64,000 nt of DNA from Peribacillus simplex (GTDB lineage Bacteria; Bacillota; Bacilli; Bacillales; DSM-1321), in contig NZ_CP011008.1 of assembly GCF_001578185.1 (NCBI RefSeq), positions 2,942,001 to 3,006,000 of the forward strand, given 5' to 3'. Shown here in pieces: positions 1 to 64,000 of the stretch (positions are counted from its first letter, which is position 1; each line of letters begins with the position of its first letter). The position numbers were made by a program, and so were the translations under genes. Below the pieces are notes generated by a model that was not told the DNA's origin, did not search any database, and saw only the letters and a program-made list of their open reading frames with translations.

Positions 1-90
1 TGCTGGCTTTGATTGTTCTGCTGGCTTTGATTGTTCAACTGGCTTTGATTGTTCTGCTGACTTTGATTGTTCAACTGGCTTTGATTGTTC
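1..90. repeat. 18-bp tandem repeats encoding EQSKPA/EQSKPV
   Basis: Five consecutive 18-bp units read in frame on the minus strand as EQSK[PS][AV]. The units alternate between two variants (first codon pair tgctgg or aactgg on the plus strand), so the repeat may have grown as 36-bp doublets. The array continues to the window edge, so its full size is unknown. It forms the linker of the LysM protein. Confidence 0.85.
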
Positions 91-507
91 TGCTGGTGCA
101 GCTTGCTCTGATTTTTGCTCAGGCCCAACACTCGCCGCTTCGACTTTGTTAGCCGCAGGTTTAATGACCAATTCTTGATCAGGATGGATTGTATCTGAAT
201 TTAAACCGTTCCAAGATTTAATATCATTTACCGCTACATCATATTTGTCTGCAATTTCCGATAATGTGTCTCCTGACTTGACTTTATAATGCTCTTCTTG
301 AGAAATATGTAAGGTTCCTCCGGCATAAATCATGTCTGAAGACAAATCGTTCCAAGACTTAATATCTTCTATTGATACTTTATATGTTTGAGATATCCCC
401 CATAATGTGTCTCCATCTTTCACTTTGACATCTTCTGCATGTACCGGAATTGTGAAAGCACCGGATATTGCAGCCGCTGCCGCTAACGATAAGATTGATT
501 TTTTCAT
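1..507 (-). CDS. Exported LysM cell-wall protein, C-terminus outside window
   Basis: The ATG at 505-507 follows a strong AAGGAGG site and the frame stays open to base 1, giving 169 residues with no stop. The start encodes a signal peptide (MKKSILSLAAAAAISGAF, cleavage near VHA-ED). Two LysM repeats follow at about residues 25-70 and 73-120, each with the GDTL-[WS]-I core and a SWN-x-L-[SN]-SD segment. LysM domains bind peptidoglycan glycan strands, so the product should be a wall-associated secreted protein. After a short Ala/Glu linker the visible part ends in EQSKPA-type repeats. Two LysM domains plus a Gln/Lys/Pro linker resemble Bacillus YocH, which ends in a 3D hydrolase domain. That catalytic end is not visible, so the enzymatic role is open. 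Confidence 0.85.
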   Translation of the reverse strand, partial: MKKSILSLAAAAAISGAFTIPVHAEDVKVKDGDTLWGISQTYKVSIEDIKSWNDLSSDMIYAGGTLHISQEEHYKVKSGDTLSEIADKYDVAVNDIKSWNGLNSDTIHPDQELVIKPAANKVEAASVGPEQKSEQAAPAEQSKPVEQSKSAEQSKPVEQSKPAEQSKPA

Positions 508-701
508 ATGTTGTTACCTCCTTGTGAGCTGCTTTATAAGCTAACGAGTTCAATCTTAACATAGTTTTTTTCTATACAAAGAACAAACAGATAAAGAATA
601 GATGACAAACATCACAGGAAGATAACGGGACTATAACAAGATATTTTAATATTCTGAAAACACATCTTTTTCCAGTTATCTCCCATATCATACTAATGGA
701 G

Positions 702-730
702 TCATATTATGTATTACCCAAGCATAATAA
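702..730 (+). promoter_or_regulatory. Candidate sigma-E promoter of cotJABC
   Basis: TCATATT at 702-708 fits the sigma-E -35 consensus (KMATATT). A 14-base spacer leads to CATAATAA at 723-730, which keeps the CATA core of the -10 element but departs from the consensus after it. It lies about 35 bases before the cotJA start. The cotJ operon of B. subtilis is known to be mother-cell sigma-E controlled. Confidence 0.5.
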
Positions 731-764
731 TTAGAGGCTACATCTATACAAAGGAGGTATTTTT

Positions 765-998
765 TTGACTCGCGAAAAGACTTTTACCTTAGTTAAATCA
801 TACAAACCTTTCCATAGTAAATTCGATCCGTGCCCACCTATTGGGAGAAAGTATTTCAGGACACCTCCTAATTTGTATATTAATTTTCAACCGCCGAATT
901 TGGAGCAGTTCACACCGGAGGAAGCTTTGAAATACGGTACACTTTGGAAGTTCTTTTATGATTTCTATGATAATCCATATCGGGAAAGGGAGACGTAA
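765..998 (+). CDS. cotJA: Spore coat-associated protein CotJA
   Basis: 77 residues. The TTG start at 765 is chosen because an AAAGGAGG site at 750-757 is correctly spaced and no upstream ATG exists in frame. The protein is rich in Pro and aromatic residues, with a PCPPIGRKYF-[RK]-TPPNLY segment typical of CotJA. The family is a small inner-coat component made in the mother cell and deposited with CotJC. The TAA stop abuts the cotJB ATG, so the genes are translationally coupled and form the first two cistrons of cotJABC. Confidence 0.93.
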   Translation: MTREKTFTLVKSYKPFHSKFDPCPPIGRKYFRTPPNLYINFQPPNLEQFTPEEALKYGTLWKFFYDFYDNPYRERET

Positions 999-1265
999 AT
1001 GAATAAGAAACTGGATGATGAATATTATCAGCTGCTTGAACAAATACAGGCTGCGGATTTCGTACTTGTCGAGTTGACTCATTATTTGGATACACATCCT
1101 AACGACCAGCAAGCATTACAGCAATTCAATCAATTTCATGAATATTCCAAACAATTGAAATCGGTTTTTGAGCCTAAATACGGTCCCTTATTGGGTTTTG
1201 GAAACAGTCCAGGCGGTGAAAATAAATGGGAATGGGGCCAAGGCCCTTGGCCATGGCAGGTATAA
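999..1265 (+). CDS. cotJB: Spore coat protein CotJB
   Basis: 88 residues beginning directly after the cotJA stop, with GGGAAAGGGAG just upstream. It has the CotJB pattern: a helical N-terminus ([15 protein letters not shown]-x-YLDTHP), a central [11 protein letters not shown], and a C-terminal FGN-x-PGG-x-W-x-W-x-GPWPWQ tail. CotJB is a small coat protein of unknown chemistry always found between CotJA and CotJC. The gene ends 12 bases before cotJC, and an AAGGAGAGA site in the gap serves the next start. Confidence 0.93.
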
Positions 1266-1277
1266 GGAGAGATATCT

Positions 1278-1847
1278 ATGTGGGTGTATGAAAAGAAACT
1301 GCAATATCCAGTTAAAGTAAGAGACTGTAATCCTAGATTGGCAAAATATTTAATAGAACAATACGGGGGTGCTGATGGTGAATTGGCTGCAGCACTCCGT
1401 TACTTAAATCAACGATATACAATACCCGATAAAGTCATCGGATTACTTACGGATATCGGAACGGAAGAATTCGCTCACCTGGAAATGATTGCCACCATGG
1501 TTTATAAGCTTACAAAGGACGCCACACCACAGCAGATGGTTGCAGCAGGTCTTGGCGAACATTATGCGAATCATGATGGTGCCCTTTTCTATCAAAATGC
1601 AGCAGGTGATCCATGGACAGCCACATACATCCAAGCTAAAGGCGATCCTATTGCTGATTTATATGAAGATATTGCCGCTGAAGAGAAAGCTCGTGCAACC
1701 TATCAATGGTTGATTGACATTTCAGATGACCCGGATATCAATGATTCACTAAGATTTTTAAGGGAAAGAGAGATTGTACATTCCATGAGGTTCAGAGAAG
1801 CTGTAGAAATCCTAAAAGAGGACAAAGGGAAAAAAAAGTTTTTTTAA
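1278..1847 (+). CDS. cotJC: Manganese catalase-like spore coat protein CotJC
   Basis: 189 residues, the usual CotJC length. It belongs to the non-haem manganese catalase (ferritin-like) family. Candidate dimetal ligands are visible in IGTEEFAHLEM (about residues 60-70), DIAAEEKARATY (about 132-143) and REREIVHSMRF (about 162-172). Manganese catalases dismutate hydrogen peroxide; CotJC is a coat-associated member whose activity in spores is modest or uncertain. It is the last gene of the operon and ends in a Lys-rich KGKKKFF tail just before a strong terminator shared with the convergent gene. Confidence 0.93.
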   Translation: MWVYEKKLQYPVKVRDCNPRLAKYLIEQYGGADGELAAALRYLNQRYTIPDKVIGLLTDIGTEEFAHLEMIATMVYKLTKDATPQQMVAAGLGEHYANHDGALFYQNAAGDPWTATYIQAKGDPIADLYEDIAAEEKARATYQWLIDISDDPDINDSLRFLREREIVHSMRFREAVEILKEDKGKKKFF

Positions 1848-1861
1848 TAAAATTCAAATAG

Positions 1862-1895
1862 AAAAGGCAACGGAAAAGCTTCCGCTGCCTTTTTG
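1862..1895. terminator. Bidirectional terminator between cotJC and cvfB
   Basis: AAGGCA (1864-1869) plus CGGAA pair with TTCCG plus TGCCTT (1886-1891) around a 4-base loop, with single unpaired bases in each arm, followed by a T run. The cvfB stop overlaps its right edge, so one hairpin serves both convergent units. Confidence 0.85.
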
Positions 1896-2768
1896 TCATT
1901 TACGGTCTGAAGAATATGTCCATCCATCTTCCTGGTAAATCTTCTCTTCTTTCATCAGTTTGCCGAGGGCACGTTTGAACGCTCCCTTGCTTAAACCGAA
2001 GTGAAATTGGATATCATCAGGTGGTGTTTTGTCACCATAAGGCATAGCACCGCCACGATTCATTAAATAAGTGAAAATGACATCAGCATCTTCCCCCATT
2101 AAATCTTGTTTAAAGGGAAATAAAGAAACGTTTAGCGTTCCATCTTCTTTACTATCAATGACGCGCCCTTCAACTAATTCACCAAGACGAGGCTCCTCCT
2201 TGCGTTCACTTTCGTGAATGAAGCAGCGATATCCTTCTTCGGAAACAAAGAAAGACCCAACCATAAGCAAACGATAGACATTTCCCTTAACAGTGGTGTT
2301 ACGGACTCCTTTTAAAGGAGCTTTTACAGCAATCTCCTGGATTACATCTTCCGTAGCAAGTTTACCAAACAGGCGGTCATTGCGATCTGTCTTAAGGGAT
2401 ACATATAGACGATCACCAACCTCAGGCCATAAACGATCAATATTCGGTAGGTCGTCCAGGGATACAAGTATATCTTTGGAAAGGCCGATGTTCACAAAAA
2501 CACCAAGTTTCCTTTTCACATTGACAACTTCCGCCCAACCATACTGATCAATCTGAATTTCGGGAATCTTCATTGTGGCTGTTAGCCTTGCTTGTTTATC
2601 GTGGTAGATGAACACAGTAACTTCATCACCAAGCTCAAGTTCCGTTCCTTCATTCATTTCACTATGATGAAGTAAGACATCTTCTGAACCATCAGTTAAA
2701 AACCATCCGAAATCAGCCTTACGTTCCACTTCTAACTCTACAGCCAAACCGGCCTGAATTTTTTGCAT
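1896..2768 (-). CDS. cvfB: S1 RNA-binding regulator CvfB/YitL
   Basis: 290 residues. It matches the CvfB family: several S1/OB-fold RNA-binding modules (first about residues 5-60 with the DFGWFL and DVLLHHSEM signatures, second about 70-140 with WAEVVNVKRKLGVFVNIGLSKDILVS, third about 150-215 with FFVSEEGYRCFIHESER) and a C-terminal winged helix around 225-285. In Staphylococcus the protein binds RNA and influences virulence gene expression; the Bacillus homologue is YitL. The start (ATG at 2766-2768) has AGGAGGATTTATAT upstream. It is a single gene facing cotJC. Confidence 0.88.
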   Translation of the reverse strand: MQKIQAGLAVELEVERKADFGWFLTDGSEDVLLHHSEMNEGTELELGDEVTVFIYHDKQARLTATMKIPEIQIDQYGWAEVVNVKRKLGVFVNIGLSKDILVSLDDLPNIDRLWPEVGDRLYVSLKTDRNDRLFGKLATEDVIQEIAVKAPLKGVRNTTVKGNVYRLLMVGSFFVSEEGYRCFIHESERKEEPRLGELVEGRVIDSKEDGTLNVSLFPFKQDLMGEDADVIFTYLMNRGGAMPYGDKTPPDDIQFHFGLSKGAFKRALGKLMKEEKIYQEDGWTYSSDRK

Positions 2769-2931
2769 GTATATAAATCCTCCTGTAACTTACCTTTACC
2801 TACAATTGTACCCAATTATTTATTTTTCCAACATATTTGAATTTATCATTTTTTTGTTGTTCTGTATACCCATTACGGTTTTTTATTTTTTAACCCTTGT
2901 CATCTTCGTGGAATGCATGAGGGACTAGAAT

Positions 2932-3198
2932 CTATCCTTGGTTACCATTGCTGAACAAGGTATGCATAATTACTTCGGATAATTGGCTCGGTTTATATGG
3001 TTTAACTAAAAAATCCTTAAATCCCAATGAAATACCCTTTTCCCTTTCATCAAGTACCGTCGATACAAAAACGGGAATCTCATTCAAGTCACAGGATCCT
3101 TTTAACTCCCTCAGGATTGCCCAGCCGTCCATTTCTCCCTTCTCAAGAAGGATATCTAGTACTATGACATTCATAATCAGGTATTTCGGTGATATAAT
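2932..3198 (-). pseudogene. Truncated response-regulator receiver domain
   Basis: The translation carries the second half of a CheY-like receiver. It has a hydrophobic strand ending in VLDILLE (phospho-acceptor Asp), a DGWAILRELK helix, IPVFVSTV (Thr position) and KDFLVKPYKPSQL (conserved Lys-Pro). The first third of the fold with the paired acidic residues is absent. Reading upstream from the ATG at 3174 reaches a stop near 3198. No output domain follows. A 5'-truncated remnant is the simplest reading; expression as a short single-domain protein cannot be excluded. Confidence 0.6.
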
Positions 3199-3232
3199 TT
3201 ATTGATTAACTGAAAGGAAAAAGAAAACATAC

Positions 3233-4423
3233 ATGACAAAAAAATTGTATTACACGTCCACCATGACTTCCGAATGGGATACCACTATCCAGGAGTCCGT
3301 TGAAGAAAATGGCTTTTACTACATCACTCTTGAAGAAACCGCTTTTTATCCAGAAGGGGGCGGCCAGCCTTCAGATACTGGCAAGATAGAAGGAATCACT
3401 GTTCTGGATATTATAAAAAGCAATGATGGAAAGATTCTGCATAAGACGGAGAGAAGGCCAGATTCAGAAATCGTTCACTGTGAACTTGATTGGCCCCGCC
3501 GCTTCGATCATATGCAACAGCATAGCGGCCAGCATTTACTCTCTGCAGTCTGTGTCGAACTGTTTGACTCGAATACGGTCAGCTTTCATCTTGGAAAGGA
3601 TTATTTAACGATCGATATAACGTCCGAATTTAAATGGACTGAAGTACATACGGCGGCAGTTGAAAAGCAGGCTAATCAATATATTATTGAGAATCGCGAA
3701 ATACATGCATATTACGTGACAAAGGAGCAATTACAGACACTTCCTGTCGTTAAAATGCCTACTGTGTCCGAAAATATCCGTATTGTTGAAATAGAAGGGA
3801 TTGAGTATAACCCTTGCGGCGGAACCCATGTAGCTCGAACCGGTGAGATAGGCTTAATAAAGATTTTCAAAACGGAGAAGCAGAAAGATTATACCCGCCT
3901 CTATTTTAAGTGCGGCTTCAGGGCATTGAACGAATTTTCCGAAAGTCTTGGTATTCTTTCAGCCTTATCGAATAAATTCAATACCGGACGTACAGAGATA
4001 TTGAATAGGGTGGAGAAACTGGAGAATGACTATAAGCAGCTACTATCGGTATATGAAAACTTAAAACTTGAAAATGCAAACTTTCTTGCTGACTCTCTGC
4101 TTGCAGAAAATGCAGAGGGATTCATCTCTCATATATTCGAAGATAGCTCAATGAAAGATCTGCTTTACCTTGCAGGTACGATTGTAAAAAAGGAAAAGGT
4201 TACTGTATTATTAGCATCACGTAAGGAGCAAAAGGTGATTCTTTCGCACAGTGGGTCCTTCCCCTTACATTGCGGAAAATATTTTAAAGCTGAACTCAGT
4301 TCGTATAATGGGAAAGGCGGAGGGAGCGAACAGACTGCACAAGCAGGTTTTGCGTCACAAAATGACCTAATGGCATTTTACCAATACACAGTTGAAAGAT
4401 TAGGCCAAAATTCAGGTGAATAA
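3233..4423 (+). CDS. Alanyl-tRNA editing protein, AlaX long form (DHHA1 domain)
   Basis: 396 residues. The protein matches the editing half of alanyl-tRNA synthetase: an N-terminal beta-barrel with FYPEGGGQPSDTG (about 38-50), the zinc site HSGQH (97-101) and CGGTH (about 197-201), then a coiled segment and a C-terminal DHHA1 domain with GKGGGSEQTAQAG near residue 365. Such free-standing proteins hydrolyse Ser-tRNA(Ala) or Gly-tRNA(Ala) made in error. All zinc ligands look intact. The ATG at 3233 follows GAAAGGAAAAAG. It is monocistronic, bounded upstream by the receiver remnant and downstream by a strong terminator. Confidence 0.92.
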   Translation: MTKKLYYTSTMTSEWDTTIQESVEENGFYYITLEETAFYPEGGGQPSDTGKIEGITVLDIIKSNDGKILHKTERRPDSEIVHCELDWPRRFDHMQQHSGQHLLSAVCVELFDSNTVSFHLGKDYLTIDITSEFKWTEVHTAAVEKQANQYIIENREIHAYYVTKEQLQTLPVVKMPTVSENIRIVEIEGIEYNPCGGTHVARTGEIGLIKIFKTEKQKDYTRLYFKCGFRALNEFSESLGILSALSNKFNTGRTEILNRVEKLENDYKQLLSVYENLKLENANFLADSLLAENAEGFISHIFEDSSMKDLLYLAGTIVKKEKVTVLLASRKEQKVILSHSGSFPLHCGKYFKAELSSYNGKGGGSEQTAQAGFASQNDLMAFYQYTVERLGQNSGE

Positions 4424-4487
4424 AACCTCTGCGATATGGGTGATGCCCATTCGTGAAGAACACAGAATTTATTTTTTTCAGAATTAG

Positions 4488-4522
4488 AAGAGAGAGGACA
4501 AATTGTGCCCTCTCTCTTTTTA
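4488..4522. terminator. Terminator shared by alaX-type gene and convergent gene
   Basis: A 9-bp perfect stem, AGAGAGAGG (4489-4497) with CCTCTCTCT (4509-4517), followed by TTTT. It overlaps the stop of the minus-strand gene at 4520, so it can act for both directions. Confidence 0.85.
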
Positions 4523-4933
4523 TACTTCTATCTTTAATTTCCGTAACCCTTGTTCTTCAATATGAATATGATATTTTTCTTCGAGCTCCAGGATACGTTT
4601 AAAGGCTTCCTCCTGATTATATTCATGGTTTTGCGATTCTTCGGCAAACTCTTTTCTTGCCAAATGATAGGCAAGCTTATCCCTGAATACTCCTTCTTCA
4701 TACTCATCTATGACTTCATGAAGTTGATCCTCCAATTCCCTGCTTAAATCATATATTTCGTATTCCTTCAAAAACTGGACTCCTTCCATGCCGAAATCTT
4801 TGGCAAAGGAATTGAGATACTGTTCAACCTCACTGAATTCTTTATTATTTTCAGTATCGGAAGCAACCCAATATCCGTACTGAACCATTTTGAATAATGT
4901 TTCAAACTGTTTCTTGGTAAAATTGATTTTCAT
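4520..4933 (-). CDS. Uncharacterised acidic helical protein
   Basis: 137 residues, very rich in Glu, Lys and aromatic residues, with no signal peptide or membrane segment, so probably cytosolic. Long predicted helices with Glu/Lys periodicity (LSRELEDQLHEVIDEYEEG and EEAFKRILELEEKYHIH) suggest a helical bundle. I recognise no named family. The ATG at 4931-4933 is preceded by GGAAAAGGGGTTAATGGACA, a usable ribosome binding site. The terminator on its 3' side and the clear translation signals support a real gene; function unknown. Confidence 0.75.
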   Translation of the reverse strand: MKINFTKKQFETLFKMVQYGYWVASDTENNKEFSEVEQYLNSFAKDFGMEGVQFLKEYEIYDLSRELEDQLHEVIDEYEEGVFRDKLAYHLARKEFAEESQNHEYNQEEAFKRILELEEKYHIHIEEQGLRKLKIEV

Positions 4934-4971
4934 TGTCCATTAACCCCTTTTCCGGTTCCTTACACCAAAAA

Positions 4972-5012
4972 GAATAAACCGCAATGGAACAAAAGTCCAA
5001 TGCAGTTTATTC
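4972..5012 (-). terminator. Terminator of the small gene ending at 5013
   Basis: A 17-bp near-perfect stem with two mismatches (GAATAAAC-x-GCA-x-TGGA type arms) and a short loop. On the minus strand it is followed by TTCTTTTTGG. It lies directly after the stop of the upstream minus-strand gene. Confidence 0.75.
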
Positions 5013-5207
5013 TCAATCAAATATTTCGGTTACAGAAAAATAAGCTGCTTTTTCCGTATCTATGACATAATGGCAATCGCCTTTAACCAAATTATAATAA
5101 CGGTGCTTTTGAATATTTGAAATCATTTGAGTTGAGTCATCTCCTTCTACCTCATGCTCTATTTCTTTGCCTCCCGGAAAATAAAAACCAACTTTCAATT
5201 TCATCAT
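5013..5207 (-). CDS. Small uncharacterised protein
   Basis: About 64 residues from the preferred ATG at 5205-5207, which follows GGGAAGGATGAGA; an ATG at 5223-5225 in the same frame lacks a good site. The product starts with strand-like KLKVGFYFPGGKEIEHEVEG and ends YFSVTEIFD. It has no membrane segment, and I recognise no named family. A dedicated terminator immediately follows the stop, supporting expression. Confidence 0.65.
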   Translation of the reverse strand: MMKLKVGFYFPGGKEIEHEVEGDDSTQMISNIQKHRYYNLVKGDCHYVIDTEKAAYFSVTEIFD

Positions 5208-5346
5208 TCTCATCCTTCCCTTCATCTGCTTGAATCTCTCTTTTATTTCTTATCCTTTATCATGAAGTTATAAACATAAATTAAATGCTTATTCACTTTT
5301 TCCATGATATTCTAGAAAAAAATACTAAAACCAGAAGGTGTTTTTA

Positions 5347-5868
5347 ATGAAAATCAGGAGAGCCATAGAAGAAGATGTAAATGGAATAGCAAATGTACAT
5401 ATAAACAGCTGGCAAACGACTTATAAAGGCATCCTCCCGGATCAATACTTGTCTTCCTTGAATCTGGAAGCCAGAAGGAAAAACTGGTTAAGAAATTTAA
5501 AGATGCTGCATAATGCCACTTTTGTTGCGGAAAATGCCCATGGGGAAATCATCGGCTTCGCTGCGGGCGGACCTGAACAAACGAATGATCCGCATATTCA
5601 AGGTGAAGTATATGCCGTCTATATTTTAAAAGAGTATCAACGGCAGGGATTCGGCCGAAAAATGATAAAAGCGGTCATACATGAACTTATTAAAATGGAA
5701 CATAAGAATTTAATAATCTGGGCATTAAAGGATAATCCTTCATGCGGTTTTTACAAGGCGCTCGGCGGTCAAGTAATAGCTGAAAAAACTGTTAAAATGG
5801 CTGGGATCGAGCTCATCGAGGTCGGTTTTGGGTGGCAAGATATTAAGGATATCCTTTTGCATTTGTGA
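5347..5868 (+). CDS. GNAT-family N-acetyltransferase
   Basis: 173 residues from the ATG at 5347. An in-frame GTG at 5338 overlaps the AGAAGGTG ribosome site and is therefore less likely. The fold signatures of GCN5-related acetyltransferases are present: N-terminal IRRAIEEDVNGIANVHINSW, the strand VYAVYILKEYQRQGFGRKMIKAV containing the acetyl-CoA loop Q-x-x-G-x-G/R, and ALKDNPSCGFYKALGG near the C-terminus. The INSW-Q-TTYKGILP segment is common in a Bacillus subgroup of uncharacterised acetyltransferases. Substrate unknown. Confidence 0.88.
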   Translation: MKIRRAIEEDVNGIANVHINSWQTTYKGILPDQYLSSLNLEARRKNWLRNLKMLHNATFVAENAHGEIIGFAAGGPEQTNDPHIQGEVYAVYILKEYQRQGFGRKMIKAVIHELIKMEHKNLIIWALKDNPSCGFYKALGGQVIAEKTVKMAGIELIEVGFGWQDIKDILLHL

Positions 5869-5876
5869 GCGTACCC

Positions 5877-5901
5877 GGAGGATGGTTACATTCCATCCTC
5901 C
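5877..5901. terminator. Bidirectional terminator between GNAT gene and helD
   Basis: A perfect 9-bp stem GGAGGATGG / CCATCCTCC with a 7-base loop lies between the converging stops at 5868 and 5907. The T tract is weak on both sides. Confidence 0.7.
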
Positions 5902-5906
5902 ACCTC

Positions 5907-8165
5907 TCATGTCTCAATTAAGAAAGCATTTTTCTCATTACCTAAAAAATAAAGTCGGTGCAATGGTCTTGTCATTGTTACGTAAAGCAGTTTAATATCA
6001 AGCTCATTTTCACGGCAATACGCTTCTTCCAGGGATATTGCAAATACGACATCGAATTCCAGGCCTTTAGCTTGATATGAAGGAACAATTAATGTTTTAT
6101 CTTTAGGAATGTTTCCCGCTTCATCTATTAAATGAAAGCTTTGATGGAATGCACTTAGTTTCTCGTTTGCCAGTTTGCAATCTTTCATCGTTTTGGCAAT
6201 AACGGCAAACGTTTTAAATCCCTCTCCTTTAAGGCTTTCAATAAGTTCGATCAGCTCTTCTTCCCAACCTTTCTTTTCAATGGAAATGAATTCTGGATCC
6301 CTGCCATGACGGACTACAGGTTCAACTTCCGGGAAATCGTAGGTTAACAACTGAAGAATCCGGTTAGCTTGTTTCATTATTTCAACAGTGGTTCTATAGC
6401 TTTTTTGTAATTCAGTGTACGTCGCCCGCGGGAAAATACGATGGTGGACCTCATCCCATGTTTGTAACCCCCGGTATGAATGGATGCCTTGTGCCAGGTC
6501 ACCTACTAGTGTGAACATATCCGTATCCACTGCTGTTTTGAGTGCCTGTAACTGCATGAAACTATAATCCTGTGCCTCATCAATGACGACATTTTTTGCT
6601 TTGTTTTCTTTGTCGACACCAAAAAGCCGCTCCTGAAGATATAATAATGCACCTAAGTCCTCCATCTCATAGCTTTTATCAGAAAATAATTTATGATTAT
6701 ACTCACATAAAGCACTTGCATCTTCAAAAGTAAGTTTACCATTACTATACGAGGCCAACCGCTCCGGATCTTGATATAATTCCTGATAGTAATGTAGAAG
6801 ATCTTTATTTTTGAATTGCTTAAAATAGCCTTTTACAGAAGAACGGATCGCTTTTTGGATCTGTCCGATCCTTTCCTCTTTTTTATCGAGGCATTTTGTA
6901 ACAAATTCCTTGCGTATGTCTGGATCTATATTCTTAATGAGAGCCTTCTCAATTTTAGCCTCATAAAAATCAAGAACACGATCAAGCATTATTTTCTTTT
7001 TCAATTTAACTTCATTTTGTAAAATGGCCTTCAGTTTGTCCAGCCTGCCGTATAACGGTAAATACCAATAATCCTCTTCCAATAATCTAATGAACTTCTT
7101 AGCGGAATAGAGGCGATATTTATCACAATAAAAATCTGCATCCGGATGAAAACCCCTGAAAATATCCTTTACATATTCGTCCAAAATATATTTAAATACA
7201 GGGGAGCCCTTTAGACCTGATATCCAGACAGCGGACTTTATTTCTTCATCATCCTTTTCCAGCATTCGAGTTAGTTTATCATCAGGCACAAGCTTCACTT
7301 GCTTTCCTATCGCTGCCTGCACATATTCGGAAAATGTGAATTGTTTTACTTTTTCAACACCTAATTCAGGTAATGCTTCAGATATGTAATCAATGAACAC
7401 CCGGCTCGGGGCAAGAATCATTAATTGTCGCGGATCGAACAAGTCTTTATAGTGGTAAATGAAATAAGAGATCCTATGTAAAGCAATTGTCGTTTTACCA
7501 CTGCCCGCTGCGCCCTGAACAATGATAGGTTTATTCAAATCTGCACGAATGATTTTATTTTGTTCTTCCTGGATCGTGGTAATGATATCTGTCAACCGAT
7601 TGCTGGAACTTTTAGAGAGGGATTCCTGCAACAATTCATCCGTCGTTGTTAGATCAATGTCCCTTACCTCTTCCAAGACACCTTCTTCAATCATTAATTG
7701 TCTCTTTAAAGTGATGTTCCCGCTAAACGTTTCCCCTTCCGCCTCATATTCAATTTCACCAATCCGTCCCTCATAGTAAAGGTTTGCAATTGGTGAACGC
7801 CAATCTACGATGATCTGTTCCTGGCTTTCCCTCTGATAAAGGGACGTTTTTCCGAAATAAAGCACTTCCCCTCTTTCACCATCATTCCTTTCAAAATCCA
7901 CTCTTGCAAAGTAGGGCTTTTTACTTGCTTTACGTAAACTTTCAAGTTCAGCTTTGGACATTTCAAAAAAGTTGGCTGTCGTCAACAATTGAGAATATAA
8001 GCCGGATTCAGACCAATCGGCATCACCAAAAGCTTCTTGCATATTCCGCTGAAATTGATCTTTGCTTGTTTCTGATGTTTTGATGACTACATCTATATAA
8101 CGTTTGGTAAAATCCAGCCGCTGTCGTTCCAGTTCAAAATCAGGGTGACTTCCCAATAAAACCAC
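5907..8165 (-). CDS. helD: RNA polymerase recycling ATPase HelD
   Basis: 752 residues, near the usual Bacillus HelD length. The N-terminal region is a long helical arm (residues 1-115). Walker A GAAGSGKT lies at about 218-225, with IDEAQDYS (Walker B) and later UvrD-like helicase motifs (LVGDLAQGI, SYRTT, SYQAKGLEFDVVF, LLYVTMTRP). HelD is an SF1 helicase-like motor that pries RNA polymerase off DNA for recycling. The start is uncertain: GTG at 8163-8165 nearly touches its GGGAGA site, while an in-frame TTG nine bases on has better spacing. It is monocistronic and shares a terminator with the acetyltransferase gene. Confidence 0.92.
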   Translation of the reverse strand: MVLLGSHPDFELERQRLDFTKRYIDVVIKTSETSKDQFQRNMQEAFGDADWSESGLYSQLLTTANFFEMSKAELESLRKASKKPYFARVDFERNDGERGEVLYFGKTSLYQRESQEQIIVDWRSPIANLYYEGRIGEIEYEAEGETFSGNITLKRQLMIEEGVLEEVRDIDLTTTDELLQESLSKSSSNRLTDIITTIQEEQNKIIRADLNKPIIVQGAAGSGKTTIALHRISYFIYHYKDLFDPRQLMILAPSRVFIDYISEALPELGVEKVKQFTFSEYVQAAIGKQVKLVPDDKLTRMLEKDDEEIKSAVWISGLKGSPVFKYILDEYVKDIFRGFHPDADFYCDKYRLYSAKKFIRLLEEDYWYLPLYGRLDKLKAILQNEVKLKKKIMLDRVLDFYEAKIEKALIKNIDPDIRKEFVTKCLDKKEERIGQIQKAIRSSVKGYFKQFKNKDLLHYYQELYQDPERLASYSNGKLTFEDASALCEYNHKLFSDKSYEMEDLGALLYLQERLFGVDKENKAKNVVIDEAQDYSFMQLQALKTAVDTDMFTLVGDLAQGIHSYRGLQTWDEVHHRIFPRATYTELQKSYRTTVEIMKQANRILQLLTYDFPEVEPVVRHGRDPEFISIEKKGWEEELIELIESLKGEGFKTFAVIAKTMKDCKLANEKLSAFHQSFHLIDEAGNIPKDKTLIVPSYQAKGLEFDVVFAISLEEAYCRENELDIKLLYVTMTRPLHRLYFLGNEKNAFLIET

Positions 8166-8758
8166 TCTCCCATCCTCGTTTATTTATCAAACTTATAAAA
8201 ATGCCGATGCTAAGACGAAATGGACATTTATACTATCAGAAAACCCAATGGTTGACAAATGTGGACACATAGAATTATATAGTTGAAATTAACTTTTTTA
8301 GAAGGAAAATCATTGAATGCTTTTCAGAAAATACGAAAGAGACAAATATAATTATTTCATATTTAAAAATGTCATTTCCATTCTGGAAGTAGGAAGCTTA
8401 TTTTCATTTCTTCCAATGGACAATTCTCTTCTCTTTATTCATTATGCTATGCAGTGTATTTATTGTATATCAAAAAGATGTTAGACCCATCAATCAGGCG
8501 AACCCTAAATCGTGCCTTAAGGTTTAATGCATAATGGGCAGAGCAGGGCAGAGCTTGATTTTCAGGGAATGACCTTACCATATAATTAGTCAACACAAAA
8601 AGCACTTCCCCTAATAGGGGAAGCGCCCGGTTAGACCTTTCTTCCACAAAGGTCATCAATTCTTAACATAAATAACGCTAATTTAATGTTTCATTGGAAA
8701 CTCATGTTATATACTTAAATTACAATTAAATAATTTTCTTACGAAAGTGGGTACTGTC
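8166..8758. other. Intergenic region upstream of helD and the small gene
   Basis: AT-rich. An unsupported 55-codon frame starts near 8314 on the plus strand. A strong hairpin with CTTCCCC-taat-AGGGGAAG arms sits at about 8599-8625 and could be a terminator. No protein here is convincing. Confidence 0.4.
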
Positions 8759-8998
8759 ATGGAAATAAATGAGCGACAACCAATACTATCCCCTAAATTA
8801 ATCCATGAACTTGAAATTTTATCATCTAAAACAAATATGTCTATCCCTGAATTATTAGAAATATCTGTAGTATCACTGCTAGAAAAGGTGAATAATACCA
8901 AAGAAGTGAATGTTGGACTTAATAATAAGGAAATGATTTTAAGAAATAAAATCATCATTAATCAAAATAGAGAAGTTCTGAATAACCAGAGCACTTGA
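8759..8998 (+). CDS. Small helical protein of unknown function
   Basis: 79 residues from the ATG at 8759. The ribosome site upstream is weak (GAAAGTGGGT). The sequence PKLIHELEILSSKTNMSIPELLEISVVSLLEKV looks like a ribbon-helix-helix or short helical module, but I cannot assign a family. A strong terminator overlaps the last codons, which argues for a real transcript. Probably cytosolic. Confidence 0.55.
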   Translation: MEINERQPILSPKLIHELEILSSKTNMSIPELLEISVVSLLEKVNNTKEVNVGLNNKEMILRNKIIINQNREVLNNQST

Positions 8999-9023
8999 CC
9001 ATATAGGTTAAGTGCCTTTTTTT
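8991..9023 (+). terminator. Terminator of the small gene at 8759
   Basis: GCACTTGACC (8991-9000) pairs with GGTTAAGTGC (9006-9015), with one mismatch and a 5-base loop, followed by eight T residues. It overlaps the stop codon. Confidence 0.85.
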
Positions 9024-9303
9024 CCTTTACATTTACAATGTATGAACAACATCCGATTACTCCACTGACTTGTGTACTTAATGTTCGATTCATGACCTTA
9101 AAAACACATTAACTGCCATTATGTTAAATTGATTAGATATTCTAACATGGTTTCCAATGTAATATTTATTCCTCATTATGTAATTCCCCACCAATACGAT
9201 CAGTTAATTCCTTTGCCCTGTTTATATTTGATGAAAATACACCTAGAGTTCATTCAAGGATTTCCCATGAAAAATTATATCCGTTTGAATTTGTAATTTC
9301 GCA
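9024..9303. other. Intergenic, nothing recognised
   Basis: AT-rich sequence with no open frame having translation signals and no convincing hairpin. Confidence 0.4.
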
Positions 9304-9332
9304 TTAAAAAAAGCAGCTATTAAACTGCTTAT
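9304..9332 (-). terminator. Terminator of the RDD gene
   Basis: AAGCAG (9311-9316) and CTGCTT (9325-9330) form the stem. On the minus strand a run of seven T follows. It lies just downstream of the RDD gene stop. Confidence 0.7.
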
Positions 9333-9338
9333 CAATCT

Positions 9339-9740
9339 TCATGGTTTATTTGATGTCACGTATGTACCAGCTATGAAATCATGTATAGATCTATGATCTT
9401 TTCTTAAGCCAACCATGAATGCACTGACAATATACCCTATCCCTAATGTAACGGCATAAACTAAAGTAGCAACAAAATTCCTCATTAGCATTGTGCCTAT
9501 GCCTAATTTTTTACCGTTCACCCTAACTATGCGTATACCCAAAATCCTTTTACCCACTGTATAGCCATACCATAGTATCGGGATAATCAGCAAGTAAAGA
9601 AAGTTGACAAACGTTGAAAAGTTTTCGTTATCCCAATCACTGGTAATCAACCCGAAAATTATCGATAATGGTAAAGTTACTATTAAAAAATCCAAAAATC
9701 CTGCTAAAAAACGTTTCCAAAAGCCTACTGAATCGCTCAT
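9339..9740 (-). CDS. RDD-family membrane protein
   Basis: 133 residues with three hydrophobic segments (about 10-30, 42-60 and 88-110). It carries the RDD signature: an N-terminal GFWKRFLAGFLDFLIV with the conserved Arg and Asp, GYTVGKRILGIRIVRVNG, and C-terminal RKDHRSIHDFIAGTYV. RDD proteins are small integral membrane proteins, some linked to ion or compatible-solute transport, mostly uncharacterised. The ATG at 9738-9740 follows AAAAGGAGGAGCAAAT. It is a single gene with its own terminator. Confidence 0.88.
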   Translation of the reverse strand: MSDSVGFWKRFLAGFLDFLIVTLPLSIIFGLITSDWDNENFSTFVNFLYLLIIPILWYGYTVGKRILGIRIVRVNGKKLGIGTMLMRNFVATLVYAVTLGIGYIVSAFMVGLRKDHRSIHDFIAGTYVTSNKP

Positions 9741-10081
9741 ATTTGCTCCTCCTTTTGCATTAGTTACAGTTACCTATATTACCAATTATAAGGTTGGTGC
9801 GTAATGAGCCTTTATGCTCATAATTTTCTTCAGCAAAAAAAGTAGAACTTATATTACAGCCGATACTTGTTCTTCAAAATTAAACTCCTGAGTAATTTTT
9901 GCTTATAAACGTTTGTTTTTGCTAATCTAACTTTAATTTTCCTACGAAATAAGATACAATTTAACGAACGGCATTTAATAAATTAATGGATATAAACTGC
10001 TGTTTGAGTGAATCAGCGTAAAACTTGTGAAACAAAGTGTTGGAAACGTTGAAACAAAAGATTTTGGAGGAATGTAAATAA
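9741..10081. other. Divergent intergenic region between RDD gene and ABC-F gene
   Basis: About 340 AT-rich bases. A TTTTGGAGGAATG ribosome site ends it at the plus-strand gene. I see no clear uORF, leader peptide or terminator-antiterminator pair of the kind that controls antibiotic-resistance ABC-F genes, which fits a housekeeping ABC-F protein. Confidence 0.45.
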
Positions 10082-11701
10082 ATGATTACTGTAAATAATG
10101 TTGGTTTACGCTATGGAGATCGTAAACTGTTTGAAGATGTTAATATAAAATTCACGCCTGGTAACTGCTACGGTCTGATTGGTGCAAATGGGGCAGGTAA
10201 ATCGACGTTCTTAAAAATCCTTTCCGGTGAAGTTGAAGCACAATCCGGTGATGTCCATATGGGGCCTGGCGAACGCCTTGCCGTTCTAAAACAAGATCAC
10301 TTCGCTTTTGAAGAAGAAGAAGTCCTTAAAGTTGTCATTATGGGACATGAAAGATTATACGAAGTCATGCAAGAAAAAGATGCCATCTATATGAAGGAAA
10401 ACTTCACGGACGAAGACGGAATGAAAGCCGCCGAACTTGAAGGTGAATTTGCCGAATTAAACGGCTGGGAAGCTGAACCTGAAGCTTCCATCCTCTTAAA
10501 GGGCCTTGGCATTGCAGAAGACCTTCATACAAAGAAAATGGCCGAATTGAACGGTGGGGACAAAGTTAAAGTATTGCTTGCCCAAGCACTATTCGGTAAA
10601 CCGGATGTTCTTTTACTGGATGAGCCTACCAACCACTTGGACTTAAAAGCGATCAAATGGCTGGAAGAGTTCTTAATCAACTTCGAAAACACTGTTATCG
10701 TAGTTTCCCATGACCGGTACTTCCTTAACAAAGTTTGTACACATATCGCGGATCTCGATTTCGGTAAAATCAAAGTTTATATCGGTAACTATGACTTCTG
10801 GTATGAATCAAGCCAGCTTGCCCTTAAACTGACTCAAGATGCCAATAAGAAAAAAGAAGAAAAAATCAAAGAGCTTCAAAATTTCATCGCCCGTTTCAGT
10901 GCCAATGCATCCAAATCGAGCCAGGCGACATCCCGTAAGAAATTATTGGACAAAATCAGCTTGGATGACATACAGCCTTCTTCGCGCCGCTATCCATATG
11001 TCGGCTTTACACCTGAGCGTGAAATCGGGAACGACCTGCTTCGTGTAGATGGAATCTCGAAAACGATCGATGGCATAAAAATATTGGATAACGTCAGCTT
11101 CACGATGAATAAAGGTGACAAGATTGCATTTGTCGGTAAAGATGAGATTGCTAAAACAACCATGTTCAAAATCTTGGCAGGTGAAATCGAACCGGATAGC
11201 GGCTCATTCAAATGGGGCGTTACGACCTCTCAGGCATATTTCCCTAAGGATAATGCCGAATTCTTTGAAGGTGTCGATTTAACACTAGTCGATTGGCTCC
11301 GTCAATATTCTCCTAATGACCAGAGCGAGAGCTTCCTGCGCGGTTTCTTGGGCAGAATGTTATTCTCTGGTGATGAAGTCACCAAAAAGGCAAGTGTCCT
11401 TTCAGGGGGCGAAAAAGTCCGCTGTATGCTTTCTAAAATGATGTTAAGCGGTTCGAACGTCCTTATGCTTGATGAACCTACTAACCATCTAGACTTAGAG
11501 TCGATTACGGCGCTGAACAACGGTTTGATCAGCTTTAAAGGATCGATGATCTTCTCCTCTCATGATCATCAGTTCATCCAAACTGTGGCGAACCGTATCA
11601 TTGAACTTACACCAAAAGGAACAATCGATAAGCAAATTAGTTATGATGAGTACCTTGAAAATAGCCAATTGCAAAAACAAGTGGCAGAAATGTATAAATA
11701 A
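10082..11701 (+). CDS. ykpA: ABC-F family ATPase, YkpA/YbiT type
   Basis: 539 residues with two nucleotide-binding domains and no membrane segments, so an ABC-F translation-factor type protein acting on ribosomes. Domain 1 has Walker A GANGAGKST (about 35-43), an ABC signature LNGGDKVK and Walker B VLLLDEPTNHLD. The linker (about 240-300) is basic and helical. Domain 2 has LSGGEKVR and VLMLDEPTNHLD, but its P-loop reads GKDEIAKTT, without the usual GxGK glycine. The ATG follows TTTTGGAGGAATGTAAATA. It is monocistronic and terminated by a strong hairpin. YkpA/YbiT-like members are not known as resistance determinants. Confidence 0.88.
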   Translation: MITVNNVGLRYGDRKLFEDVNIKFTPGNCYGLIGANGAGKSTFLKILSGEVEAQSGDVHMGPGERLAVLKQDHFAFEEEEVLKVVIMGHERLYEVMQEKDAIYMKENFTDEDGMKAAELEGEFAELNGWEAEPEASILLKGLGIAEDLHTKKMAELNGGDKVKVLLAQALFGKPDVLLLDEPTNHLDLKAIKWLEEFLINFENTVIVVSHDRYFLNKVCTHIADLDFGKIKVYIGNYDFWYESSQLALKLTQDANKKKEEKIKELQNFIARFSANASKSSQATSRKKLLDKISLDDIQPSSRRYPYVGFTPEREIGNDLLRVDGISKTIDGIKILDNVSFTMNKGDKIAFVGKDEIAKTTMFKILAGEIEPDSGSFKWGVTTSQAYFPKDNAEFFEGVDLTLVDWLRQYSPNDQSESFLRGFLGRMLFSGDEVTKKASVLSGGEKVRCMLSKMMLSGSNVLMLDEPTNHLDLESITALNNGLISFKGSMIFSSHDHQFIQTVANRIIELTPKGTIDKQISYDEYLENSQLQKQVAEMYK

Positions 11702-11718
11702 GAAGTTTGTTATATGCG

Positions 11719-11746
11719 GCACATCCTTATGGGATGTGCTTTTTTC
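11719..11746 (+). terminator. Terminator of the ABC-F gene
   Basis: A perfect 8-bp stem GCACATCC / GGATGTGC with a short loop and TTTTTT, 18 bases after the stop. Confidence 0.88.
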
Positions 11747-11898
11747 GTTTGCGATCTTCCTACAGTTGTTTCCAGCCTTTAATGCATTAAAGGTATAAAA
11801 AACAGTCTGCAATAAATATAATGATATTCCCCGAAATATGAACACTGAATAATTTAATGGATAACAAGGTATATTGGTAAGAAAGGAGTGAGTTAAAA

Positions 11899-12171
11899 TT
11901 GGATGGTCATTTAGTGAAAAATATCTTTGAGGATACAGGATACCTTTTTTTATATGATAAATTCAGTTATCAATTTTATGTATCCGGATTGTTCGACTTA
12001 GTGGATCAAGAAAAAATAATTTCGGATTTTTTACATACTTATGGCTTCGATGATAAAAACCCACTCTTTTTTGACGACTTTTCCTTTTACTTCAATTGTT
12101 TTCATTATTCCCACCAAAAACAAACGATGATGAATTACTTGAAAACAGACTATGACGAACATATTTGTTAA
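11899..12171 (+). CDS. Small protein of unknown function
   Basis: 90 residues, very rich in Phe, Tyr and Asp. TTG at 11899 is taken as start because AAAGGAGTG lies 11 bases before it and no in-frame ATG is better. The product has no clear membrane segment and no family I recognise. Its composition (FLYDKFSYQFYVSGLFDL) suggests a compact cytosolic beta-rich protein. A weak hairpin with AAGGC / GCCTT arms lies at about 12179-12203. Confidence 0.55.
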   Translation: MDGHLVKNIFEDTGYLFLYDKFSYQFYVSGLFDLVDQEKIISDFLHTYGFDDKNPLFFDDFSFYFNCFHYSHQKQTMMNYLKTDYDEHIC

Positions 12172-12392
12172 GTATATAAGGCCAGATAAACTGATCATGC
12201 CTTTTATTAGCGAAAACCATTCAAAAAACACCAAAAAGTACAGTACTTACTGATTTAAGTCAAAGAGAAATACCAATTTTATCAAGGTACGGAGGAAGGA
12301 AAGTTAGTACAATAAAAATTGAACTACCAAACGCTACATTTTCCCATTTTTTCAAATTGTCTTGCCACCTTTAATTTTTCAAATTCTAAACA

Positions 12393-12902
12393 ACGAACTT
12401 CTCAGCAGCAGTTAAAATCATTTCTTTTTCAAAGCCTGCCTTTCTAGCTCTTCCAGTTTTTTTAAGGAAGTCATTTTCTGCTTCAAGGAATCTGATTCTC
12501 GCCTCGGCCTTCCTAAGTTGGTCCTCTACAGACTGTGGCTTAGAAGTGGGGCGTGATGTACTTCCTTTTCCACGTCGTTCCGTAAGGAAGCCTTCCTCAC
12601 CAAACCTTTCAAAGGTACTACGCCCGCGCTGTAGACAACGTTTAGGTTGTTTCTTTCCAATTATTTCGAGATTAAATCCCTGGTCAATGAAAATTTGAGA
12701 GGGAGATTTCCCCTTTTTATATTCCTAAACAGCTTTTGTCTTAAATTCCGGACTATAGGAAATAGATCGCTCGGAAGCACCAATGATATTTGGATTCTTT
12801 TCAAGTTCTTTAATCTGAAATTCAGTATATATATTCTTACTCATAGAAACCCTCCGTCCATACTCATTACTTCTATTGAAACATAAAAAGACCCGGATAA
12901 GG
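12393..12902 (-). pseudogene. Decayed IS3-family orfA remnant
   Basis: This stretch aligns with the orfA part of the two intact IS3-family copies in the window (reverse of 31466-31960) at high but imperfect identity. It begins within the first codons of orfB and ends about 24 bp short of the element's left tip, so both ends and nearly all orfB are gone. Two lesions inactivate it: a one-base insertion in the run near 12460 shifts the frame, and AAG has become TAG near 12726. It shows an older visit by the same element family. Confidence 0.85.
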
Positions 12903-13370
12903 GGGCTGTTGACAAAATGGGGGAGAGCTTTTGCTCCATCCCCATTTTGATTTTTATCGTTAATTGCTGTTTATTTATTATTTTTCTTCACTTTTTTGTA
13001 GCTAGTTCATTACTTTTATGATTCGTTTTAAGTTTAATGCCAACGCAGAGGCATTGTTCATGGATTTTTTGAATGCCCCTCTTATATGTCTTATATAAAT
13101 TGTGCTTTATTTTCATGGTGCCAAATGAGCCTTCACACCAGATTCTTCTTAGTTTTTGAACCAGTTTGTAACCACTTGTTTTTGTCCTTTTCATGTTTTC
13201 TATAGTTCATGGGCGATGGGGCGTGATATGGTTCTTTTGGTCGCTGTTTTCCCGAAGCATTCCACTCTGAGATGACAGACTTTACAGTCATTGGTTTTTG
13301 CCGAATAGGTCTTGTAATTTGTTTCGCCACTTCTCATTAAATGTGTAAAGACTAGTTCCTTCTTGAACAA
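12903..13370 (-). pseudogene. Decayed IS1182-type transposase C-terminus
   Basis: Three short overlapping minus-strand frames together give the C-terminal part of a DDE transposase. Frame one has a zinc-cluster-like CKVCHLRVECFGK near 13270, and another has RRIWCEGSFGTMKIKHNLYK and RGIQKIHEQCLCVGIKL near 13030-13150. These signatures are typical of IS1182-family proteins. Frameshifts split the pieces and the N-terminal half is missing. A GGGG-arm hairpin at about 12916-12950 may be the element end. Confidence 0.75.
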
Positions 13371-13385
13371 CCGCTTATATAAACT

Positions 13386-13438
13386 AAAAATCGCGATGCA
13401 CCTAGACTCCCTAAGCCAGGTGTACCGCGATTTTTTCA
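13386..13438 (-). terminator. Terminator of the fructokinase unit
   Basis: Arms AAATCGCG and CGCGATTT flank further pairing CACCT / AGGTG, and a T run follows on both strands. It sits just downstream of the fructokinase stop on the minus strand. Confidence 0.8.
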
Positions 13439-13462
13439 CATTCCGAAACAATACGATGAAGA

Positions 13463-14428
13463 CTAAATCTTATATATATCCTCTTCGTTTGGTAGAGAAG
13501 AAATCGCTCCTACCTTCGTACACACGACGGCACCTACTTTATTTGCAAAAAGAATGATCTCTTTAAGTTTACTAAAATCACTAAGAATTGTGTCATAGGA
13601 CTCAAGATTTGCAAATTGAAATAAAGCAGCACCGACAAATGCATCACCAGCACCAGTTGAGTCAATTGAATTTACTTCGACGCTGTTTATTACACTCATT
13701 CCACTTCCATTTGAAAGAAGAGTGCCTTCCCATCCAAGGGTAACAGCCACTATTTTTGCCCCTAAATGATGGAGCATTGCTATTCCATCATATTTATCCA
13801 TTTTTCCCGTGATTAGTTCAAGCTCTACTTCGCTTACTTTTACAAAGTCAGCCATTGATATACCCTTTCTGGCTAAACGAATAAATTCAGCCACTCTATT
13901 TTTCCATAAATCATGTCGGAAGTTAGGGTCAAACGATAGAAATATCCCCCTATTTTGTGCAAATTCCATTGCCTTTAAATAAGTTGTTTTAAAAGGGTTT
14001 TCCAGAAATGCAGTTGCAGATCCAAAGTGAATGATCTTTGCACCACTTAATCTATCTAGGTATAAGTTATCCTCTGTTAAATTTCGATCCGCTCCTCTAT
14101 TGAATACAAAATCCCTTTCACCATTTGCTTGTAAAGAAACAAATGCTAAAGTAGTTGGTGCTAAATCGTCAATAACAATCATCGATGTATCAACCCCCAC
14201 CTCTTTCATCGTTTCTATTAAAAATAATCCAAATGGGTCATTTCCTACTTTTCCAATAAGACTCGCTTCCCCACCTAGCCTTGAAATAGCAGCTGCGACA
14301 TTCGCTGGTGCACCCCCGGCTTTCTTTAGAAAATGATTACCTTCCATTAAATTAACATCAATATCTGTACAATAAAAATCGATTAAAAGCTCCCCAACGC
14401 ATATGACTGCGCGGTTTGTTTTATTCAT
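13463..14428 (-). CDS. PfkB-family fructokinase
   Basis: 321 residues. PfkB/ribokinase signatures are clear: N-terminal GELLIDFY, the substrate-binding [16 protein letters not shown] (about 38-53), and the C-terminal [12 protein letters not shown] with the catalytic Asp and anion hole. Enzymes of this class phosphorylate fructose to fructose-6-phosphate in the cytosol. The specificity call rests on context: it lies immediately after a secreted fructan hydrolase and a sugar ABC importer on the same strand. The ATG follows GGAGAGTGTAATGTAA. A hairpin in the gap to the upstream gene may set its level separately. Confidence 0.85.
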
Positions 14429-14466
14429 TTACATTACACTCTCCATTCTTGTGATTTAGGTAAAAT

Positions 14467-14497
14467 GAAAGGCTATCGATCATTTTCGACAGCCTTC
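14467..14497 (-). terminator. Intercistronic hairpin between fructanase and fructokinase genes
   Basis: GAAGGCTGTCGA pairs with TCGATAGCCTTTC (one mismatch) around a short loop, followed by ATTTTACC on the minus strand. The short T run suggests partial termination or a processing site inside the operon. Confidence 0.55.
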
Positions 14498-14545
14498 ATA
14501 AACTCTTACTATCAACCCCTCTTTAATAGGCTTGAAATTTAGTCT

Positions 14546-17500
14546 TTATCTTTTCCATATACTCTTTAAAGGGTATATTTTCAAAGACTTTAATGTAACT
14601 TCTCCACCCTTGCTATAAATTTGTAATCCTTTACTTGATGGATCCGGGAAAATTTGATCAGAAATAACCGTTTCACCTTTGTTTCCAAACACTTCTACAG
14701 CAGATCGGTCAATGAAAATATGCATTTTCACAGTCCCATTTAATGCATGTAACGGTCCGTCATGCTTACCGACCACATTGTTCCCATAATCAAAGCTTCC
14801 TGAATTTGAACGGTCTACGAATAATTGTTTGGTGGCAACATCATAGCCAATAGTCGTATATTCAGTTGCTCCTTTACGAACTTGAAAGCCGAATTCAGTT
14901 GCTTTTATATCATCTACATCAAACTCAGCTATCATTTCAAATGAATCTTCTGATAGTTTGGATAGGAGATTACTTTCACCAGATATGACTTTATTTTTAT
15001 ATGAAATTTTTTCACTCTTATCTCGAATGGTTTTTAAAGAAACTGGTGTTTGTTTTAAACGTAAACCTTCTTCTGTCTGAGTTAGCTCCAACTTTCTTGG
15101 CAATGTCGTTGAACTTCTCCAAGTCGAAGTTGGTGTATGATTTGCATATAGCCAATTACTCATCCAGCCAATCCAATATTTTTCGCCATTCTTCCCTTCA
15201 ATTCCGCTCCAATCAACTGCGGCATAATAATCTGCACCGTAGTCAGTCCATAACACTTGATCGGAAGGGTTTTCATTTTTAAACGTTTTCCCGTCAAAGG
15301 TACCTACAAAATATTGCATACCTGACCCGCCTGCAGGAGCGCCATCATTAATGCTTACCTGTAGTACCCATTTTGTTTTTGAAGGGTCACCATCAATTGG
15401 TAATTCGATTAGAGTAGGACATTCCCAAATCCCTCCGTTACTACCATGAGTAGAAGGTATCCACTCTCCAGAAACAGCAGACCAGTCTGTAAGGATGCCG
15501 CTTTCTTTCGAATCGCCTTTCTCAGGCTCTTTGGCAACTTGGTCTACTTCATTTGGCATGGCCCCTTCATTATAAACATTAACATCATCCATGTTTATAT
15601 GACCCCAACCACCTGTAGCTTTGTCTACAGCTTTAATATATAACACTTCTCCAATGTATTTAGACGCATCCCAGACGTATTTTTGATATTTTTCTTCTTT
15701 AAAATTGGTATTGGCTTGTCGAATTAATTCTTGATCATCAGAGGCTCTCACTAACGAAACATAGCGGTTGTTGATACCATTACCACCGCCCAACAGAAAG
15801 TTGATTTCTCCAGAGCCACCTAGTTTAAAATATGAGGAGTGCAGTTCACCTGTTGCGTCATCTCCCTTTTGAAGATCAGTAAACCCCCATAGGTGGTAGT
15901 TTCCTTGGTGGCCGAAATCCCCTCCCCAGTATGATGGTACATTTGTCACATGATCTTTTGTGAAAGCATTACCTTCGATTGTAGTCCACCCAGTTAGATC
16001 ACCTGTCTCAAAGTCATGATTAGTAACTTCCTTCTCATTTGTCATGATGTTCTTACCAACTTGAACATCTTGGAATAACGTGGATGAATTCCAAACATTT
16101 AAGCCAAAATGTCCTGACGAAAAAGTTGAATCATTTACATCATGAATGAGATTTCCATCTAAAGAAATTTTAATGTTTTTTCCATGGGTGCTTGCTTTTA
16201 AATGGTACCTTTTATCTGTATCTAGATTTATTGTTTTTTCAGCTAGAATGGATATGTCTCCATTTTCGATTTTCATGATTTTTATTGTATCGTTTAAAGC
16301 ATCGATATTCGCCATATAACCGTTTGTTGCATTAGGATCTGCACGAAAAAAGAGCGAGCCGGCTCCATTGCCACCTTTTTCCCCAGATATCTCAATGTTT
16401 GCTTCATAAAAAAAGTTATCCCCTGTTTGACCACTCATTACAAAAGCATCCTCCGTAGAGGTTCCACTTTTTCCATCCATCGTGTTCTCCCAGCTTCCAT
16501 TTACATTTGTCCATTTTGATAAATTGGTTTCAAAGTTAGATGTATTCTTGAACTCCACATTTCGAAAGGCAGCCGTTGAATTCCACGCTGACAATCCATA
16601 GTATCCATAATCGAATTCTATATCTGTTTTTTTTATAACGGATTGATCGTTTACAGAGACTTGAATTTGATCCCCATCTGTTTCCACCTTCACATGGTAG
16701 GTAGTTGAAGTTTTGAGGGTAAAAGGTTTTCTCGCAATTTCCTCGTTTGCTCCATCTACATTCTTACTTAATGTTATGACATCGTTTTTGGCATCTAAGC
16801 TCGCAACATAGCCGTTCTTTGCACGCCTATCTGACCGAAAAACTAAACCGCCTGCCCCTTCTCTCCCATTCTTTTCATTAAGGGTAATATCTCCCTCATA
16901 ACTAAATGATTCACCTGTCTGGGATGACATGCTATAAGAAGTTCTGTCTAAGCTATTTGCTTGTATTCCACCATCTTCGCCGAATTCACTTGCATACTCC
17001 CACTCTTTTAAATTAGGTGAGGTATAAAACATGATCTTATCCTTAGCCGCTAACGACATAACCCATTGGTTTGATTCTTCATGCCAAAATACTTTAGGAT
17101 CGCGCCAATCTTGTAAAGGAGGGTCTGGCATTACGGGATTCCCTTTATACTTTTCCCAAGTTCTTCCCTTATCTAAGCTATACGCTATACTTTGGACTTG
17201 CTTATCCCCTGAATGCGTAAAGATGGCAACCATTGCTTCTTTCCCAAAGCCAGCCGTATTGTTCCAATCAATAACAGCACTCCCCGAGAAAATCTGGCCG
17301 TTTTCATCCGGCGATAAAGCAATCGGCAAATGCTCCCAATTAACAAGATCTTTACTGACAGCATGCCCCCAATGCATCGGTCCCCATGTCGTTCCATACG
17401 GATGATATTGATAAAACAAATGATATTCACCTTTATAAAAAACCATACCATTCGGATCATTCATCCAGTTAGCTTCAGGAGAAAAATGAAATTGATTACG

Positions 17501-17602
17501 GTATGGTTCATTATAATACCCAGGATTTTCTGCATATGCACTATTAAATGGTAAACAAGTGACAGTTGAACATATTAGTAGAGTACTAATAATCCTCTTC
17601 AC
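14546..17602 (-). CDS. Secreted GH32 fructan hydrolase with large inserted modules
   Basis: 1018 residues with a signal peptide (cleavage near SAYA-EN). The GH32 five-blade propeller motifs are present: WMNDPNG with nucleophile Asp49, WRDP at 166-169, and WECP with acid/base Glu727. A beta-sandwich follows from about 850. Between RDP and ECP about 490 residues are inserted. They hold two similar concanavalin-like modules (about 215-353 and 357-517, each with GREGAGG/GGNGAGS-[LV]-FFR-type signatures) and a jelly-roll module (about 525-675, DFETGDLTGWT), like CBM66-type fructan-binding domains. Related enzymes such as SacC release fructose from levan or inulin. The GTG start at 17600-17602 follows AAAGGGATGTGAAATAAA. 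Confidence 0.88.
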   Translation of the reverse strand: MKRIISTLLICSTVTCLPFNSAYAENPGYYNEPYRNQFHFSPEANWMNDPNGMVFYKGEYHLFYQYHPYGTTWGPMHWGHAVSKDLVNWEHLPIALSPDENGQIFSGSAVIDWNNTAGFGKEAMVAIFTHSGDKQVQSIAYSLDKGRTWEKYKGNPVMPDPPLQDWRDPKVFWHEESNQWVMSLAAKDKIMFYTSPNLKEWEYASEFGEDGGIQANSLDRTSYSMSSQTGESFSYEGDITLNEKNGREGAGGLVFRSDRRAKNGYVASLDAKNDVITLSKNVDGANEEIARKPFTLKTSTTYHVKVETDGDQIQVSVNDQSVIKKTDIEFDYGYYGLSAWNSTAAFRNVEFKNTSNFETNLSKWTNVNGSWENTMDGKSGTSTEDAFVMSGQTGDNFFYEANIEISGEKGGNGAGSLFFRADPNATNGYMANIDALNDTIKIMKIENGDISILAEKTINLDTDKRYHLKASTHGKNIKISLDGNLIHDVNDSTFSSGHFGLNVWNSSTLFQDVQVGKNIMTNEKEVTNHDFETGDLTGWTTIEGNAFTKDHVTNVPSYWGGDFGHQGNYHLWGFTDLQKGDDATGELHSSYFKLGGSGEINFLLGGGNGINNRYVSLVRASDDQELIRQANTNFKEEKYQKYVWDASKYIGEVLYIKAVDKATGGWGHINMDDVNVYNEGAMPNEVDQVAKEPEKGDSKESGILTDWSAVSGEWIPSTHGSNGGIWECPTLIELPIDGDPSKTKWVLQVSINDGAPAGGSGMQYFVGTFDGKTFKNENPSDQVLWTDYGADYYAAVDWSGIEGKNGEKYWIGWMSNWLYANHTPTSTWRSSTTLPRKLELTQTEEGLRLKQTPVSLKTIRDKSEKISYKNKVISGESNLLSKLSEDSFEMIAEFDVDDIKATEFGFQVRKGATEYTTIGYDVATKQLFVDRSNSGSFDYGNNVVGKHDGPLHALNGTVKMHIFIDRSAVEVFGNKGETVISDQIFPDPSSKGLQIYSKGGEVTLKSLKIYPLKSIWKR

Positions 17603-17648
17603 CTTTATTTCACATCCCTTTTTTAAAATCTAAAATGACATGTGATCG

Positions 17649-18635
17649 TTATGCTGGACTATTTCCGCGCAATCGATCTAATAGAACGGCTGCCACAATG
17701 ACTCCACCTTTTACAACTAACTGCCAATAATAGTTGACATCCATTAGAGTTAACCCATTACTGATTACCCCCATAATTAAAACCCCAATAATTGTTCCTA
17801 TTATTTTCCCTTTTCCACCTGTTAAACTTGTTCCTCCTAGAATAACAGCAGCAATTGCGTCTAACTCATACATTTGACCAGCAGTTGGCTGTCCAGAAAA
17901 CAACCTTCCCGCTAAAACGACTCCTCCTAAACCAGCTAGTAAACCACTAATCGAATACACATTGATTAAAGACTTTTCAACCTTAATTCCAGTTAACCGA
18001 GCTGCCTCTTCATTGCCACCAATCGCATAAATATGACGACCGAACATCGTATATTTAAGAACAAAAAACATCACAACATATACTAAAGACATGATATAAA
18101 TAGGAGTGGGAATTCCGAAAATACTTCCACCACCGATGAATTTAAATGTTTCGTTTTGTAAAACAATTGGATAACCGCCACTAATGACATAAGCGAGTCC
18201 ACGAACATATGTGAAGCTGCCTAGTGTGACAATAAATGCTGGTAACTTTGCTTTGGCTGTAAGAAACCCATTAATCAGTCCTACTGCATACCCTACTAGT
18301 ACGCCTGATAACATCGCAATTATAGGATTAACTCCTGCAGAAGAGACCATGACTGAGATAACGCCAGATAGAGCAACTGTTGCACCAACTGATAAATCAA
18401 TACCACCAGTTAAAATAACGATTGTCATCCCAGCAGCTAAAATAGCAATAATGGAAACTTGTTTTAATACATTCAATAAATTGGCTGTATCTAAAAAATT
18501 TGGTGCTGTAAATGAAAGTACTACACACAATACTAATAAAATCATGATCATGCCAAGCCTATTCCATAAAGAATAAAGGACATTTCCTATATTTAGGCGT
18601 TGTGAATGTGTAATAGTTTGCGTATTCCCTCTCAT
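17649..18635 (-). CDS. Sugar ABC importer permease (RbsC/FrcC type)
   Basis: 328 residues with about ten hydrophobic segments. CUT2-type permease signatures include GMTIVILTGGIDLSVGA, TLGSFTYVRGLAYVISGG, AIGGNEEAARLTGI (the EAA-like loop touching the ATPase) and LGGTSLTGGKG. It forms the membrane channel of an ABC transporter for a monosaccharide. The ATG overlaps the upstream ATPase stop in an ATGA arrangement. Its position between the importer ATPase and the fructan hydrolase suggests fructose as substrate; ribose is the family default and cannot be excluded by sequence alone. Confidence 0.9.
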   Translation of the reverse strand: MRGNTQTITHSQRLNIGNVLYSLWNRLGMIMILLVLCVVLSFTAPNFLDTANLLNVLKQVSIIAILAAGMTIVILTGGIDLSVGATVALSGVISVMVSSAGVNPIIAMLSGVLVGYAVGLINGFLTAKAKLPAFIVTLGSFTYVRGLAYVISGGYPIVLQNETFKFIGGGSIFGIPTPIYIMSLVYVVMFFVLKYTMFGRHIYAIGGNEEAARLTGIKVEKSLINVYSISGLLAGLGGVVLAGRLFSGQPTAGQMYELDAIAAVILGGTSLTGGKGKIIGTIIGVLIMGVISNGLTLMDVNYYWQLVVKGGVIVAAVLLDRLRGNSPA

Positions 18636-20197
18636 TTCTCTCTCCCCCCTATGGTAGCTAAACGCATAATTTTTTCCTGTGTAGCTTCTTCCTTCGAAAG
18701 CTCGCCTGTTAACCTTCCTTCACTCATGACAAGTATTCGATCACTTACCCCCAATACTTCAGGAAGTTCAGAGGATATCATTAAAACGGCCAATCCTTCA
18801 TCTGCAAGCTTTGACACAATTTTGTGGATTTCAGTCTTGGCACCTATATCAACCCCTCGTGTTGGTTCATCAAGTAGTAATACCTTTGGTGCAATTGATA
18901 GCCACCTAGCGATCACTACTTTTTGTTGGTTCCCACCACTTAAGTTTGATACTTGCTGTTCTGGGGAAGCTATTTTTATATTTAAGTCATCAATATATTG
19001 GTTAGCGCTTTCATTTGCTTGCTTCCAATTAACAATTCCTGCTTTAGCGTGTTTTTTCAATTCAGCCATTATGATGTTCTCTTTTACGGACATTGATAAA
19101 AATAACCCTTGTTCTTTCCTGCTTTCAGGTACATGTGCAATCCTATTAGCGATAGCATCTATTGAGGATTTGATTTTAACAGATTGACCATCAACCAATA
19201 TTTCGCCACTTTTCAACTCGGACAAACCGAAAATGGTCCTAACCAATTCTGTTCTGCCAGCTCCAACAAGCCCCGCTAAACCAACAATTTCACCTGGGTA
19301 AATTTTTAAAGATACATTCTTTACAATCGTGTTATCAGAAACATTTTTCAATTCAAGTACAGGTGAAACTTCCTTTGGATTTTTTGTGCCAAAAGCTTTT
19401 GACCGATTAAACAAGTCCTTTAAATCCCTTCCTACCATCAGCTTTACGAGATGATCAGGATTTGTCTCTTCAATCGGCCCACTTGCAATCCATTCGCCGT
19501 CACGTAATACAGTGAACCTATTAGAAATTTTAAAGATTTCTTCCATTCTGTGAGAGATATATACAATAGCAACTCCCTGCTTTTTCAAATCATCAATTAT
19601 TTCAAACAGCTTTTTTATTTCTTTATCTGTTAAAGAGGCGGTTGGTTCATCCATTATGAGTACCTCTGCATTAAAGGATAATGCTCGGGCGATCTCGACC
19701 ATTTGTTGTTGAGCAACACTTAAGGTCGAAACCAATTGGCGTGGATTTAGATTCGACCCCATTGAATCTAACACCTCTTGGGCACGTTCATGGACCTCAT
19801 CCCATTTCACCATTCCTAAACCATTTCTAGGAAAGTTCGAACCCATTAAGATATTTTCACTTATTGTTAAATTAGGAGAAAGGTTTAACTCCTGATGAAT
19901 AACACTAATTCCTTTGTTCCTTGCATCAGTAGGGTCCTTCCATAAAATTGGTTGACCTTTCAAGTAGATTTTCCCACCATTGTCATCAGGTGTATGAATG
20001 CCTGCGAGGATTTTCATGAAAGTTGACTTTCCAGCGCCATTCTCTCCCATTAATGCATGTACTTCACCTGGATAAAGTTCCATTCTCACATTGTTCAATA
20101 CGGTTACACTTGAGAACGTTTTACTAATCCCTGTCATATTCAACACTGGCTTTTTTAGAATTTGTTGGCCTTTAAGCGACATTTCATTGACAGCCAT
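18632..20197 (-). CDS. Sugar ABC importer ATPase (RbsA/FrcA type)
   Basis: 521 residues, two fused ATPase domains as usual for CUT2 importers. Domain 1 has Walker A GENGAGKST, signature LSVAQQQMVEIARAL and Walker B VLIMDEPTASL. Domain 2 has a degenerate P-loop GLVGAGRTE (normal for the family), LSGGNQQKVVIARWL and VLLLDEPTRGVD. It powers uptake through the neighbouring permease. The ATG follows AAGGGGTGAGATAAAGGT. It sits between the binding-protein gene (80 bases upstream) and the overlapping permease gene. Confidence 0.93.
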   Translation of the reverse strand: MAVNEMSLKGQQILKKPVLNMTGISKTFSSVTVLNNVRMELYPGEVHALMGENGAGKSTFMKILAGIHTPDDNGGKIYLKGQPILWKDPTDARNKGISVIHQELNLSPNLTISENILMGSNFPRNGLGMVKWDEVHERAQEVLDSMGSNLNPRQLVSTLSVAQQQMVEIARALSFNAEVLIMDEPTASLTDKEIKKLFEIIDDLKKQGVAIVYISHRMEEIFKISNRFTVLRDGEWIASGPIEETNPDHLVKLMVGRDLKDLFNRSKAFGTKNPKEVSPVLELKNVSDNTIVKNVSLKIYPGEIVGLAGLVGAGRTELVRTIFGLSELKSGEILVDGQSVKIKSSIDAIANRIAHVPESRKEQGLFLSMSVKENIIMAELKKHAKAGIVNWKQANESANQYIDDLNIKIASPEQQVSNLSGGNQQKVVIARWLSIAPKVLLLDEPTRGVDIGAKTEIHKIVSKLADEGLAVLMISSELPEVLGVSDRILVMSEGRLTGELSKEEATQEKIMRLATIGGREK

Positions 20198-20277
20198 ACC
20201 TTTATCTCACCCCTTATATTGATTTGAAGAGGCTGATTAAAGGAGGAATCCTTATCAGCCTATTTATTGAAAGAGGC

Positions 20278-21258
20278 TTACCAACCTTGGTAAGAATCTA
20301 ATGTATCTTGAGTTACAATCTCAACTGGAACTTTAATAAGCTCCTCAACTTCTTCACCATTTTTCACTTTCATTCCGATTTCAACAGCTTTTTTGATCAT
20401 GTTACTAGGTGACTGAGCTGAAGTTGCAGCAATTGTACTTCCTTCCTTTGCCATTGCTTCTGTGGCTTCAGGAGCACCGTCCACTCCGACAATGAAAAAT
20501 TCATTTTTACGATTCGCTTGCTCTTGAGCAATTTCAACACCAATTGCTGCTGGATCATTAATCGCAAATACAGCGTCAATAGAGCCTGATGAATTAGCTT
20601 GTAAAATACTTTCCATCACCGTTAATGCCTTTTCGCGATTCCCTTCTCCATTTTGCTTCGCGATAACTTTAATTTCGGAATCCTTTATTGCATCTTCAAA
20701 TCCTTGAATACGATCAGATACAGCCGAAACAGGAGGTCCATCAATAATAACTATTTTTCCTTTTCCACCTAATTTTTCAATCACATATTCTCCGGCCAGT
20801 TTACCAGCTTGATAGTTGTCTGAAGTAACAGTTGCATCGACACCACCTTCAGCATTAGTATCTACAGCAACTACTGGAATATCAGCAGCTTTGGCCTGTT
20901 GAACAGCTGCCGCAATTCCTTTTGTATCAACAGCATTTAAAAGAATGATATCTACCTTTTTCGTAATAAAGTTTTCAATTTGATCTGCTTGTTTTGCTAG
21001 ATCATATTCAGCGCTTTCAACTAGAACTTCAGCACCTAATTCTTTTCCTGCTTCTTCAGCACCTTTAGCCATGGAGACGAAGAATGGGTTTGCTAAACTC
21101 CCCACCGCTACACCGATCGTTAATTGTTTGTTACCTTTTTGTCCTTCGTTACCATCTGTTGAACCATTTGATGATTCACTAGCCCCGCTACATGCCGTCA
21201 TCGCGGCAATTACAAAAGTCAAAACTAGTATTCCTAGAATTTTTACATATTTTTTCAT
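20278..21258 (-). CDS. Sugar-binding lipoprotein of the ABC importer
   Basis: 326 residues. The signal ends in a lipobox (MTACSG), so the mature protein should be lipid-anchored outside the membrane. It is a periplasmic-binding-protein type I fold of the RbsB class: IGVAVGSLANPFFVSMAKG, VDIILLNAVDTKGI, IPVVAVDTNAEGGVDATVTSDNYQAG and INDPAAIGVEIA. It should deliver a monosaccharide, most likely fructose here, to the RbsC/RbsA-type partners downstream. First gene of the unit; AGGGGGATTAAT precedes the ATG, and a cre site and repeated operator-like motifs lie upstream. Confidence 0.92.
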   Translation of the reverse strand: MKKYVKILGILVLTFVIAAMTACSGASESSNGSTDGNEGQKGNKQLTIGVAVGSLANPFFVSMAKGAEEAGKELGAEVLVESAEYDLAKQADQIENFITKKVDIILLNAVDTKGIAAAVQQAKAADIPVVAVDTNAEGGVDATVTSDNYQAGKLAGEYVIEKLGGKGKIVIIDGPPVSAVSDRIQGFEDAIKDSEIKVIAKQNGEGNREKALTVMESILQANSSGSIDAVFAINDPAAIGVEIAQEQANRKNEFFIVGVDGAPEATEAMAKEGSTIAATSAQSPSNMIKKAVEIGMKVKNGEEVEELIKVPVEIVTQDTLDSYQGW

Positions 21259-21384
21259 ATTAATCCCCCTAGTTTTTGAAGATGAAAATAATTAGCTACA
21301 GAACGAGAAATTGTTACCGCTCTCAATCTCTTAAACTAGATCACCTCCTTACATGAATATTTTTGGTTGAAATAAAGGAAATAT

Positions 21385-21517
21385 GGTTGATTTTGATAGT
21401 TTTTTCACATTGACTATTTATTGATAACGCTTTCATCCCTTGTAAAATAATATAATTACCCTTTACACATTATAATTATAATTGAATGAATTTGGTTGGT
21501 TTTGATTGATTTTGATT
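21385..21517 (-). promoter_or_regulatory. Candidate DeoR-type operator repeats
   Basis: The core TTGATTTTGAT occurs at 21387-21397 and again at 21507-21517, the second preceded by an overlapping GGTTGGTTTTGATTG. On the minus (transcribed) strand these read ATCAAAATCAA. DeoR-family sugar regulators often use direct repeats of such AT-rich words. The gene for a DeoR protein lies next to them. Confidence 0.5.
21422..21435 (-). promoter_or_regulatory. cre site (CcpA operator)
   Basis: On the minus strand the sequence is TGAAAGCGTTATCA, a full match to the Bacillus consensus TGWAANCGNTNWCA. It lies about 165 bases before the binding-protein start, which suggests glucose repression of the importer, fructanase and fructokinase unit. 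Confidence 0.75.
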
Positions 21518-21736
21518 ATATTAAAGCTGTTTGTAATTGTCAATGGTACCAATTATTACAAAAAATATATTGATAACATAAAATATTAAACTTTCAAATG
21601 GAATGTTTAATAGATGGAGCAGATTTTCCCTCATTGTTAATTGATCACATTACAATGAATCAAGCCTTTTTTATTATATTGATAAAACAAAGGGGTAAAT
21701 TTCCAATAAAATAATTTCAGAATTTTCAAAAAAGAT

Positions 21737-21773
21737 GGTATTCAAACTGTCTGAATCAGACAGTTTGAATACC
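21737..21773 (-). terminator. Terminator of the DeoR regulator gene
   Basis: A perfect 18-bp stem, GGTATTCAAACTGTCTGA with its exact complement, around a single central base. On the minus strand it is followed by ATCTTTTTTG. It lies 32 bases after the regulator stop and separates it from the importer promoter region. Confidence 0.88.
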
Positions 21774-21804
21774 AGCTTTCCTTCAACGATAGCAAATTTA
21801 GTTT

Positions 21805-22557
21805 TCAATCCCTCACAATAATTATCTCCGTTTTCTCCTTATATTTTCCTAACGTTATTGTACTTTCTTCATTCGTAATAACTTTTGTTTGGTTTAAATC
21901 TGCAAACTTAGAAAATGATACTTCTCCAAATTTTGTATGATCTGCTAATACAAAGGCCTCACGTGACAAAAAAATGGCTCTTTCTTTTATTTGCGCCTCT
22001 TCTGGATCTGGGGTAGTCAATCCAAAATTATAATGAATAGCGTTCGCACCCATGAAACACTTATCAAATCTGTATTTTTTTATACTTTCGTATGCATAAC
22101 GTCCAACTGTTGCTTTAGTAATCTTTTTAACAAACCCACCAATAAAATATGTACATATTTCATTTTCAAGTAATGCTTCTAAATGATCAATTCCGTTTGT
22201 AATGACAACGATATCTTTTTGTCTTAAATGTTTGATCATCTGATACGTTGTTGTTCCAGCATCAAGATAAACACAGTCGCCGTCCAAAATTAGTTCTGCC
22301 GCATATTTTGCTATCTTAGCTTTTTCCTCAAGGTTCTGCGTTATTTTCTCAAACACACTTGGTTCGTCTCGTTTACTATGTAAAAGTGAAGCTCCACCAT
22401 GTACTCGTTTTAAGTAGTTCTGCTTTTCTAATTGATCTAGATCACGACGCAAAGTAGATTCTGAAGTATTTGTTAATTCTACTAGCTCATGAATCTTAAC
22501 ATTCCCCTTTTCTTTTAACAGCTTTAAAATTAATTGATGCCGTTCCGTAATAAGCAT
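21805..22557 (-). CDS. DeoR-family transcriptional regulator
   Basis: 250 residues. The N-terminal winged helix-turn-helix (about 1-57) contains the DeoR signature NTSESTLRRDLDQLEKQNYLKR and GGA. The C-terminal sugar-phosphate sensing domain (about 75-240) shows VYLDAGTTT, IVVITNGI, YFIGG and DHTKFG. Such proteins usually repress sugar operons until a phosphorylated sugar binds. Its position directly upstream of the importer, fructanase and fructokinase genes, same strand, makes it the likely local regulator, with fructose phosphate a plausible effector. The ATG follows CGAGGAGGAGATAAC. Confidence 0.92.
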   Translation of the reverse strand: MLITERHQLILKLLKEKGNVKIHELVELTNTSESTLRRDLDQLEKQNYLKRVHGGASLLHSKRDEPSVFEKITQNLEEKAKIAKYAAELILDGDCVYLDAGTTTYQMIKHLRQKDIVVITNGIDHLEALLENEICTYFIGGFVKKITKATVGRYAYESIKKYRFDKCFMGANAIHYNFGLTTPDPEEAQIKERAIFLSREAFVLADHTKFGEVSFSKFADLNQTKVITNEESTITLGKYKEKTEIIIVRD

Positions 22558-22664
22558 GTTATCTCCTCCTCGTATTACACTTCTATTTAAAGGTTCTTCG
22601 TGTATTCTAGTTTAATTAATTTTAGTATATAGAATTTTGAAGTGACATGTGAGAACTATATTAG

Positions 22665-23080
22665 GGGTACCGCCAACAAGCTAAGGTGAATTTGTATCAT
22701 CACAACGAAAAAACGCTATTCCTTTTGTAGAAATATACAGGAAGGATGGCGTTTTCTATGAGTTTTTCTGTTTCAGACGGAATGAATTTCTCTTTTCTCA
22801 AGAACTTCAAAACTATTATCCCATCTTCTCTACAACAATTAGCTAAAGAATGGATTTGAGTCAATATTTTGGACACAAAAAAGTTAAATCTTAAGCTGCA
22901 TTTCTAATTTGGTCTTCAATAGCTTGTGGAGTTTTTTCTACGTCTGTCACAAAAACTTCAAGCTGCCTAATATTTTTTCAAAAAAACTATTTGATGGTTT
23001 TTTTTGTCATAGTGTTACCTTAGCAAATTAAAGAGAACACACTTTTATATTATCTCTTGCGTGCTTAGCTTGATGGCATG
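22665..23080 (+). mobile_element. Internally deleted IS231-like (IS4-family) copy
   Basis: The left part (to about 22850) matches the first 180 bases of the full copy at 49170, including the first transposase codons with an early frame change. The right part (about 22940-23080) matches its last 140 bases, including the CTTAGCTTGATGG right end. The middle of the transposase is missing and replaced by about 85 bases that look like the tip of another IS (TTGGACACAAAAAAG). The left inverted repeat has lost its outer bases. It separates the fructose-uptake unit from the sacB-levB unit. Confidence 0.8.
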
Positions 23081-23180
23081 TGGTGGTACACCCTTTTAGT
23101 AAATGCACATATTTGAAGGAGTCATTTCTTATAAAAGAATGTATGTGTACTCATATGAAAGGTATCTGCCAAGATGAGTT

Positions 23181-24740
23181 TCAATTAATCGGATCAAAAT
23201 GTGTAACCTTCATATTCTTAAAGATCGCTTTGCCGCCCTCGGAGAAGAGAGTAATTCCCTTATCTTCGGCATGAGGGAATATTAAGTTTGAATAAGCAGC
23301 CTTTCCATCATCCACAAAAACTTCAATACTCGTTTTATCGACGAGAATCTTTAAATGAACCTTCTTCTTACTGACATCAAATGGTGCAGTACTTTCAACG
23401 AACTGATTCGTTTCGTCAGGTTGATCTGTGAATACCCGATTGACATAAGAGTAATTTCCTTCTGCAGAAATGCCTACGTCAACGTGGCGTTTTTGATCAT
23501 CTGACTCCCTGAGCCTAAATCCTGCATTCTTAAAATCCGACCATGAGAGATCCGCCTCTATTTGATAGGCATCTCCTTTAACATCAAGTGTTTCCGAGCC
23601 ATCCACTTCGATTTTATTAAAAGAATTCGTTGAGCTTGTCAATTCTTTTAATGCTTCTGAAGGCTGTGAAGAAAGATAATACTTGTTCTCTCCTTCACGC
23701 TTTAGTTCAATTTGACGGACGATCGAATCCATTCCGTTAAACCCTTCTTTTAATGTCGGCGTATTGTTGGCGTAGGCCCAGTTATTCATCCAAGCGAGGG
23801 CATAGCGTTTGTCTAATTTGTCACTTGCCTTGCCATCTTCAAACGATACTCCGCCATACCAATCGAAACCGTAGTCTAGCCATTGGGGTTCATGGTTATC
23901 TAGAAGAAATTCTGTTCCATTAAACGTTCCTGTCCAGTATGCATAGGTGTTGGGTTTCCCTGCTGATTTTCCGTTTGCACTGACGCCCAGCACCCACTTT
24001 ACTGTCCCTTCATCAGCGCGGATCTGGTAAAGGTCAGGGCACTCTAAAACTCCAATGTTCTTAGTGGAAAAGCTGCTCGTATAGCGCCAATCTTTCAGAT
24101 TATTAGACTCATAAAAACCTATTTTCGATCCTTCGGCCAAGGTCATGACCCATTTTTGATTTGTGTTATCCCAGATGATTTTTGGATCTCTAAAATCCTT
24201 CGTTCCTGGATTTTTCATAATAGGCTCGTCACTGTAAGAGGTAAACGTATTTCCTTTGTCCGTACTGTACCATAGAAATTGTTCTTGTTTCTGGCCATCC
24301 TTAGAAGGTTGTGTTGCGATCGCCACAAAAGCCTCTTTTCCAAACCCAGCTGTATTATCCGTGTCTATAACGACTGACCCTGTCCATGGATCCCCATTTT
24401 GATTCGTATATTTTGGAATGGCAATTCCTTCATCATTCCAGTGAATCAAATCTTTAGAGGTGGCATGTCGCCATTCTGTACCATTGCCATCCGGGTAATC
24501 TCCATTATAGAGGTAAAAATAATGATAATTTCCTTCATAGTAAACGGGCTTCTGTGGATCGTTTTTCCAATGATCAGGAGAAGTAAAATGATAGGCAGCC
24601 CGGTAAGAGTGCTTTTCTACCTTATTTGGCTGATTAGCTTCTTTTGTTTTATAAAATGAATGAATCAAAATTCCTGTGCTAATAACCATCCATAATCCAA
24701 GAACGAATAATCCAACCATCTTATATTTCTTTTTGTTCAC
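23181..24740 (-). CDS. levB: Endolevanase LevB, membrane-anchored GH32
   Basis: 519 residues, close to B. subtilis LevB. An N-terminal hydrophobic helix (about 8-30) without a clear cleavage site suggests an anchored or uncleaved exported enzyme. GH32 catalytic motifs are intact: WKNDPQ with nucleophile Asp61, FRDP at 183-186, and LECPD with acid/base Glu233. LevB cuts levan internally and releases levanbiose, so the product of the sacB gene just upstream is its substrate. The gap to sacB is 84 bases with a hairpin, matching the sacB-levB order of B. subtilis. The ATG lies at 24738-24740. Confidence 0.92.
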   Translation of the reverse strand: MNKKKYKMVGLFVLGLWMVISTGILIHSFYKTKEANQPNKVEKHSYRAAYHFTSPDHWKNDPQKPVYYEGNYHYFYLYNGDYPDGNGTEWRHATSKDLIHWNDEGIAIPKYTNQNGDPWTGSVVIDTDNTAGFGKEAFVAIATQPSKDGQKQEQFLWYSTDKGNTFTSYSDEPIMKNPGTKDFRDPKIIWDNTNQKWVMTLAEGSKIGFYESNNLKDWRYTSSFSTKNIGVLECPDLYQIRADEGTVKWVLGVSANGKSAGKPNTYAYWTGTFNGTEFLLDNHEPQWLDYGFDWYGGVSFEDGKASDKLDKRYALAWMNNWAYANNTPTLKEGFNGMDSIVRQIELKREGENKYYLSSQPSEALKELTSSTNSFNKIEVDGSETLDVKGDAYQIEADLSWSDFKNAGFRLRESDDQKRHVDVGISAEGNYSYVNRVFTDQPDETNQFVESTAPFDVSKKKVHLKILVDKTSIEVFVDDGKAAYSNLIFPHAEDKGITLFSEGGKAIFKNMKVTHFDPIN

Positions 24741-24772
24741 TTAAACTCACCACTTTCCTCTTTTAAAATAGA

Positions 24773-24812
24773 AAAAAGAAAATGCCAAGTTTTCCTGACA
24801 TTTTCTTTTTCT
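24773..24812 (-). terminator. Hairpin between sacB and levB
   Basis: On the minus strand AGAAAATG-x-C pairs with G-x-CATTTTCT and is followed by TTTTTT. Its placement suggests partial termination, with levB expressed by read-through from sacB. Confidence 0.6.
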
Positions 24813-24824
24813 TTTCACTGGTAA

Positions 24825-26288
24825 TTACTTAACCGTAATCTGGCCTTGTTCAAGAATACTGTCTTTTACTACTGATGTTTTTTCCCCTTTAATGTTAAGC
24901 TGGAAGCTTGGGGCAAAGGTAGATTTATTGTCTTCAAAATAACCTCTGTTTGTCATGTAGCTAGTCACTACAACATTATCACTGTCAGCCTGCGGGATCG
25001 CATAGTGTGCATAGTTCCAAGTGATGTCATATGGATCTAGATCCTGATGCAGGACGATGCCCGTTTTATTTAATGGTTTATATGGGCCAGTCAAGGAATT
25101 TGACGTGTAGCCTAACATGTAAATATCTTGATTATCGATTCCATCAATGGTCATTTTTGATCCTCTTGAGCTTGTGAATAAATACCACTTGCCGTCCTTT
25201 TTAAAGATGTTTGGACGTTCGATTTCATCTGTGACCGTATTTGAAACTAGCAATGGCTTCATTTCTTTTTTCAATGTATAATCGTCGTTTACTTCAATAA
25301 TTCCAATTGCACCGTTTGCAAGTTCAGCTAATTCTTTTTTAGGGCTTTGCATAAGTTTGTTTTTTTCACCTTGGAAGAAATTATTGCTGTTGCCATAATA
25401 AGCTCGATTGTATAGCGATTCTTCGCCTTGGTAGCCATATTCTGTACCCGTATTTGCTTCAAATACAAGGTATTTGCGGCCTTTGTCTTCCACATAGTGA
25501 GGGTCTCTGAAGGTATGATTATCAGCGGAATTTCCGTCCTCTACAAATTTATCTACAGTTTGATAGTACCTGCTGTCTTTGCCTTCATAGATGGATTTGT
25601 AATCCTCAACACCATCCACTTTTAATGTTTCAGAATCTGGCTCTGAAAGGTTTACTTGAGCGGTTGTCAAGGTTTGTTTCCCATAATTTCCTGACTCAGG
25701 TATATACGGTTCACGATTTGTATAGAATAAGCGAACTTCCCCGTCCTCAGTGAAGGTTGCAGAGCCTGACCACTCTTCGGCTTGCTCTTTTAGGTAAGGA
25801 TCATTTGGAACGTTTTTATCATTGTCATCAAATACTCTTCCAGCATTCTTCCAAGCATTAAGGGAGTTGTCGCCCACTTTTTTGTAGAATATGTAGATGA
25901 ACGTATCGCTCGCGTTTTTAGGATCGCCTGCTAATCCAAAAACGATATGATATCCTTTGTACTCTGCAACAGTTCCATCAGCGTTTTGCAATGGCCATGT
26001 ATCCCACACATCTAAATCAATGGTTTCGCCTGATTCCGTTACTTTTTTGGCAGAAGGGATGTTTTTAATTGTGGATTCATCAAACTTAGGAACGGCATAT
26101 CTAGTATCACCGTGCTGATTAATCATATCTTTCATAGCTGATCGAGTAATTTGTGAAGTATCGTACGTTTCTTTGTAATCTGCCGGATCCTTTGAAGCTG
26201 CAAATGATTGGGTAACAGTACCGCTTAATAGAATGCCAGTACTGAGTATTCCTGCTGTTGCCTGTTTGGCAAGCCTGCTAAAGTTCAT
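24825..26288 (-). CDS. sacB: Levansucrase SacB
   Basis: 487 residues with a signal peptide ending QSFA-AS. The GH68 catalytic triad is present: nucleophile in VWDTW (Asp96), transition-state stabiliser in FRDP (Asp262) and acid/base in DEIERPN (Glu357). B. subtilis SacB is 473 residues with D86, D247 and E342, so this protein is slightly longer. It splits sucrose outside the cell and polymerises fructose into levan. No SacY-type antiterminator target or leader terminator is visible in the 145-base upstream gap. Control by the sensor genes just upstream is therefore likelier than the B. subtilis SacXY system. The ATG follows GAGGAGGAAGACTT. Confidence 0.95.
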   Translation of the reverse strand: MNFSRLAKQATAGILSTGILLSGTVTQSFAASKDPADYKETYDTSQITRSAMKDMINQHGDTRYAVPKFDESTIKNIPSAKKVTESGETIDLDVWDTWPLQNADGTVAEYKGYHIVFGLAGDPKNASDTFIYIFYKKVGDNSLNAWKNAGRVFDDNDKNVPNDPYLKEQAEEWSGSATFTEDGEVRLFYTNREPYIPESGNYGKQTLTTAQVNLSEPDSETLKVDGVEDYKSIYEGKDSRYYQTVDKFVEDGNSADNHTFRDPHYVEDKGRKYLVFEANTGTEYGYQGEESLYNRAYYGNSNNFFQGEKNKLMQSPKKELAELANGAIGIIEVNDDYTLKKEMKPLLVSNTVTDEIERPNIFKKDGKWYLFTSSRGSKMTIDGIDNQDIYMLGYTSNSLTGPYKPLNKTGIVLHQDLDPYDITWNYAHYAIPQADSDNVVVTSYMTNRGYFEDNKSTFAPSFQLNIKGEKTSVVKDSILEQGQITVK

Positions 26289-26404
26289 AAGTCTTCCTCC
26301 TCGTTTTATGTGTTTGCTAGTACAATAGAATTATAGGCGATTCCTGAAAAGAGAGGTATGCCACATATTGATTGGAATTTAGTCGTATATTGATATCGCA
26401 ATTG

Positions 26405-26433
26405 CGGAAGGCAAAAAAAGCCCCGGCAAGAGG
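26405..26433 (-). terminator. Weak hairpin after the binding-protein gene
   Basis: AGCCTC-type and GGGGCT-type arms with one mismatch are followed by TTTTTTT on the minus strand, directly after the stop at 26434. It could limit read-through into sacB. Confidence 0.5.
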
Positions 26434-27711
26434 CTATTCCTTCGAAAACCTCTCCCAGGACTTCTGATATTCATTGAGCAGCTGATGGCGGTTCAGCTGT
26501 TTCCCGACATAGAGCTGAGTCGCGGCTCCGAATTCCTCTCTAATTTCAACAGGGAAGTGAGACCAGTTAGATGGGACGGTGTTCCCATCTTTGTAATTTC
26601 GAAGAGTTTCTTCTGCGAGCGGCCCTATATCATCAGTTTTAATGTTCTTAAACGCAGGAATGAATTTGAATTCTTCCGTCATGAACCGTTTTCCTTGTTC
26701 TGACATCACCATCCAATTTAAAAACTTCTTGGCTTCTTTTTTCTTTTCAGGAATGGACTGTTTATTTACGGCCCAATAATTTGGAACGCCGACAACAAGG
26801 GCTTCCTTTAAAGGTCGGTCATTAATCGGAATCGGCATAAAACCAATGTTCATGTCAGGCGAAGCTTGATCGATCATCGGCTGAATCCAGTTGCCTTGCT
26901 GAATGATGGCTGCTTTTTCGGAGGTAAACAGATTCACTTCCATTGTATAGTCCGTTGACAGTGGATTATCATTTCCGTACTTTATGGTGAGATCCAGCAG
27001 GGCAAGTAGATCCTTGAATGTTTGATTGGTACTGATTTTTTCCGTTCCGTTATTTAAATTTCTAATAAAAGCATCAGTATCCTTTTGCTGGGCAAAAGCA
27101 ACATTCATTAGATGGTCGCCCAATTCCCAGTCTTCATAGTAGCCTGTTGCAAAGGGAGTAATGCCTGCATTCTGCAGCTTTTCGGCAGCTGCTGTCAGTT
27201 CAGAAAGAGTGGCGGGCTGTTCAGTAATGCCTGCTTGTTTAAATAGATCCTTATTATAGATAAAGCCATACCCTTCAAGGTTAACCGGCATTCCGTAAAT
27301 TTTCCCGTCCAATGTGACCGGCGTCAGGGCTTCTTTGTATGCTTGATTAATCCAGGGCTCCCCTGAGAGATCCTCCAGATAGTTACGCCATAGCTTGGCA
27401 TTTTCATAGCCGCTGTTTGTAAAGATATCCGGACCAGTGCCGGTCGCCATTTCGGCTTTTAGGTCGGCGAGGTCATCCATTGCGCCTCCAACAGTATGTA
27501 CCCTGATATTGACGTGAGGATTTTCCCGTTCATAAGCACGCGTCATTTCTTCAAATTGAGTGGAGATTTCCACTTTCGGATTCCTTAAATCCAGCGTGAT
27601 TTTCCGCTCTGTCTTTTCCGTTTTTTCTGGTGGGGCTTCGTCCTGACATGCAGAAAGAGACAGGCTGACGGCCCCGATTAACAAAAGGGATAAAAACCTG
27701 TTTTTCATCAT
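26434..27711 (-). CDS. Orphan extracellular sugar-binding lipoprotein
   Basis: 425 residues with a signal peptide and lipobox (LSLSACQD). It belongs to the family 1 (MalE/UgpB-like) solute-binding proteins: MATGTGPDIF, GKIYGMPVNLEGYGFIYNKDLF, TSEKAAIIQQGNW and KKEAKKFLNWM. No permease or ATPase gene is adjacent, so it is not part of a complete importer here. Its ATG overlaps the response-regulator stop (ATGA), giving a strict HK-RR-binding protein operon. This points to a sensing role: presenting a sugar or oligosaccharide to the neighbouring kinase. Use of transport subunits encoded elsewhere is the alternative. Confidence 0.88.
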   Translation of the reverse strand: MMKNRFLSLLLIGAVSLSLSACQDEAPPEKTEKTERKITLDLRNPKVEISTQFEEMTRAYERENPHVNIRVHTVGGAMDDLADLKAEMATGTGPDIFTNSGYENAKLWRNYLEDLSGEPWINQAYKEALTPVTLDGKIYGMPVNLEGYGFIYNKDLFKQAGITEQPATLSELTAAAEKLQNAGITPFATGYYEDWELGDHLMNVAFAQQKDTDAFIRNLNNGTEKISTNQTFKDLLALLDLTIKYGNDNPLSTDYTMEVNLFTSEKAAIIQQGNWIQPMIDQASPDMNIGFMPIPINDRPLKEALVVGVPNYWAVNKQSIPEKKKEAKKFLNWMVMSEQGKRFMTEEFKFIPAFKNIKTDDIGPLAEETLRNYKDGNTVPSNWSHFPVEIREEFGAATQLYVGKQLNRHQLLNEYQKSWERFSKE

Positions 27712-28883
27712 GTCACCCCTTTAGATACATGTTGATCGTTCTTATTCCTGAACTCAAAAGGCGTCATTCCGACGACCTTTTTAAATAGCTTTGAAAAGTA
27801 GATTTCATCTTGATAGCCAAGCATGGTCGAGATGGAGTAAATGCTTTTGTCTTTTTGTTGCAGCCACGACTTTGCCTGTCTTATTCTAAGCTCCGTGATG
27901 TATTTGGACAGGGTCATTCCGGTCTCTTGCTTATACTTTCTTGAGATATGCTCGCGGCTTAAGAAGAAAACATTCGACAGCTTTTCCAGACTCAAATCCT
28001 CCATATAATACATGTCAACATAGGAAACCATGTCTTCCATGCGGCGAGCGGCATCTATTTCATCCAGACGGTGGATGGATCGGAAGTTTTGTTCCTCGAG
28101 CTTTTTCTGCAGAGCCTGAAACGAGGTCCTGATATCCGATAAAGTTTCGACCTGCTCTTCAGTTACAAGCCTTACAGGGATATCGAACTCCTGGCTGATC
28201 CATTCCTCAACGGAGAGCCATTGATCGCGAATGGTGATAACAAGGCAGAGGTTAAGATCCGTCTGCAAGGAAAACGCATTTCCTAATTTGCGGTCCGTAA
28301 GTTCACCTGAAAGCTTTTGGATATAGAGATCCGGATTGTGCATCTGGTAAAAGGAGAGCAGTGTCAGCTTATAGCCCTCCGATTCAGGAAGAAACTCGGC
28401 AAGGCTGATTGCATCTGAACGGCCCCCCAGGCATATCGCAGTGGCTAACTGGTTTCTCCGCAGTTTTTTCACATCTTCCAGCACTTCAGCATGTTCAAAG
28501 TCATCCTTCCAGGCTTGTACCGATTTTTCCAGTGTATGATTGAACGCCTCATACTCAATCGGCTTCAGCAGGTAATCAAAGCTGCTGTGCTGAATGGCTT
28601 TCCGCATATAGGAATAATCGTTATATCCAGTAATGAAAATAACTTTCCCCGGATAGGAAATGGAATCCAACCACTCAATCAGTTCGATTCCGCCCATACC
28701 GGGCATTTTCACGTCTGTAAAGATAATCTCAGGGCGTTCTTTCTCAATCAGTGATTTTGCCTCATGGCCATTTTTCGCTTCCAATAGCTTGGTGATGCCG
28801 TGAGTTTCCCACTGGCCTAAATGGCGTATGACGTCCCGCACATTGAATTCATCATCGACAATCAGTGCTCTCACCTTGTTCAT
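27708..28883 (-). CDS. AraC-type response regulator (YesN class)
   Basis: 391 residues. An N-terminal receiver (about 1-120) has IVDDE, the phospho-acceptor in IIFTDVKMPG (Asp56 by the annotated ATG), TGYNDY and LLKPI. A middle linker follows, and a C-terminal AraC helix-turn-helix pair (about 285-385) with SREHISRKYKQETGMTLSKYITELRI and YSISTMLGYQDEIYFSKLFKK. It should activate transcription when phosphorylated by the overlapping kinase. The annotated ATG touches its GGAG site; GTG nine bases on has better spacing. The likely target is sacB-levB, inferred from position only. Confidence 0.9.
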   Translation of the reverse strand: MNKVRALIVDDEFNVRDVIRHLGQWETHGITKLLEAKNGHEAKSLIEKERPEIIFTDVKMPGMGGIELIEWLDSISYPGKVIFITGYNDYSYMRKAIQHSSFDYLLKPIEYEAFNHTLEKSVQAWKDDFEHAEVLEDVKKLRRNQLATAICLGGRSDAISLAEFLPESEGYKLTLLSFYQMHNPDLYIQKLSGELTDRKLGNAFSLQTDLNLCLVITIRDQWLSVEEWISQEFDIPVRLVTEEQVETLSDIRTSFQALQKKLEEQNFRSIHRLDEIDAARRMEDMVSYVDMYYMEDLSLEKLSNVFFLSREHISRKYKQETGMTLSKYITELRIRQAKSWLQQKDKSIYSISTMLGYQDEIYFSKLFKKVVGMTPFEFRNKNDQHVSKGVT

Positions 28884-30682
28884 CTCCTTTCCTGAAGTAA
28901 GTCTTTATCCTTCCCAAGGTCGGTCTTAATCGGGATCCTCATACTGACGGAAAACCCTTGTCCGTCATTCGAATCTACTTTCATTTCTGCACTTGGTCCA
29001 TACCCTAGAAGCAGCCTGTCACGAATATTCTTCAGGCCTATATGTTCATGCGAATAAGTCCCTTCGTAAGGGGGTGTATAGATATGTTCCCGTAGAGTCT
29101 GAAGCTCTTGTTCCGTCAGACCCGGACCATCATTCTCTACAGTAAAGCACAGATCGTTTCCTTGTTTTTCACCATTAATGGACAAATGAGCGTTGCTGTA
29201 ACCTTCCTCATACGTGTGTTTAAAGTAATTCTCTGCTAGGGGCTGCAGAACCATACTTGGAATTGTCATGTCCAAAATGGACTCATCGATATTGACCGAG
29301 TAACTTACATTTTTACCAAAACGCTCTGTTTGAAGGGAGAGGTACGCTTTTGTATACTCAGCTTCATCCCTAACCCGTACCCATTGATCTGCCTGCATTG
29401 AGTAGCGCATCATTTTGGACAGCGAAGTCAGCAATTGATAGACCTTTGGTGCATTCGACCTGAGGGCAACAGCGCCGATGGATTGTAAAGCGTTAAACAA
29501 AAAATGAGGATTAACCTGTGATTTTAACGCCCTGAATTGGTTCTTCCTGTTTTCAATTTCAAGCTTATATTCACGGTCAATGTGGGAATTGATCCGGTTC
29601 ATCATGTCCTTCATGTGTGACTCCAAATGGCCAATTTCATCGCTTTTGGTATCATCAAAGGGGACATTCATATTTCCGCCTTCAATGGAGCGGACTTTGC
29701 TGCTCAGCCTCGTAATGGGACGGGTAATCCTATTTGAGATAATGCATATCATCAGCAAACCCAGTATTCCTACGCCGATGCCGACAAGGATATTGGTATA
29801 GGCGGTTTTCCTGACATCTTCAAATAAAGCCTGACTCGACATGACCTTAATCAATTTCCAGCCGTTCAGTGACCCTGATAACTCCTTTGATAAGATAATA
29901 TCGTCATCATGCCGGCTCCGATTCCCATCAAGACGTTGCTTTTCATCGGTAGGAAGAGGTTTTCCAATCAGGGCACGATCGTTTGCATACATGACGCGAT
30001 CTTTTGAATCAATAAGCAAAACAGAAGATTCGTCTCCCTGGACAAGGTTATTGCAAATGCGGGCGTACTCGCCCAAATCAATGTCGATTGTAATCATCCC
30101 AAGAAACTTTTTAGAAAGAACGTCTATAATTTTGTGGTGAAAAGTCATCACCATCGTTTTGTCCGATTTTGGAACAATGGCTGCATTATTGTAATTCTCA
30201 AGAGTGTGGGGCGGCTCAATCAAATATTGTGAGTCAGATGTATACAGCTGTTTGATCGGGTCCTGGTTAAGAAAATTCGGCTGATACCTGTGTGTGCTGA
30301 TCATTGCATTATAGACAGTAAATGACTCATTGTTTTTAGCAATATAGAAACGGATTTGCCGGAATTCTTTTCTCATTAGATAAAAGGTTTCGAGACTCTT
30401 TTTCATGGTCATAGGGCTGAAATAAATGGAGTCTTCGAAGCCATTATTAAAAATCCGAAACAGATCAGGGTTACGGTACAGAATATATGGAAAATCAACC
30501 ATGTCGTCAAAATACTGCTCCAGTTCATCCGCATTCTTCTGAAGCTGCTCCCGGCTGTTTTCAAGTTCATACTGCTCCACACTGTTTTTTGTATAAGTGT
30601 AGATGAAAAAAACGGACAGGAAATAGGGCAGAACGATGAAAATCAGCAGCATGATCAATAAACGGCTTTGTATACTTTTCAC
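28880..30682 (-). CDS. Membrane sensor histidine kinase (YesM class)
   Basis: About 600 residues from GTG at 30680-30682, preferred over a GTG nine bases upstream because AAAGGGGGTG then has correct spacing. A transmembrane helix (about 10-30), a long extracellular sensor (about 31-290, Cache-like) and a second helix (about 295-320) precede a HAMP domain (about 320-375). The His_kinase domain has phospho-acceptor QVNPHFLFNALQS, and the ATPase domain has LQPLAENYFKH and DGPGL and IGLKNI. Kinases of this class sense extracellular solutes, often with a binding lipoprotein. It overlaps the regulator gene by four bases. Confidence 0.9.
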   Translation of the reverse strand: MKSIQSRLLIMLLIFIVLPYFLSVFFIYTYTKNSVEQYELENSREQLQKNADELEQYFDDMVDFPYILYRNPDLFRIFNNGFEDSIYFSPMTMKKSLETFYLMRKEFRQIRFYIAKNNESFTVYNAMISTHRYQPNFLNQDPIKQLYTSDSQYLIEPPHTLENYNNAAIVPKSDKTMVMTFHHKIIDVLSKKFLGMITIDIDLGEYARICNNLVQGDESSVLLIDSKDRVMYANDRALIGKPLPTDEKQRLDGNRSRHDDDIILSKELSGSLNGWKLIKVMSSQALFEDVRKTAYTNILVGIGVGILGLLMICIISNRITRPITRLSSKVRSIEGGNMNVPFDDTKSDEIGHLESHMKDMMNRINSHIDREYKLEIENRKNQFRALKSQVNPHFLFNALQSIGAVALRSNAPKVYQLLTSLSKMMRYSMQADQWVRVRDEAEYTKAYLSLQTERFGKNVSYSVNIDESILDMTIPSMVLQPLAENYFKHTYEEGYSNAHLSINGEKQGNDLCFTVENDGPGLTEQELQTLREHIYTPPYEGTYSHEHIGLKNIRDRLLLGYGPSAEMKVDSNDGQGFSVSMRIPIKTDLGKDKDLLQERR

Positions 30683-30881
30683 AGGAGGCACCCCCTTTCG
30701 CAGAAGGCTCTTTTTTTAGTCTTCTCACTTTAGCATCCTAAAACTATATCAAATCAAAAAACCAAGTCAATCATGCTTAAGTAGGATTCGTGTAAGTGCA
30801 TGTATCGTTATATATCGCAGTTCGGGCTTATATTATGTTCTAATCTGCGCTGCGCCAGAGTTTTAAGAAGATAAGGCAAAC

Positions 30882-30912
30882 AAAAAAGCTGAAGACATCT
30901 TCAGCTTTTACA
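30882..30912 (-). terminator. Terminator after the permease remnant
   Basis: A perfect 11-bp stem AAAGCTGAAGA / TCTTCAGCTTT with a two-base loop and T runs on the minus strand. It follows the stop of the broken siderophore permease. Confidence 0.85.
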
Positions 30913-30936
30913 AAAATTGTGCTTTTTCTCCTACTT

Positions 30937-31404
30937 CTACATCAACAAATACATAATATAAGGAGCCCCTATTAAAGCGATCATAATCCCCGCAGGTATA
31001 CCTTTGGGTTCAAGTATGTTTCTTCCGATGGTATCTGCCAGAAGCAGCAGCCAGGCGCAGATCAGAATCGCTACCGGCAGGAAGAGCTGATTTCGAAATC
31101 CGACCAGAGCTCTTGCAAAGTGCGGAGCCCTGAGCCCGACGAAGGCGATGCCTCCTGTGACAAGGACAGCTGCTGCTGCAAGCGCAGCCCCCCCCATGGA
31201 AGGATGGCCCAAATGAAAGGCCAGTCTGCACCCCATATGTTCCCTGACAGCCAATTTGCAATAAAAATCCACCTTTTGGCGATCAGCAGATGAAATAAGG
31301 ACAATCACTAGACCTGAGAGGGCCATAGAAAATCCCACCCCGGTTAATTCAACTTTGACTGGCTGCCCGGAAATGGGAAATAAATATAAAAGTAAGCCTT
31401 TGTC
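30937..31404 (-). pseudogene. Siderophore ABC permease remnant (FecCD family)
   Basis: The C-terminus is unmistakable: GGIAFVGLRAPHFARALVG, FLPVAILICAWLLLLADTIGR and EPKGIPAGIMIALIGAPY. The upstream piece PVKVELTGVGFSMALSGLVI and ISSADRQKV is in the same frame. The segment NWLSGNIWGADWPFIWAILP lies in another frame, and the residues normally between it and the C-terminal part are missing. The N-terminal half is absent; the remnant ends beside a terminator hairpin into which an IS later inserted. It cannot make a working permease. Confidence 0.85.
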
Positions 31405-31417
31405 ACTTGAACTATAC

Positions 31418-31466
31418 CCCGGATAACGGACACACATAAAAAAGTGTCCCTTATCCGGGTTTTTTT
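31418..31466 (+). terminator. Terminator hairpin inside the IS left end
   Basis: CCCGGATAA plus GGACAC pair with GTGTCC plus TTATCCGGG, each arm with one unmatched base, followed by TTTTTTT. It stops transcripts entering from the left before orfA. The same structure is present in copy 2 (49014-49062). Confidence 0.8.
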
Positions 31467-31506
31467 ATGTTTCAATAGATGTAATGAGTATGGACGGAGG
31501 GTTTCT

Positions 31507-31932
31507 ATGAGTAAGAATATATATACTGAATTTCAGATTAAAGAACTTGAAAAGAATCCAAATATCATTAGTGCTTCCGAGCGATCTATTTCCTATAGTC
31601 CGGAATTTAAAACAAAAGCTGTTAAGGAATATAAAAAGGGGAAAGCCCCCTCTCAAATTTTCATTGACCAGGGAATTAATCTCGAAATAATTGGAAAGAA
31701 ACAACCCAAACGTTGTCTACAGCGCTGGCGTAGTACCTTTGAAAGGTTTGGTGAGGAAGGCTTCCTTACGGAACGCCGTGGAAAAGGAAGTACAGGACGC
31801 CCCACTTCCAAGCCACAGTCTGTAGAAGATCAACTTAGGAAGGCCGAGGCGAGAATCAAATTCCTTGAAGCAGAAAATGACTTCCTAAAAAAGCTGGAAG
31901 AGCTAGAAAGGCAGGCTCTGAAAAAGAAATGA
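31507..31932 (+). CDS. IS3-family OrfA (DNA-binding part)
   Basis: 141 residues from ATG at 31507, which has GGACGGAGGG upstream; a longer in-frame start at 31444 lies in the terminator hairpin and is rejected. A helix-turn-helix region (SPEFKTKAVKEYKKGKAPSQ, then IGKKQPKRCLQRWRSTF) is followed by a C-terminal leucine-zipper-like coil (LRKAEARIKFLEAENDFLKKL). OrfA binds the IS ends and regulates transposition. Its stop overlaps the orfB ATG, so OrfB is made by coupling or by -1 frameshift. Confidence 0.9.
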   Translation: MSKNIYTEFQIKELEKNPNIISASERSISYSPEFKTKAVKEYKKGKAPSQIFIDQGINLEIIGKKQPKRCLQRWRSTFERFGEEGFLTERRGKGSTGRPTSKPQSVEDQLRKAEARIKFLEAENDFLKKLEELERQALKKK

Positions 31933-32840
31933 TTCTAACTGCTGCTGAGAAGTTCTATCTGATTGAAAGGACGATCAGAATACACCAATTAAAGAAGGCT
32001 GTTTCTTATCTATGCAAATTGGCTGGTGTAAGTCGAAGTGGCTACTATGATTGGTTAAAGGCAGCTCCTTACCGTGAGCTTCGTGAAGAACAGGATGAAT
32101 TGGACATAGAATTGATCAGAAATATTTTCATCAGTAAAAAGGAAAAAGTAGGCGCCCTCCAAATCAAAATGATTATGGAGAATGACTACTCGGCCGTCAT
32201 GAATCATAAGAAAATCAGACGGTTGATGACAAAATATAATCTCCTAGCGAAAATCAGAAGGGCCAACCCGTATCGGAAGATGGCCAAGGCAACCAAGGAG
32301 CACCTTACTTGTCCAAACCTCCTTAATCGTGAATTCAATCAGGAGGTGCCAGGGAAGGTCCTGCTTACTGACATTACCTATCTTTATTATGGGAAAGGCC
32401 AAAAAGCGTATTTATCCTGCGTAAAAGATGCCGCCACAAAAGAAATCGTTACGTACCATTTATCTACTTCATTAGAAATGGATATCGTTTACGAGACTTT
32501 AAATAAGCTAAAGCAGGCTGTGTGTCACGAGTTCCATCCGAGTGCAATCCTTCATTCTGACCAGGGGTTCCATTACACCCATCCGCTATTTCAACGCAAA
32601 GTGAAGGAACTTGGGATAACCCAATCCATGTCCCGCAAGGGAAACTGTTGGGATAATGCGCCAATGGAAAGTTTCTTTGGCCACTTTAAGGATTTGGCAG
32701 AATATAAAACATGTACTAATTTAACGGATGTGAAGGAAGAAATTGATCGAGTTATTGAAGAATATAATGAACATCGTTATCAATGGGGGCTAAGGAAAAT
32801 GGCCCCAGTACAATACCGGGACCATTTATTAGCTGCTTAG
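31929..32840 (+). CDS. IS3-family OrfB transposase (DDE integrase)
   Basis: 303 residues. An N-terminal HTH_21-like region (LCKLAGVSRSGYYDWLK, KKEKVGALQIKMIM) precedes the rve catalytic core. The DDE residues are visible in LLTDITYLYY, ILHSDQGFHYTH and NAPMESFFGHFK. It cuts and joins the element ends, as OrfB or as an OrfAB fusion. No disabling change is seen, so this copy looks active. The stop lies 39 bases before the right inverted repeat. Confidence 0.93.
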   Translation: MILTAAEKFYLIERTIRIHQLKKAVSYLCKLAGVSRSGYYDWLKAAPYRELREEQDELDIELIRNIFISKKEKVGALQIKMIMENDYSAVMNHKKIRRLMTKYNLLAKIRRANPYRKMAKATKEHLTCPNLLNREFNQEVPGKVLLTDITYLYYGKGQKAYLSCVKDAATKEIVTYHLSTSLEMDIVYETLNKLKQAVCHEFHPSAILHSDQGFHYTHPLFQRKVKELGITQSMSRKGNCWDNAPMESFFGHFKDLAEYKTCTNLTDVKEEIDRVIEEYNEHRYQWGLRKMAPVQYRDHLLAA

Positions 32841-32920
32841 GCACTTTTTTATACTGTCCGTAAAATGGGGCACAGTTCAACTTTGGGCAAAGGCTCCTTT
32901 TTTGACGAGTTTCTTCTATA

Positions 32921-33155
32921 TTAATCTTTTAGAAATGTTAGCAACGCTTCATTAAATTCTTTTGGGGTGAGTTGCGTTTAATCCATGCGGACCACCCTTT
33001 ATTAGAGCGGGCTTACTACCAGGAATGGAATCAAATGTACGTTTTCCACTTAACTCAAAAGGTACAGTTTCATCAGAGTCACCGTGAATAATAAGAGTAG
33101 GTATATTGAACTTTTCCAAGCCCCTTCTAAAATCTGTTTTACTAAAGGCCGTTAT
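32921..33155 (-). pseudogene. Alpha/beta hydrolase C-terminal remnant
   Basis: The translation gives DFRRGLEKFNIPTLIIHGDSD, VPFELSGK and IKGGPHGLN, the C-terminal part of a haloperoxidase-like alpha/beta hydrolase with catalytic Asp and His loops. An extra C in the run near 32965 shifts the frame just before the last helix, which continues as FNEALLTFLKD in the neighbouring frame. The N-terminal two thirds, including the nucleophile Ser, are absent. Confidence 0.8.
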
Positions 33156-33376
33156 ATAATCGAGCTATCATCATCCCTAAAACAAAGAAAATGAAATCCT
33201 GCGAATAAGCAAGTATTTGTTAGAAAATCGCATTAAACTGATGAGTGGAAAAGAAAGAAAGAGGGATTTGAAAATAATATTGAAATATCCATAAAAATTA
33301 GACCCTTTATCTATAACCATTTTAAGATATGGCTGTTTTCACATACTTTGTTGCTATTTACCAGGTAGTGAGTTGT

Positions 33377-33504
33377 GGTTGATTTCCCCTCCAGATGCTC
33401 GCTTTCCTTGGTGCGGGCGGTGAGCCTCCTCGGCGTAAACGCCTGTGGGGTCTCACCTGTCCCGCTGCTCCCGCAGGAGTCTCGCACTTCCACTCCAATC
33501 AACC
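33377..33504 (-). repeat. Bacillaceae-type intergenic palindromic repeat
   Basis: A GC-rich 128-bp block with terminal inverted 8-mers (GGTTGATT and AATCAACC) and internal words GAGACTCCTGCGGGAGCAGC, GAGGAGGCTCAC and GAAAGCGAGCATCTGGAG on the minus strand. I recognise these from repeats scattered through Bacillus-group genomes and often mis-annotated as small proteins. The surroundings are much richer in AT. Confidence 0.7.
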
Positions 33505-33557
33505 TTAAATAGTTTCGTTTTAAAAACAACTATCTTTACGAAAAGAGCCTAAAATAT

Positions 33558-33590
33558 AAAACAGTGGGAAATGAATGCTTCCCACTGTTT
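33558..33590 (-). terminator. Terminator after the EamA remnant
   Basis: A perfect 12-bp stem AAACAGTGGGAA / TTCCCACTGTTT directly after the stop on the minus strand, followed by TATATTTT. Confidence 0.8.
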
Positions 33591-34130
33591 CTAACGTTCA
33601 GCTGGTGTTTTCATTAATTGTTTTGATAAGTTGACTGATCTAATTTCACTAACAAATGTAGAGCCTAATCGTAATATCCCACCCAGCATTTGAACGATTG
33701 TCATTTGTTCTAGCAAGATAATTGCAGAAATCAATATAGCTACAAACGGATCTACATAACTTAGTATAGCTATACTCTGCGTTTTTTATTTTTCCATACA
33801 AGGGAAAAATAACCAAAAACCAATCCCTGTATTGATGATCCCTAAAATTAAAATAAAAGGAATGGAAGAACTTAATACTTCAAAAATACCAAAGCCTTCA
33901 GTAAGGAAAACATATGGCATTAGAAGTAATGTGGTTGTTCCAAGCTGAATGATGGTCAGCTCTAACTTTCCCATATTTTTAATTAATTTATTTAAAAGCA
34001 ATAACGCTGCATAAAATGAGCTGCGATTAATCCAAAGGAAATTCCAATAATATCATCTGATCTGGATGCACTCACGCCTTTTCCTACAATCATTAACATA
34101 CCAATGATCGCTACAAATTTCGCTTTTCTT
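33591..34130 (-). pseudogene. EamA/DMT-family exporter remnant
   Basis: The second half of a drug/metabolite exporter can be read in two frames. A 71-residue piece holds TIIQLGTTTLLLMPYVFL and IPFILILGIINTGIGFWLFF; a C-terminal piece in another frame reads QSIAILSYVDPFVAILISA and IVQMLGGILRLGSTFVSE. The shift lies near 33785. Sequence at 34020-34130 is more degraded. About half of the ten-helix protein is gone, so it is not functional. Confidence 0.75.
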
Positions 34131-34155
34131 CAACATTTTAAAAAAAAACAACTTT

Positions 34156-35772
34156 CTATTTCTCCACTTTTTCCTTATTTCTTAATTTCTCCACTTTTTC
34201 GGGAGTTAGGGTGATGTCCCGGACAGGGGAAACTCTTCCCCACTCATCCTTGTGAACGATGTGTTTTCGTTCAAATTTGGTCGGAGTATCTATACCTGCG
34301 GCAGCTGCAAGGTTAAATAGCCCCTCGCGGAGGGAAATCACGTAATTGGCGACTCGGTATTGTTTTTCCTCAATAACCAGACCATCCTGCAACTTTGAAT
34401 CAGTTGTGGCTACTCCTGCAGGGCAATGGTTTGTATGGCAGATTTCAGCCATGATGCAGCCAACGCTAATCATAAAACCGCGGGCTATATTGACTAAATC
34501 TGCCCCCATCGCTAAAGCGACCGCCACTTTATCTGGAGAAGTCAGCTTGCCTGATGCAATCAGCTTGACCCTGTTACGTACACCATATTTTTTTAACATC
34601 TCATCTACAAGTGGCAAGGCTGACATAATTGGGAGTCCGACTGCATCTGCAAGCTCCTGATAGGTTGCCCCAGTTCCACCTTCTCCGCCATCCACCGTGA
34701 TAAAATCAGGTCCTTTACCTGTATCTCTCATGTTTTTCGTCATTTCCTCAAGTGCATCAAGATCCCCCACAACAATTTTGATACCGATAGGCTTTCCGCC
34801 TACATCCCTCATTCTTTCCACAAATTCGAACAATTCATTAAAATTCTTGAATTCATAGAACCGGTTAGGGCTATTGATCGTTTGGCCAGGTTCCACTAGG
34901 CGAATTTGGGCAATTTCTTCTGTCACCTTTTGCCCTTCAATATGCCCACCTCTGATTTTGGCACCTTGTGCCAGCTTAATTTCAAATGCCTTTACTTGCT
35001 CGATTTCACTTTTCTTCTTGAATTCTTCCCAGGAGAACTCCCCACCTGCTGTCCTTACTCCAAACAGTCCCGGACCGATTTGCATTATGATGTCGGGATT
35101 TCCGGAGAGATGATATTTGGAAAGACCACCTTCACCAGTATTCATCCATGTTCCTCCTGCAAGCCCTAATCCTCTCGACAGTGCAGTGATGGCATTCTCA
35201 CCGAGTGCACCGTAGCTCATTGCAGATTGTCCTACGAGCCCCTTTAATTTAAAGGGATTCCGGCATGTGTCCCCTCCGATTATGACAGCATCCTCGTCTC
35301 GTAAAAAGTACGGTTCTATTTGTCTATCTTCCCGCTTCTCCTTTCTGGTCAATAGACCTTCCTCATCTACTTCATATACCTTTGTATTGATTTTTTGGCT
35401 ATTATCTATTCTTAATTCTTCCCGGAGATTGGGAAACATACTATTTCGAATATAGTATCCAGCCTCATTGAAGTCACGTTCCGATCCAAATCCGATTAAA
35501 CGCTCCTTATATTTTCCTGCTTTTACAACATCCTCGAATTCCTTTCTTGAGAAAGGGGTGCCTTCATTATTATTTTCAAATAAATACTGCCTAAGTTCAG
35601 GTCCTATTTGCTCTGTCATGTATCTAATTCGGCCTATTAGGGGGAAATTCCTCAGGATTGAATGTTGTTTTTGTGTATCATCCTTTCGGTAAAAGTACGC
35701 TGCGGCCGCAACTGTCCCTAAAACGGCAGATCCTTTTAAAACTGTAGGAAGGTAATGTTTTAATTTGGACAT
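34156..35772 (-). CDS. yerD: FMN-binding glutamate synthase-like protein YerD
   Basis: 538 residues. A short N-terminal hydrophobic helix (about 10-28) suggests membrane association. The rest is the glutamate synthase central FMN domain: GQSAMSYGALGENA, TGEGG, the flavin-site HIEGQKVTEEIAQIR region, DFITVDGGEGGTGA, and C-IMAEI-C-HTNH-C spacing (C-x5-C-x4-C), the iron-sulfur ligand pattern of GltB. It lacks the glutaminase domain of real GltB, so it probably oxidises or reduces an unknown substrate using FMN. It forms a single gene between a broken exporter and an SDR gene. Confidence 0.88.
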   Translation of the reverse strand: MSKLKHYLPTVLKGSAVLGTVAAAAYFYRKDDTQKQHSILRNFPLIGRIRYMTEQIGPELRQYLFENNNEGTPFSRKEFEDVVKAGKYKERLIGFGSERDFNEAGYYIRNSMFPNLREELRIDNSQKINTKVYEVDEEGLLTRKEKREDRQIEPYFLRDEDAVIIGGDTCRNPFKLKGLVGQSAMSYGALGENAITALSRGLGLAGGTWMNTGEGGLSKYHLSGNPDIIMQIGPGLFGVRTAGGEFSWEEFKKKSEIEQVKAFEIKLAQGAKIRGGHIEGQKVTEEIAQIRLVEPGQTINSPNRFYEFKNFNELFEFVERMRDVGGKPIGIKIVVGDLDALEEMTKNMRDTGKGPDFITVDGGEGGTGATYQELADAVGLPIMSALPLVDEMLKKYGVRNRVKLIASGKLTSPDKVAVALAMGADLVNIARGFMISVGCIMAEICHTNHCPAGVATTDSKLQDGLVIEEKQYRVANYVISLREGLFNLAAAAGIDTPTKFERKHIVHKDEWGRVSPVRDITLTPEKVEKLRNKEKVEK

Positions 35773-35819
35773 TTTATCACCCTTTGCTTCTTATTTTTAG
35801 TGCAAGTTACTCGAGTAAT

Positions 35820-36449
35820 CTATAATCTTTGGAGTGCTTCATGAATCAGAATTTCTCCAGAAGTTACATGGAACGTTTTATTATATACTTCTTTAGTATC
35901 CAGCGCTTTGACCAATACAGAAGCAATATCCTCCTTTGGTATCTCGCCTTTGTCATGCACAATTGATGGTCCAGCTTCAACTTTACCTATTCCCGGCTTA
36001 TCCACAGGCATACTTGTCCGTATGACCGTATATGTAAGCTTTTCCTGTCTTAATAGCTCTTCTGAGTGGTACTTGACACCGTTTGTACTAGAATCTAAGC
36101 TCTCCATTTCTTTTTCTCCCATGGTGTTCATCAAAACAAAGCGCTTTACCCCATGTTTCTTAGCAGCCTCAACTGAGTCTATTACTGACTGATGGTCAAC
36201 CAGTATTGGTTTGCCCTCCCCAGTCCGGGGACTGGCGCTACTCAGGTAGATCACTGCTTCACAGCCTGAAAAAGCACTGGAAAAATCCCTTTTTTCCAAA
36301 GAAACTACATCTCGTGCTCCAAGTTTAACCATTTCCTCAACTTTATTTTCTGCTCCTACCAGTGCTACCGGGTTATGGTGCCTGTCTGCCAGCTGTTTTA
36401 CAACGTGCTCTCCGGTCATGTCCTCTGTTCCTATTACCAGAACTCTCAT
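35820..36449 (-). CDS. NAD(P)-binding SDR/NmrA-like protein (YhfK type)
   Basis: 209 residues. It is an atypical short-chain dehydrogenase: N-terminal strand VLVIGTEDMTGEHVVKQL (a variant of the GxxGxxG dinucleotide site), VIYLSSASP, FVLMNTMGE in place of the usual Ser/Tyr catalytic positions, KYHSEELLRQEKLTYTVIRTSM, and PKEDIASVLVKAL. These proteins bind NAD(P) and act as reductases or redox sensors. The full Tyr-x3-Lys motif is not obvious, so catalysis is uncertain. The ATG follows AGGGAGGTATTAAA. It may share a transcript with yerD 47 bases downstream. Confidence 0.82.
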   Translation of the reverse strand: MRVLVIGTEDMTGEHVVKQLADRHHNPVALVGAENKVEEMVKLGARDVVSLEKRDFSSAFSGCEAVIYLSSASPRTGEGKPILVDHQSVIDSVEAAKKHGVKRFVLMNTMGEKEMESLDSSTNGVKYHSEELLRQEKLTYTVIRTSMPVDKPGIGKVEAGPSIVHDKGEIPKEDIASVLVKALDTKEVYNKTFHVTSGEILIHEALQRL

Positions 36450-37096
36450 TTTAATACCTCCCTGCTAGTTTGATACTATCTATTTACCACTTTAAAGTTT
36501 AATGAAACAATTAAGCGTCTTCGCCGTATCGTTAATTTTAACGATTCTTTGATAGTCCAACTTCTTCAGTGGAAGCAATTAGGCTTTTATTGAACGTACG
36601 TAATCTCAAAATTAATAATCTGACATCAATTATTACTGAAGCTGTAGGAACTAGATTAGTAATTGGAATTAAATAAGAACGAAACCCAACTACTCTGCTC
36701 TTGTAAAATAAATTGGGTTTAATTTGGGTAATTATATAAAACTATACATTAAAGACGATTATTTCCTGGGGAAACAAAACCCGAAATTATCTATTAAAAA
36801 TATTAATTTTTTATGTATTCACTCCATACATTCCATAGTTAATCGCACCATACTTTCTTACGAACGCCATATTGAGGAATTCCGCACGAAGGATACTGCC
36901 ATCTATAAAGTATAAAAACTTTTATCAATCTGGAAATGAGGGGCCCTATTTTTTTCAAAACTGAAAAATTACTAACTACAGGAATGCTAAACTGACCAGC
37001 TTTCCATATATGAAAAAAGAACCTCTAGTAATATACTAAAGATTCGGGATTAATAAATGTTTTGTAATTTTAATATGTTAAATGAAAGCAATTAAA
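36450..37096. other. Intergenic stretch with a hairpin, no gene
   Basis: About 650 AT-rich bases. A hairpin with AAACCCAA / TTGGGTTT arms lies at about 36682-36720 on the plus strand. Just before it a short open end (30 codons to a TAA near 36675) could be the tail of a lost gene. A 63-codon frame at 36724 has no ribosome site and is not credible. Confidence 0.45.
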
Positions 37097-37279
37097 TTAA
37101 TAGATTTCCATAATACGAGATAAACGAATAGAGAAAATCTTTTGATTTTCATCTTTTAAGGAAAGAGTTTGTTCATTAAGGTTAAGTTTATGCAATTGAC
37201 CCTTGCATGTTTTTAATACTCCTTCTTTATAATAAATGATGGTCGTTATGCCCTTTTTTTTCAACGATTTCAAGATCAT
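37097..37279 (-). CDS. Small basic protein of unknown function
   Basis: 60 residues from the ATG at 37277-37279, chosen because AAGGGAGATAATCAG precedes it; an in-frame start 27 bases upstream lacks a site. The sequence ILKSLKKKGITTIIYYKEGVLKTCKGQLHKLNL continues into SIRLSRIMEIY. Alternating strands with Gly/Lys turns suggest an SH3-like or YolD-like barrel, but no family is certain. A near-consensus cre sequence lies about 105 bases upstream. Confidence 0.6.
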   Translation of the reverse strand: MILKSLKKKGITTIIYYKEGVLKTCKGQLHKLNLNEQTLSLKDENQKIFSIRLSRIMEIY

Positions 37280-37382
37280 CTGATTATCTCCCTTCTGTCT
37301 ATTCAATCATTTATTTAAAATTGTATGATAATTGGTGCAAAACTATGAAACAATTAGGATATGTATATTATACAACGAAAAT

Positions 37383-37396
37383 CGTAAGCGTTTTCA
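37383..37396 (-). promoter_or_regulatory. Near-consensus cre site
   Basis: Minus strand TGAAAACGCTTACG matches TGWAANCGNTNWCA at 13 of 14 positions (last base differs). It lies upstream of the small minus-strand gene at 37279. Chance occurrence is possible. Confidence 0.35.
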
Positions 37397-37729
37397 TTAT
37401 TGTTGTGAACAATTTGTGAAGGTTTGAACATTGGAATATTTTGGGGAAATTAGAGCAGGCTAGGAAATGGTAAAAATCCATGAAAAAAATGAATTTAAAG
37501 TGAATCGGCATTAAATTCTCGTCTGAGTTGGATAAAATTTCAATTTATAATCATAGGTGGATATGTATGAGTTGCAATTATTTTTTCGAGAACAGCAACT
37601 GGCTTTTGACAAGGGTGAAAAATCGCTTTTCCACTAACCATAGGTGCTCCATAAGAAGCCTTATCATAATAAAAATTAAATGTTCTTTTTGTCCCTTTAG
37701 TATAGGAAATAAAATATTCTCCTATTCAA
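37397..37729. other. Intergenic, nothing recognised
   Basis: AT-rich sequence between the cre-like site and the flotillin terminator. The open frame at 37528 runs antisense into the flotillin remnant and lacks translation signals. Confidence 0.4.
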
Positions 37730-37764
37730 AAAAAGGTAAGAGCATATTTGTGCCCTTACCTTTC
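37730..37764 (-). terminator. Terminator of the flotillin remnant
   Basis: AAAGGTAAG (37732-37740) and CTTACCTTT (37755-37763) form a 9-bp stem extended by GC pairs. It sits just after the floT-like stop on the minus strand. Confidence 0.8.
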
Positions 37765-37782
37765 TTCATTTATTCTTCACCG

Positions 37783-38286
37783 TTACTCTTCCTTGCTTGC
37801 TGCCATATTCATGCTCGCTTCGACATTCTCCTGGCTGATGGTGGTGAATGGTAAATTTCGTTTTCCTGAGAAATTCTCAAGCAAGTCTTTGACATCAATT
37901 CCCGAAGATGCCTTTAATGACTCTTGCAATGTTGCCATTAAATCCGTTGCATATCCTGTCACTTTATTAGCCCCGCCATTCGCACCGCTTCCGCCTGTGT
38001 CCACTACAGTGATTTTGTCTATATTACTAAGCGGGCTAGCAACTTGTTTTGCATATTCAGGCAGCATTTTCAAAATCATGTCCATTACGGCGGCTTGCCC
38101 GAACTGTTCAAAAGCTTCAGCTATTTTCTGCTTGGCTTCTGCTTCTGCTACCCCTTTTAACCTGATGATTTCCGCTTCTGTCGTACCTTGTGCCCTTTGG
38201 GCGTCCGCTTTAGCAAGACCGTCCATTCGAACACGTTCCCCTTCCGCTTTTGTAAAATTTCTTTGCCCGGTCCAAGTAATCCACAT
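37783..38286 (-). pseudogene. floT: Flotillin FloT C-terminal fragment
   Basis: About 160 residues match the C-terminal third of Bacillus FloT/YuaG: the Ala/Glu-rich coiled repeats (AEGERVRMDGLAKADAQRA, AEIIRLKGVAEAEAKQKI), then FEQFGQAAVMDMILKMLPEYA, ASPLSNIDKITVVDTGG and SSGIDVKDLLENFSGK. Full FloT is about 510 residues. The N-terminal membrane hairpin and SPFH domain are absent, and the NfeD-like partner gene usually upstream is not here. A fortuitous ATG at 38284-38286 precedes unrelated residues. The fragment cannot form membrane flotillin assemblies; an intact copy probably lies elsewhere. Confidence 0.85.
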
Positions 38287-38482
38287 GAATTTCGAGGTGA
38301 ACTAATCTTCCCATGTTTACCTCCTAGTTTTGATCAAAACTTTTCCTCTTACCGTAAGTTGATACTTATGTAGCTACATGCCTACGGTGCTTTATTTATA
38401 TTTTAAAGTCTAAGATGAAGCAGGCTTTTCAATTTGAGTTAAGTCACCTCTTTATTATAGGACAGTTGCGGGAATATCTGAC
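38287..38482. other. Short intergenic, breakpoint of flotillin truncation
   Basis: No homology to flotillin continues past about 38270. The sequence shows a TTTACCTCC word (minus-strand AGGAGGTAAA) near 38317 that may be the original ribosome site of the lost gene start. Confidence 0.35.
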
Positions 38483-38520
38483 AAAAAAGGCAGCTCCCTG
38501 GTGGGGGATAGCTACCTTCG
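38483..38520 (-). terminator. Terminator of the royal-jelly-family gene
   Basis: Minus strand AGGTAGCT-A-TCCC pairs with GGGA-GCTGCCT and is followed by TTTTTTGTC, 11 bases after the stop. Confidence 0.8.
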
Positions 38521-38530
38521 TTTACGATTA

Positions 38531-39628
38531 CTATGAAAAGGTAGGAGCGGGGAATTCATCAATTCTCATACGAAGTAAACTATATGGTTTTTCCCGGAGG
38601 TCTCTTCCATAATGAAATCTCGCCTGCCGATGTAATTGATTCACAATGACATATAAGTATTGATCGGGGCCAATCGAAAAAGTATCCGGCCATAAAATTC
38701 TCGGGTCATGTGCGATGGTTTCCATTGCGCCATTCGGCAATATCTTCCGGATACTATTGTTTTCATAGTCTCCCGCATAAACGATTCCTTTTGCGCTGGT
38801 GATCATTCCATCAGACGCACCTTTTTCCCCAAAATACTGCACATATTGGGATAAATTCAGGTCCTGTATCCTTCTGTCTCTTAGGGATTCTGTTGAGATC
38901 GAGAACAGCTGACGGCTGGTAAGCGGAGCATAAAATAAAACCTTTCCATCAGGAGAAATCGCTAAACTATCGGAAGCCAATCTAAATGGGAAAGACGAGC
39001 CGTCCGGGTTTCGATTCATCAAAATTTCACCTTCTACTTTCGGTAAAAAATAGGGATCAGGTGAAGTTGATATTGCCCCATTTAAGCGTCTAAACGCGTT
39101 CCCATTTTCTAAATCTACGACAATAATAGCCCCTGGCCCTCTGGAAGAAGAATCCGTTATATATGCATAGCCTGCTCTTCCAACCCGAAAATCCAAACGG
39201 ACATCATTCAGATAAGTTGTTGGCAAGACAACATCTTCTGTAAAGGTATATACTCTCCTTATTGTATTCGTGCTTAAATCAACAGCAACTAATTTTGCTC
39301 CCCCTTGAATAGGTTCAGAAAAATTTGGTGCCCCTGTATCTAGTACCCAAAGTGTTCCTCTTCCATCAGCAACGATACTTTGGACACTGACGAAAGACAT
39401 CGTAATATTCCCAGTATTAACTAAATTGGTTTCTACACTGGGATAAGGCTGCAATTCACCCTCAACAATTTCTGCCACAGTAAATTGAACGTCGTCTCCC
39501 CATTTCGGAAAGCATACAAAAATACGACCGGTTTCGGAAACGCTGACACCTGTAGGCATAGCCCCATAAAAAGCATGCACCAGTTCAAACTGCCCAAAAT
39601 ATTTTTCCATAGGTAACATAGGTTGCAT
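38531..39628 (-). CDS. Major royal jelly/yellow-family protein
   Basis: 365 residues, a six-bladed propeller typical of the MRJP/yellow family. It has TGVSVSETGRIFVCFPKWGD, VQSIVADGRGTLWVLDTG, AYITDSSSRGPGAIIVVDLENG, LASDSLAISPDGKVLFYAPL and SDGMITSAKGIVYAGDYENN. No signal peptide is visible, so it is probably cytosolic. Bacterial members are uncharacterised; related propellers are lactonases or sugar-acid binders. It ends in a strong terminator and has no operon partners. The ATG at 39626-39628 is followed by a second ATG three codons on; TGAGGAGGATATC lies upstream. Confidence 0.85.
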   Translation of the reverse strand: MQPMLPMEKYFGQFELVHAFYGAMPTGVSVSETGRIFVCFPKWGDDVQFTVAEIVEGELQPYPSVETNLVNTGNITMSFVSVQSIVADGRGTLWVLDTGAPNFSEPIQGGAKLVAVDLSTNTIRRVYTFTEDVVLPTTYLNDVRLDFRVGRAGYAYITDSSSRGPGAIIVVDLENGNAFRRLNGAISTSPDPYFLPKVEGEILMNRNPDGSSFPFRLASDSLAISPDGKVLFYAPLTSRQLFSISTESLRDRRIQDLNLSQYVQYFGEKGASDGMITSAKGIVYAGDYENNSIRKILPNGAMETIAHDPRILWPDTFSIGPDQYLYVIVNQLHRQARFHYGRDLREKPYSLLRMRIDEFPAPTFS

Positions 39629-40038
39629 GATATCCTCCTCATCAAATCCGAACGGATATCACCTATATATGATGAAAATTTTTTGTAGTGCCTGGTTCTT
39701 GATAAATTTTTAAATCGTGATGGATGCTGTGGGTTTATTAGTGCAGGAGAAACATGGGAGTTTCGATAAAGTGATTCAAGCTTCCACTGGCTCTTCAAAG
39801 ACGGGGAATGAGAGCGTCTGAATTTACGTTTGCAGTCAATTTTAGAACTAACATAAAAACTATTTTGATTTGCTCCCGTCCAGCAGCCTGGTTAGAAAAT
39901 AAATCTGTCTCCTGCCATAAGAAAAGGCAGCTTCAGCAACCTGCCTTATTGTAGAGTTGACACAAACTGTGAAGTTAAAAGGAAGTGCGAAAAAAACTTA
40001 AGTAAAGGGAGTAGTGAGCCGGCTACTCCCTAAGAACA
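39629..40038. other. Intergenic with an orphan terminator
   Basis: A stem AAGGCAG (39924-39930) / CTGCCTT (39941-39947) followed by TTTTC on the minus strand is a likely terminator whose gene is no longer recognisable. The rest shows no supported frame. Confidence 0.5.
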
Positions 40039-40422
40039 TTAACCATTACAAATCATAAGTACATTACCATCTGGGTCTTGAAAGTTAAAATAAGCAAAAC
40101 TTCCAATACGCTCTATTTCTTTAACAATGGCTATGTTATTACTCTTGATAAATTGGTAAGCTTCGTCTATATCTTTTGCGTAGAAATTAAATAAGACATT
40201 ATTGGATGGCTTAAATATGAAATTAGGATCAAACGTATGGTCATCTAAAGTTAATCCAGTTTCACTTGTTACAGGAATATTGTAAACAGGTGATTCTACA
40301 GAGTCATTATTTCGTGAGATGCCAAGGAGATTGCAATACCATTCAACTGATTTCTTTAAATCATTAACATGAATAAAAACATTGTTTATTTTACTATTGA
40401 TAGGAGAACTGGCTATTTTCAT
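40039..40422 (-). CDS. VOC-fold (glyoxalase/bleomycin-resistance-like) protein
   Basis: 127 residues with the paired beta-alpha-beta-beta-beta units of the vicinal oxygen chelate fold. N-terminal NNVFIHVNDLKKSVEWYCNLLGI and C-terminal VLFNFYAKDIDEAYQFIKSNNI with FAYFNFQDPDGNVLMI are typical. The likely metal ligands (first-strand His and a C-terminal acidic residue) are partly conserved. Members include metal-dependent dioxygenases, isomerases and drug-binding proteins; the substrate is unknown. The ATG follows AAAGGTGGAAAACA. It is a single gene. Confidence 0.85.
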   Translation of the reverse strand: MKIASSPINSKINNVFIHVNDLKKSVEWYCNLLGISRNNDSVESPVYNIPVTSETGLTLDDHTFDPNFIFKPSNNVLFNFYAKDIDEAYQFIKSNNIAIVKEIERIGSFAYFNFQDPDGNVLMICNG

Positions 40423-40429
40423 TGTTTTC

Positions 40430-40596
40430 CACCTTTCATTGAACCTTACCTAAAGAAATTCAACAAGTTTCAAAAACTCCCTTTAGAAGTTCATCATAAT
40501 CCGAAAACACTGTGCTTGTAGAACTATCCTCGTATTATTAAGGTCAGCCAGTTATTTCTGGTTGAACAATTTTTTATATTTAGGAGGAGATAATAA
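40430..40596 (+). other. 5' noncoding region of the IS110-type element
   Basis: Precedes the transposase ATG at 40597, with TAGGAGGAG as ribosome site. IS110 elements carry a structured noncoding segment next to the transposase gene. Here only a TCATAAT-CCGAAAACACT word is shared with the foreign block inside the gene at 40709-40884. Confidence 0.45.
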
Positions 40597-41995
40597 ATGA
40601 ATCCAGTTGTTGGTCTGGATGTAGCGAAAGAAGAAAGTCAGGTTCAAGCATTCTTGGAGAAGAAGAAGCCTTATCAAGGCAGTTTTAAAGTTACGCAGAA
40701 TATTGCCGGTACCCCTTAATCCTTCTAGTAGTATCATAGCTTCGCTTGTTATACGAGATCATTGTCCCAACCAGCCTAATCATGTTTCTACAAGTAGGGA
40801 GCGAACTGTTTAGTTGACGGGGTCCAAGCCCCGCGGGCAGGAACGTTCTACCCCGGCTACCGTAATCATATCCCGAAAACACTCTTTCACTTTCTGAGGG
40901 AAATAGAAAGTATAGCGGAGATCAAACCTCCGATTGTATTGGAATCTACGGGGCATTACCATACGCCCATTGTACAGTATTTTGAGGAGAGAGGTTACTT
41001 ATTAATTATCGTTAACCCAACTCATTTCTTATCGTGCGAAGAGCTCAAGTTTACGCAAAGTAAAGACAGATATAATCGATGCACGTCACCTCTGCGAGCT
41101 GTACTATAAAGAGGATTTAGAGCCTTATAAAAAACGAGGGATACAACTCTTAAATCTTCGTAATCTTTCAAGACAACACGCAAATATAACAGGGATCTAT
41201 GTACAAACAAAACTACAGTTTCAGGCTGTTCTTGATCAAGTATTTCCTGAATATAGAGGGGTTTTTGGAGATTTGTATTCGGTTGTTTCTTTGCTTACTC
41301 TATTAGAATTCCCTACTTCTGAAGACATATCAGCAGTCGATGAAGAAACTGTAGCAAATAGGATTAATGAACTTTGTCCAAGTCGTTCTAGAAAGTGGGC
41401 GAATACACAGGCAGAGAAACTTATGGCTGCCTCAGCTCGAAATCCTTTTCAGAGAACTTTATATCAGAGTCACATTTTAAGCCTAGAGATGTATATATAA
41501 ATGCTTCTAGAATACCAAAAGCACCTATCCAGGTTTGAAGACGAGATAGATGCTTTGGCAAAAGAAATTGAAGAATATAAGATTATCCAATCCATCCCTG
41601 GAATCGGTGAAAAAATCGCTGCAACGATTATTTCTGAAATTGGAGAGATTGATCGGTTTAATCACCCTAAAAAACTGGTGGCATTTGCCGGAATCGATCC
41701 AAGTATCTTTGAATCAGGTAAATTTAAAGGCACAGTAAATCGGATTACCAAAAGAGGTTCTGGTAGACTACGACATGCCTTATATATGGCCGCTCGTTGT
41801 GCCATCCGTGATTGTCGCAAAAAGAAAACGACAGATGAAATCATCCCTCAGAACAAAAGATTACGAGAGTTCTATGATAAGAAACGTGAAGAAGGAAAGC
41901 CCTTTAAAGTGGCTGTGATAGCATGTGCCAATAAGCTTCTACAATGGATTTATGCACTATTACAAAACAACTCGACTTTCCAAGATCTAACCTAG
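40597..41995 (+). pseudogene. Broken IS110-family transposase
   Basis: N-terminus MNPVVGLDVAKEESQVQAF carries the RuvC-like DEDD start. After about 36 codons a 176-base block interrupts the gene. The frame then resumes with HFLREIESIAEI, PPIVLESTGHYH and, after an extra base near 41020, KTDIIDARHLCELYYKE. An in-frame TAA at 41498-41500 splits the last domain, which continues from 41501 as IIQSIPGIGEKIAATIISEIG and KKLVAFAGIDP with RHALYMAARCA (transposase_20 domain). At least three lesions make it inactive. Confidence 0.88.
40709..40884. other. Structured noncoding block inserted in the IS110 gene
   Basis: 176 bases, more GC-rich than its surroundings. Candidate hairpins include GGGG-tccaag-CCCC and GGGCAGGAACGTTC-taCCCC. 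It ends with TCATATCCCGAAAACACT, nearly the same as the word upstream of this transposase. It resembles the noncoding (bridge-RNA) region of an IS110 element misplaced into the coding sequence. No protein coding sense is visible on either strand. Confidence 0.5.
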
Positions 41996-42141
41996 TTTAA
42001 AAGTATAACTAAATAGCACAAAACTTTCCAAATACAGTTCATTGGAAGGTTATTTAACATGCACAAATTTAGTATAGCATGAAATATTTTAAGTTTTCAT
42101 TGAAAAATGTTGACTAACTATTAGCTGGTTTAGTGCCATAA

Positions 42142-44017
42142 ATCGAGTAGGAGGAGGCGCCTAGCCTCCGACCTCTCACACCACCGTACGTACCGTTCGG
42201 TATACGGCGGTTCAGTTTAAGTCTGACGTAGTTTTGTATATCGTTCATATAGATTTACTAACCCATGATGGAGCCAATAAACATTATTAAGGGTTTTGTC
42301 TAGAATAGGACTATGCGCTATGCGCCAATAACCCTTTCTGCTATTTCCCCATTCATATGCTTTTCCAAATGGGACGCCTAATCCTTTGAGTTTCCTCACC
42401 CTCGTTCTTGGCAATTTCCATTGCTTCCATAGGCACATCCTGAGTCTTCTTCGAATCCATGAATCTAAATTCTTCAATACGTTCGGAGTATCAATGAGGG
42501 CGAAATACCCCATCCAACCTCTAAGGTATTGCTTTAACTTATTTATTCGGAGTTCCATGGGTATCGGTAATTTTCTCGAGGTCATTTCCCTGATTCGTTT
42601 CTTTACCCTCTTCATCGTTTGTTTAGCCAGTAGAACCTTCGGGTTCTTCTTTGACTTCGTGAAACTAAAACCGAGAAACGTTCTGTTCCAAGGGCGATCA
42701 TACTTCGACTTCTCGTAGTTGACCTTTAGCTTCAGTTTATTTTCAATGAATCTTGAGATATTTCCCATTGCACGTTTGGCGGCTTTTCGTGTCTTCACAA
42801 AGATAGTACTGTCATCCGCATACCTTACGAATCGAAGATTGCGTTTCTCTAGTTCTTTATCTAAATCGTCTAACATGATATTAGATAATAAAGGACTTAA
42901 CGGACCTCCTTGCGGAGTTCCCTCCTCACTTTTATGAAAAAGTCCGCCTATCATAATGCCTGCTTGAAGGAAATTACGAATCAGTTTGAGAACTCGTTTA
43001 TCTTCAATTTTCCGCTCTAACATTCCCATGAGCTTGTCCTGATTCACTTTATCGAAGAACTTCTCCAAATCCATATCCACTACCCATGTATAACCTTCGG
43101 TTATATAGGACTTTGCCTTTCGAACCGCCTGGTGCCCTTGTTTGTTAGGGCGAAATCCATAGCTATTCTCCGAAAAGGTTGAGTCATATATCTTGGTCAA
43201 TATTTGGGCAATGGCTTGTTGAATGAAACGGTCTAGAACGGTTGGAATACCCAAAAGCCGAACTCCGCCGTTTGGTTTCGGGATTTCGATACGACGGACG
43301 GGCTGCGGTTGATAGGTACCCTGTAAAAGGGCTGTTTTCATGTTGTACCATTCGGTTGCGAGGTGCGGTCTCAGGTTTTGAACGCGCATTCCATCTACAC
43401 CATGGCTTCCCTTATTTCTTTCTATACGCTTCAATGCCTATATTAAGTTTTCCCTCTCTAATATCTGTTCCATTAACATCGTTGATATCCTTTCTACGTG
43501 GATAAATGGTCTATTTGTGCCTTTATCTGCTCCACCCTTTTGAGGTTCCCCATGTATTCACCACTTCTTCCTTCAAATAAGTTCCATTAGGAATTGTTTG
43601 CTTCTTCGCAGATAACGAACGCCTAGTATTCATCCTCCTTAATCTGTTCGGTCCTTCCTTATCTTCTCGAGTAGACAAGTACTATGACCTCTGCTGACTT
43701 CTGATGATTCAGCTGTCCATCACTGGACAGGTTACCAAGTGTACTTGGCTGTCATCAGACCTCCCCAATCTTTCCCTCCATCTATCTGCTTCATTTACTC
43801 TGTACCACCTTCGGCAGTAAGGACTTTGTTTTGTTTCGCAAACTCATCCAATGATACCTAGCCTTATATGAAGTTCGTGTTCCTCAGACCGGAGGTTTGC
43901 CACTTGCTTCCTTCAGATTCCACGTCACCGTGGACACCCTTGCATTAAGCTAACCACTACTACTGCCTTCATGGTTCGGGACTTTCACCCTATAGATTGC
44001 ACCCATGCCGGGCGCAC
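42142..44017 (-). mobile_element. Group II intron, class C-like
   Basis: 1876 bases on the minus strand. The 5' end is GTGCGCCCGG at 44017, the usual GUGYG start. The 3' part carries domain V-like pairing around the ACGGTACGTACGGTGG word and ends CTACTCGAT at 42142 (domain VI and AY end). A maturase frame lies inside. The 5' exon ends in a terminator hairpin plus TTTTTC immediately before the intron, the insertion context known for class C introns. The 3' exon begins TTATGGCACT. Exact ends are inferred from motif positions. Confidence 0.85.
42217..43479 (-). pseudogene. Intron reverse transcriptase/maturase with early stop
   Basis: The reverse transcriptase has GVRLLGIPTVLDRFIQQAI, GFRPNKQGHQAV, DMDLEKFFDKVN, EGTPQGGPLSPLLSNIML and the catalytic RYADD, then the maturase domain (RTFLGFSF, LKQYLRGWMGYFALI, RRRLRMCLWKQW). 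There is no endonuclease domain, as in class C introns. The natural ATG (43477-43479, after AAAGGATATCAACG) is followed by MLMEQILERENLI and then TAG at 43438-43440, where relatives read Gln. Only re-initiation, for example at TTG 43432-43434, could make the 405-residue remainder. Confidence 0.8.
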
Positions 44018-44042
44018 GAAAAAGGTTGCCGCAGCAACCCTT
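44018..44042 (-). terminator. Terminator of the lipoprotein gene, abutting the intron
   Basis: Minus strand GGTTGC and GCAACC form a 6-bp stem with a short loop, followed by TTTTTC and then the intron 5' end. It lies 37 bases after the stop of the gene at 44080. Confidence 0.85.
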
Positions 44043-44079
44043 TGTTAAACTATCGACCTTTTAGTTGAAGAATGGTTAA

Positions 44080-44586
44080 TTAAAACTTAATGTTCAATAA
44101 TTCTTTCATTTCAAGAAGAACATCAGAATGTTTTTCTTTTGATAGATACATCATTTTCTGTCCTGCTCCATTTGCTTCTTGCTTCTTTCCGTTCGGTTCT
44201 TGAAACATAATCCTTCCATCACTAAAAAAATTCATAGTGTATACTTTGTTATCCATGGTTTCTTTATCGGATAATATAAAAAAGTAATTCCCTTTTTTAT
44301 TTAATTCTTTACTCTTCTCCAATAGCTCCTTATTAGGAGGTTGCACAACTTCCATTTTGTTCACTTTTTCTATAAAAGCTTGTATTTCATTAATATCTGT
44401 AATGACCTTTGAAGTTGACTCGGAAGATACACCGTCCTCATCAACACCTTGCACTAATAAAGTTGTATATTCATCTATATTAGGTATTTCTAAAATTTCA
44501 CTTTTCGTTTTTGTAGTATCTAAACTACAAGCATTTAAGAATACTATCATTAAAGTGCAAAAAGAAAACATCTTGAAAAATCTCAA
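44080..44586 (-). CDS. Small lipoprotein of unknown function
   Basis: 168 residues. TTG at 44584-44586 is used because GGAGGGATGAAAT precedes it with good spacing. The signal peptide ends in a lipobox (VFLNACSL), so the protein should be anchored on the outer face of the membrane. The mature part is Lys/Glu-rich with DEYTTLLVQGVDEDG, an IQAFIEKVNKMEVV helix and YTMNFFSDGRIMFQEPNGK. I recognise no named family. Its terminator was the landing site of the group II intron. Confidence 0.75.
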   Translation of the reverse strand: MRFFKMFSFCTLMIVFLNACSLDTTKTKSEILEIPNIDEYTTLLVQGVDEDGVSSESTSKVITDINEIQAFIEKVNKMEVVQPPNKELLEKSKELNKKGNYFFILSDKETMDNKVYTMNFFSDGRIMFQEPNGKKQEANGAGQKMMYLSKEKHSDVLLEMKELLNIKF

Positions 44587-44684
44587 ATTTCATCCCTCCA
44601 TTTCTTCCTTCTACATTATATGAAAATTGGAAAATTATCCATGATTATTAAACTATCCTGCCCCGATAGTTTAAGTACTATCAT

Positions 44685-45303
44685 TCACAATCTCAATAGA
44701 GTAGAACCTATTAATTGACCACTAAGTAAATCATATTCCAATTGGATTTTCACGCCTGCCGTATTACTACTCCCACCAGAACCTCGATAGTCAGTGGCGA
44801 AATGATCAGGCAGTTGAAAAACTGTCGCATCTAAAATACGGATACGATTGAAAGTAGAGATCATGTGTGCAGAAAGCGATTGATTTGAACAGAGTTTTTG
44901 TGTGAGAAGAGAAGTAAAGACTTCTCGAAGAAATGTGACAGCTGCTGGATTAAAGCGTTGATTCAGCCCTTCTGGGCTTATTAATACACCCGTCGAAGCC
45001 TCTAAACGACTACATAATTGCGTAAGTGATGTACTAGCGACTTCTTGGCTGAGCCAAACGCAAAGGGCGATAAGTCCATTTGCTTGATACTTACTAGATC
45101 GTTGTACAAAGCCCACCTGTTTGGCAGTTTCTTGTATGACAATTGGAGATAGAAAACGTTGTAATTCTTGTGCAAAAAGTGTCAGTTCACTGGAGATAAT
45201 AGGATTCATAAAAAAACACCATCCTTTCTCGTAAACTTCTTACAATAAGAATAGCGTTATTTCATTCTTGAAGGTATTGTTTAAACTTAGCTTGATGGCG
45301 ATG
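44685..45303 (-). mobile_element. Truncated IS231-like copy (left end and 5' half)
   Basis: The left inverted repeat CATCGCCATCAAGCTAAG (minus strand) lies at 45286-45303, outside a GGGTACCACCA-type word. The transposase starts at 45207-45209 and runs 174 residues. It covers the N-terminus and first catalytic Asp region (RIRILDATVFQLPDHFA, GSGGSSNTAGVKIQLEYDLLSG), then leaves the family sequence after about codon 166. It is a different variant from the copy at 49170 and lacks its right end. Confidence 0.85.
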
Positions 45304-45314
45304 GGGTACCACCA

Positions 45315-45423
45315 CATGCCCATCAAGGTAAGATATCATAATACCCCTAGAACGAAAATTTTGTGCATCTTACTCATTTTTATCGTTTTGGGGTAACTCG
45401 TTATTGTTAGCTTGATGGCGATG
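45315..45423. mobile_element. 109-bp mini-cassette with IS231-like ends
   Basis: The left end CATGCCCATCAAGGTAAG (45315-45332) faces a right end GTTAGCTTGATGGCGATG (45406-45423), inverted repeats of the IS231-like family. Only 73 AT-rich bases with no coding sense lie between. It is preceded by GGGTACCACCA and followed by GGGTAGAGTCA, 11-base words that partly agree. This is the organisation of a non-autonomous MITE/MIC mobilised in trans. Confidence 0.55.
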
Positions 45424-45618
45424 GGGTAGAGTCAGGAAAATCGGATTTACAACGCTAAGGAAGTTTTCCCCCAATAAAAAAACGATTTCTAGTTTAAGGA
45501 ATCGACTTTTTTTATTTTCTTATTTCACTAACGCACCCGTTACTTTAAGTACATCTCTTCACAATCTTTTAACTAAATCGACGGTTCTTATTAATAGTTC
45601 CTAGGAGGGGTACCACCA
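45424..45618. other. Spacer between IS231-like ends
   Basis: AT-rich; holds a hairpin-like CGATTTCT / AAGGAATCG pairing followed by a long T run near 45490-45520 (terminator-like) and ends with the GGGTACCACCA word at 45608-45618. No gene. Confidence 0.4.
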
Positions 45619-45806
45619 CATCGCCATCAAGCTAACAACATAAATTAATAGAGCCAAATAATATTGATTCAAAACTACCCAGTACTGGGAAATTAGGCAT
45701 GTCAAAGAAACCTTGAAAAAAGCGATATTTTTTGCTAGGCAGCTTGTCTATCCTTCACCGTCGTTTGATACACAACCCCAAGAATATCAAAGACAGTCAT
45801 CTTCTG
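45619..45806 (-). mobile_element. Right-end remnant of another IS231-like copy
   Basis: On the minus strand the sequence encodes KMTVFDILGVVYQTTVKDRQAA and a stop at 45735-45737, the C-terminal end of this transposase family. It then runs to the right inverted repeat GTTAGCTTGATGGCGATG at 45619-45636. The rest of the transposase is missing. Confidence 0.7.
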
Positions 45807-45974
45807 TTGATTTAATGTGAAGAGCGATTAATGGAATCTCATCATAAAACATACATAGATGGAGGGAGATGAATTAAATAAAAAGAGAGTAAATCATCTT
45901 TTTTATTTGTTTGTCCTGAGAGAAAGTATTGATCATAGATAGGGGGTTCTGACGTAAAAGTGTTAAAATGTTGA

Positions 45975-45999
45975 AACAGCACCCCTGAACGGGTGCTGT
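45975..45999 (-). terminator. Terminator of the small coiled-coil gene
   Basis: ACAGCACCC and GGGTGCTGT form a perfect 9-bp stem. It lies immediately after the stop at 46003 on the minus strand. Confidence 0.8.
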
Positions 46000-46002
46000 G
46001 AA

Positions 46003-46185
46003 TTAAACTAGTTCATCGTTCTGTTTTTTTAGGAACTTGTTTTCCAACTCTAATTGCTTCATTCGTCGTTGTAATCCTAAATTCTCTAAGTCTTTTTCTA
46101 ACTCAGATGATAAATCAGTTCGTTCTTTAGCATTCTCCATTTGTTCTCTAGTAGTTGCAAACCTCTTTTGTTCTTTTGAATTCAT
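46003..46185 (-). CDS. Small coiled-coil protein
   Basis: 60 residues from ATG at 46183-46185, which follows AAAGGGGCTGTTAAT; the longer in-frame start has no site. Nearly all residues are charged or Gln/Leu with heptad spacing (LSSELEKDLENLGLQRRMKQ then LELENKFLKKQNDELV), so a coiled coil is likely. No family recognised. The tail resembles the leucine-zipper region of IS3-type OrfA proteins, but the rest does not. A strong terminator supports expression. Confidence 0.55.
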   Translation of the reverse strand: MNSKEQKRFATTREQMENAKERTDLSSELEKDLENLGLQRRMKQLELENKFLKKQNDELV

Positions 46186-46280
46186 ATTAACAGCCCCTTT
46201 CCCGTGACTTTCTAGGTTCGATATAGCAGGTGGGAAATCCTGCAAAAAACACATTTACCTAGGAATGCAACCGGATTACC

Positions 46281-46318
46281 ACAAAAAAAAAACATCCGTT
46301 TAGATAGGATGTTTTTAT
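46281..46318 (-). terminator. Terminator of the FbpB-like remnant
   Basis: ACATCC and GGATGT arms around a 9-base loop, followed on the minus strand by ten T residues. It lies a few bases after the TAA at 46326. Confidence 0.8.
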
Positions 46319-46325
46319 TCTACTC

Positions 46326-46472
46326 TTATTTCGTTTTCATCTTTATAGTCTGCCCCTGGCGAGCTTCAATTTTTCCCATGACCTTTTTATCTCCTAATAT
46401 TTTATGTCTGTTTTCATTGACCAGGCTTTGAAAAGGAGGGGTAACTTTCTCGTAATGGCACTTCTTTCTTAC
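46326..46472 (-). pseudogene. FbpB-like small basic protein, start codon lost
   Basis: The minus strand reads VRKKCHYEKVTPPFQSLVNE then NRHKILGDKKVMGKIEAR and ends KMKTK. The [FI]-x-x-LVNEN-[KR]-x-x-IL-x-D-x-x-x-M-x-[KR]-IE pattern is that of FbpB-family small basic proteins, which help an iron-sparing small RNA in Bacillus. The position expected for the start is GTA and an in-frame TAA lies two codons before it, with no ATG, GTG or TTG in frame. A strong terminator follows. It was probably a gene until recently. Confidence 0.5.
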
Positions 46473-46705
46473 TGTTTAGTTTAGTACGTAAACAAGTATC
46501 ATTATAACGTTTAATTGAAAATCTTTTTACTTTTCTTAATCATTTATATTCACCCTAAAATTCACCTTAAAATTACATTAAAAATAGATGAAATTAGTAG
46601 AAATCTATAAATTAAGTGGTATAGTAACATCAAAATAAGCCTTCTAGGAAAGAAACTTTATTAAAAATTGGCTATATTAGATTAATAAAGACAGGAGTAA
46701 TTGTA
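46473..46705. other. Intergenic upstream of the 46706 gene
   Basis: AT-rich; contains repeated CCTAAAATTCACCTTAAAATTACATT-like words but no clear gene. It should hold the promoter of the two-gene unit at 46706-47471. Confidence 0.35.
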
Positions 46706-47158
46706 ATGAAAAAATTGACCTTAATTTTTGTATTAATATTTGCAATAGCTTTACCAAATGTTGCTCAGGCAAAAGGATTTAGTGGTCATAGTTCTTTCAG
46801 TCACAGTTCTTCGTTCAGTTCTCATTCCAGTAGGGGCACATATTCAAGTGGAACTTATCATTCTGGATATAAGTCCCCATCAAGCAACGTTACAAGAACG
46901 CCATTACGTTCTAACTCTCACACGACTTATAACCAGACCCCACCTTCACGAACAAAAAGTATACTGACTCATGCTGCAGCGTTTGGAACGGGGGCACTTT
47001 TAGGCCATATGCTTCATCCATTTGGAGGAAATTATAATGGTGCATATGGAAGTAATGCTTCAAATGGATTTTCCTTTTTGGGAATTCTTGTGGATATACT
47101 TTTGATTTTAGTCATCATCTGGGTAATTAAAAACATCTTTACAAGAAGAAGATATTAA
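46706..47158 (+). CDS. Exported Ser/His-rich membrane protein
   Basis: 150 residues. A signal peptide (cleavage near AQA-KG) is followed by a low-complexity Ser/His/Tyr/Gly region (GFSGHSSFSHSSSFSSHSSR and onward, about 23-85). A short hydrophobic AAAFGTGALLGHML and a C-terminal membrane helix (LGILVDILLILVIIWVI) follow, ending in a basic RRRY tail. This places the repeat region outside and the tail inside. I recognise no function; the His content might bind metal. CAGGAGTAATTGTA precedes the ATG. The next gene starts 13 bases after its stop, so the two are cotranscribed. Confidence 0.75.
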   Translation: MKKLTLIFVLIFAIALPNVAQAKGFSGHSSFSHSSSFSSHSSRGTYSSGTYHSGYKSPSSNVTRTPLRSNSHTTYNQTPPSRTKSILTHAAAFGTGALLGHMLHPFGGNYNGAYGSNASNGFSFLGILVDILLILVIIWVIKNIFTRRRY

Positions 47159-47171
47159 GGAGAAATTTAAG

Positions 47172-47471
47172 ATGGAAGTACTATTTAATGAACAAGATCT
47201 TGTGGATAGTATTTGTATTTATATTGCAGTAAAAGAAAGCATCGAACCTCAACAGGTAGAAGTAGATTTGGAGTTTCACCCTTCTCTTGGGCTTGCTGCT
47301 TCTACTTTAGCATTAGGACGTGCCACACGATTGTATGAACAAGACATCATTGATGCTGTTGCAGTATACTTACAGGACTATCATCAGTTCGTTGCTGATC
47401 ATTTACAAGTTAATTTATCCTTTTCTGAAAAGGATGGATTTACTGCATCTATCCAAGTATTAAATAATTAG
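47172..47471 (+). CDS. YxcD-like DUF2653 protein
   Basis: 99 residues. It resembles Bacillus YxcD/DUF2653: EQDLVDSICIYIAVKESIEP and QQVEVDLEFHPSLGLAAS, then a second similar half LYEQDIIDAVAVYLQDYH followed by LQVNLSFSEKDGFTASI. The two halves suggest an internal duplication. Probably cytosolic, with unknown function. AAGGAGAAATTTAAG precedes the ATG. It is the second gene of the unit; the unit's terminator about 105 bases downstream was split by IS3-family copy 2. Confidence 0.8.
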   Translation: MEVLFNEQDLVDSICIYIAVKESIEPQQVEVDLEFHPSLGLAASTLALGRATRLYEQDIIDAVAVYLQDYHQFVADHLQVNLSFSEKDGFTASIQVLNN

Positions 47472-47639
47472 TAATTAGTTTCGACAAGAAACTTCCGGAC
47501 ATTTGTGTACAGGAATTAATAGGTTCTCTCATTATAATTTTGATTCATTATAAAAAGACATATATAAATGTAAAATAAAAAGAAGCCTTAATCTTTATAT
47601 TGAACTGTGCCCCATTTTACGGACAGTATAAAAAAGTGC

Positions 47640-48551
47640 CTAAGCAGCTAATAAATGGTCCCGGTATTGTACTGGGGCCATTTTCCTTAGCCCCCATTGA
47701 TAACGATGTTCATTATATTCTTCAATAACTCGATCAATTTCTTCCTTCACATCCGTTAAATTAGTACATGTTTTATATTCTGCCAAATCCTTAAAGTGGC
47801 CAAAGAAACTTTCCATTGGCGCATTATCCCAACAGTTTCCCTTGCGGGACATGGATTGGGTTATCCCAAGTTCCTTCACTTTGCGTTGAAATAGCGGATG
47901 GGTGTAATGGAACCCCTGGTCAGAATGAAGGATTGCACTCGGATGGAACTCGTGACACACAGCCTGCTTTAGCTTATTTAAAGTCTCGTAAACGATATCC
48001 ATTTCTAATGAAGTAGATAAATGGTACGTAACGATTTCTTTTGTGGCGGCATCTTTTACGCAGGATAAATACGCTTTTTGGCCTTTCCCATAATAAAGAT
48101 AGGTAATGTCAGTAAGCAGGACCTTCCCTGGCACCTCCTGATTGAATTCACGATTAAGGAGGTTTGGACAAGTAAGGTGCTCCTTGGTTGCCTTGGCCAT
48201 CTTCCGATACGGGTTGGCCCTTCTGATTTTCGCTAGGAGATTATATTTTGTCATCAACCGTCTGATTTTCTTATGATTCATGACGGCCGAGTAGTCATTC
48301 TCCATAATCATTTTGATTTGGAGGGCGCCTACTTTTTCCTTTTTACTGATGAAAATATTTCTGATCAATTCTATGTCCAATTCATCCTGTTCTTCACGAA
48401 GCTCACGGTAAGGAGCTGCCTTTAACCAATCATAGTAGCCACTTCGACTTACACCAGCCAATTTGCATAGATAAGAAACAGCCTTCTTTAATTGGTGTAT
48501 TCTGATCGTCCTTTCAATCAGATAGAACTTCTCAGCAGCAGTTAGAATCAT
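47640..48551 (-). CDS. IS3-family OrfB transposase, copy 2
   Basis: 303 residues, identical in translation to the OrfB of copy 1, with the same catalytic motifs (LLTDITYLYY, ILHSDQGFHYTH, NAPMESFFGHFK). Start overlaps the orfA stop by four bases. No lesions, so transposition competence is likely. Confidence 0.93.
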   Translation of the reverse strand: MILTAAEKFYLIERTIRIHQLKKAVSYLCKLAGVSRSGYYDWLKAAPYRELREEQDELDIELIRNIFISKKEKVGALQIKMIMENDYSAVMNHKKIRRLMTKYNLLAKIRRANPYRKMAKATKEHLTCPNLLNREFNQEVPGKVLLTDITYLYYGKGQKAYLSCVKDAATKEIVTYHLSTSLEMDIVYETLNKLKQAVCHEFHPSAILHSDQGFHYTHPLFQRKVKELGITQSMSRKGNCWDNAPMESFFGHFKDLAEYKTCTNLTDVKEEIDRVIEEYNEHRYQWGLRKMAPVQYRDHLLAA

Positions 48552-48973
48552 TTCTTTTTCAGAGCCTGCCTTTCTAGCTCTTCCAGCTTTTTTAGGAAGT
48601 CATTTTCTGCTTCAAGGAATTTGATTCTCGCCTCGGCCTTCCTAAGTTGATCTTCTACAGACTGTGGCTTGGAAGTGGGGCGTCCTGTACTTCCTTTTCC
48701 ACGGCGTTCCGTAAGGAAGCCTTCCTCACCAAACCTTTCAAAGGTACTACGCCAGCGCTGTAGACAACGTTTGGGTTGTTTCTTTCCAATTATTTCGAGA
48801 TTAATTCCCTGGTCAATGAAAATTTGAGAGGGGGCTTTCCCCTTTTTATATTCCTTAACAGCTTTTGTTTTAAATTCCGGACTATAGGAAATAGATCGCT
48901 CGGAAGCACTAATGATATTTGGATTCTTTTCAAGTTCTTTAATCTGAAATTCAGTATATATATTCTTACTCAT
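48548..48973 (-). CDS. IS3-family OrfA, copy 2
   Basis: 141 residues from ATG at 48971-48973, identical in translation to OrfA of copy 1. Same helix-turn-helix and leucine-zipper features and the same GGACGGAGGG ribosome site. The hairpin at 49014-49062 shields it from transcripts entering the element. Confidence 0.92.
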   Translation of the reverse strand: MSKNIYTEFQIKELEKNPNIISASERSISYSPEFKTKAVKEYKKGKAPSQIFIDQGINLEIIGKKQPKRCLQRWRSTFERFGEEGFLTERRGKGSTGRPTSKPQSVEDQLRKAEARIKFLEAENDFLKKLEELERQALKKK

Positions 48974-49169
48974 AGAAACCCTCCGTCCATACTCATTACA
49001 TCTATTGAAACATAAAAAAACCCGGATAAGGGACACTTTTTTATGTGTGTCCGTTATCCGGGGTATAGTTCAATATAACAAGGCTTCTTTTTAATGAGCT
49101 TCTCCTATAATTATAGTGTTTTTTATTAAGATACAGATTTAAGTTCCTTTGCTAAATGGGGTACAGCCA

Positions 49170-50663
49170 CATCGCCATCAAGCTAAGGTGAATTTGTATC
49201 ATCATAACGAAAAAAGCGCTATTCTTTTTGTAGAAATATACAGGAAGGATGGCGTTTTCTATGAGTTTTTCTGTTTCAGACGAAATGAATCTCTTTTCTC
49301 AAGAACTTCAAAACTACTTATCTCCGTCTTCTCTACAACAATTAGCTAAAAAAGTTGGGTTTGTTCAACGTACAAGTAAATATCAAGCACAAGAATTAAT
49401 TGCTTTATGTGTATGGCTTAGTCAACAGGTCGCGAGTACACCACTCACACAATTGTGTAGCCGTCTCGAAGCATCTACAGGTGTCCTCATGAGCCCTGAA
49501 GGGCTTAATCAACGATTTAATGGTTCAGCCGTACAGTTTCTTCAACAAGTTCTAGCTAATCTTCTAACTCAAAGAATTCATTCAACACAAGAAATACTTC
49601 ATCCATACTCCACGACTTTTAAACGTATTCGGATCCTAGATTCTACAACATTTCAACTTCCAGATAAGTTTGCTTCACATTATCAAGGTTCTGGCGGAAG
49701 TAGCCATACCGCAGGTGTTAAAATCCAACTTGAATATGACTTATTGAGTGGGAAGTTCCTCCACGTTTATGTAGGAGAAGGGAGAGAAAATGATAAAACC
49801 TTCGGTTCCACGAGTCTACTAACCATTCAACCGAAAGACTTATACATAAGGGATTTAGGGTATTTCGACTTACACGACTTACAGAAAATGAATGATGAAG
49901 GTGCTTACTATGTCTCACGTTTGAAGTTGAATTCTCGTATATATCGTAAGAATGATGAACCAGAGTTTTTTCGAAATGGGACTGTGAAGAAAGGTACTCT
50001 CTTTATTCAGTTAGACACGGAAGAGCTTATGAATCAATTACAACCTGGTCAAACACTTGAAATTTCAGAAGCATACATTGGGCTGTATCAAAAACTACCC
50101 GCCCGAGTGATTATTCATCGACTAACTGAGGTACAAACAGAGAAAAGATTGAAAGAACAAGCAAAAAAAGAAAAGAAGAAGGGCATTATCTATAGAGACC
50201 GAAGCAAACGATTAAGTGGAATGAACGTATATATTACAAATCTTTCTTTAGAAGACGTTCCAACGGAACATATTCATGAACTGTATTCGTTACGTTGGCA
50301 GATTGAAATTCTATTTAAGACATGGAAATCTTTCTTTCAAATTGACAAGTGCAAAGAGATTAAGAGGGAACGCTTAGAGTGTCACTTGTATGGGCAACTT
50401 ATTAGCATTTTACTCTGTTCATCTACGATGTTTAGAATGCGCCAGTTACTTGACGGAAATGTCATCGTTATAACAAGAAAACGGTCTTTGATATCTTAGG
50501 TATTGTGTATGATTGTACGTCACAAAAACTTAAAGCTGCCTAATATTTTTTAAAAAAACCTATTTGATGGTTTTTTTGTCATGCGCATTTTTAGTGTTAC
50601 CATAGCAAATTAAAGAGAACACACTTTTATATTATCTCTTGTGCGCTTAGCTTGATGGCGATG
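49170..50663 (+). mobile_element. IS231-like (IS4-family) element, nearly full copy
   Basis: 1494 bp between inverted repeats CATCGCCATCAAGCTAAG (49170-49187) and CTTAGCTTGATGGCGATG (50646-50663). Flanking 11-base words GGGTACAGCCA (left) and GGGTACCACCA (right) agree at 9 of 11 positions, compatible with an aged 11-bp target duplication as in IS231. The single gene inside is damaged near its 3' end. Its ends match those at 22.7, 45.3 and 45.6 kb. Confidence 0.85.
49261..50499 (+). pseudogene. IS231-like transposase with shortened C-terminus
   Basis: 412 residues from ATG at 49261 (AGGAAGGATGG upstream; the ATG at 49249 lies inside that site). The DDE core is visible: first Asp in RILDSTTFQLP, second in LYIRDLGYFDLHDL, and the YREK signature YSLRWQIEILFKTWK (Y-2-R-3-E-6-K) with the catalytic Glu. 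After FRMRQLL the frame ends DGNVIVITRKRSLIS. The true C-terminus KKTVFDILGIVYDCTSQKLK lies in another frame just beyond, so roughly 60 residues were lost by a deletion that shifts the frame. Probably inactive. Confidence 0.8.
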
Positions 50664-50845
50664 GGGTACCACCAGCAAAACGCGAATTTAAATTGCGAAG
50701 GAGATTTGTGTAAAAAATAATCGGTTCTCACCACGGTAAGGGTGTAACCGGTACTTATTTCTATTAATGGTTGTTAAACGGACGTAATGATTCTAAGGTA
50801 GTAATCCTTTTTTGATCAAATCGATACTCTAAAAGTTATATTTTG
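50664..50845. other. Short intergenic after the IS231-like copy
   Basis: Starts with the GGGTACCACCA word. It contains AATCGGTTCTCACCACGGT and ACCGGTACTTATT partial pairing but no clear gene or terminator. Confidence 0.35.
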
Positions 50846-51079
50846 TTAACTTTGTTTCGCTATTTTCTTTCTAATCTCAGCAATCGATAAACCAGATTTC
50901 TTTAAGCTTTTAATAGTCTCTACTCTTTCCACTGCTGCTTCTCAAGGGTAACGACGTGTTAAGGTTTCATCTAATTGTTCAAATGGAATTAAATTAGATT
51001 CGGTATAATATTTTAATGTACCGTATCTCAAATCAGTTATTCGAGCCAGTTCACCGAAAGATATATACTCAGATTTAAT
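50846..51079 (-). pseudogene. MerR-like DNA-binding protein with internal stop
   Basis: The frame reads SEYISFGELARITDLRYGTL, KYYTESNLIPFEQLDETLTR, then RYP-stop-EAAVERVETIKSLKKSG and LSIAEIRKKIAKQS. This is the winged helix-turn-helix of a small MerR/excisionase-like protein. A TGA replaces the codon after RYP, where relatives usually have Arg/Asp. No start codon with a ribosome site is visible. Likely inactive. Confidence 0.65.
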
Positions 51080-51098
51080 GAATAAATATAAAACCAGA

Positions 51099-51141
51099 AA
51101 AACAGGAGAAGAAAAACGAATCGTTTTTCTTCTCCTGTTTT
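51099..51141. terminator. Strong bidirectional terminator
   Basis: A perfect stem of about 20 bp (AAAACAGGAGAAGAAAAACG arm) around a 1-3 base centre, with T runs on both sides. It may serve the germination operon 370 bases upstream on the minus strand, or a lost gene. Confidence 0.8.
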
Positions 51142-51513
51142 ATTTTAGGGGCCGATTAGACAGCCCCTTTTCTCAATATTAGTATTCTCATTCATAGAAG
51201 CACAATTATGGAAAGCTCGGGTTGAATACTTGCAATCAAGGTTAAATAATAAAACTGTAAAATGAGTAGGTGATAAAAAGTCTGGATGTCCTTTCTTGAT
51301 TTCATGTGTTTATTGGGAAGTTTCCCAAAGTACCTAATAATTAACAAGTACTAAAGTATTCACTATTTCTTAAAAGATTAAAAATATAAACTATCTGAAG
51401 TAGAGCATAAACTGTAGTATTTCCACTTCAAAAAGTGCACCATGATGCATGGGGCTCTTGATAATGATCATTTAAAATTAAAGCCTATCCATTTTTTATA
51501 TGATATCCAATAT
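51142..51513. other. Intergenic 3' of the germination operon
   Basis: A short plus-strand open end (FIEAQLWKARVEYLQSRLNN, stop near 51265) looks like the tail of a lost coiled-coil protein. Nothing else is recognised. Confidence 0.35.
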
Positions 51514-52593
51514 CTATTTGTCAATTATATTCTTTAAATTTCCCTCGTTTTGTATTGTAGTATGAATGGTGAGCTTCATTTCTAGATTGGGATAATATTT
51601 CTTTCGCCAGTCCTTCAATTCCTCATAAGGAATTTTATTTCTGTAGTATTGTCCCAACCCGAAGACATCTGTTTCTTGCTTTTGAAATCGTTTCAGCATT
51701 CCATCAAAACGATTTGCCATTACCTTTTCCAGCTCTTTTTTAATTATTGCATTGGAAACTTTTCCCCTTCTCTCTTGAATAACTACATTTAAACGAATCG
51801 TTGAGAACATATATGGAATATGATTTCTTAGTTCACCTTTATGAAAACCTGTATTTCCAACAATCATGATGGTTGCATGTTCCATTACTTCTACCCTTCC
51901 CTTCATACTGTTCCCATGAAAGGCATTAAAAAGGAGGGTTTCTTTAGGATCCATTTTAGAAACTATTTTTCCTCTTTTCATCACTGCAGTACCTGTATAA
52001 GTAACTGCAGTATTTTCCCCTGATTTGACCATAGGAATTGCTACATTTTGAGTGTAGGAATTAAGGGCTCGATAAACATGCCATAGACGTGTTAAAGATA
52101 TTTGTGGGGTCCAACCTGCATATTTCTCAAAAAAGTCATAAAGATTTATCCCTTTTTCTAGATTCTTTTTGAGTGCTAAGAAAAAAGAATCTATATTATC
52201 ATCACATATTGCGATTAATGTTTTTGAAGATATTTCACGAATTCTCATAAACGTGTTAATCGGTTCTTCCATCCCGCCTTCTTCTACTAATTTTCGATCA
52301 AATATGATTATCCTTATGTGCAATAAGTCTACACTGCTTTCCATATTAGTTCTAATATCCTCTACAGCTTTTAAAATGGTTAACCCTGTTCCTTTGACAA
52401 TTGCCTGTTTTTGAACACCCTCTGAAGAAATAGGAATTTGAAGTAAGACTTTGAATTTTTCTCCCTCTTTAGTAATTCCCATTGCAATCGGAAAGGCTCG
52501 ATGGTTAATGTCTTTAATATCCCAGCAACCACTTAATGGCATCAAAATACATAGACTAAGTACTAGTTTAAAACAAATCATAATTCTTCTCAT
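51514..52593 (-). CDS. Spore germination lipoprotein, Ger(x)C family
   Basis: About 359 residues from ATG at 52591-52593, chosen because AAGGAGAAAAAGACTATC precedes it and it overlaps the B-subunit stop; the longer frame start has no site. A signal peptide with lipobox (MPLSGCWD) leads into the GerAC/GerKC fold: GCWDIKDINHRAFPIAMGI, LLHIRIIIFDRKLVEEG, RLWHVYRALNSY, and the C-terminal half with GMLKRFQKQETDVFGLGQYYRNK. It is the membrane-anchored C subunit of a nutrient germinant receptor in the spore inner membrane. Third gene of the operon. Confidence 0.92.
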   Translation of the reverse strand: MRRIMICFKLVLSLCILMPLSGCWDIKDINHRAFPIAMGITKEGEKFKVLLQIPISSEGVQKQAIVKGTGLTILKAVEDIRTNMESSVDLLHIRIIIFDRKLVEEGGMEEPINTFMRIREISSKTLIAICDDNIDSFFLALKKNLEKGINLYDFFEKYAGWTPQISLTRLWHVYRALNSYTQNVAIPMVKSGENTAVTYTGTAVMKRGKIVSKMDPKETLLFNAFHGNSMKGRVEVMEHATIMIVGNTGFHKGELRNHIPYMFSTIRLNVVIQERRGKVSNAIIKKELEKVMANRFDGMLKRFQKQETDVFGLGQYYRNKIPYEELKDWRKKYYPNLEMKLTIHTTIQNEGNLKNIIDK

Positions 52594-53654
52594 GATAGTC
52601 TTTTTCTCCTTACACCGATTAGGAATATAATTAAAGGGAGTACGATTAAAATATAAAATCGGAAAGAAGTATTCCACCATAGCAACTTCTCAGTCTCTTG
52701 CCAACTAGGAATACATAAGCTAATGATAAGAATGCTAACAGATAAGGCTACAATATGATATTTTTGCTTTAATCCCGGGAAATATTGACTCATTATTATA
52801 GAGGACTGCCATAAAAGTAAGGAAGTAAGCAACATGATAAAGGTAACTAGGCTTAACGCAAAAAACAAGGTTGCCCTGTCAAACATAAGCCATTGAAGCT
52901 GAACTGTATCCAATGTGGTTATAAAGGGAAAAAGCAGCGTACTAGCCGTTTCATTTCCAAAGGTTAAAAGAGGTAAATAAACGGATAAGAAAAAAAATGG
53001 GATAAGCAAAAAGACTGCAAACATGATTTTTTTAGAGTTATACGATATTTTTCCAGGAATAAAACCTAAAAATGAAAAAACAATGGCGAAAGAAAAAAAA
53101 CTGGTATAAAAGGGAGGTTCTCGAAAAAAATTAAAGCCGGTGTCCATAATCGGAAAGGCATTATGCCAATCAACGTCTTGAAAGCAAATCGAAAGCATAA
53201 GTAAGATTAACGGGAAAAAGATACAGAATATTAATAAGGCTGTACGTAAGATGGTTTCGATTCCTTTTACGGCGATATAAGTTGAAATAAGAATCATTAA
53301 TGTAATAATTGCCCATGTAGGAGTATTCGCTAAAAAGATAATGTTGGTCACTTCTGCATAGGCGCTAACAAGTTCAATAGTAGTTATAATTAAGTAAAGA
53401 AGAACAGGAAAAAGTAATGTGAAAGAAAAAGCTTTACCGAAGGTCTTTAAAATACCGATAATATCCTGTTTTGGAAAATAAGATAGACCCTTTAGGTACA
53501 GCCATAAAAATAGAATAAATATGACACATTGAATTAAAATCGGTTCCCAGTGACCTTTTTGTGTGCTGGCAATAATTCTTTCCGGATAAATGAAAAAAAT
53601 AAGACCAAAATGAGACATTAACCCCATGCATATAACCTGAAGGCTTTTATCCAA
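52590..53654 (-). CDS. Spore germination receptor permease-like subunit (GerAB/KB)
   Basis: 354 residues with about ten membrane helices, of the APC-related endospore germination permease family. The start is TTG at 53652-53654, after AAGGGGAGGGGGGGAA, overlapping the A-subunit stop by eight bases. The B subunit is thought to hold the germinant-binding pocket. Segments such as FPKQDIIGILKTFGKAF and NVAFP-like WHNAFPIMDTGFNF correspond to conserved loops. It acts with the A and C subunits encoded on each side. Confidence 0.92.
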   Translation of the reverse strand: MDKSLQVICMGLMSHFGLIFFIYPERIIASTQKGHWEPILIQCVIFILFLWLYLKGLSYFPKQDIIGILKTFGKAFSFTLLFPVLLYLIITTIELVSAYAEVTNIIFLANTPTWAIITLMILISTYIAVKGIETILRTALLIFCIFFPLILLMLSICFQDVDWHNAFPIMDTGFNFFREPPFYTSFFSFAIVFSFLGFIPGKISYNSKKIMFAVFLLIPFFFLSVYLPLLTFGNETASTLLFPFITTLDTVQLQWLMFDRATLFFALSLVTFIMLLTSLLLWQSSIIMSQYFPGLKQKYHIVALSVSILIISLCIPSWQETEKLLWWNTSFRFYILIVLPLIIFLIGVRRKRLS

Positions 53655-54975
53655 TTCCCCCCCTCCCCTTAGTTAAACTAGTGTATGGAATTCCAAATAT
53701 CTCTCGACTTGCAAAGTAAGCGCTTATGAATACCAGACCGGATAATATGCCCAACACACCATAGATTGAAGCAAAAATAACAACTACATATTTAAGTAAG
53801 CGCAGGATTAACGCATTTTGAAACCCTACAACGCTTGAATTCGCTATCGAGGTTGCTGCTACAATGATAATTAACAGGTTGCTAACCAACTTTGCGTCTA
53901 CTACTGCTTGTCCGATGACAATTCCCCCTACCATTGTTACCGTTGGACCGATGCTGAGCGGAAGCCTTATACTCGCTTCAATAATTAACTCTAAAATAAG
54001 GAGCATAATTGTAATTTCAACAAAAGGGGGATAGGGTATTCCCTCCCTGCTCTGAGCAATCGATAAAGCCAGTTCAATTTTTAATATCTCAGGATTTACA
54101 GCAACAAGGGCCACATAGAGAGCTGGAAATATAAGGGTAATTAAAGCGCCAACAACACGTAAAAATCGGATGGCGCTCATGATTGGGTAAGCATAGTTAC
54201 GGTCATTCGCCTGGGCGAACATATCCCATAATAAATGTGGCAAGATAAGCGCAAAGGGAAAACCGTCAACGAATATAATGACCCTTCCTTTGTTTAAACC
54301 ATCTACTGCTTCCAATGGCATTTCTGTGTTATTATACTGAGGGATAACCTCCCATTTCCGCACACCCATAAAACGACAAAGATCCTGAAGATAGAGAATA
54401 TTTGTGTGTTGATTCATTTCAATATGTGAAATGATCTTTTTGATCACACCTTTATCTGCTCGGTCGTCCAAATAAACTATTGATAATTTCTTTTTTTGAT
54501 CACTTCCTACCGTATAGGTTTTAACTGAGAGATGAGCAGAGGAAACTTTTTTTCTCACTATTCCTATATTTGTTGACATGTCTTCAATAAAAGAATCTAA
54601 AGGACCTTGTAATACGTTTTCATTAGCCGGTGGTTGAATTGACCGATTCAATTCTTTGGGAAGTGGTTCAAATAGCAACATTATATTTTTTTCTTTTGAA
54701 TAAACAATGAGTTTACCTTGAAGAATAGACTCTATTGCTTCTTCACTATTTATTTCAACACCTTTTCTGTTGAAAAAAGTTCTTTTTACTTTTATTGAAT
54801 GATTCACTTCGCTGGTATCCATATCTTTTTTTAATATTTCTTTTGTTTTTATAAGGTTAACTATTGAATGTAAACCAAGTAAAAGGACTGCTTCACCATC
54901 CAAACTAAACGGTTCTATGAAAAAGTCTTCTGCATCTTTAAAAGCCTCATTTATTTCTACTATTATTGAGTTCAT
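53647..54975 (-). CDS. Spore germination receptor subunit A (GerA family)
   Basis: 442 residues. The N-terminal soluble domain (about 1-215) is followed by VDGLNKGRVIIFVDGFPFAL and five or so membrane helices in the C-terminal half, with IPYPPFVEITIMLLILELIIEA, the hallmark ASIRLP-x-SIGPTVTMVGGIVIGQAV and KLVSNLLIIIVAATSIANSS. These signatures define GerAA/GerKA subunits. The A subunits oligomerise and are thought to form an ion channel on germinant binding. First gene of the A-B-C operon. The operon would be expected under forespore sigma-G; I see TGTATAA at a plausible position upstream but no clear -10. Confidence 0.92.
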   Translation of the reverse strand: MNSIIVEINEAFKDAEDFFIEPFSLDGEAVLLLGLHSIVNLIKTKEILKKDMDTSEVNHSIKVKRTFFNRKGVEINSEEAIESILQGKLIVYSKEKNIMLLFEPLPKELNRSIQPPANENVLQGPLDSFIEDMSTNIGIVRKKVSSAHLSVKTYTVGSDQKKKLSIVYLDDRADKGVIKKIISHIEMNQHTNILYLQDLCRFMGVRKWEVIPQYNNTEMPLEAVDGLNKGRVIIFVDGFPFALILPHLLWDMFAQANDRNYAYPIMSAIRFLRVVGALITLIFPALYVALVAVNPEILKIELALSIAQSREGIPYPPFVEITIMLLILELIIEASIRLPLSIGPTVTMVGGIVIGQAVVDAKLVSNLLIIIVAATSIANSSVVGFQNALILRLLKYVVVIFASIYGVLGILSGLVFISAYFASREIFGIPYTSLTKGRGGIG

Positions 54976-55494
54976 GACTTCTCATTTTCCCTTTCAAATT
55001 TCATTATTTCTTATTTCATTTTCCCCCTTTGCTTGTCATTTATACAAATACCAAACTAGGTAAAATATGACGTCTGAGATATGTTTTTTAACGACACAAC
55101 CACATATTCGCATATGCAAATTGCATTAGAAATAGTTCATTCCGAAAAGGGTGGTAGTAAGGATAATGAAACCACATGAACTCACGAGGATAATCTAAAA
55201 AGCAATTCTGTCAATTTCCCAGGTAGTAGTCTATATCAATGGAAGGAACTTAAAGCGTTGAAACGAATTACTAATACCATTTATCCTAAAATTAAAGAAA
55301 ATTCTCACTGGTATTTTTGATAAATCGGAAATGACTAGTTCGATTATGTCAGACATTTTAAACTTCTGTTGGTCTGCGAACCTAAAAGGTTATGTCTAAT
55401 GTTGATCTGTATTAACGGAGAGTTAGACTGGTCTCTATACTCATATCTTACTGTGGGCTCTATTTTTTTCAAACCTGATATTTAACGATCTTCA
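54976..55494. other. Decayed region upstream of the germination operon
   Basis: Holds the operon promoter and about 400 bases of scrambled coding remnants on the plus strand, with no supportable gene. A palindrome-like TTTGCATATGCGAATATG word lies near 55105. Confidence 0.4.
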
Positions 55495-55731
55495 GGAATG
55501 CTAACGGGTTGGTTTAAAAAGGCTGCAGCCTTATTTGAACCCATTTCAAACAATCATGCGTTCCACAACGCAAACAAGAGGACAGCACTGGCTTCCCTTA
55601 TTATCTTTCGAAGATCAAACATTATAAATGGATAATGGGAAGAAGAACAGGATTTTGCTGTAGATGTCGTCAACCATAAGTATGATTTTAAAACTATCTC
55701 AAGAATCATTCAAGAGAACATAAACGCTTAA
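55495..55731 (+). pseudogene. Doc/Fic-family toxin remnant
   Basis: The frame reads KKAAALFEPISNNHAFHNAN then KRTALASLIIFRRSNIING-stop, and continues in the same frame EEEQDFAVDVVNHKYDFKTI. The HAFHNANKRTA core corresponds to the Fic motif HxFx[DN]GNxR with the first Gly changed to Ala. The N-terminal part is not recognisable and an in-frame stop breaks the C-terminal helix. No antitoxin gene is seen. It is a dead AMPylase/phosphotransferase-type toxin gene. Confidence 0.7.
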
Positions 55732-56223
55732 TAAAATGTTCGAGATTCATAGGAAGTTTTAGCCAATTTACGCTTTACTGAAGGTTAGTTTTACATCATT
55801 GGAAAAATATAAAGATGATGATAAGCACAAACTCATGCTGAGCATTGGAATACAAAAAGTGATAATTCTAAAAAAAAGAGAAGCTAAGTAGACATACCAT
55901 TAATTAAATTCGGATCTGACTTTAGTAAAATAATTACATAACCATTTGAATCAAATTCCGTTCTTTTCTAATTATTCTCACAAATTCTTTTCTAACATTA
56001 CCTTTATCTATAAACTCGTCGCAATTTCATATCTGTAACATTCATCTTTGCACCATCCTTTTGCCACAATTAAGCGAATTTGCATGTTACCAATTCAAAA
56101 ATTCAGGATATTTTTTATTTGTCTTAGGATGTAAAGCAACCTGGCCTTAGGTTCTGTAACTGAGGTTTGTTAAGCAATGGGGAGCGTGTGTTGAATTAAG
56201 TCTTCTTATGGAGGTAAATAAGG
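55732..56223. other. Decayed sequence, nothing recognised
   Basis: About 490 bases, AT-rich, without supportable frames. It may contain further remnants of the toxin locus. Confidence 0.35.
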
Positions 56224-56259
56224 AAAGGCTTAAGGATTCGACTTCACCTTAAGCCTTTT
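56224..56259 (-). terminator. Terminator of the aldehyde/alcohol dehydrogenase operon
   Basis: AAAGGCTTAAGG and CCTTAAGCCTTTT form an 11-12 bp stem with a 10-base loop. It follows the last gene of the operon on the minus strand. Confidence 0.85.
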
Positions 56260-56270
56260 CTTGCCCTATT

Positions 56271-57734
56271 TTAAAAACCCATCGATATATATTTTTCTTC
56301 TAAATATTCTTCAAGGCCTTGATGGCCGCCTTCCCTCCCCATGCCGCTTTCTTTCATGCCGCCAAATGGGGCTTGTGCAACGGTGGGAATGGCGTCGTTG
56401 TAGCCGATGATGCCAAACTCCAGAGCTTCGGATACCCTGACTCCCCTGCTTATATTCTGTGTGTAAAAATAAGCGGCCAGCCCGTACTCTGTATTGTTGG
56501 CAAGTTCGATCACCTCTTCTTCTGTATCAAACGGGATGATTGGTGCGACCGGTCCAAATGTTTCCTGGTATGTGATGAGCATATCCTTGTTCACTCCACC
56601 CAGTACGGTCGGTTCATAGAATAATCCATCAGCCAATTCCCCTTCACCTCTTTGTCCGCCACAAAGAAGTCTGGCACCTTTTTCCAAGGCATCTTGTACA
56701 TGTTCTTCTACTTTTTCCAGGCCATCACTGCTGACAAGGGGCCCGACTTCAACGGTTGGATCGATGCTATTTCCGACTTTTAGAGCTTTTACTTTTTCAA
56801 CAAAAAGTAAAGAGAATTCATCGATGACAGAACGGTGGACGTAAATTCGATTTGCGCATACGCACGTTTGTCCGGTGTTCCTGAATTTGCTTGCAACGGC
56901 ACCAGCTGCTGCAGCTTCCAAATCAGCATCCTCAAAAACGATGAAGGGCGCGTGTCCTCCAAGCTCTAGGGAAAGTCTCTTGAGCTGCGGGGCTGACTTG
57001 GTAACCAGCAATTTGCCTACTTCAGTAGATCCAGTAAAAGATATTTTCCTTACTACCGGGTTTTCAAAAATTTCATCCGAGATAGGTCCGGCACTCCCTG
57101 TCACGATACTCACCACTCCGGCAGGCACTCCCGCCATTTCTACCAATTTACCAAACGCTAACGCACTAATAGGAGATTGTTTTGCAGGTTTGACAATGAC
57201 TGTACATCCAGCGGCCATGGCAGGTCCTACTTTCCGCGTCATCATGGCCAACGGGAAATTCCAAGGGGTAATGGAAGCAACCACTCCAATCGGCTGGCGA
57301 ATCACCGATAGCCTTTTATTTGCGGCAGAAGCAGGGATCGTTTCCCCATAAATCCGGCGGCCCTCTTCAGCAAACCATTCCAGGTAGCTTGCAGCAAAAT
57401 CCACTTCACCCCGGGCTTCCGTAAAGGGCTTGCCCATTTCCATACTCATGATTTCTGCTAATTCATCTTTATATTCGTGCATAAGGTCATGCAATTTCTT
57501 AAGATATTTACTGCGTTCCTGTGCCGTCAGTTTTGACCAGGTTTTAAACGCTTCCTCAGCAGCTGCAATTGCAGCATGCGTTTCTTGGCGTCCTCCACTT
57601 GGAATCCTTGCCACAACTTTCCCTGTTGATGGATTTGTTACTGGTAAAGTTTCTCCGTTATGTGCTGCAGTCCATTCACCGTTTACATACATTTTCAGTT
57701 CAGTTAAATTGACTAATCCACTAGTTTTCAGCAT
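56271..57734 (-). CDS. Succinate-semialdehyde-type aldehyde dehydrogenase
   Basis: 487 residues. It is an NAD(P)-dependent aldehyde dehydrogenase, nearest GabD-like enzymes. It has ITPWNFPLAMMTRKVGPAMA, the cofactor-loop KISFTGSTEVGKLL, the general base in LELGGHAPFIVF, the catalytic Cys in NTGQTCVCANRIYVH, and the C-terminal APFGGMKESGMGREGG. The paired TCVCANR Cys residues are typical of succinate semialdehyde dehydrogenases. It would oxidise the aldehyde made by the upstream alcohol dehydrogenases to an acid. Last gene of a five-gene minus-strand unit; 60 bases separate it from the carrier gene. Confidence 0.88.
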   Translation of the reverse strand: MLKTSGLVNLTELKMYVNGEWTAAHNGETLPVTNPSTGKVVARIPSGGRQETHAAIAAAEEAFKTWSKLTAQERSKYLKKLHDLMHEYKDELAEIMSMEMGKPFTEARGEVDFAASYLEWFAEEGRRIYGETIPASAANKRLSVIRQPIGVVASITPWNFPLAMMTRKVGPAMAAGCTVIVKPAKQSPISALAFGKLVEMAGVPAGVVSIVTGSAGPISDEIFENPVVRKISFTGSTEVGKLLVTKSAPQLKRLSLELGGHAPFIVFEDADLEAAAAGAVASKFRNTGQTCVCANRIYVHRSVIDEFSLLFVEKVKALKVGNSIDPTVEVGPLVSSDGLEKVEEHVQDALEKGARLLCGGQRGEGELADGLFYEPTVLGGVNKDMLITYQETFGPVAPIIPFDTEEEVIELANNTEYGLAAYFYTQNISRGVRVSEALEFGIIGYNDAIPTVAQAPFGGMKESGMGREGGHQGLEEYLEEKYISMGF

Positions 57735-57794
57735 AAATAAATGTCTCCTTTTTTCATTGGATTTGCAAAGCCCTTCATTATATACACAAAAAGA

Positions 57795-59090
57795 TTAAAG
57801 CCCTGAAACTTTAGTTCCCCCGTCAATGTCCGTGTTAATCGAAATCCTTTCATTTTTAAGAACGAATGTATACCCCACAGCAGCAATTAGGCAAATGACT
57901 ACAGGTATGATCAGGGCTATATTGAAATTATTGAACTTCGCTATTAAGATCCCTGTTGCTACTGGGGCAATCCAGCCAGCGAGGTTCCCCACGAAGTTTT
58001 GCAGCCCTGCAAGCTTTCCTTCCGCACCCTTTGGAGCAACATCCGAAACAGTGGCCCAGAGAATACCCGCAGCCAGTCCTTCACCGCCGATTGCTATTGA
58101 GATATACGTAAGTGCCATTATGGCACTGTCTGTATAGATAGTCGGTATTATGGCTAATGGAAAAAGCATGCCGATGGTTAAAACAGTTTTTCTTGCTTTG
58201 ATGGAATTCCAGCCTCTTTTAATTAAGAAATCCGACAACACCCCTCCTAAAATATTTCCCAGAAAGGACATGATCCAAGGTAGCATCGTAAAAAAACCGG
58301 CTTTTAAAAGAGTCATTTCCCTTTCGACTACAAGATAAGTGGGAAGCCAAGTCATCATTAAATACGTAAGATAGTTATGGGCGAACAAGCCGTATAACAT
58401 AGGGTAAACACTTCTGAATTTAAAGAATTTAAATGGTGAGAAGCTTAGTGTCTTCGCTTTTTCGGTTTGAGTTTGCTCCTCTTTGATATAGGCTACTTCG
58501 GCCTCGTTTGCAATCTTACTTTGCTCTGGATGGTTTTTGAAAAAGAATAACCAGAATGCCAGCCATACAAAACCGATGGATCCAATTACCACAAAGGATG
58601 CTTGCCATCCCCAGGTCTGGATGATCCATGCTAAAATGGGTGTTGTTATGCCAATCCCGATAGCTGTACCAGAATTAAATATCCCGTTTGCAATGCCCCG
58701 TTCGTGTGACGGCAGCCAGTCTGAAATAACGCGCGTATTGGTTGGAAACGCTGGAGCCTCTCCGATTCCCATTAAAACGCGGATACCGATCAGTCCGCCA
58801 AGCGAACGCCCCATTCCAGTAAACACCGTACAGAGCGACCACCAAACGATGGCAATCGAATACGTTAAGCGTGCCCCCAATTTATCAACGATTACCCCGA
58901 CCGGGATCTGCATTAGGGCATACGACCAAAAGAACGCTGACCCCAATATCCCGAATTCTACTGCCGAAAGCGAAAGATCCTTCATCATCGAGGGTCCTGC
59001 AATGCCAAGAATTGCCCTATCCATATAATTGATTGTTGTTGCGACGAAAAGGAGTACCACTACAAGCCATCTTCCATTGGTCTTTTTCAT
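57795..59090 (-). CDS. MFS carrier, anion:cation symporter type
   Basis: 431 residues with 12 predicted helices. N-terminal NYMDRAILGIAGPSMMKDLSLS, SYALMQIPVGVIVDKLGAR and RVLMGIGEAPAFPTNTRVIS are typical of the ACS branch of the major facilitator superfamily, which imports organic acids such as glucarate, tartrate or 4-hydroxyphenylacetate with protons. Here it likely imports the hydroxy acid or related anion catabolised by the surrounding dehydrogenases. The ATG is at 59088-59090. Confidence 0.9.
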   Translation of the reverse strand: MKKTNGRWLVVVLLFVATTINYMDRAILGIAGPSMMKDLSLSAVEFGILGSAFFWSYALMQIPVGVIVDKLGARLTYSIAIVWWSLCTVFTGMGRSLGGLIGIRVLMGIGEAPAFPTNTRVISDWLPSHERGIANGIFNSGTAIGIGITTPILAWIIQTWGWQASFVVIGSIGFVWLAFWLFFFKNHPEQSKIANEAEVAYIKEEQTQTEKAKTLSFSPFKFFKFRSVYPMLYGLFAHNYLTYLMMTWLPTYLVVEREMTLLKAGFFTMLPWIMSFLGNILGGVLSDFLIKRGWNSIKARKTVLTIGMLFPLAIIPTIYTDSAIMALTYISIAIGGEGLAAGILWATVSDVAPKGAEGKLAGLQNFVGNLAGWIAPVATGILIAKFNNFNIALIIPVVICLIAAVGYTFVLKNERISINTDIDGGTKVSGL

Positions 59091-59216
59091 ACGTCACCTC
59101 ATTAGATAATTATATTCAGGTAGAAAAAATGCTGCGGGAAATCCATATGTCCGAAAAAAATCGGGAAGGGGAAACAGATTCAAATCCCCTAAAATTTCAG
59201 GTGATTTTCAAAGGTT

Positions 59217-60470
59217 TTATACAGTCACTGCCGTTTCTGAACTTTTGGCACTGCTTGTATTTCGATTACCATAATTAAAACCTTCAAAGTCCCCCTCATA
59301 AGCCTTCTCTATAATCAGTTCGATATCCGATGCCTTCGTCAGCCTTGGATTAACGACCACGTTACCGCTTCGCATGGAATCTTCCACTAATTTCGGCAAA
59401 ACATCCAAAGAAACTCCAAGCTCTTTAATATTAAGAGGAATATTCATGCTCCGATTCATTTCGTTGATGGTTTCGATTGCTTTCTCGGCTGCTTGCGCAT
59501 TGGATAAACCGCTTACATCCCTTCCTAAAGCTATTGCAATTTCTCTATACTGATCCTCGCATGCCGGCAGGTTGAATCTCATGACGAATGGCAATAGTGC
59601 TGCATTTGCGATGCCATGCGGGATATTAAAGACTCCTCCAAATGTATGGGAAATGGCGTGTACATTACCCAGGCGGGATTGTGAAAAGGCTGCACCAGCT
59701 AACAGGGAGGCTACAAGCATGTTTTCCCTGCTTTCCATGTCCGTTCCCACAAAGTACGAACGTGTTAAATTTTCACCGATCATTTTAATGGCCTGCATCG
59801 CGAAAGCCTTGCTGACAGGGTTGGCAGATTTGGAAGTGTAAGATTCAATTGCATGAGTCAGAGCATCCATACCAGTAGCTGCAGTAATCTCTTGAGGCAA
59901 ATTTAATGTAAGGGCCGGGTCCAATATTGCTAGCTTTGGAAACAGTAGTGAACTAAGTACACCTAATTTAAAAGAAGTTTCCTTATTCGTTACCACTGTC
60001 GAATTAGTAGCTTCACTGCCAGTTCCAGCCGTAGTCGGGATTGCTATTATCGGGAGTGGAGGAATGGAAATCTTTCCAACTCCTTCATAATCCAGGATAT
60101 GGCCGGGGTTAGTAGCCATTGCCGCAATGCCCTTGGCTGTGTCAATGCTGCTTCCTCCACCTACAGCCAGAACCGCCTCCATCTTTTGTTGCTTAAGATA
60201 AACTGTCCCCTGTTGGATTGTTTGAGCTGATGGATTAGGCTCTACCTCATCATAAATCTCAAAAAAAAGGTTTGCAGAAGCAAGGGATTGTTCAATGCCT
60301 TGTAAGAGACCGGCTCCTCTAACCCCTTTATCTGTTACGATCAGCACACTCGATACACCTAAATCCTTAATTAGCTCCCCTGTTTTTCCAGATATTCCGT
60401 TACCGCACTCCACCCGTGTCGGCATACTATATGTAAAAGGCATAAGAGACATTTTCATCTTCCTCTCCAT
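59217..60470 (-). CDS. Iron-dependent alcohol dehydrogenase, paralogue 1
   Basis: 417 residues of the Fe-ADH family (group III). The NAD-binding GGGSSIDTAKGIA lies at about 103-115, followed by PTTAGTGSEATNSTV and the metal ligands: Asp and His in TGMDALTHAIESYTS, and two His in HAISHTFGGVFNIPHGIAN. Substrates in the family include 4-hydroxybutyrate, 1,3-propanediol, lactaldehyde and methanol. It is 114 bases downstream of a second Fe-ADH, so the pair probably acts on related alcohols or on the two halves of a transhydrogenase-like step. Confidence 0.9.
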   Translation of the reverse strand: MERKMKMSLMPFTYSMPTRVECGNGISGKTGELIKDLGVSSVLIVTDKGVRGAGLLQGIEQSLASANLFFEIYDEVEPNPSAQTIQQGTVYLKQQKMEAVLAVGGGSSIDTAKGIAAMATNPGHILDYEGVGKISIPPLPIIAIPTTAGTGSEATNSTVVTNKETSFKLGVLSSLLFPKLAILDPALTLNLPQEITAATGMDALTHAIESYTSKSANPVSKAFAMQAIKMIGENLTRSYFVGTDMESRENMLVASLLAGAAFSQSRLGNVHAISHTFGGVFNIPHGIANAALLPFVMRFNLPACEDQYREIAIALGRDVSGLSNAQAAEKAIETINEMNRSMNIPLNIKELGVSLDVLPKLVEDSMRSGNVVVNPRLTKASDIELIIEKAYEGDFEGFNYGNRNTSSAKSSETAVTV

Positions 60471-60583
60471 TTATATTCTATTAGTCTATTAGATGGTGAA
60501 AACCTTTCCGCCCCGGTCTGCAGATCCATCATGAATGGTTATGATGCTTAACCTTCCAGGGACACCATTCCTTTACAAGCAAT

Positions 60584-61789
60584 CTATAAAGCTTTTCTAA
60601 GTAATTCTTCTAAACTGTGCTGCGTTGGCACTCTTGGGTTATTCCGTATCAGGCGATCGATTTGGAGGGTCTTCTCAGCAATTTCGGGAATATCCTCTTC
60701 TTTGATCCCAATCTCCGTCAGCTTTGTAGGCAGTCCAATTTCCCCAAGCAGGGTAAGCACAGCCTTTGAAGCAGCCAAAGCAGCTTCCTTATCGGAGAGG
60801 CCATCCGAGTTCACATTAAATGCCTGGGAAATCCTCACCATTTTTTCTGTTTCTACAGCTGCATTATATTCCATGACATATGGAAGCAAGAGCCCAGTCA
60901 CCTCTCCATGCGGTGACTTTACTAGCCCTCCGATTGGGTAAGCCAATGCATGGGCTGCTGCTGTACCTGCATTTGAAAAGGACATTCCAGCAAGCAGGCT
61001 GCCCATTAGCATATTGGAACGGGCCTCGAGATTGCTCCCTTGCTGCACCGCAAGCGGCAGGTTTTTTGCAATCAATTCAATAGCTCTGTAGGCGAGTGCA
61101 TCGCTTATGGGGATTGAACCTTGGAATAAAATGTTTCCTTCTGCCTGGATATATGCAGAAGGTTTGGCTGTGTATGCCTCTATCGCATGTGATAAAGCAT
61201 CAATTCCGGAACAAGCTGTTACATAAGCGGGAAGCCCTAACGTTAATTCTGGATCAAGCAGAGCAACGGTTGGTCTTAAGTAGTTATCCGAGATACCAAC
61301 TTTTAGGTTATTTTCCACATCGGTCAATACCGCTACTGATGTCACCTCTGAACCGGTTCCAGCAGTCGTCGGAATCGCTACTAGAGGGGCGATTGGTCCA
61401 GGAACCTGGTTTTCCCCGCCATAATAGTCCAAGGGATGTCCGCCATGGGCGACTAACAAAGCGACAATCTTCGCCATATCAATGCTGCTTCCTCCGCCAA
61501 GGCCAATTACTGCATCAATATCCATTTGAGATTTAGCAAACTCATAACAGTCTATCGCCGAATCTACCGGAGGCTCCGGTACGACCTGGTCATAGATAAC
61601 TGTTTCGTAATTTGCTTGCTCCAACAACGATGAAATTCTGTCCACGATACCAGCGTTTTTAATCCCTGGGTCAGTAACAAGCAAAATGTTTTTCGCCTTT
61701 AACCTTTGCAGGATTGAATCCAATTGCCCGATCGCCCCGTTTCCAAATACGATTCTTTCAGTAGAATAAAAATCCCATGTGTTTCTCAT
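60584..61789 (-). CDS. Iron-dependent alcohol dehydrogenase, paralogue 2
   Basis: 401 residues, Fe-ADH family. GGGSSIDMAKIVA, PTTAGTGSEVTSVAV, SGIDALSHAIEAYTA and AHALAYPIGGLVKSPHGEV provide the NAD site and metal ligands. The last motif has HALAYP where the neighbour has HAISHT, so one residue near the active site differs and the two enzymes probably have different substrates. It lies 18 bases downstream of the aldehyde dehydrogenase gene and should be cotranscribed with it. Confidence 0.9.
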   Translation of the reverse strand: MRNTWDFYSTERIVFGNGAIGQLDSILQRLKAKNILLVTDPGIKNAGIVDRISSLLEQANYETVIYDQVVPEPPVDSAIDCYEFAKSQMDIDAVIGLGGGSSIDMAKIVALLVAHGGHPLDYYGGENQVPGPIAPLVAIPTTAGTGSEVTSVAVLTDVENNLKVGISDNYLRPTVALLDPELTLGLPAYVTACSGIDALSHAIEAYTAKPSAYIQAEGNILFQGSIPISDALAYRAIELIAKNLPLAVQQGSNLEARSNMLMGSLLAGMSFSNAGTAAAHALAYPIGGLVKSPHGEVTGLLLPYVMEYNAAVETEKMVRISQAFNVNSDGLSDKEAALAASKAVLTLLGEIGLPTKLTEIGIKEEDIPEIAEKTLQIDRLIRNNPRVPTQHSLEELLRKAL

Positions 61790-61807
61790 ATCCCTTACCT
61801 CCCAAGT

Positions 61808-63250
61808 CTAAAGATTGATGACGACAAGTTTTTCGTCTGTCATCTCTTGCACAGCATAATGCGGTCCTTCTTTGCCAATTCCGCTGTCCTTCACGCCCCC
61901 ATACGGCATGATGTCGGCACGGTATGTTGAAACATCATTGATGATCACACCGCCAAAATGAAGTTCCTGTGTTGCGCGCATGGCTAAAGTGATATCGGAT
62001 GTAAATAAACCAACTTGTAAGCCGAACTTCGTATCATTGGCCTGACAAAAAGCCTCCTCGATGTTATCGAAAGGAATGATGCTGATCACCGGCGCGAACA
62101 CTTCCTGGCAGACTACCTTCATTTCCGGTTTCACATCTATTAATATAGTAGGTTCTAGAATCGAATCCCGCCTTTTCCCTCCATAAACCACTTTGGCACC
62201 TAGACGCTCAGCCTCCTGAATCCATTCTTCCGCACGCCTTGCTTCATTCTCGGAAATCATAGGACCAATGTCCGTGGAGGAATCTGCAGGATTTCCGACC
62301 TTCATGCCCTGTGCCACCATGACTGCCTTCTCCACAAACACATCGCAGATATCTCTATGAACGTAGATGCGCTGCACAGAGATGCAGGCTTGCCCTGCAT
62401 TCACATACCCCCGGGTGACACAGAGCTCAACTGCTCTGTCTAAATCATGGACATCCTTGTGAATGATATTCGGGGAGTTATTCCCTAATTCCAAAGTTAC
62501 CTTACGAATTCCCGTACTGCTCTTAATGTGCCGTCCTACGCTGGGACTCCCTGTAAAAGTGAACATCGCAATTCGTTCATCCTCCAAAAGATATTGACCT
62601 GTTTCCTGCCCAAACCCGTTGACCACATTCAGAAAACCTGCGGGCAATCCAGCTTCGGAAAAGATTTCTGCTATCTTACATGCAATGAGCGGCGTCAATT
62701 CAGCCGGCTTCAACACGATTGTATTTCCCGCTGCCAACGCAGGAGCCACCTTGTGGATGGTGAGATTGAACGGGAAGTTAAACGGGGTGATCGCACCGAT
62801 AACTCCAACAGGAACCCGGATGGTGAAAGCCATCTTATTGTCGTTTCCAGACTGCCCCAAAGGAACGCCTGTACCGGCAATCCGTTTTGCTTCTTCCGCT
62901 GATGCAATCATCGTTTGCATTCCTCTATCGATTTCCCCCCTGGCATCCTTCAATACTTTACCGACTTCCTGAACCAGAATCATCGCCAGCTCTTCTTTTC
63001 TTTCTTTCGCGATTTCAGCTGCACGCATTAAAATCTCGTAGCGTTGATCGAAATCTAGCTTTCTCGTATTAAAGGTTTCCAATGCATTGGTCACCGCATC
63101 AGAAACAATTTCGCGGGATGCCCTGCCAATCCGGGCAATTTCTTCTTTGTTATATTTGTTCATAACAGCGATTGTATGTTGATCGGATATCCATTGCCCA
63201 TTTATGAAATGGCCATAAAATGCATTTTTTCTACTTAGCGATGTGCTCAT
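61808..63250 (-). CDS. Aldehyde dehydrogenase, first gene of the catabolic operon
   Basis: About 480 residues from ATG at 63248-63250, chosen because AAAGGAGGAATCTTCA precedes it; an in-frame ATG 42 bases upstream lacks a site. Family motifs are ITPFNFPFNLTIHKVAPALAA, FTFTGSPSVGR, the general base in LELGNNSPNII, the catalytic Cys in NAGQACISVQRIYVH, and the C-terminal MPYGGVKDSGIGKEGP. The GNNSPNII variant is seen in non-phosphorylating semialdehyde-type enzymes. It is clearly different from the GabD-like enzyme at the other end of the operon. Confidence 0.88.
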   Translation of the reverse strand: MSTSLSRKNAFYGHFINGQWISDQHTIAVMNKYNKEEIARIGRASREIVSDAVTNALETFNTRKLDFDQRYEILMRAAEIAKERKEELAMILVQEVGKVLKDARGEIDRGMQTMIASAEEAKRIAGTGVPLGQSGNDNKMAFTIRVPVGVIGAITPFNFPFNLTIHKVAPALAAGNTIVLKPAELTPLIACKIAEIFSEAGLPAGFLNVVNGFGQETGQYLLEDERIAMFTFTGSPSVGRHIKSSTGIRKVTLELGNNSPNIIHKDVHDLDRAVELCVTRGYVNAGQACISVQRIYVHRDICDVFVEKAVMVAQGMKVGNPADSSTDIGPMISENEARRAEEWIQEAERLGAKVVYGGKRRDSILEPTILIDVKPEMKVVCQEVFAPVISIIPFDNIEEAFCQANDTKFGLQVGLFTSDITLAMRATQELHFGGVIINDVSTYRADIMPYGGVKDSGIGKEGPHYAVQEMTDEKLVVINL

Positions 63251-63839
63251 TGAAGATTCCTCCTTTGAAAAATAACGATCACATTTTTTCACTTCACAGT
63301 TATTTCTGCTAATTCAATAAATTTCAATCAAGAAAACGGCAAGCATAAAGCGCTTCCATTTTAAACTTAAGATTTTGCCTGCCCATCCATACTCTTTAAT
63401 TGTTGTTTATAGAATCCTGCTCAAAAATAGTATGTAATCATTTTCGAAAATATATCATATAATATATGATTTTGTAAATATTTAAAATTAAAAAGATTCT
63501 GTTTTCTTGAACAATACCTTATAAATAAAGGCTTTGTGATTTTAAAAAATATCGACAGATTAAATAATCCATGTTAATTTGAACAATATTATATATAATT
63601 TTTTTACAAAACTTACGAATATAATATATAATTATCAGTAATGAGGATATTTTTTGTAGCTATCCAGCAAACTATAGGTCCCCTTATAAACTCTCTATTC
63701 TTGATATCAATATGGTTTCGCCTTATCTTATTGATAGGGGCAACAAGAAGAAAGCTACTTCAGTAATAATTTAAGTTGATACATCTATATGAAATAACAC
63801 TCGCTCTCATAGAAATTTTTTTAAGTTAGGGGCATTTCG
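63251..63839. promoter_or_regulatory. Divergent regulatory region of operon and gntR gene
   Basis: 589 very AT-rich bases. A perfect 8-bp palindrome around one base, ATCATATA-a-TATATGAT, lies at 63454-63470. Similar words recur at about 63587-63600 (ATATTATATATAAT) and 63618-63632 (TATAATATATAATT). These are candidate sites for the GntR protein. A cre-like TGGAAGCGCTTTAT (minus strand, 63345-63358) has three mismatches and is doubtful. Confidence 0.45.
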
Positions 63840-64000
63840 ATGATAAAGGAAAAAGAACGCGGGGAGACAACGGAATATGTCTACAATTTATTAAAAGAAA
63901 AGATTTTTGTATGGGATTTATCGCCGGGACAAAAAATCAATATCAGCCATTTAACCCGGGAAATCAACATTAGCGCCATACCTCTCAGAGAAGCATTATC
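63840..64000 (+). CDS. GntR-family regulator, N-terminus only
   Basis: ATG at 63840-63842 follows TTAGGGGCATTTCG; 53 codons are visible before the window ends. The sequence TTEYVYNLLKEKIFVWDLSP then GQKINISHLTREINISAIPL and REAL is the winged helix of FadR-subfamily GntR proteins (the usual -PGQ-x-[IL], SR/I-x-PLREAL pattern). It is transcribed away from the dehydrogenase operon, so it is the likely regulator of that operon through the shared region. The effector domain is outside the window. Confidence 0.88.
   Translation, partial: MIKEKERGETTEYVYNLLKEKIFVWDLSPGQKINISHLTREINISAIPLREAL

Follow-up and report, generated by a model that had tools for sequence, protein, structure and literature searches.

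The window analysed here, a stretch of 64,000 nucleotides from Peribacillus simplex, contains two copies of an insertion sequence (IS), each of which lies between the two arms of a palindrome, and this raises the question of what the transposase of the element recognizes in its target. A sequence-only reading of the window had claimed that both copies sit in a hairpin loop and that the element selects Rho-independent terminators. The explanation favoured here, which we regard as likely, rests on sequence analysis without any experiment. The transposase would seek out short palindromes in the target DNA, for the most part intrinsic terminators, and choose their midpoint (the hairpin loop), with a staggered strand transfer of 3 or 4 bp across the loop; the cue, which is inferred, would be the palindrome shape, the transposase recognizing a DNA hairpin that is extrudable or bent. 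Inward hairpins at the ends of the element may, again by inference, act as replacement terminators or as insulation, whereby the splitting of a terminator between two genes would be nearly neutral and outside transcription would be kept off the transposase gene.

The features concerned are given below in positions of the window. The coordinates and the ACT and ATAT duplications that had been assigned to the two copies proved correct on re-reading, and the duplications were read both in the sequence and from the fold of the joined sites.

31408..32879, + strand: IS copy 1, 1472 bp, IS3 family, ends TGAACTATACCCC...GGGGCACAGTTCA
31405..31407, + strand: left target duplication of copy 1, ACT
32880..32882, + strand: right target duplication of copy 1, ACT
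31395..31402, + strand: 5' arm of the terminator split by copy 1, AGCCTTTG, pairing with 32888-32895
32888..32903, + strand: 3' arm of the same terminator (CAAAGGCT, 32888-32895) and T-tract (32898-32903)
31507..31932, + strand: OrfA of copy 1, helix-turn-helix, PF20310, start ATG from sequence
31929..32840, + strand: OrfB of copy 1, IS3 transposase, DD(35)E, NF033516, rve
31418..31466, + strand: left-end inward terminator-like hairpin of copy 1 (31418-31459) with T7 (31460-31466)
32797..32827, - strand: right-end inward hairpin of copy 1, antisense to the end of orfB
47601..49072, - strand: IS copy 2, 100% identical to copy 1 (rounded)
47597..47600, + strand: left target duplication of copy 2, ATAT
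49073..49076, + strand: right target duplication of copy 2, ATAT
47577..47589, + strand: 5' arm of the palindrome split by copy 2, AAAAAGAAGCCTT, pairing with 49080-49092
49080..49092, + strand: 3' arm of the same palindrome, AAGGCTTCTTTTT
47640..48551, - strand: OrfB of copy 2, open reading frame
48548..48973, - strand: OrfA of copy 2, within frame 48548-49036, start set as in copy 1
47653..47683, + strand: right-end inward hairpin of copy 2, inferred from copy 1
49014..49062, - strand: left-end inward terminator-like hairpin with T-tract of copy 2, by likeness to copy 1

Family membership of the element

The element belongs to the IS3 family, whose members transpose by copy-out/paste-in: the OrfB core, the OrfA/OrfB arrangement, the ends and the duplications all match. 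OrfB matches NF033516 with 268.8 bits against a cut-off of 160, carries the further domains rve, HTH_21, rve_2 and rve_3, and contains, as judged by eye, the residues D, D and E with the last two 35 residues apart. OrfB overlaps OrfA, which has the helix-turn-helix, in an ATGA at 31929-31932, the ends are TG...CA with inverted repeats, as expected of the family, and a duplication of 3 or 4 bp, within the 3-5 bp usual for IS3 elements, accompanies seven of the eight copies in the source genome, L005 having none. No intron was found inside the element with Rfam and its internal frames are OrfA and OrfB, so it is unlike a group IIC intron. Neither an element name nor an IS1397 label occurred among the matches listed (the best 60 of at least 5000, in two listings), and a sequence search of the PDB gave three matches only, all weak or partial.

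Insertion sites in the source genome

The 5.5-Mb genome holds eight full copies of the 1472-bp element, the two in the window and six more. When the flanks are joined, both window sites fold as had been claimed, with the insertion in the loop: the site of copy 1 (L003) at -20.6 kcal/mol with a 10-nt loop, and that of copy 2 (L002) at -18.2 kcal/mol; the coordinates of the arms confirm the 10-base loop and the 13-bp stem that had been described. By fold energy, reconstruction yields a clear hairpin, interrupted in its loop, at seven of the eight sites (-16.9 to -43.4), and L004 is a weak site (-2.5). RNAfold, with the duplication centre in the loop, also passes seven, L004 among them, and fails L008, where the insertion is at the loop edge.

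Duplex energy was tried as a hairpin score and rejected as too loose, since 9% of random noncoding positions and 13% of all random positions pass at -12 kcal/mol. A contiguous-stem criterion was used in its place, which in its strict form requires a stem of 8 bp or more with at most one mismatch and at least 3 GC, and a loop of 3-14 enclosing the duplication. Six of the eight sites pass it (L004 and L005 fail), compared to 228 of 6311 random noncoding positions (p = 6e-8).

Since the flanks are inverted repeats, it might be supposed that these repeats are nothing more than a part of the element or its product. This can be set aside with near certainty, because the stems vary by site and are already present where the element is absent. 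The hairpin is found at all 12 empty orthologous sites read, which cover two sites, the only two that could be checked, and its absence from such sites had been named beforehand as grounds for refutation; the empty site L229 keeps the 3' arm of copy 1 and its T-tract.

Survey of related copies and controls

The sequence-only reading had proposed that the element plus one duplication be deleted in relatives and the flanks folded, and the outcome bears it out. Among sites with duplications in related lineages (set 1), 62 of 93 (67%) are strict hairpins, compared to 232 of 7550 random noncoding positions (3.1%); in a second set, from 12 genomes outside the genus, the figures are 28 of 53 against 2.7% of 2226 control positions (p = 5e-30), the first count being 21 of 41 with the ends of three groups uncorrected. 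The control positions are noncoding and were taken from the same flanks, and pairing is enriched about 20-fold over them. In a check that was not conditioned on the insertion point, the strongest perfect hairpin was picked from each 80-nt empty site; its loop centre falls no more than 5 nt from the duplication in 33 of 42 cases (38 of 51 over all sites, with or without a duplication).

One site in three of set 1, and almost half of those in the second set, fail the strict criterion. Many of these misses are, by eye, hairpins with longer loops or two mismatches; L081, L178 and G255 have no hairpin at the insertion site, and G324 is inserted between two palindromes. Copies without a duplication, which are taken to be rearranged, were kept apart and score lower (3 of 9 in one test, 8 of 21 by a 7-bp criterion).

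Three other end classes, whose elements mostly group with IS3 itself, served as control classes, and none of their 17 sites, all from genomes of the same genus, is a strict hairpin (two are by the 7-bp criterion); nor is any strict among 17 control-class sites without an open frame across them. The contrast is weaker with RNAfold: 59 of 93 in set 1, 3 of 17 in the control classes and 772 of 6311 (12.2%) at random. In a tree of OrfB, midpoint-rooted with long branches flagged and its deep order unresolved, InsF of IS3 groups with five of the six control-class lineages (100/100), InsK, the reference for the IS150 subgroup, groups with other lineages (100/100), and the lineage of the window stands apart from both. 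Of the lineages outside the control classes, 31 have a duplication-bearing site, and in 23 of these one or more sites pass as hairpins by the 7-bp criterion (our own count from the tree labels). Hairpin-loop insertion is not special to the element of the window.

These controls also bear on the possibility that there is no target choice at all, insertions in genes having been purged and those at terminators being the neutral survivors. The element brings terminator-like hairpins, and insertions at terminators may therefore be well tolerated. We nevertheless consider this account very improbable, because neutrality does not predict loop-centred placement relative to noncoding controls, because the control classes in the same genus give no strict site, with or without the restriction on open frames, and because the element's own copies are 100% alike (rounded) and therefore recent.

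Geometry, sequence and orientation of the targets

In the 61 strict hits the centres of duplication and loop differ by 0.01 +/- 1.8 nt, an offset constrained by the criterion itself, under which the loop must enclose the site, while the distance to the stem end varies by +/- 4.2 and that to the T-run by +/- 6.0 (55 sites). Stems vary in sequence between sites, the 93 duplications of 3-4 bp comprise 57 different sequences, and the core from -14 to +14 holds at most 0.29 bit per position (50 sites, TGAACT group). Since there is no common core consensus and the insertion follows the loop centre, the palindrome shape is likely the cue, and terminators seem to be targeted as the commonest strong palindromes between genes. 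The claim that the element selects Rho-independent terminators is thereby modified: loops are indeed hit far above background, but the T-tract is not required, as the hairpin sites without a clear one (L068, L070 and L080) illustrate. A separate lineage (L182-L191) sits in a repeated GGGCGC palindrome.

The tails are more informative than the core, with 0.23-0.68 bit on the left and 0.48-1.01 bit on the right, the T-rich right tail being somewhat more informative than the A-rich left one. The A fraction is 0.46-0.66 at -24 to -15 and the T fraction 0.60-0.80 at +16 to +22, and such tails could be a compositional cue. A T-tract accompanies 92% of targeted hairpins compared to 68% of other noncoding hairpins, and T-tracts on both sides 67% of targets compared to 27% of control hairpins. 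It is accordingly conceivable, though we think it unlikely, that the transposase responds to local composition or sequence (A-rich on the left and T-rich on the right, with a flexible AT centre) in place of structure, and that terminators merely share this composition; the concentration of information in the A/T tails and the excess of two-sided T-tracts speak for this alternative. Against it stand the enrichment of pairing itself relative to noncoding positions in the same flanks and the use of hairpins without a clear T-tract, and the insertion is tied more tightly to the loop centre than to the T-run, subject to the caveat of loop enclosure.

A further alternative, which we judge improbable, couples insertion to transcription, the transposase being attracted either by RNA polymerase that has paused at a terminator or by the hairpin in the RNA. 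Targeted hairpins are mostly terminator-like, and their neighbours, where a simple frame finder assigned one on each side, are often convergent genes (34 of 93 sites, against 3 of 93 with divergent genes), as this alternative would have it. Set against it are again the greater variability of the distance to the T-run and the use of palindromes without a clear T-tract, as well as the lack of a preferred orientation. A fixed orientation had been hinted at by the eight own copies, which looked co-directional with the T-tract; larger sets show none (right 18, equal 17, left 16; in a second tally right 23, equal 18, left 20; in a further tally T-tract side right 10, left 6, and genes ++25, --31).

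Hairpins at the ends of the element

Outside the control classes, inward hairpins are present at the left end in 35 of 35 lineages and at the right end in 34 of 35; over all lineages the count is 36 of 43 at each end, compared to 40 of 258 interior windows. The control-class lineages L146, L208 and L217 have a weak hairpin at one end. The left-end hairpin of copy 1 (-25 kcal/mol, z -6.0) is clearly terminator-like, while the right-end hairpin overlaps conserved codons and has a modest T-tract. Neither end hairpin of copy 1 was reported by a pattern scan with an 8-nt loop limit. Covariation gives 34 double-change cells at the right end and 17 at the left. The wobble pairs at the right end (40 G-U against 4 A-C cells; shuffles 45.6 and 12.3) fit the inward, antisense RNA strand, and codon constraint may contribute; the left end gives no strand signal (12 against 14 cells).

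Relation to known systems

How IS3-family transposases choose their targets has long been unsettled, and the rule of stem pairing is directly testable. It suggests a route to harmless spread, in which an element hits a terminator and brings terminators, and a possible tool for structure-guided, sequence-independent insertion at gene ends. A wider proposal, that much of the IS3 family, the IS3 subgroup excepted, forms a "terminator-swapping" clade, in which hairpin structure is recognized irrespective of sequence and the split terminator is replaced by two inward ones that the element carries, one per end, leaving an insertion between genes transcriptionally silent both ways, is offered only tentatively, the chances being slightly against it. 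IS3 elements and nine other families are over-represented between convergent genes, for which a regulatory reason is proposed in the available part of the source (PMC9208149); terminator-loop targeting may help to explain this over-representation in the case of IS3.

Among other mobile elements, group IIC introns use intrinsic terminators as targets; they are retroelements and insert just after the terminator, whereas the present element inserts in the loop. A group II intron placed at a terminator also lies in this window. IS1630 of Mycoplasma, an element of IS30 type and thus of a different transposase family, is reported to insert at inverted repeats whose sequence varies, and duplicates the whole repeat. 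IS150 is the type element of its IS3 subgroup and shares the right-end type of inward hairpin (-22.9 kcal/mol), but the fold of its left end is weak (-9.1 in 75 nt). At its seven sites with a duplication the flanks are complementary over short stretches only, separated by 17-20 nt, in a sample of 10 sites from the best 40 of 3429 matching records, several of them the same site. In E. coli IS150 repeatedly adjoins hok-family genes, beside which its insertions recurred in laboratory evolution (PMC5419217). For IS150 as a hairpin targeter the evidence is suggestive and does not amount to a demonstration.

Palindrome targeting is already known in the IS3 family, in the REP-specific elements IS1397, ISKpn1 and ISPsy8. 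The earlier remark that IS1397 uses palindromic repeats agrees with the literature, as far as the accessible parts of two papers extend, and the same holds for the other two elements; the target specificity of IS1397 and ISKpn1 is there attributed to the transposase, and ISPsy8, in P. syringae REPs, duplicates 3 bp where the axis of symmetry of a predicted hairpin lies (PMC1525189, PMC2817692 for the first two elements; PMC1525189 for ISPsy8). Like these REP/PU-specific elements, the present one inserts at the palindrome centre. Unlike them, it has no single consensus target family over the core positions analysed in the TGAACT group: IS1397 and ISKpn1 hit one repeated palindrome family (REP/PU), and ISPsy8, in the part of its description available, the same point of the same repeat in five of five copies, whereas the element described here enters hairpins of many sequences, mostly terminators, whose stems share no consensus.

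Insertion sites of the element in the genome

The IS3-family element of the window occurs there as two intact copies and a fragment:
31408-32879 (+), intact copy 1
47601-49072 (-), intact copy 2
12395-12903 (-), fragment, 96% identical, covering bases 38-545 only of the 1470-base query (L010)

The element is 1472 bp long, starts with TGAACTATACCCC and ends with GGGGCACAGTTCA, and encodes the products OrfA and OrfB, the latter an IS3-family transposase with a score well over the curated cut-off. The sequence-only reading, which placed both intact copies in terminator loops and proposed that the element selects such targets, gave coordinates and flanks that are exact to the base when the sequence is re-read, and deletion of the element with one duplication does regain a hairpin and its T-tract at each of the two sites. 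A whole-genome search finds 8 full copies (100% rounded identity). Seven of the rebuilt sites, including one at which the insertion is at the loop edge (L008), fold around the insertion at -16.9 to -43.4 kcal/mol; the fold energy of the rebuilt site of L004 is merely -2.5 kcal/mol. Under a strict criterion, which demands a stem of 8 bp or more with at most one mismatch and at least 3 GC, and a loop of 3-14 nt around the duplication, 6 of the 8 sites pass, versus 3.6% of random noncoding positions (228/6311; p = 6e-8).

Orthologous sites without the element, which had been expected to carry the hairpin, do so where they can be compared. At the empty site of copy 1 in one relative (L229, genome G006) both flanks are contiguous and the terminator is present, and the site of copy L006 has the hairpin in 11 of the 11 relatives fetched. 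Three other relatives examined match the right flank of copy 1 alone. The left flank of copy 2 is found in its own genome only (1 of 36 genomes), and no empty site is available for comparison.

Insertion sites of related elements

Loci were drawn from the genus (36 genomes, including the one containing the window), from one scan of genome contigs (the best 80 of 563 relatives) and from IS3-family matches within the genus, extra copies being added by place. The genus is an inference from insertion sites that four of its genomes (G010, G011, G013, G034) share with records named Peribacillus. The 221 loci yielded 138 sites with both ends, distinct by flank sequence, and 83 were left out (74 without callable ends or frame, 9 repeats of a site); a small number of the 138 still represent one site shared between sister genomes or replicons (L142/L143, L013/L016). 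The final count excludes two mis-called loci (L110, L118) and is restricted to sites with a duplication of at least 3 bp. IS3-family lineages of three other end classes, defined by the ends TGGAG/TGGAT, TGATGTTAG and TGGTTAACC, form the control classes. When the flanks of the copies are rejoined, the check suggested with the proposal of target selection, 62 of the 93 sites from all lineages minus the control classes give strict hairpins; the control classes give 0 of 17 (2 of 17 by a looser, 7-bp criterion), and 232 of 7550 noncoding control positions pass the strict criterion.

The end-motif table was compiled after the flanks had been inspected, and a repeat on fresh data was therefore needed. 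For this repeat 60 copies were taken from 12 genomes that belong to the same class but to other genera, as a sample of chosen multi-copy groups, with the remaining listed copies left out. Ends were set from boundaries common to copies, which gave ends to 59; L359 has no partner copy and thus no ends. On the initial end calls, strict hairpins make up 21 of the 41 duplication-bearing sites; after the ends of the groups in G152, G182 and G230 were corrected once their flanks had been seen, and L341, L363 and L364 were dropped, the counts are 28 of 53 strict and 32 of 53 by the 7-bp criterion, and 2.7% of 2226 control positions pass (p = 5e-30 for 28/53). The exceptions are genomes G255 (0/2) and G324 (0/5); in G324, a 1668-bp relative has its five copies (L375-L379) outside any loop, between two palindromes that belong to a single repeat.

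In a midpoint-rooted tree of 43 lineages with IS150 InsK, IS3 InsF and IS2 InsD, whose deep branches are unresolved, the control-class lineages L146, L154, L161, L208 and L217 join InsF with support 100/100, and the sixth and last of that set (L049) adjoins InsD at the root. The non-control lineages are placed elsewhere than InsF, and one group joins InsK at 100/100. With the control classes and two mis-called rows excluded, 31 of 35 lineages have a duplication-bearing site, and 23 of these 31 have at least one hairpin site by the 7-bp criterion. Two Chloroflexota elements of 35-37% identity (L127, L129/L130) have hairpins at 3 of 3 sites.

Separate observations concern two other elements. A longer IS3-family element (TGATACGCTCCCC; G000) has four copies (L169-L172), all of them at one point of a target resembling the terminator at the left end of another IS3 element, possibly a nested insertion. 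Among the fetched copies of IS150 in E. coli (L251-L260), 8 of 10 adjoin the hok-family genes hokA, hokB, mokC and hokE, with a distance to the reading frame of 33 nt in L251 and L260 and of about 71-75 nt in the others, and the 7 of 10 with duplications have short complementarity over a 17-20-nt gap.

Recognition of the target

In a search of the 80-nt empty site that was blind to the insertion position, the loop centre of the strongest perfect hairpin lies within 5 nt of the duplication at 33 of 42 sites. Among strict hits the duplication is within 2 nt of the loop centre in 52 of 61, despite stem lengths varying from 8 to 24 bp, with the caveat that the criterion itself demands a loop enclosing the duplication. 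Across the 50 sites of the TGAACT group, information is at most 0.29 bit at every position from -14 to +14, and the tails are A-rich on the left (0.23-0.68 bit) and T-rich on the right (0.48-1.01 bit). Of 61 targeted hairpins, 92% are flanked by a T-tract on one side or both, and 67% on both; the corresponding figures for 249 other strong hairpins in noncoding DNA are 68% and 27%. Because of these loop-centre, information and T-tract results, the palindrome seems to be the primary cue, with terminators preferred and bidirectional ones above all. Insertion orientation is free, and in the 93 sites with both neighbours called the neighbouring frames converge at 34 and diverge at 3.

Hairpins at the ends of the element

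At the left end, the inverted repeat supplies the 5' arm of an inward-pointing, terminator-like hairpin (-25 kcal/mol, z -6.0 in the window copy), and a second inward hairpin is formed by the end of orfB read inward from the right end (z -4.4 for the 76-nt stretch). A simple pattern scan reported neither. Terminator-like hairpins occur at the left end in 36 of 43 lineages, at the right end in 36 of 43, and in 40 of 258 interior windows; once the six lineages of the control classes and two mis-called rows are set aside, the counts are 35/35 and 34/35. In the control classes a single weak hairpin (-8.2 to -11.7) is present in each of three lineages, at the left end in L146 and at the right end in L208 and L217. 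Compensatory change is seen in both hairpins. For the right-end hairpin, compared in 27 lineages, 95.2% of cells are paired (slid controls at most 47.4%), with 34 double-change cells; for the left-end hairpin, compared in 19 lineages, the figures are 85.9% (slid controls at most 63.3%) and 17. By inference, the end hairpins would block transcription coming in from either side, and may thereby stand in for the terminator split by the insertion. In some lineages, L210 among them, reading by eye suggests that the left hairpin also covers the ribosome site of OrfA.

Comparison with known elements

Two further features of the window were observed:
42142-43934 (-), group II intron, immediately following a terminator hairpin with its T-run
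about 33319-33564, repeat of roughly 230 bp

The repeat has at least 12 further copies in the same genome at 95-99% identity and many across the genus; no Rfam family reaches the gathering score on it. Group IIC introns are placed just after terminators, and the window intron is like them in being sited immediately 3' of one; it is a second terminator-targeting element of the window, unrelated to the IS3-family element.

Among the matches listed from the open-access literature, no title or opening of an abstract describes targeting of terminator loops by an IS3 element, a provisional result since most subscription papers are outside its scope; the part available of a paper on an IS3-family element of Firmicutes does not mention such a target (PMC6211511). 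A survey reports that insertions of IS3 and nine other families are enriched between convergent genes, for which it proposes a regulatory explanation (PMC9208149); terminator targeting may explain part of the IS3 excess. The splitting of REP palindromes at their axis by IS3-family elements is already known (PMC1525189). An IS3-family lineage with the end TGGTATGCTCCCC (L182-L191, G003) lies inside a repeated GGGCGC...GCGCCC palindrome, and resembles a REP-specific element in having a repeated palindrome as its target.
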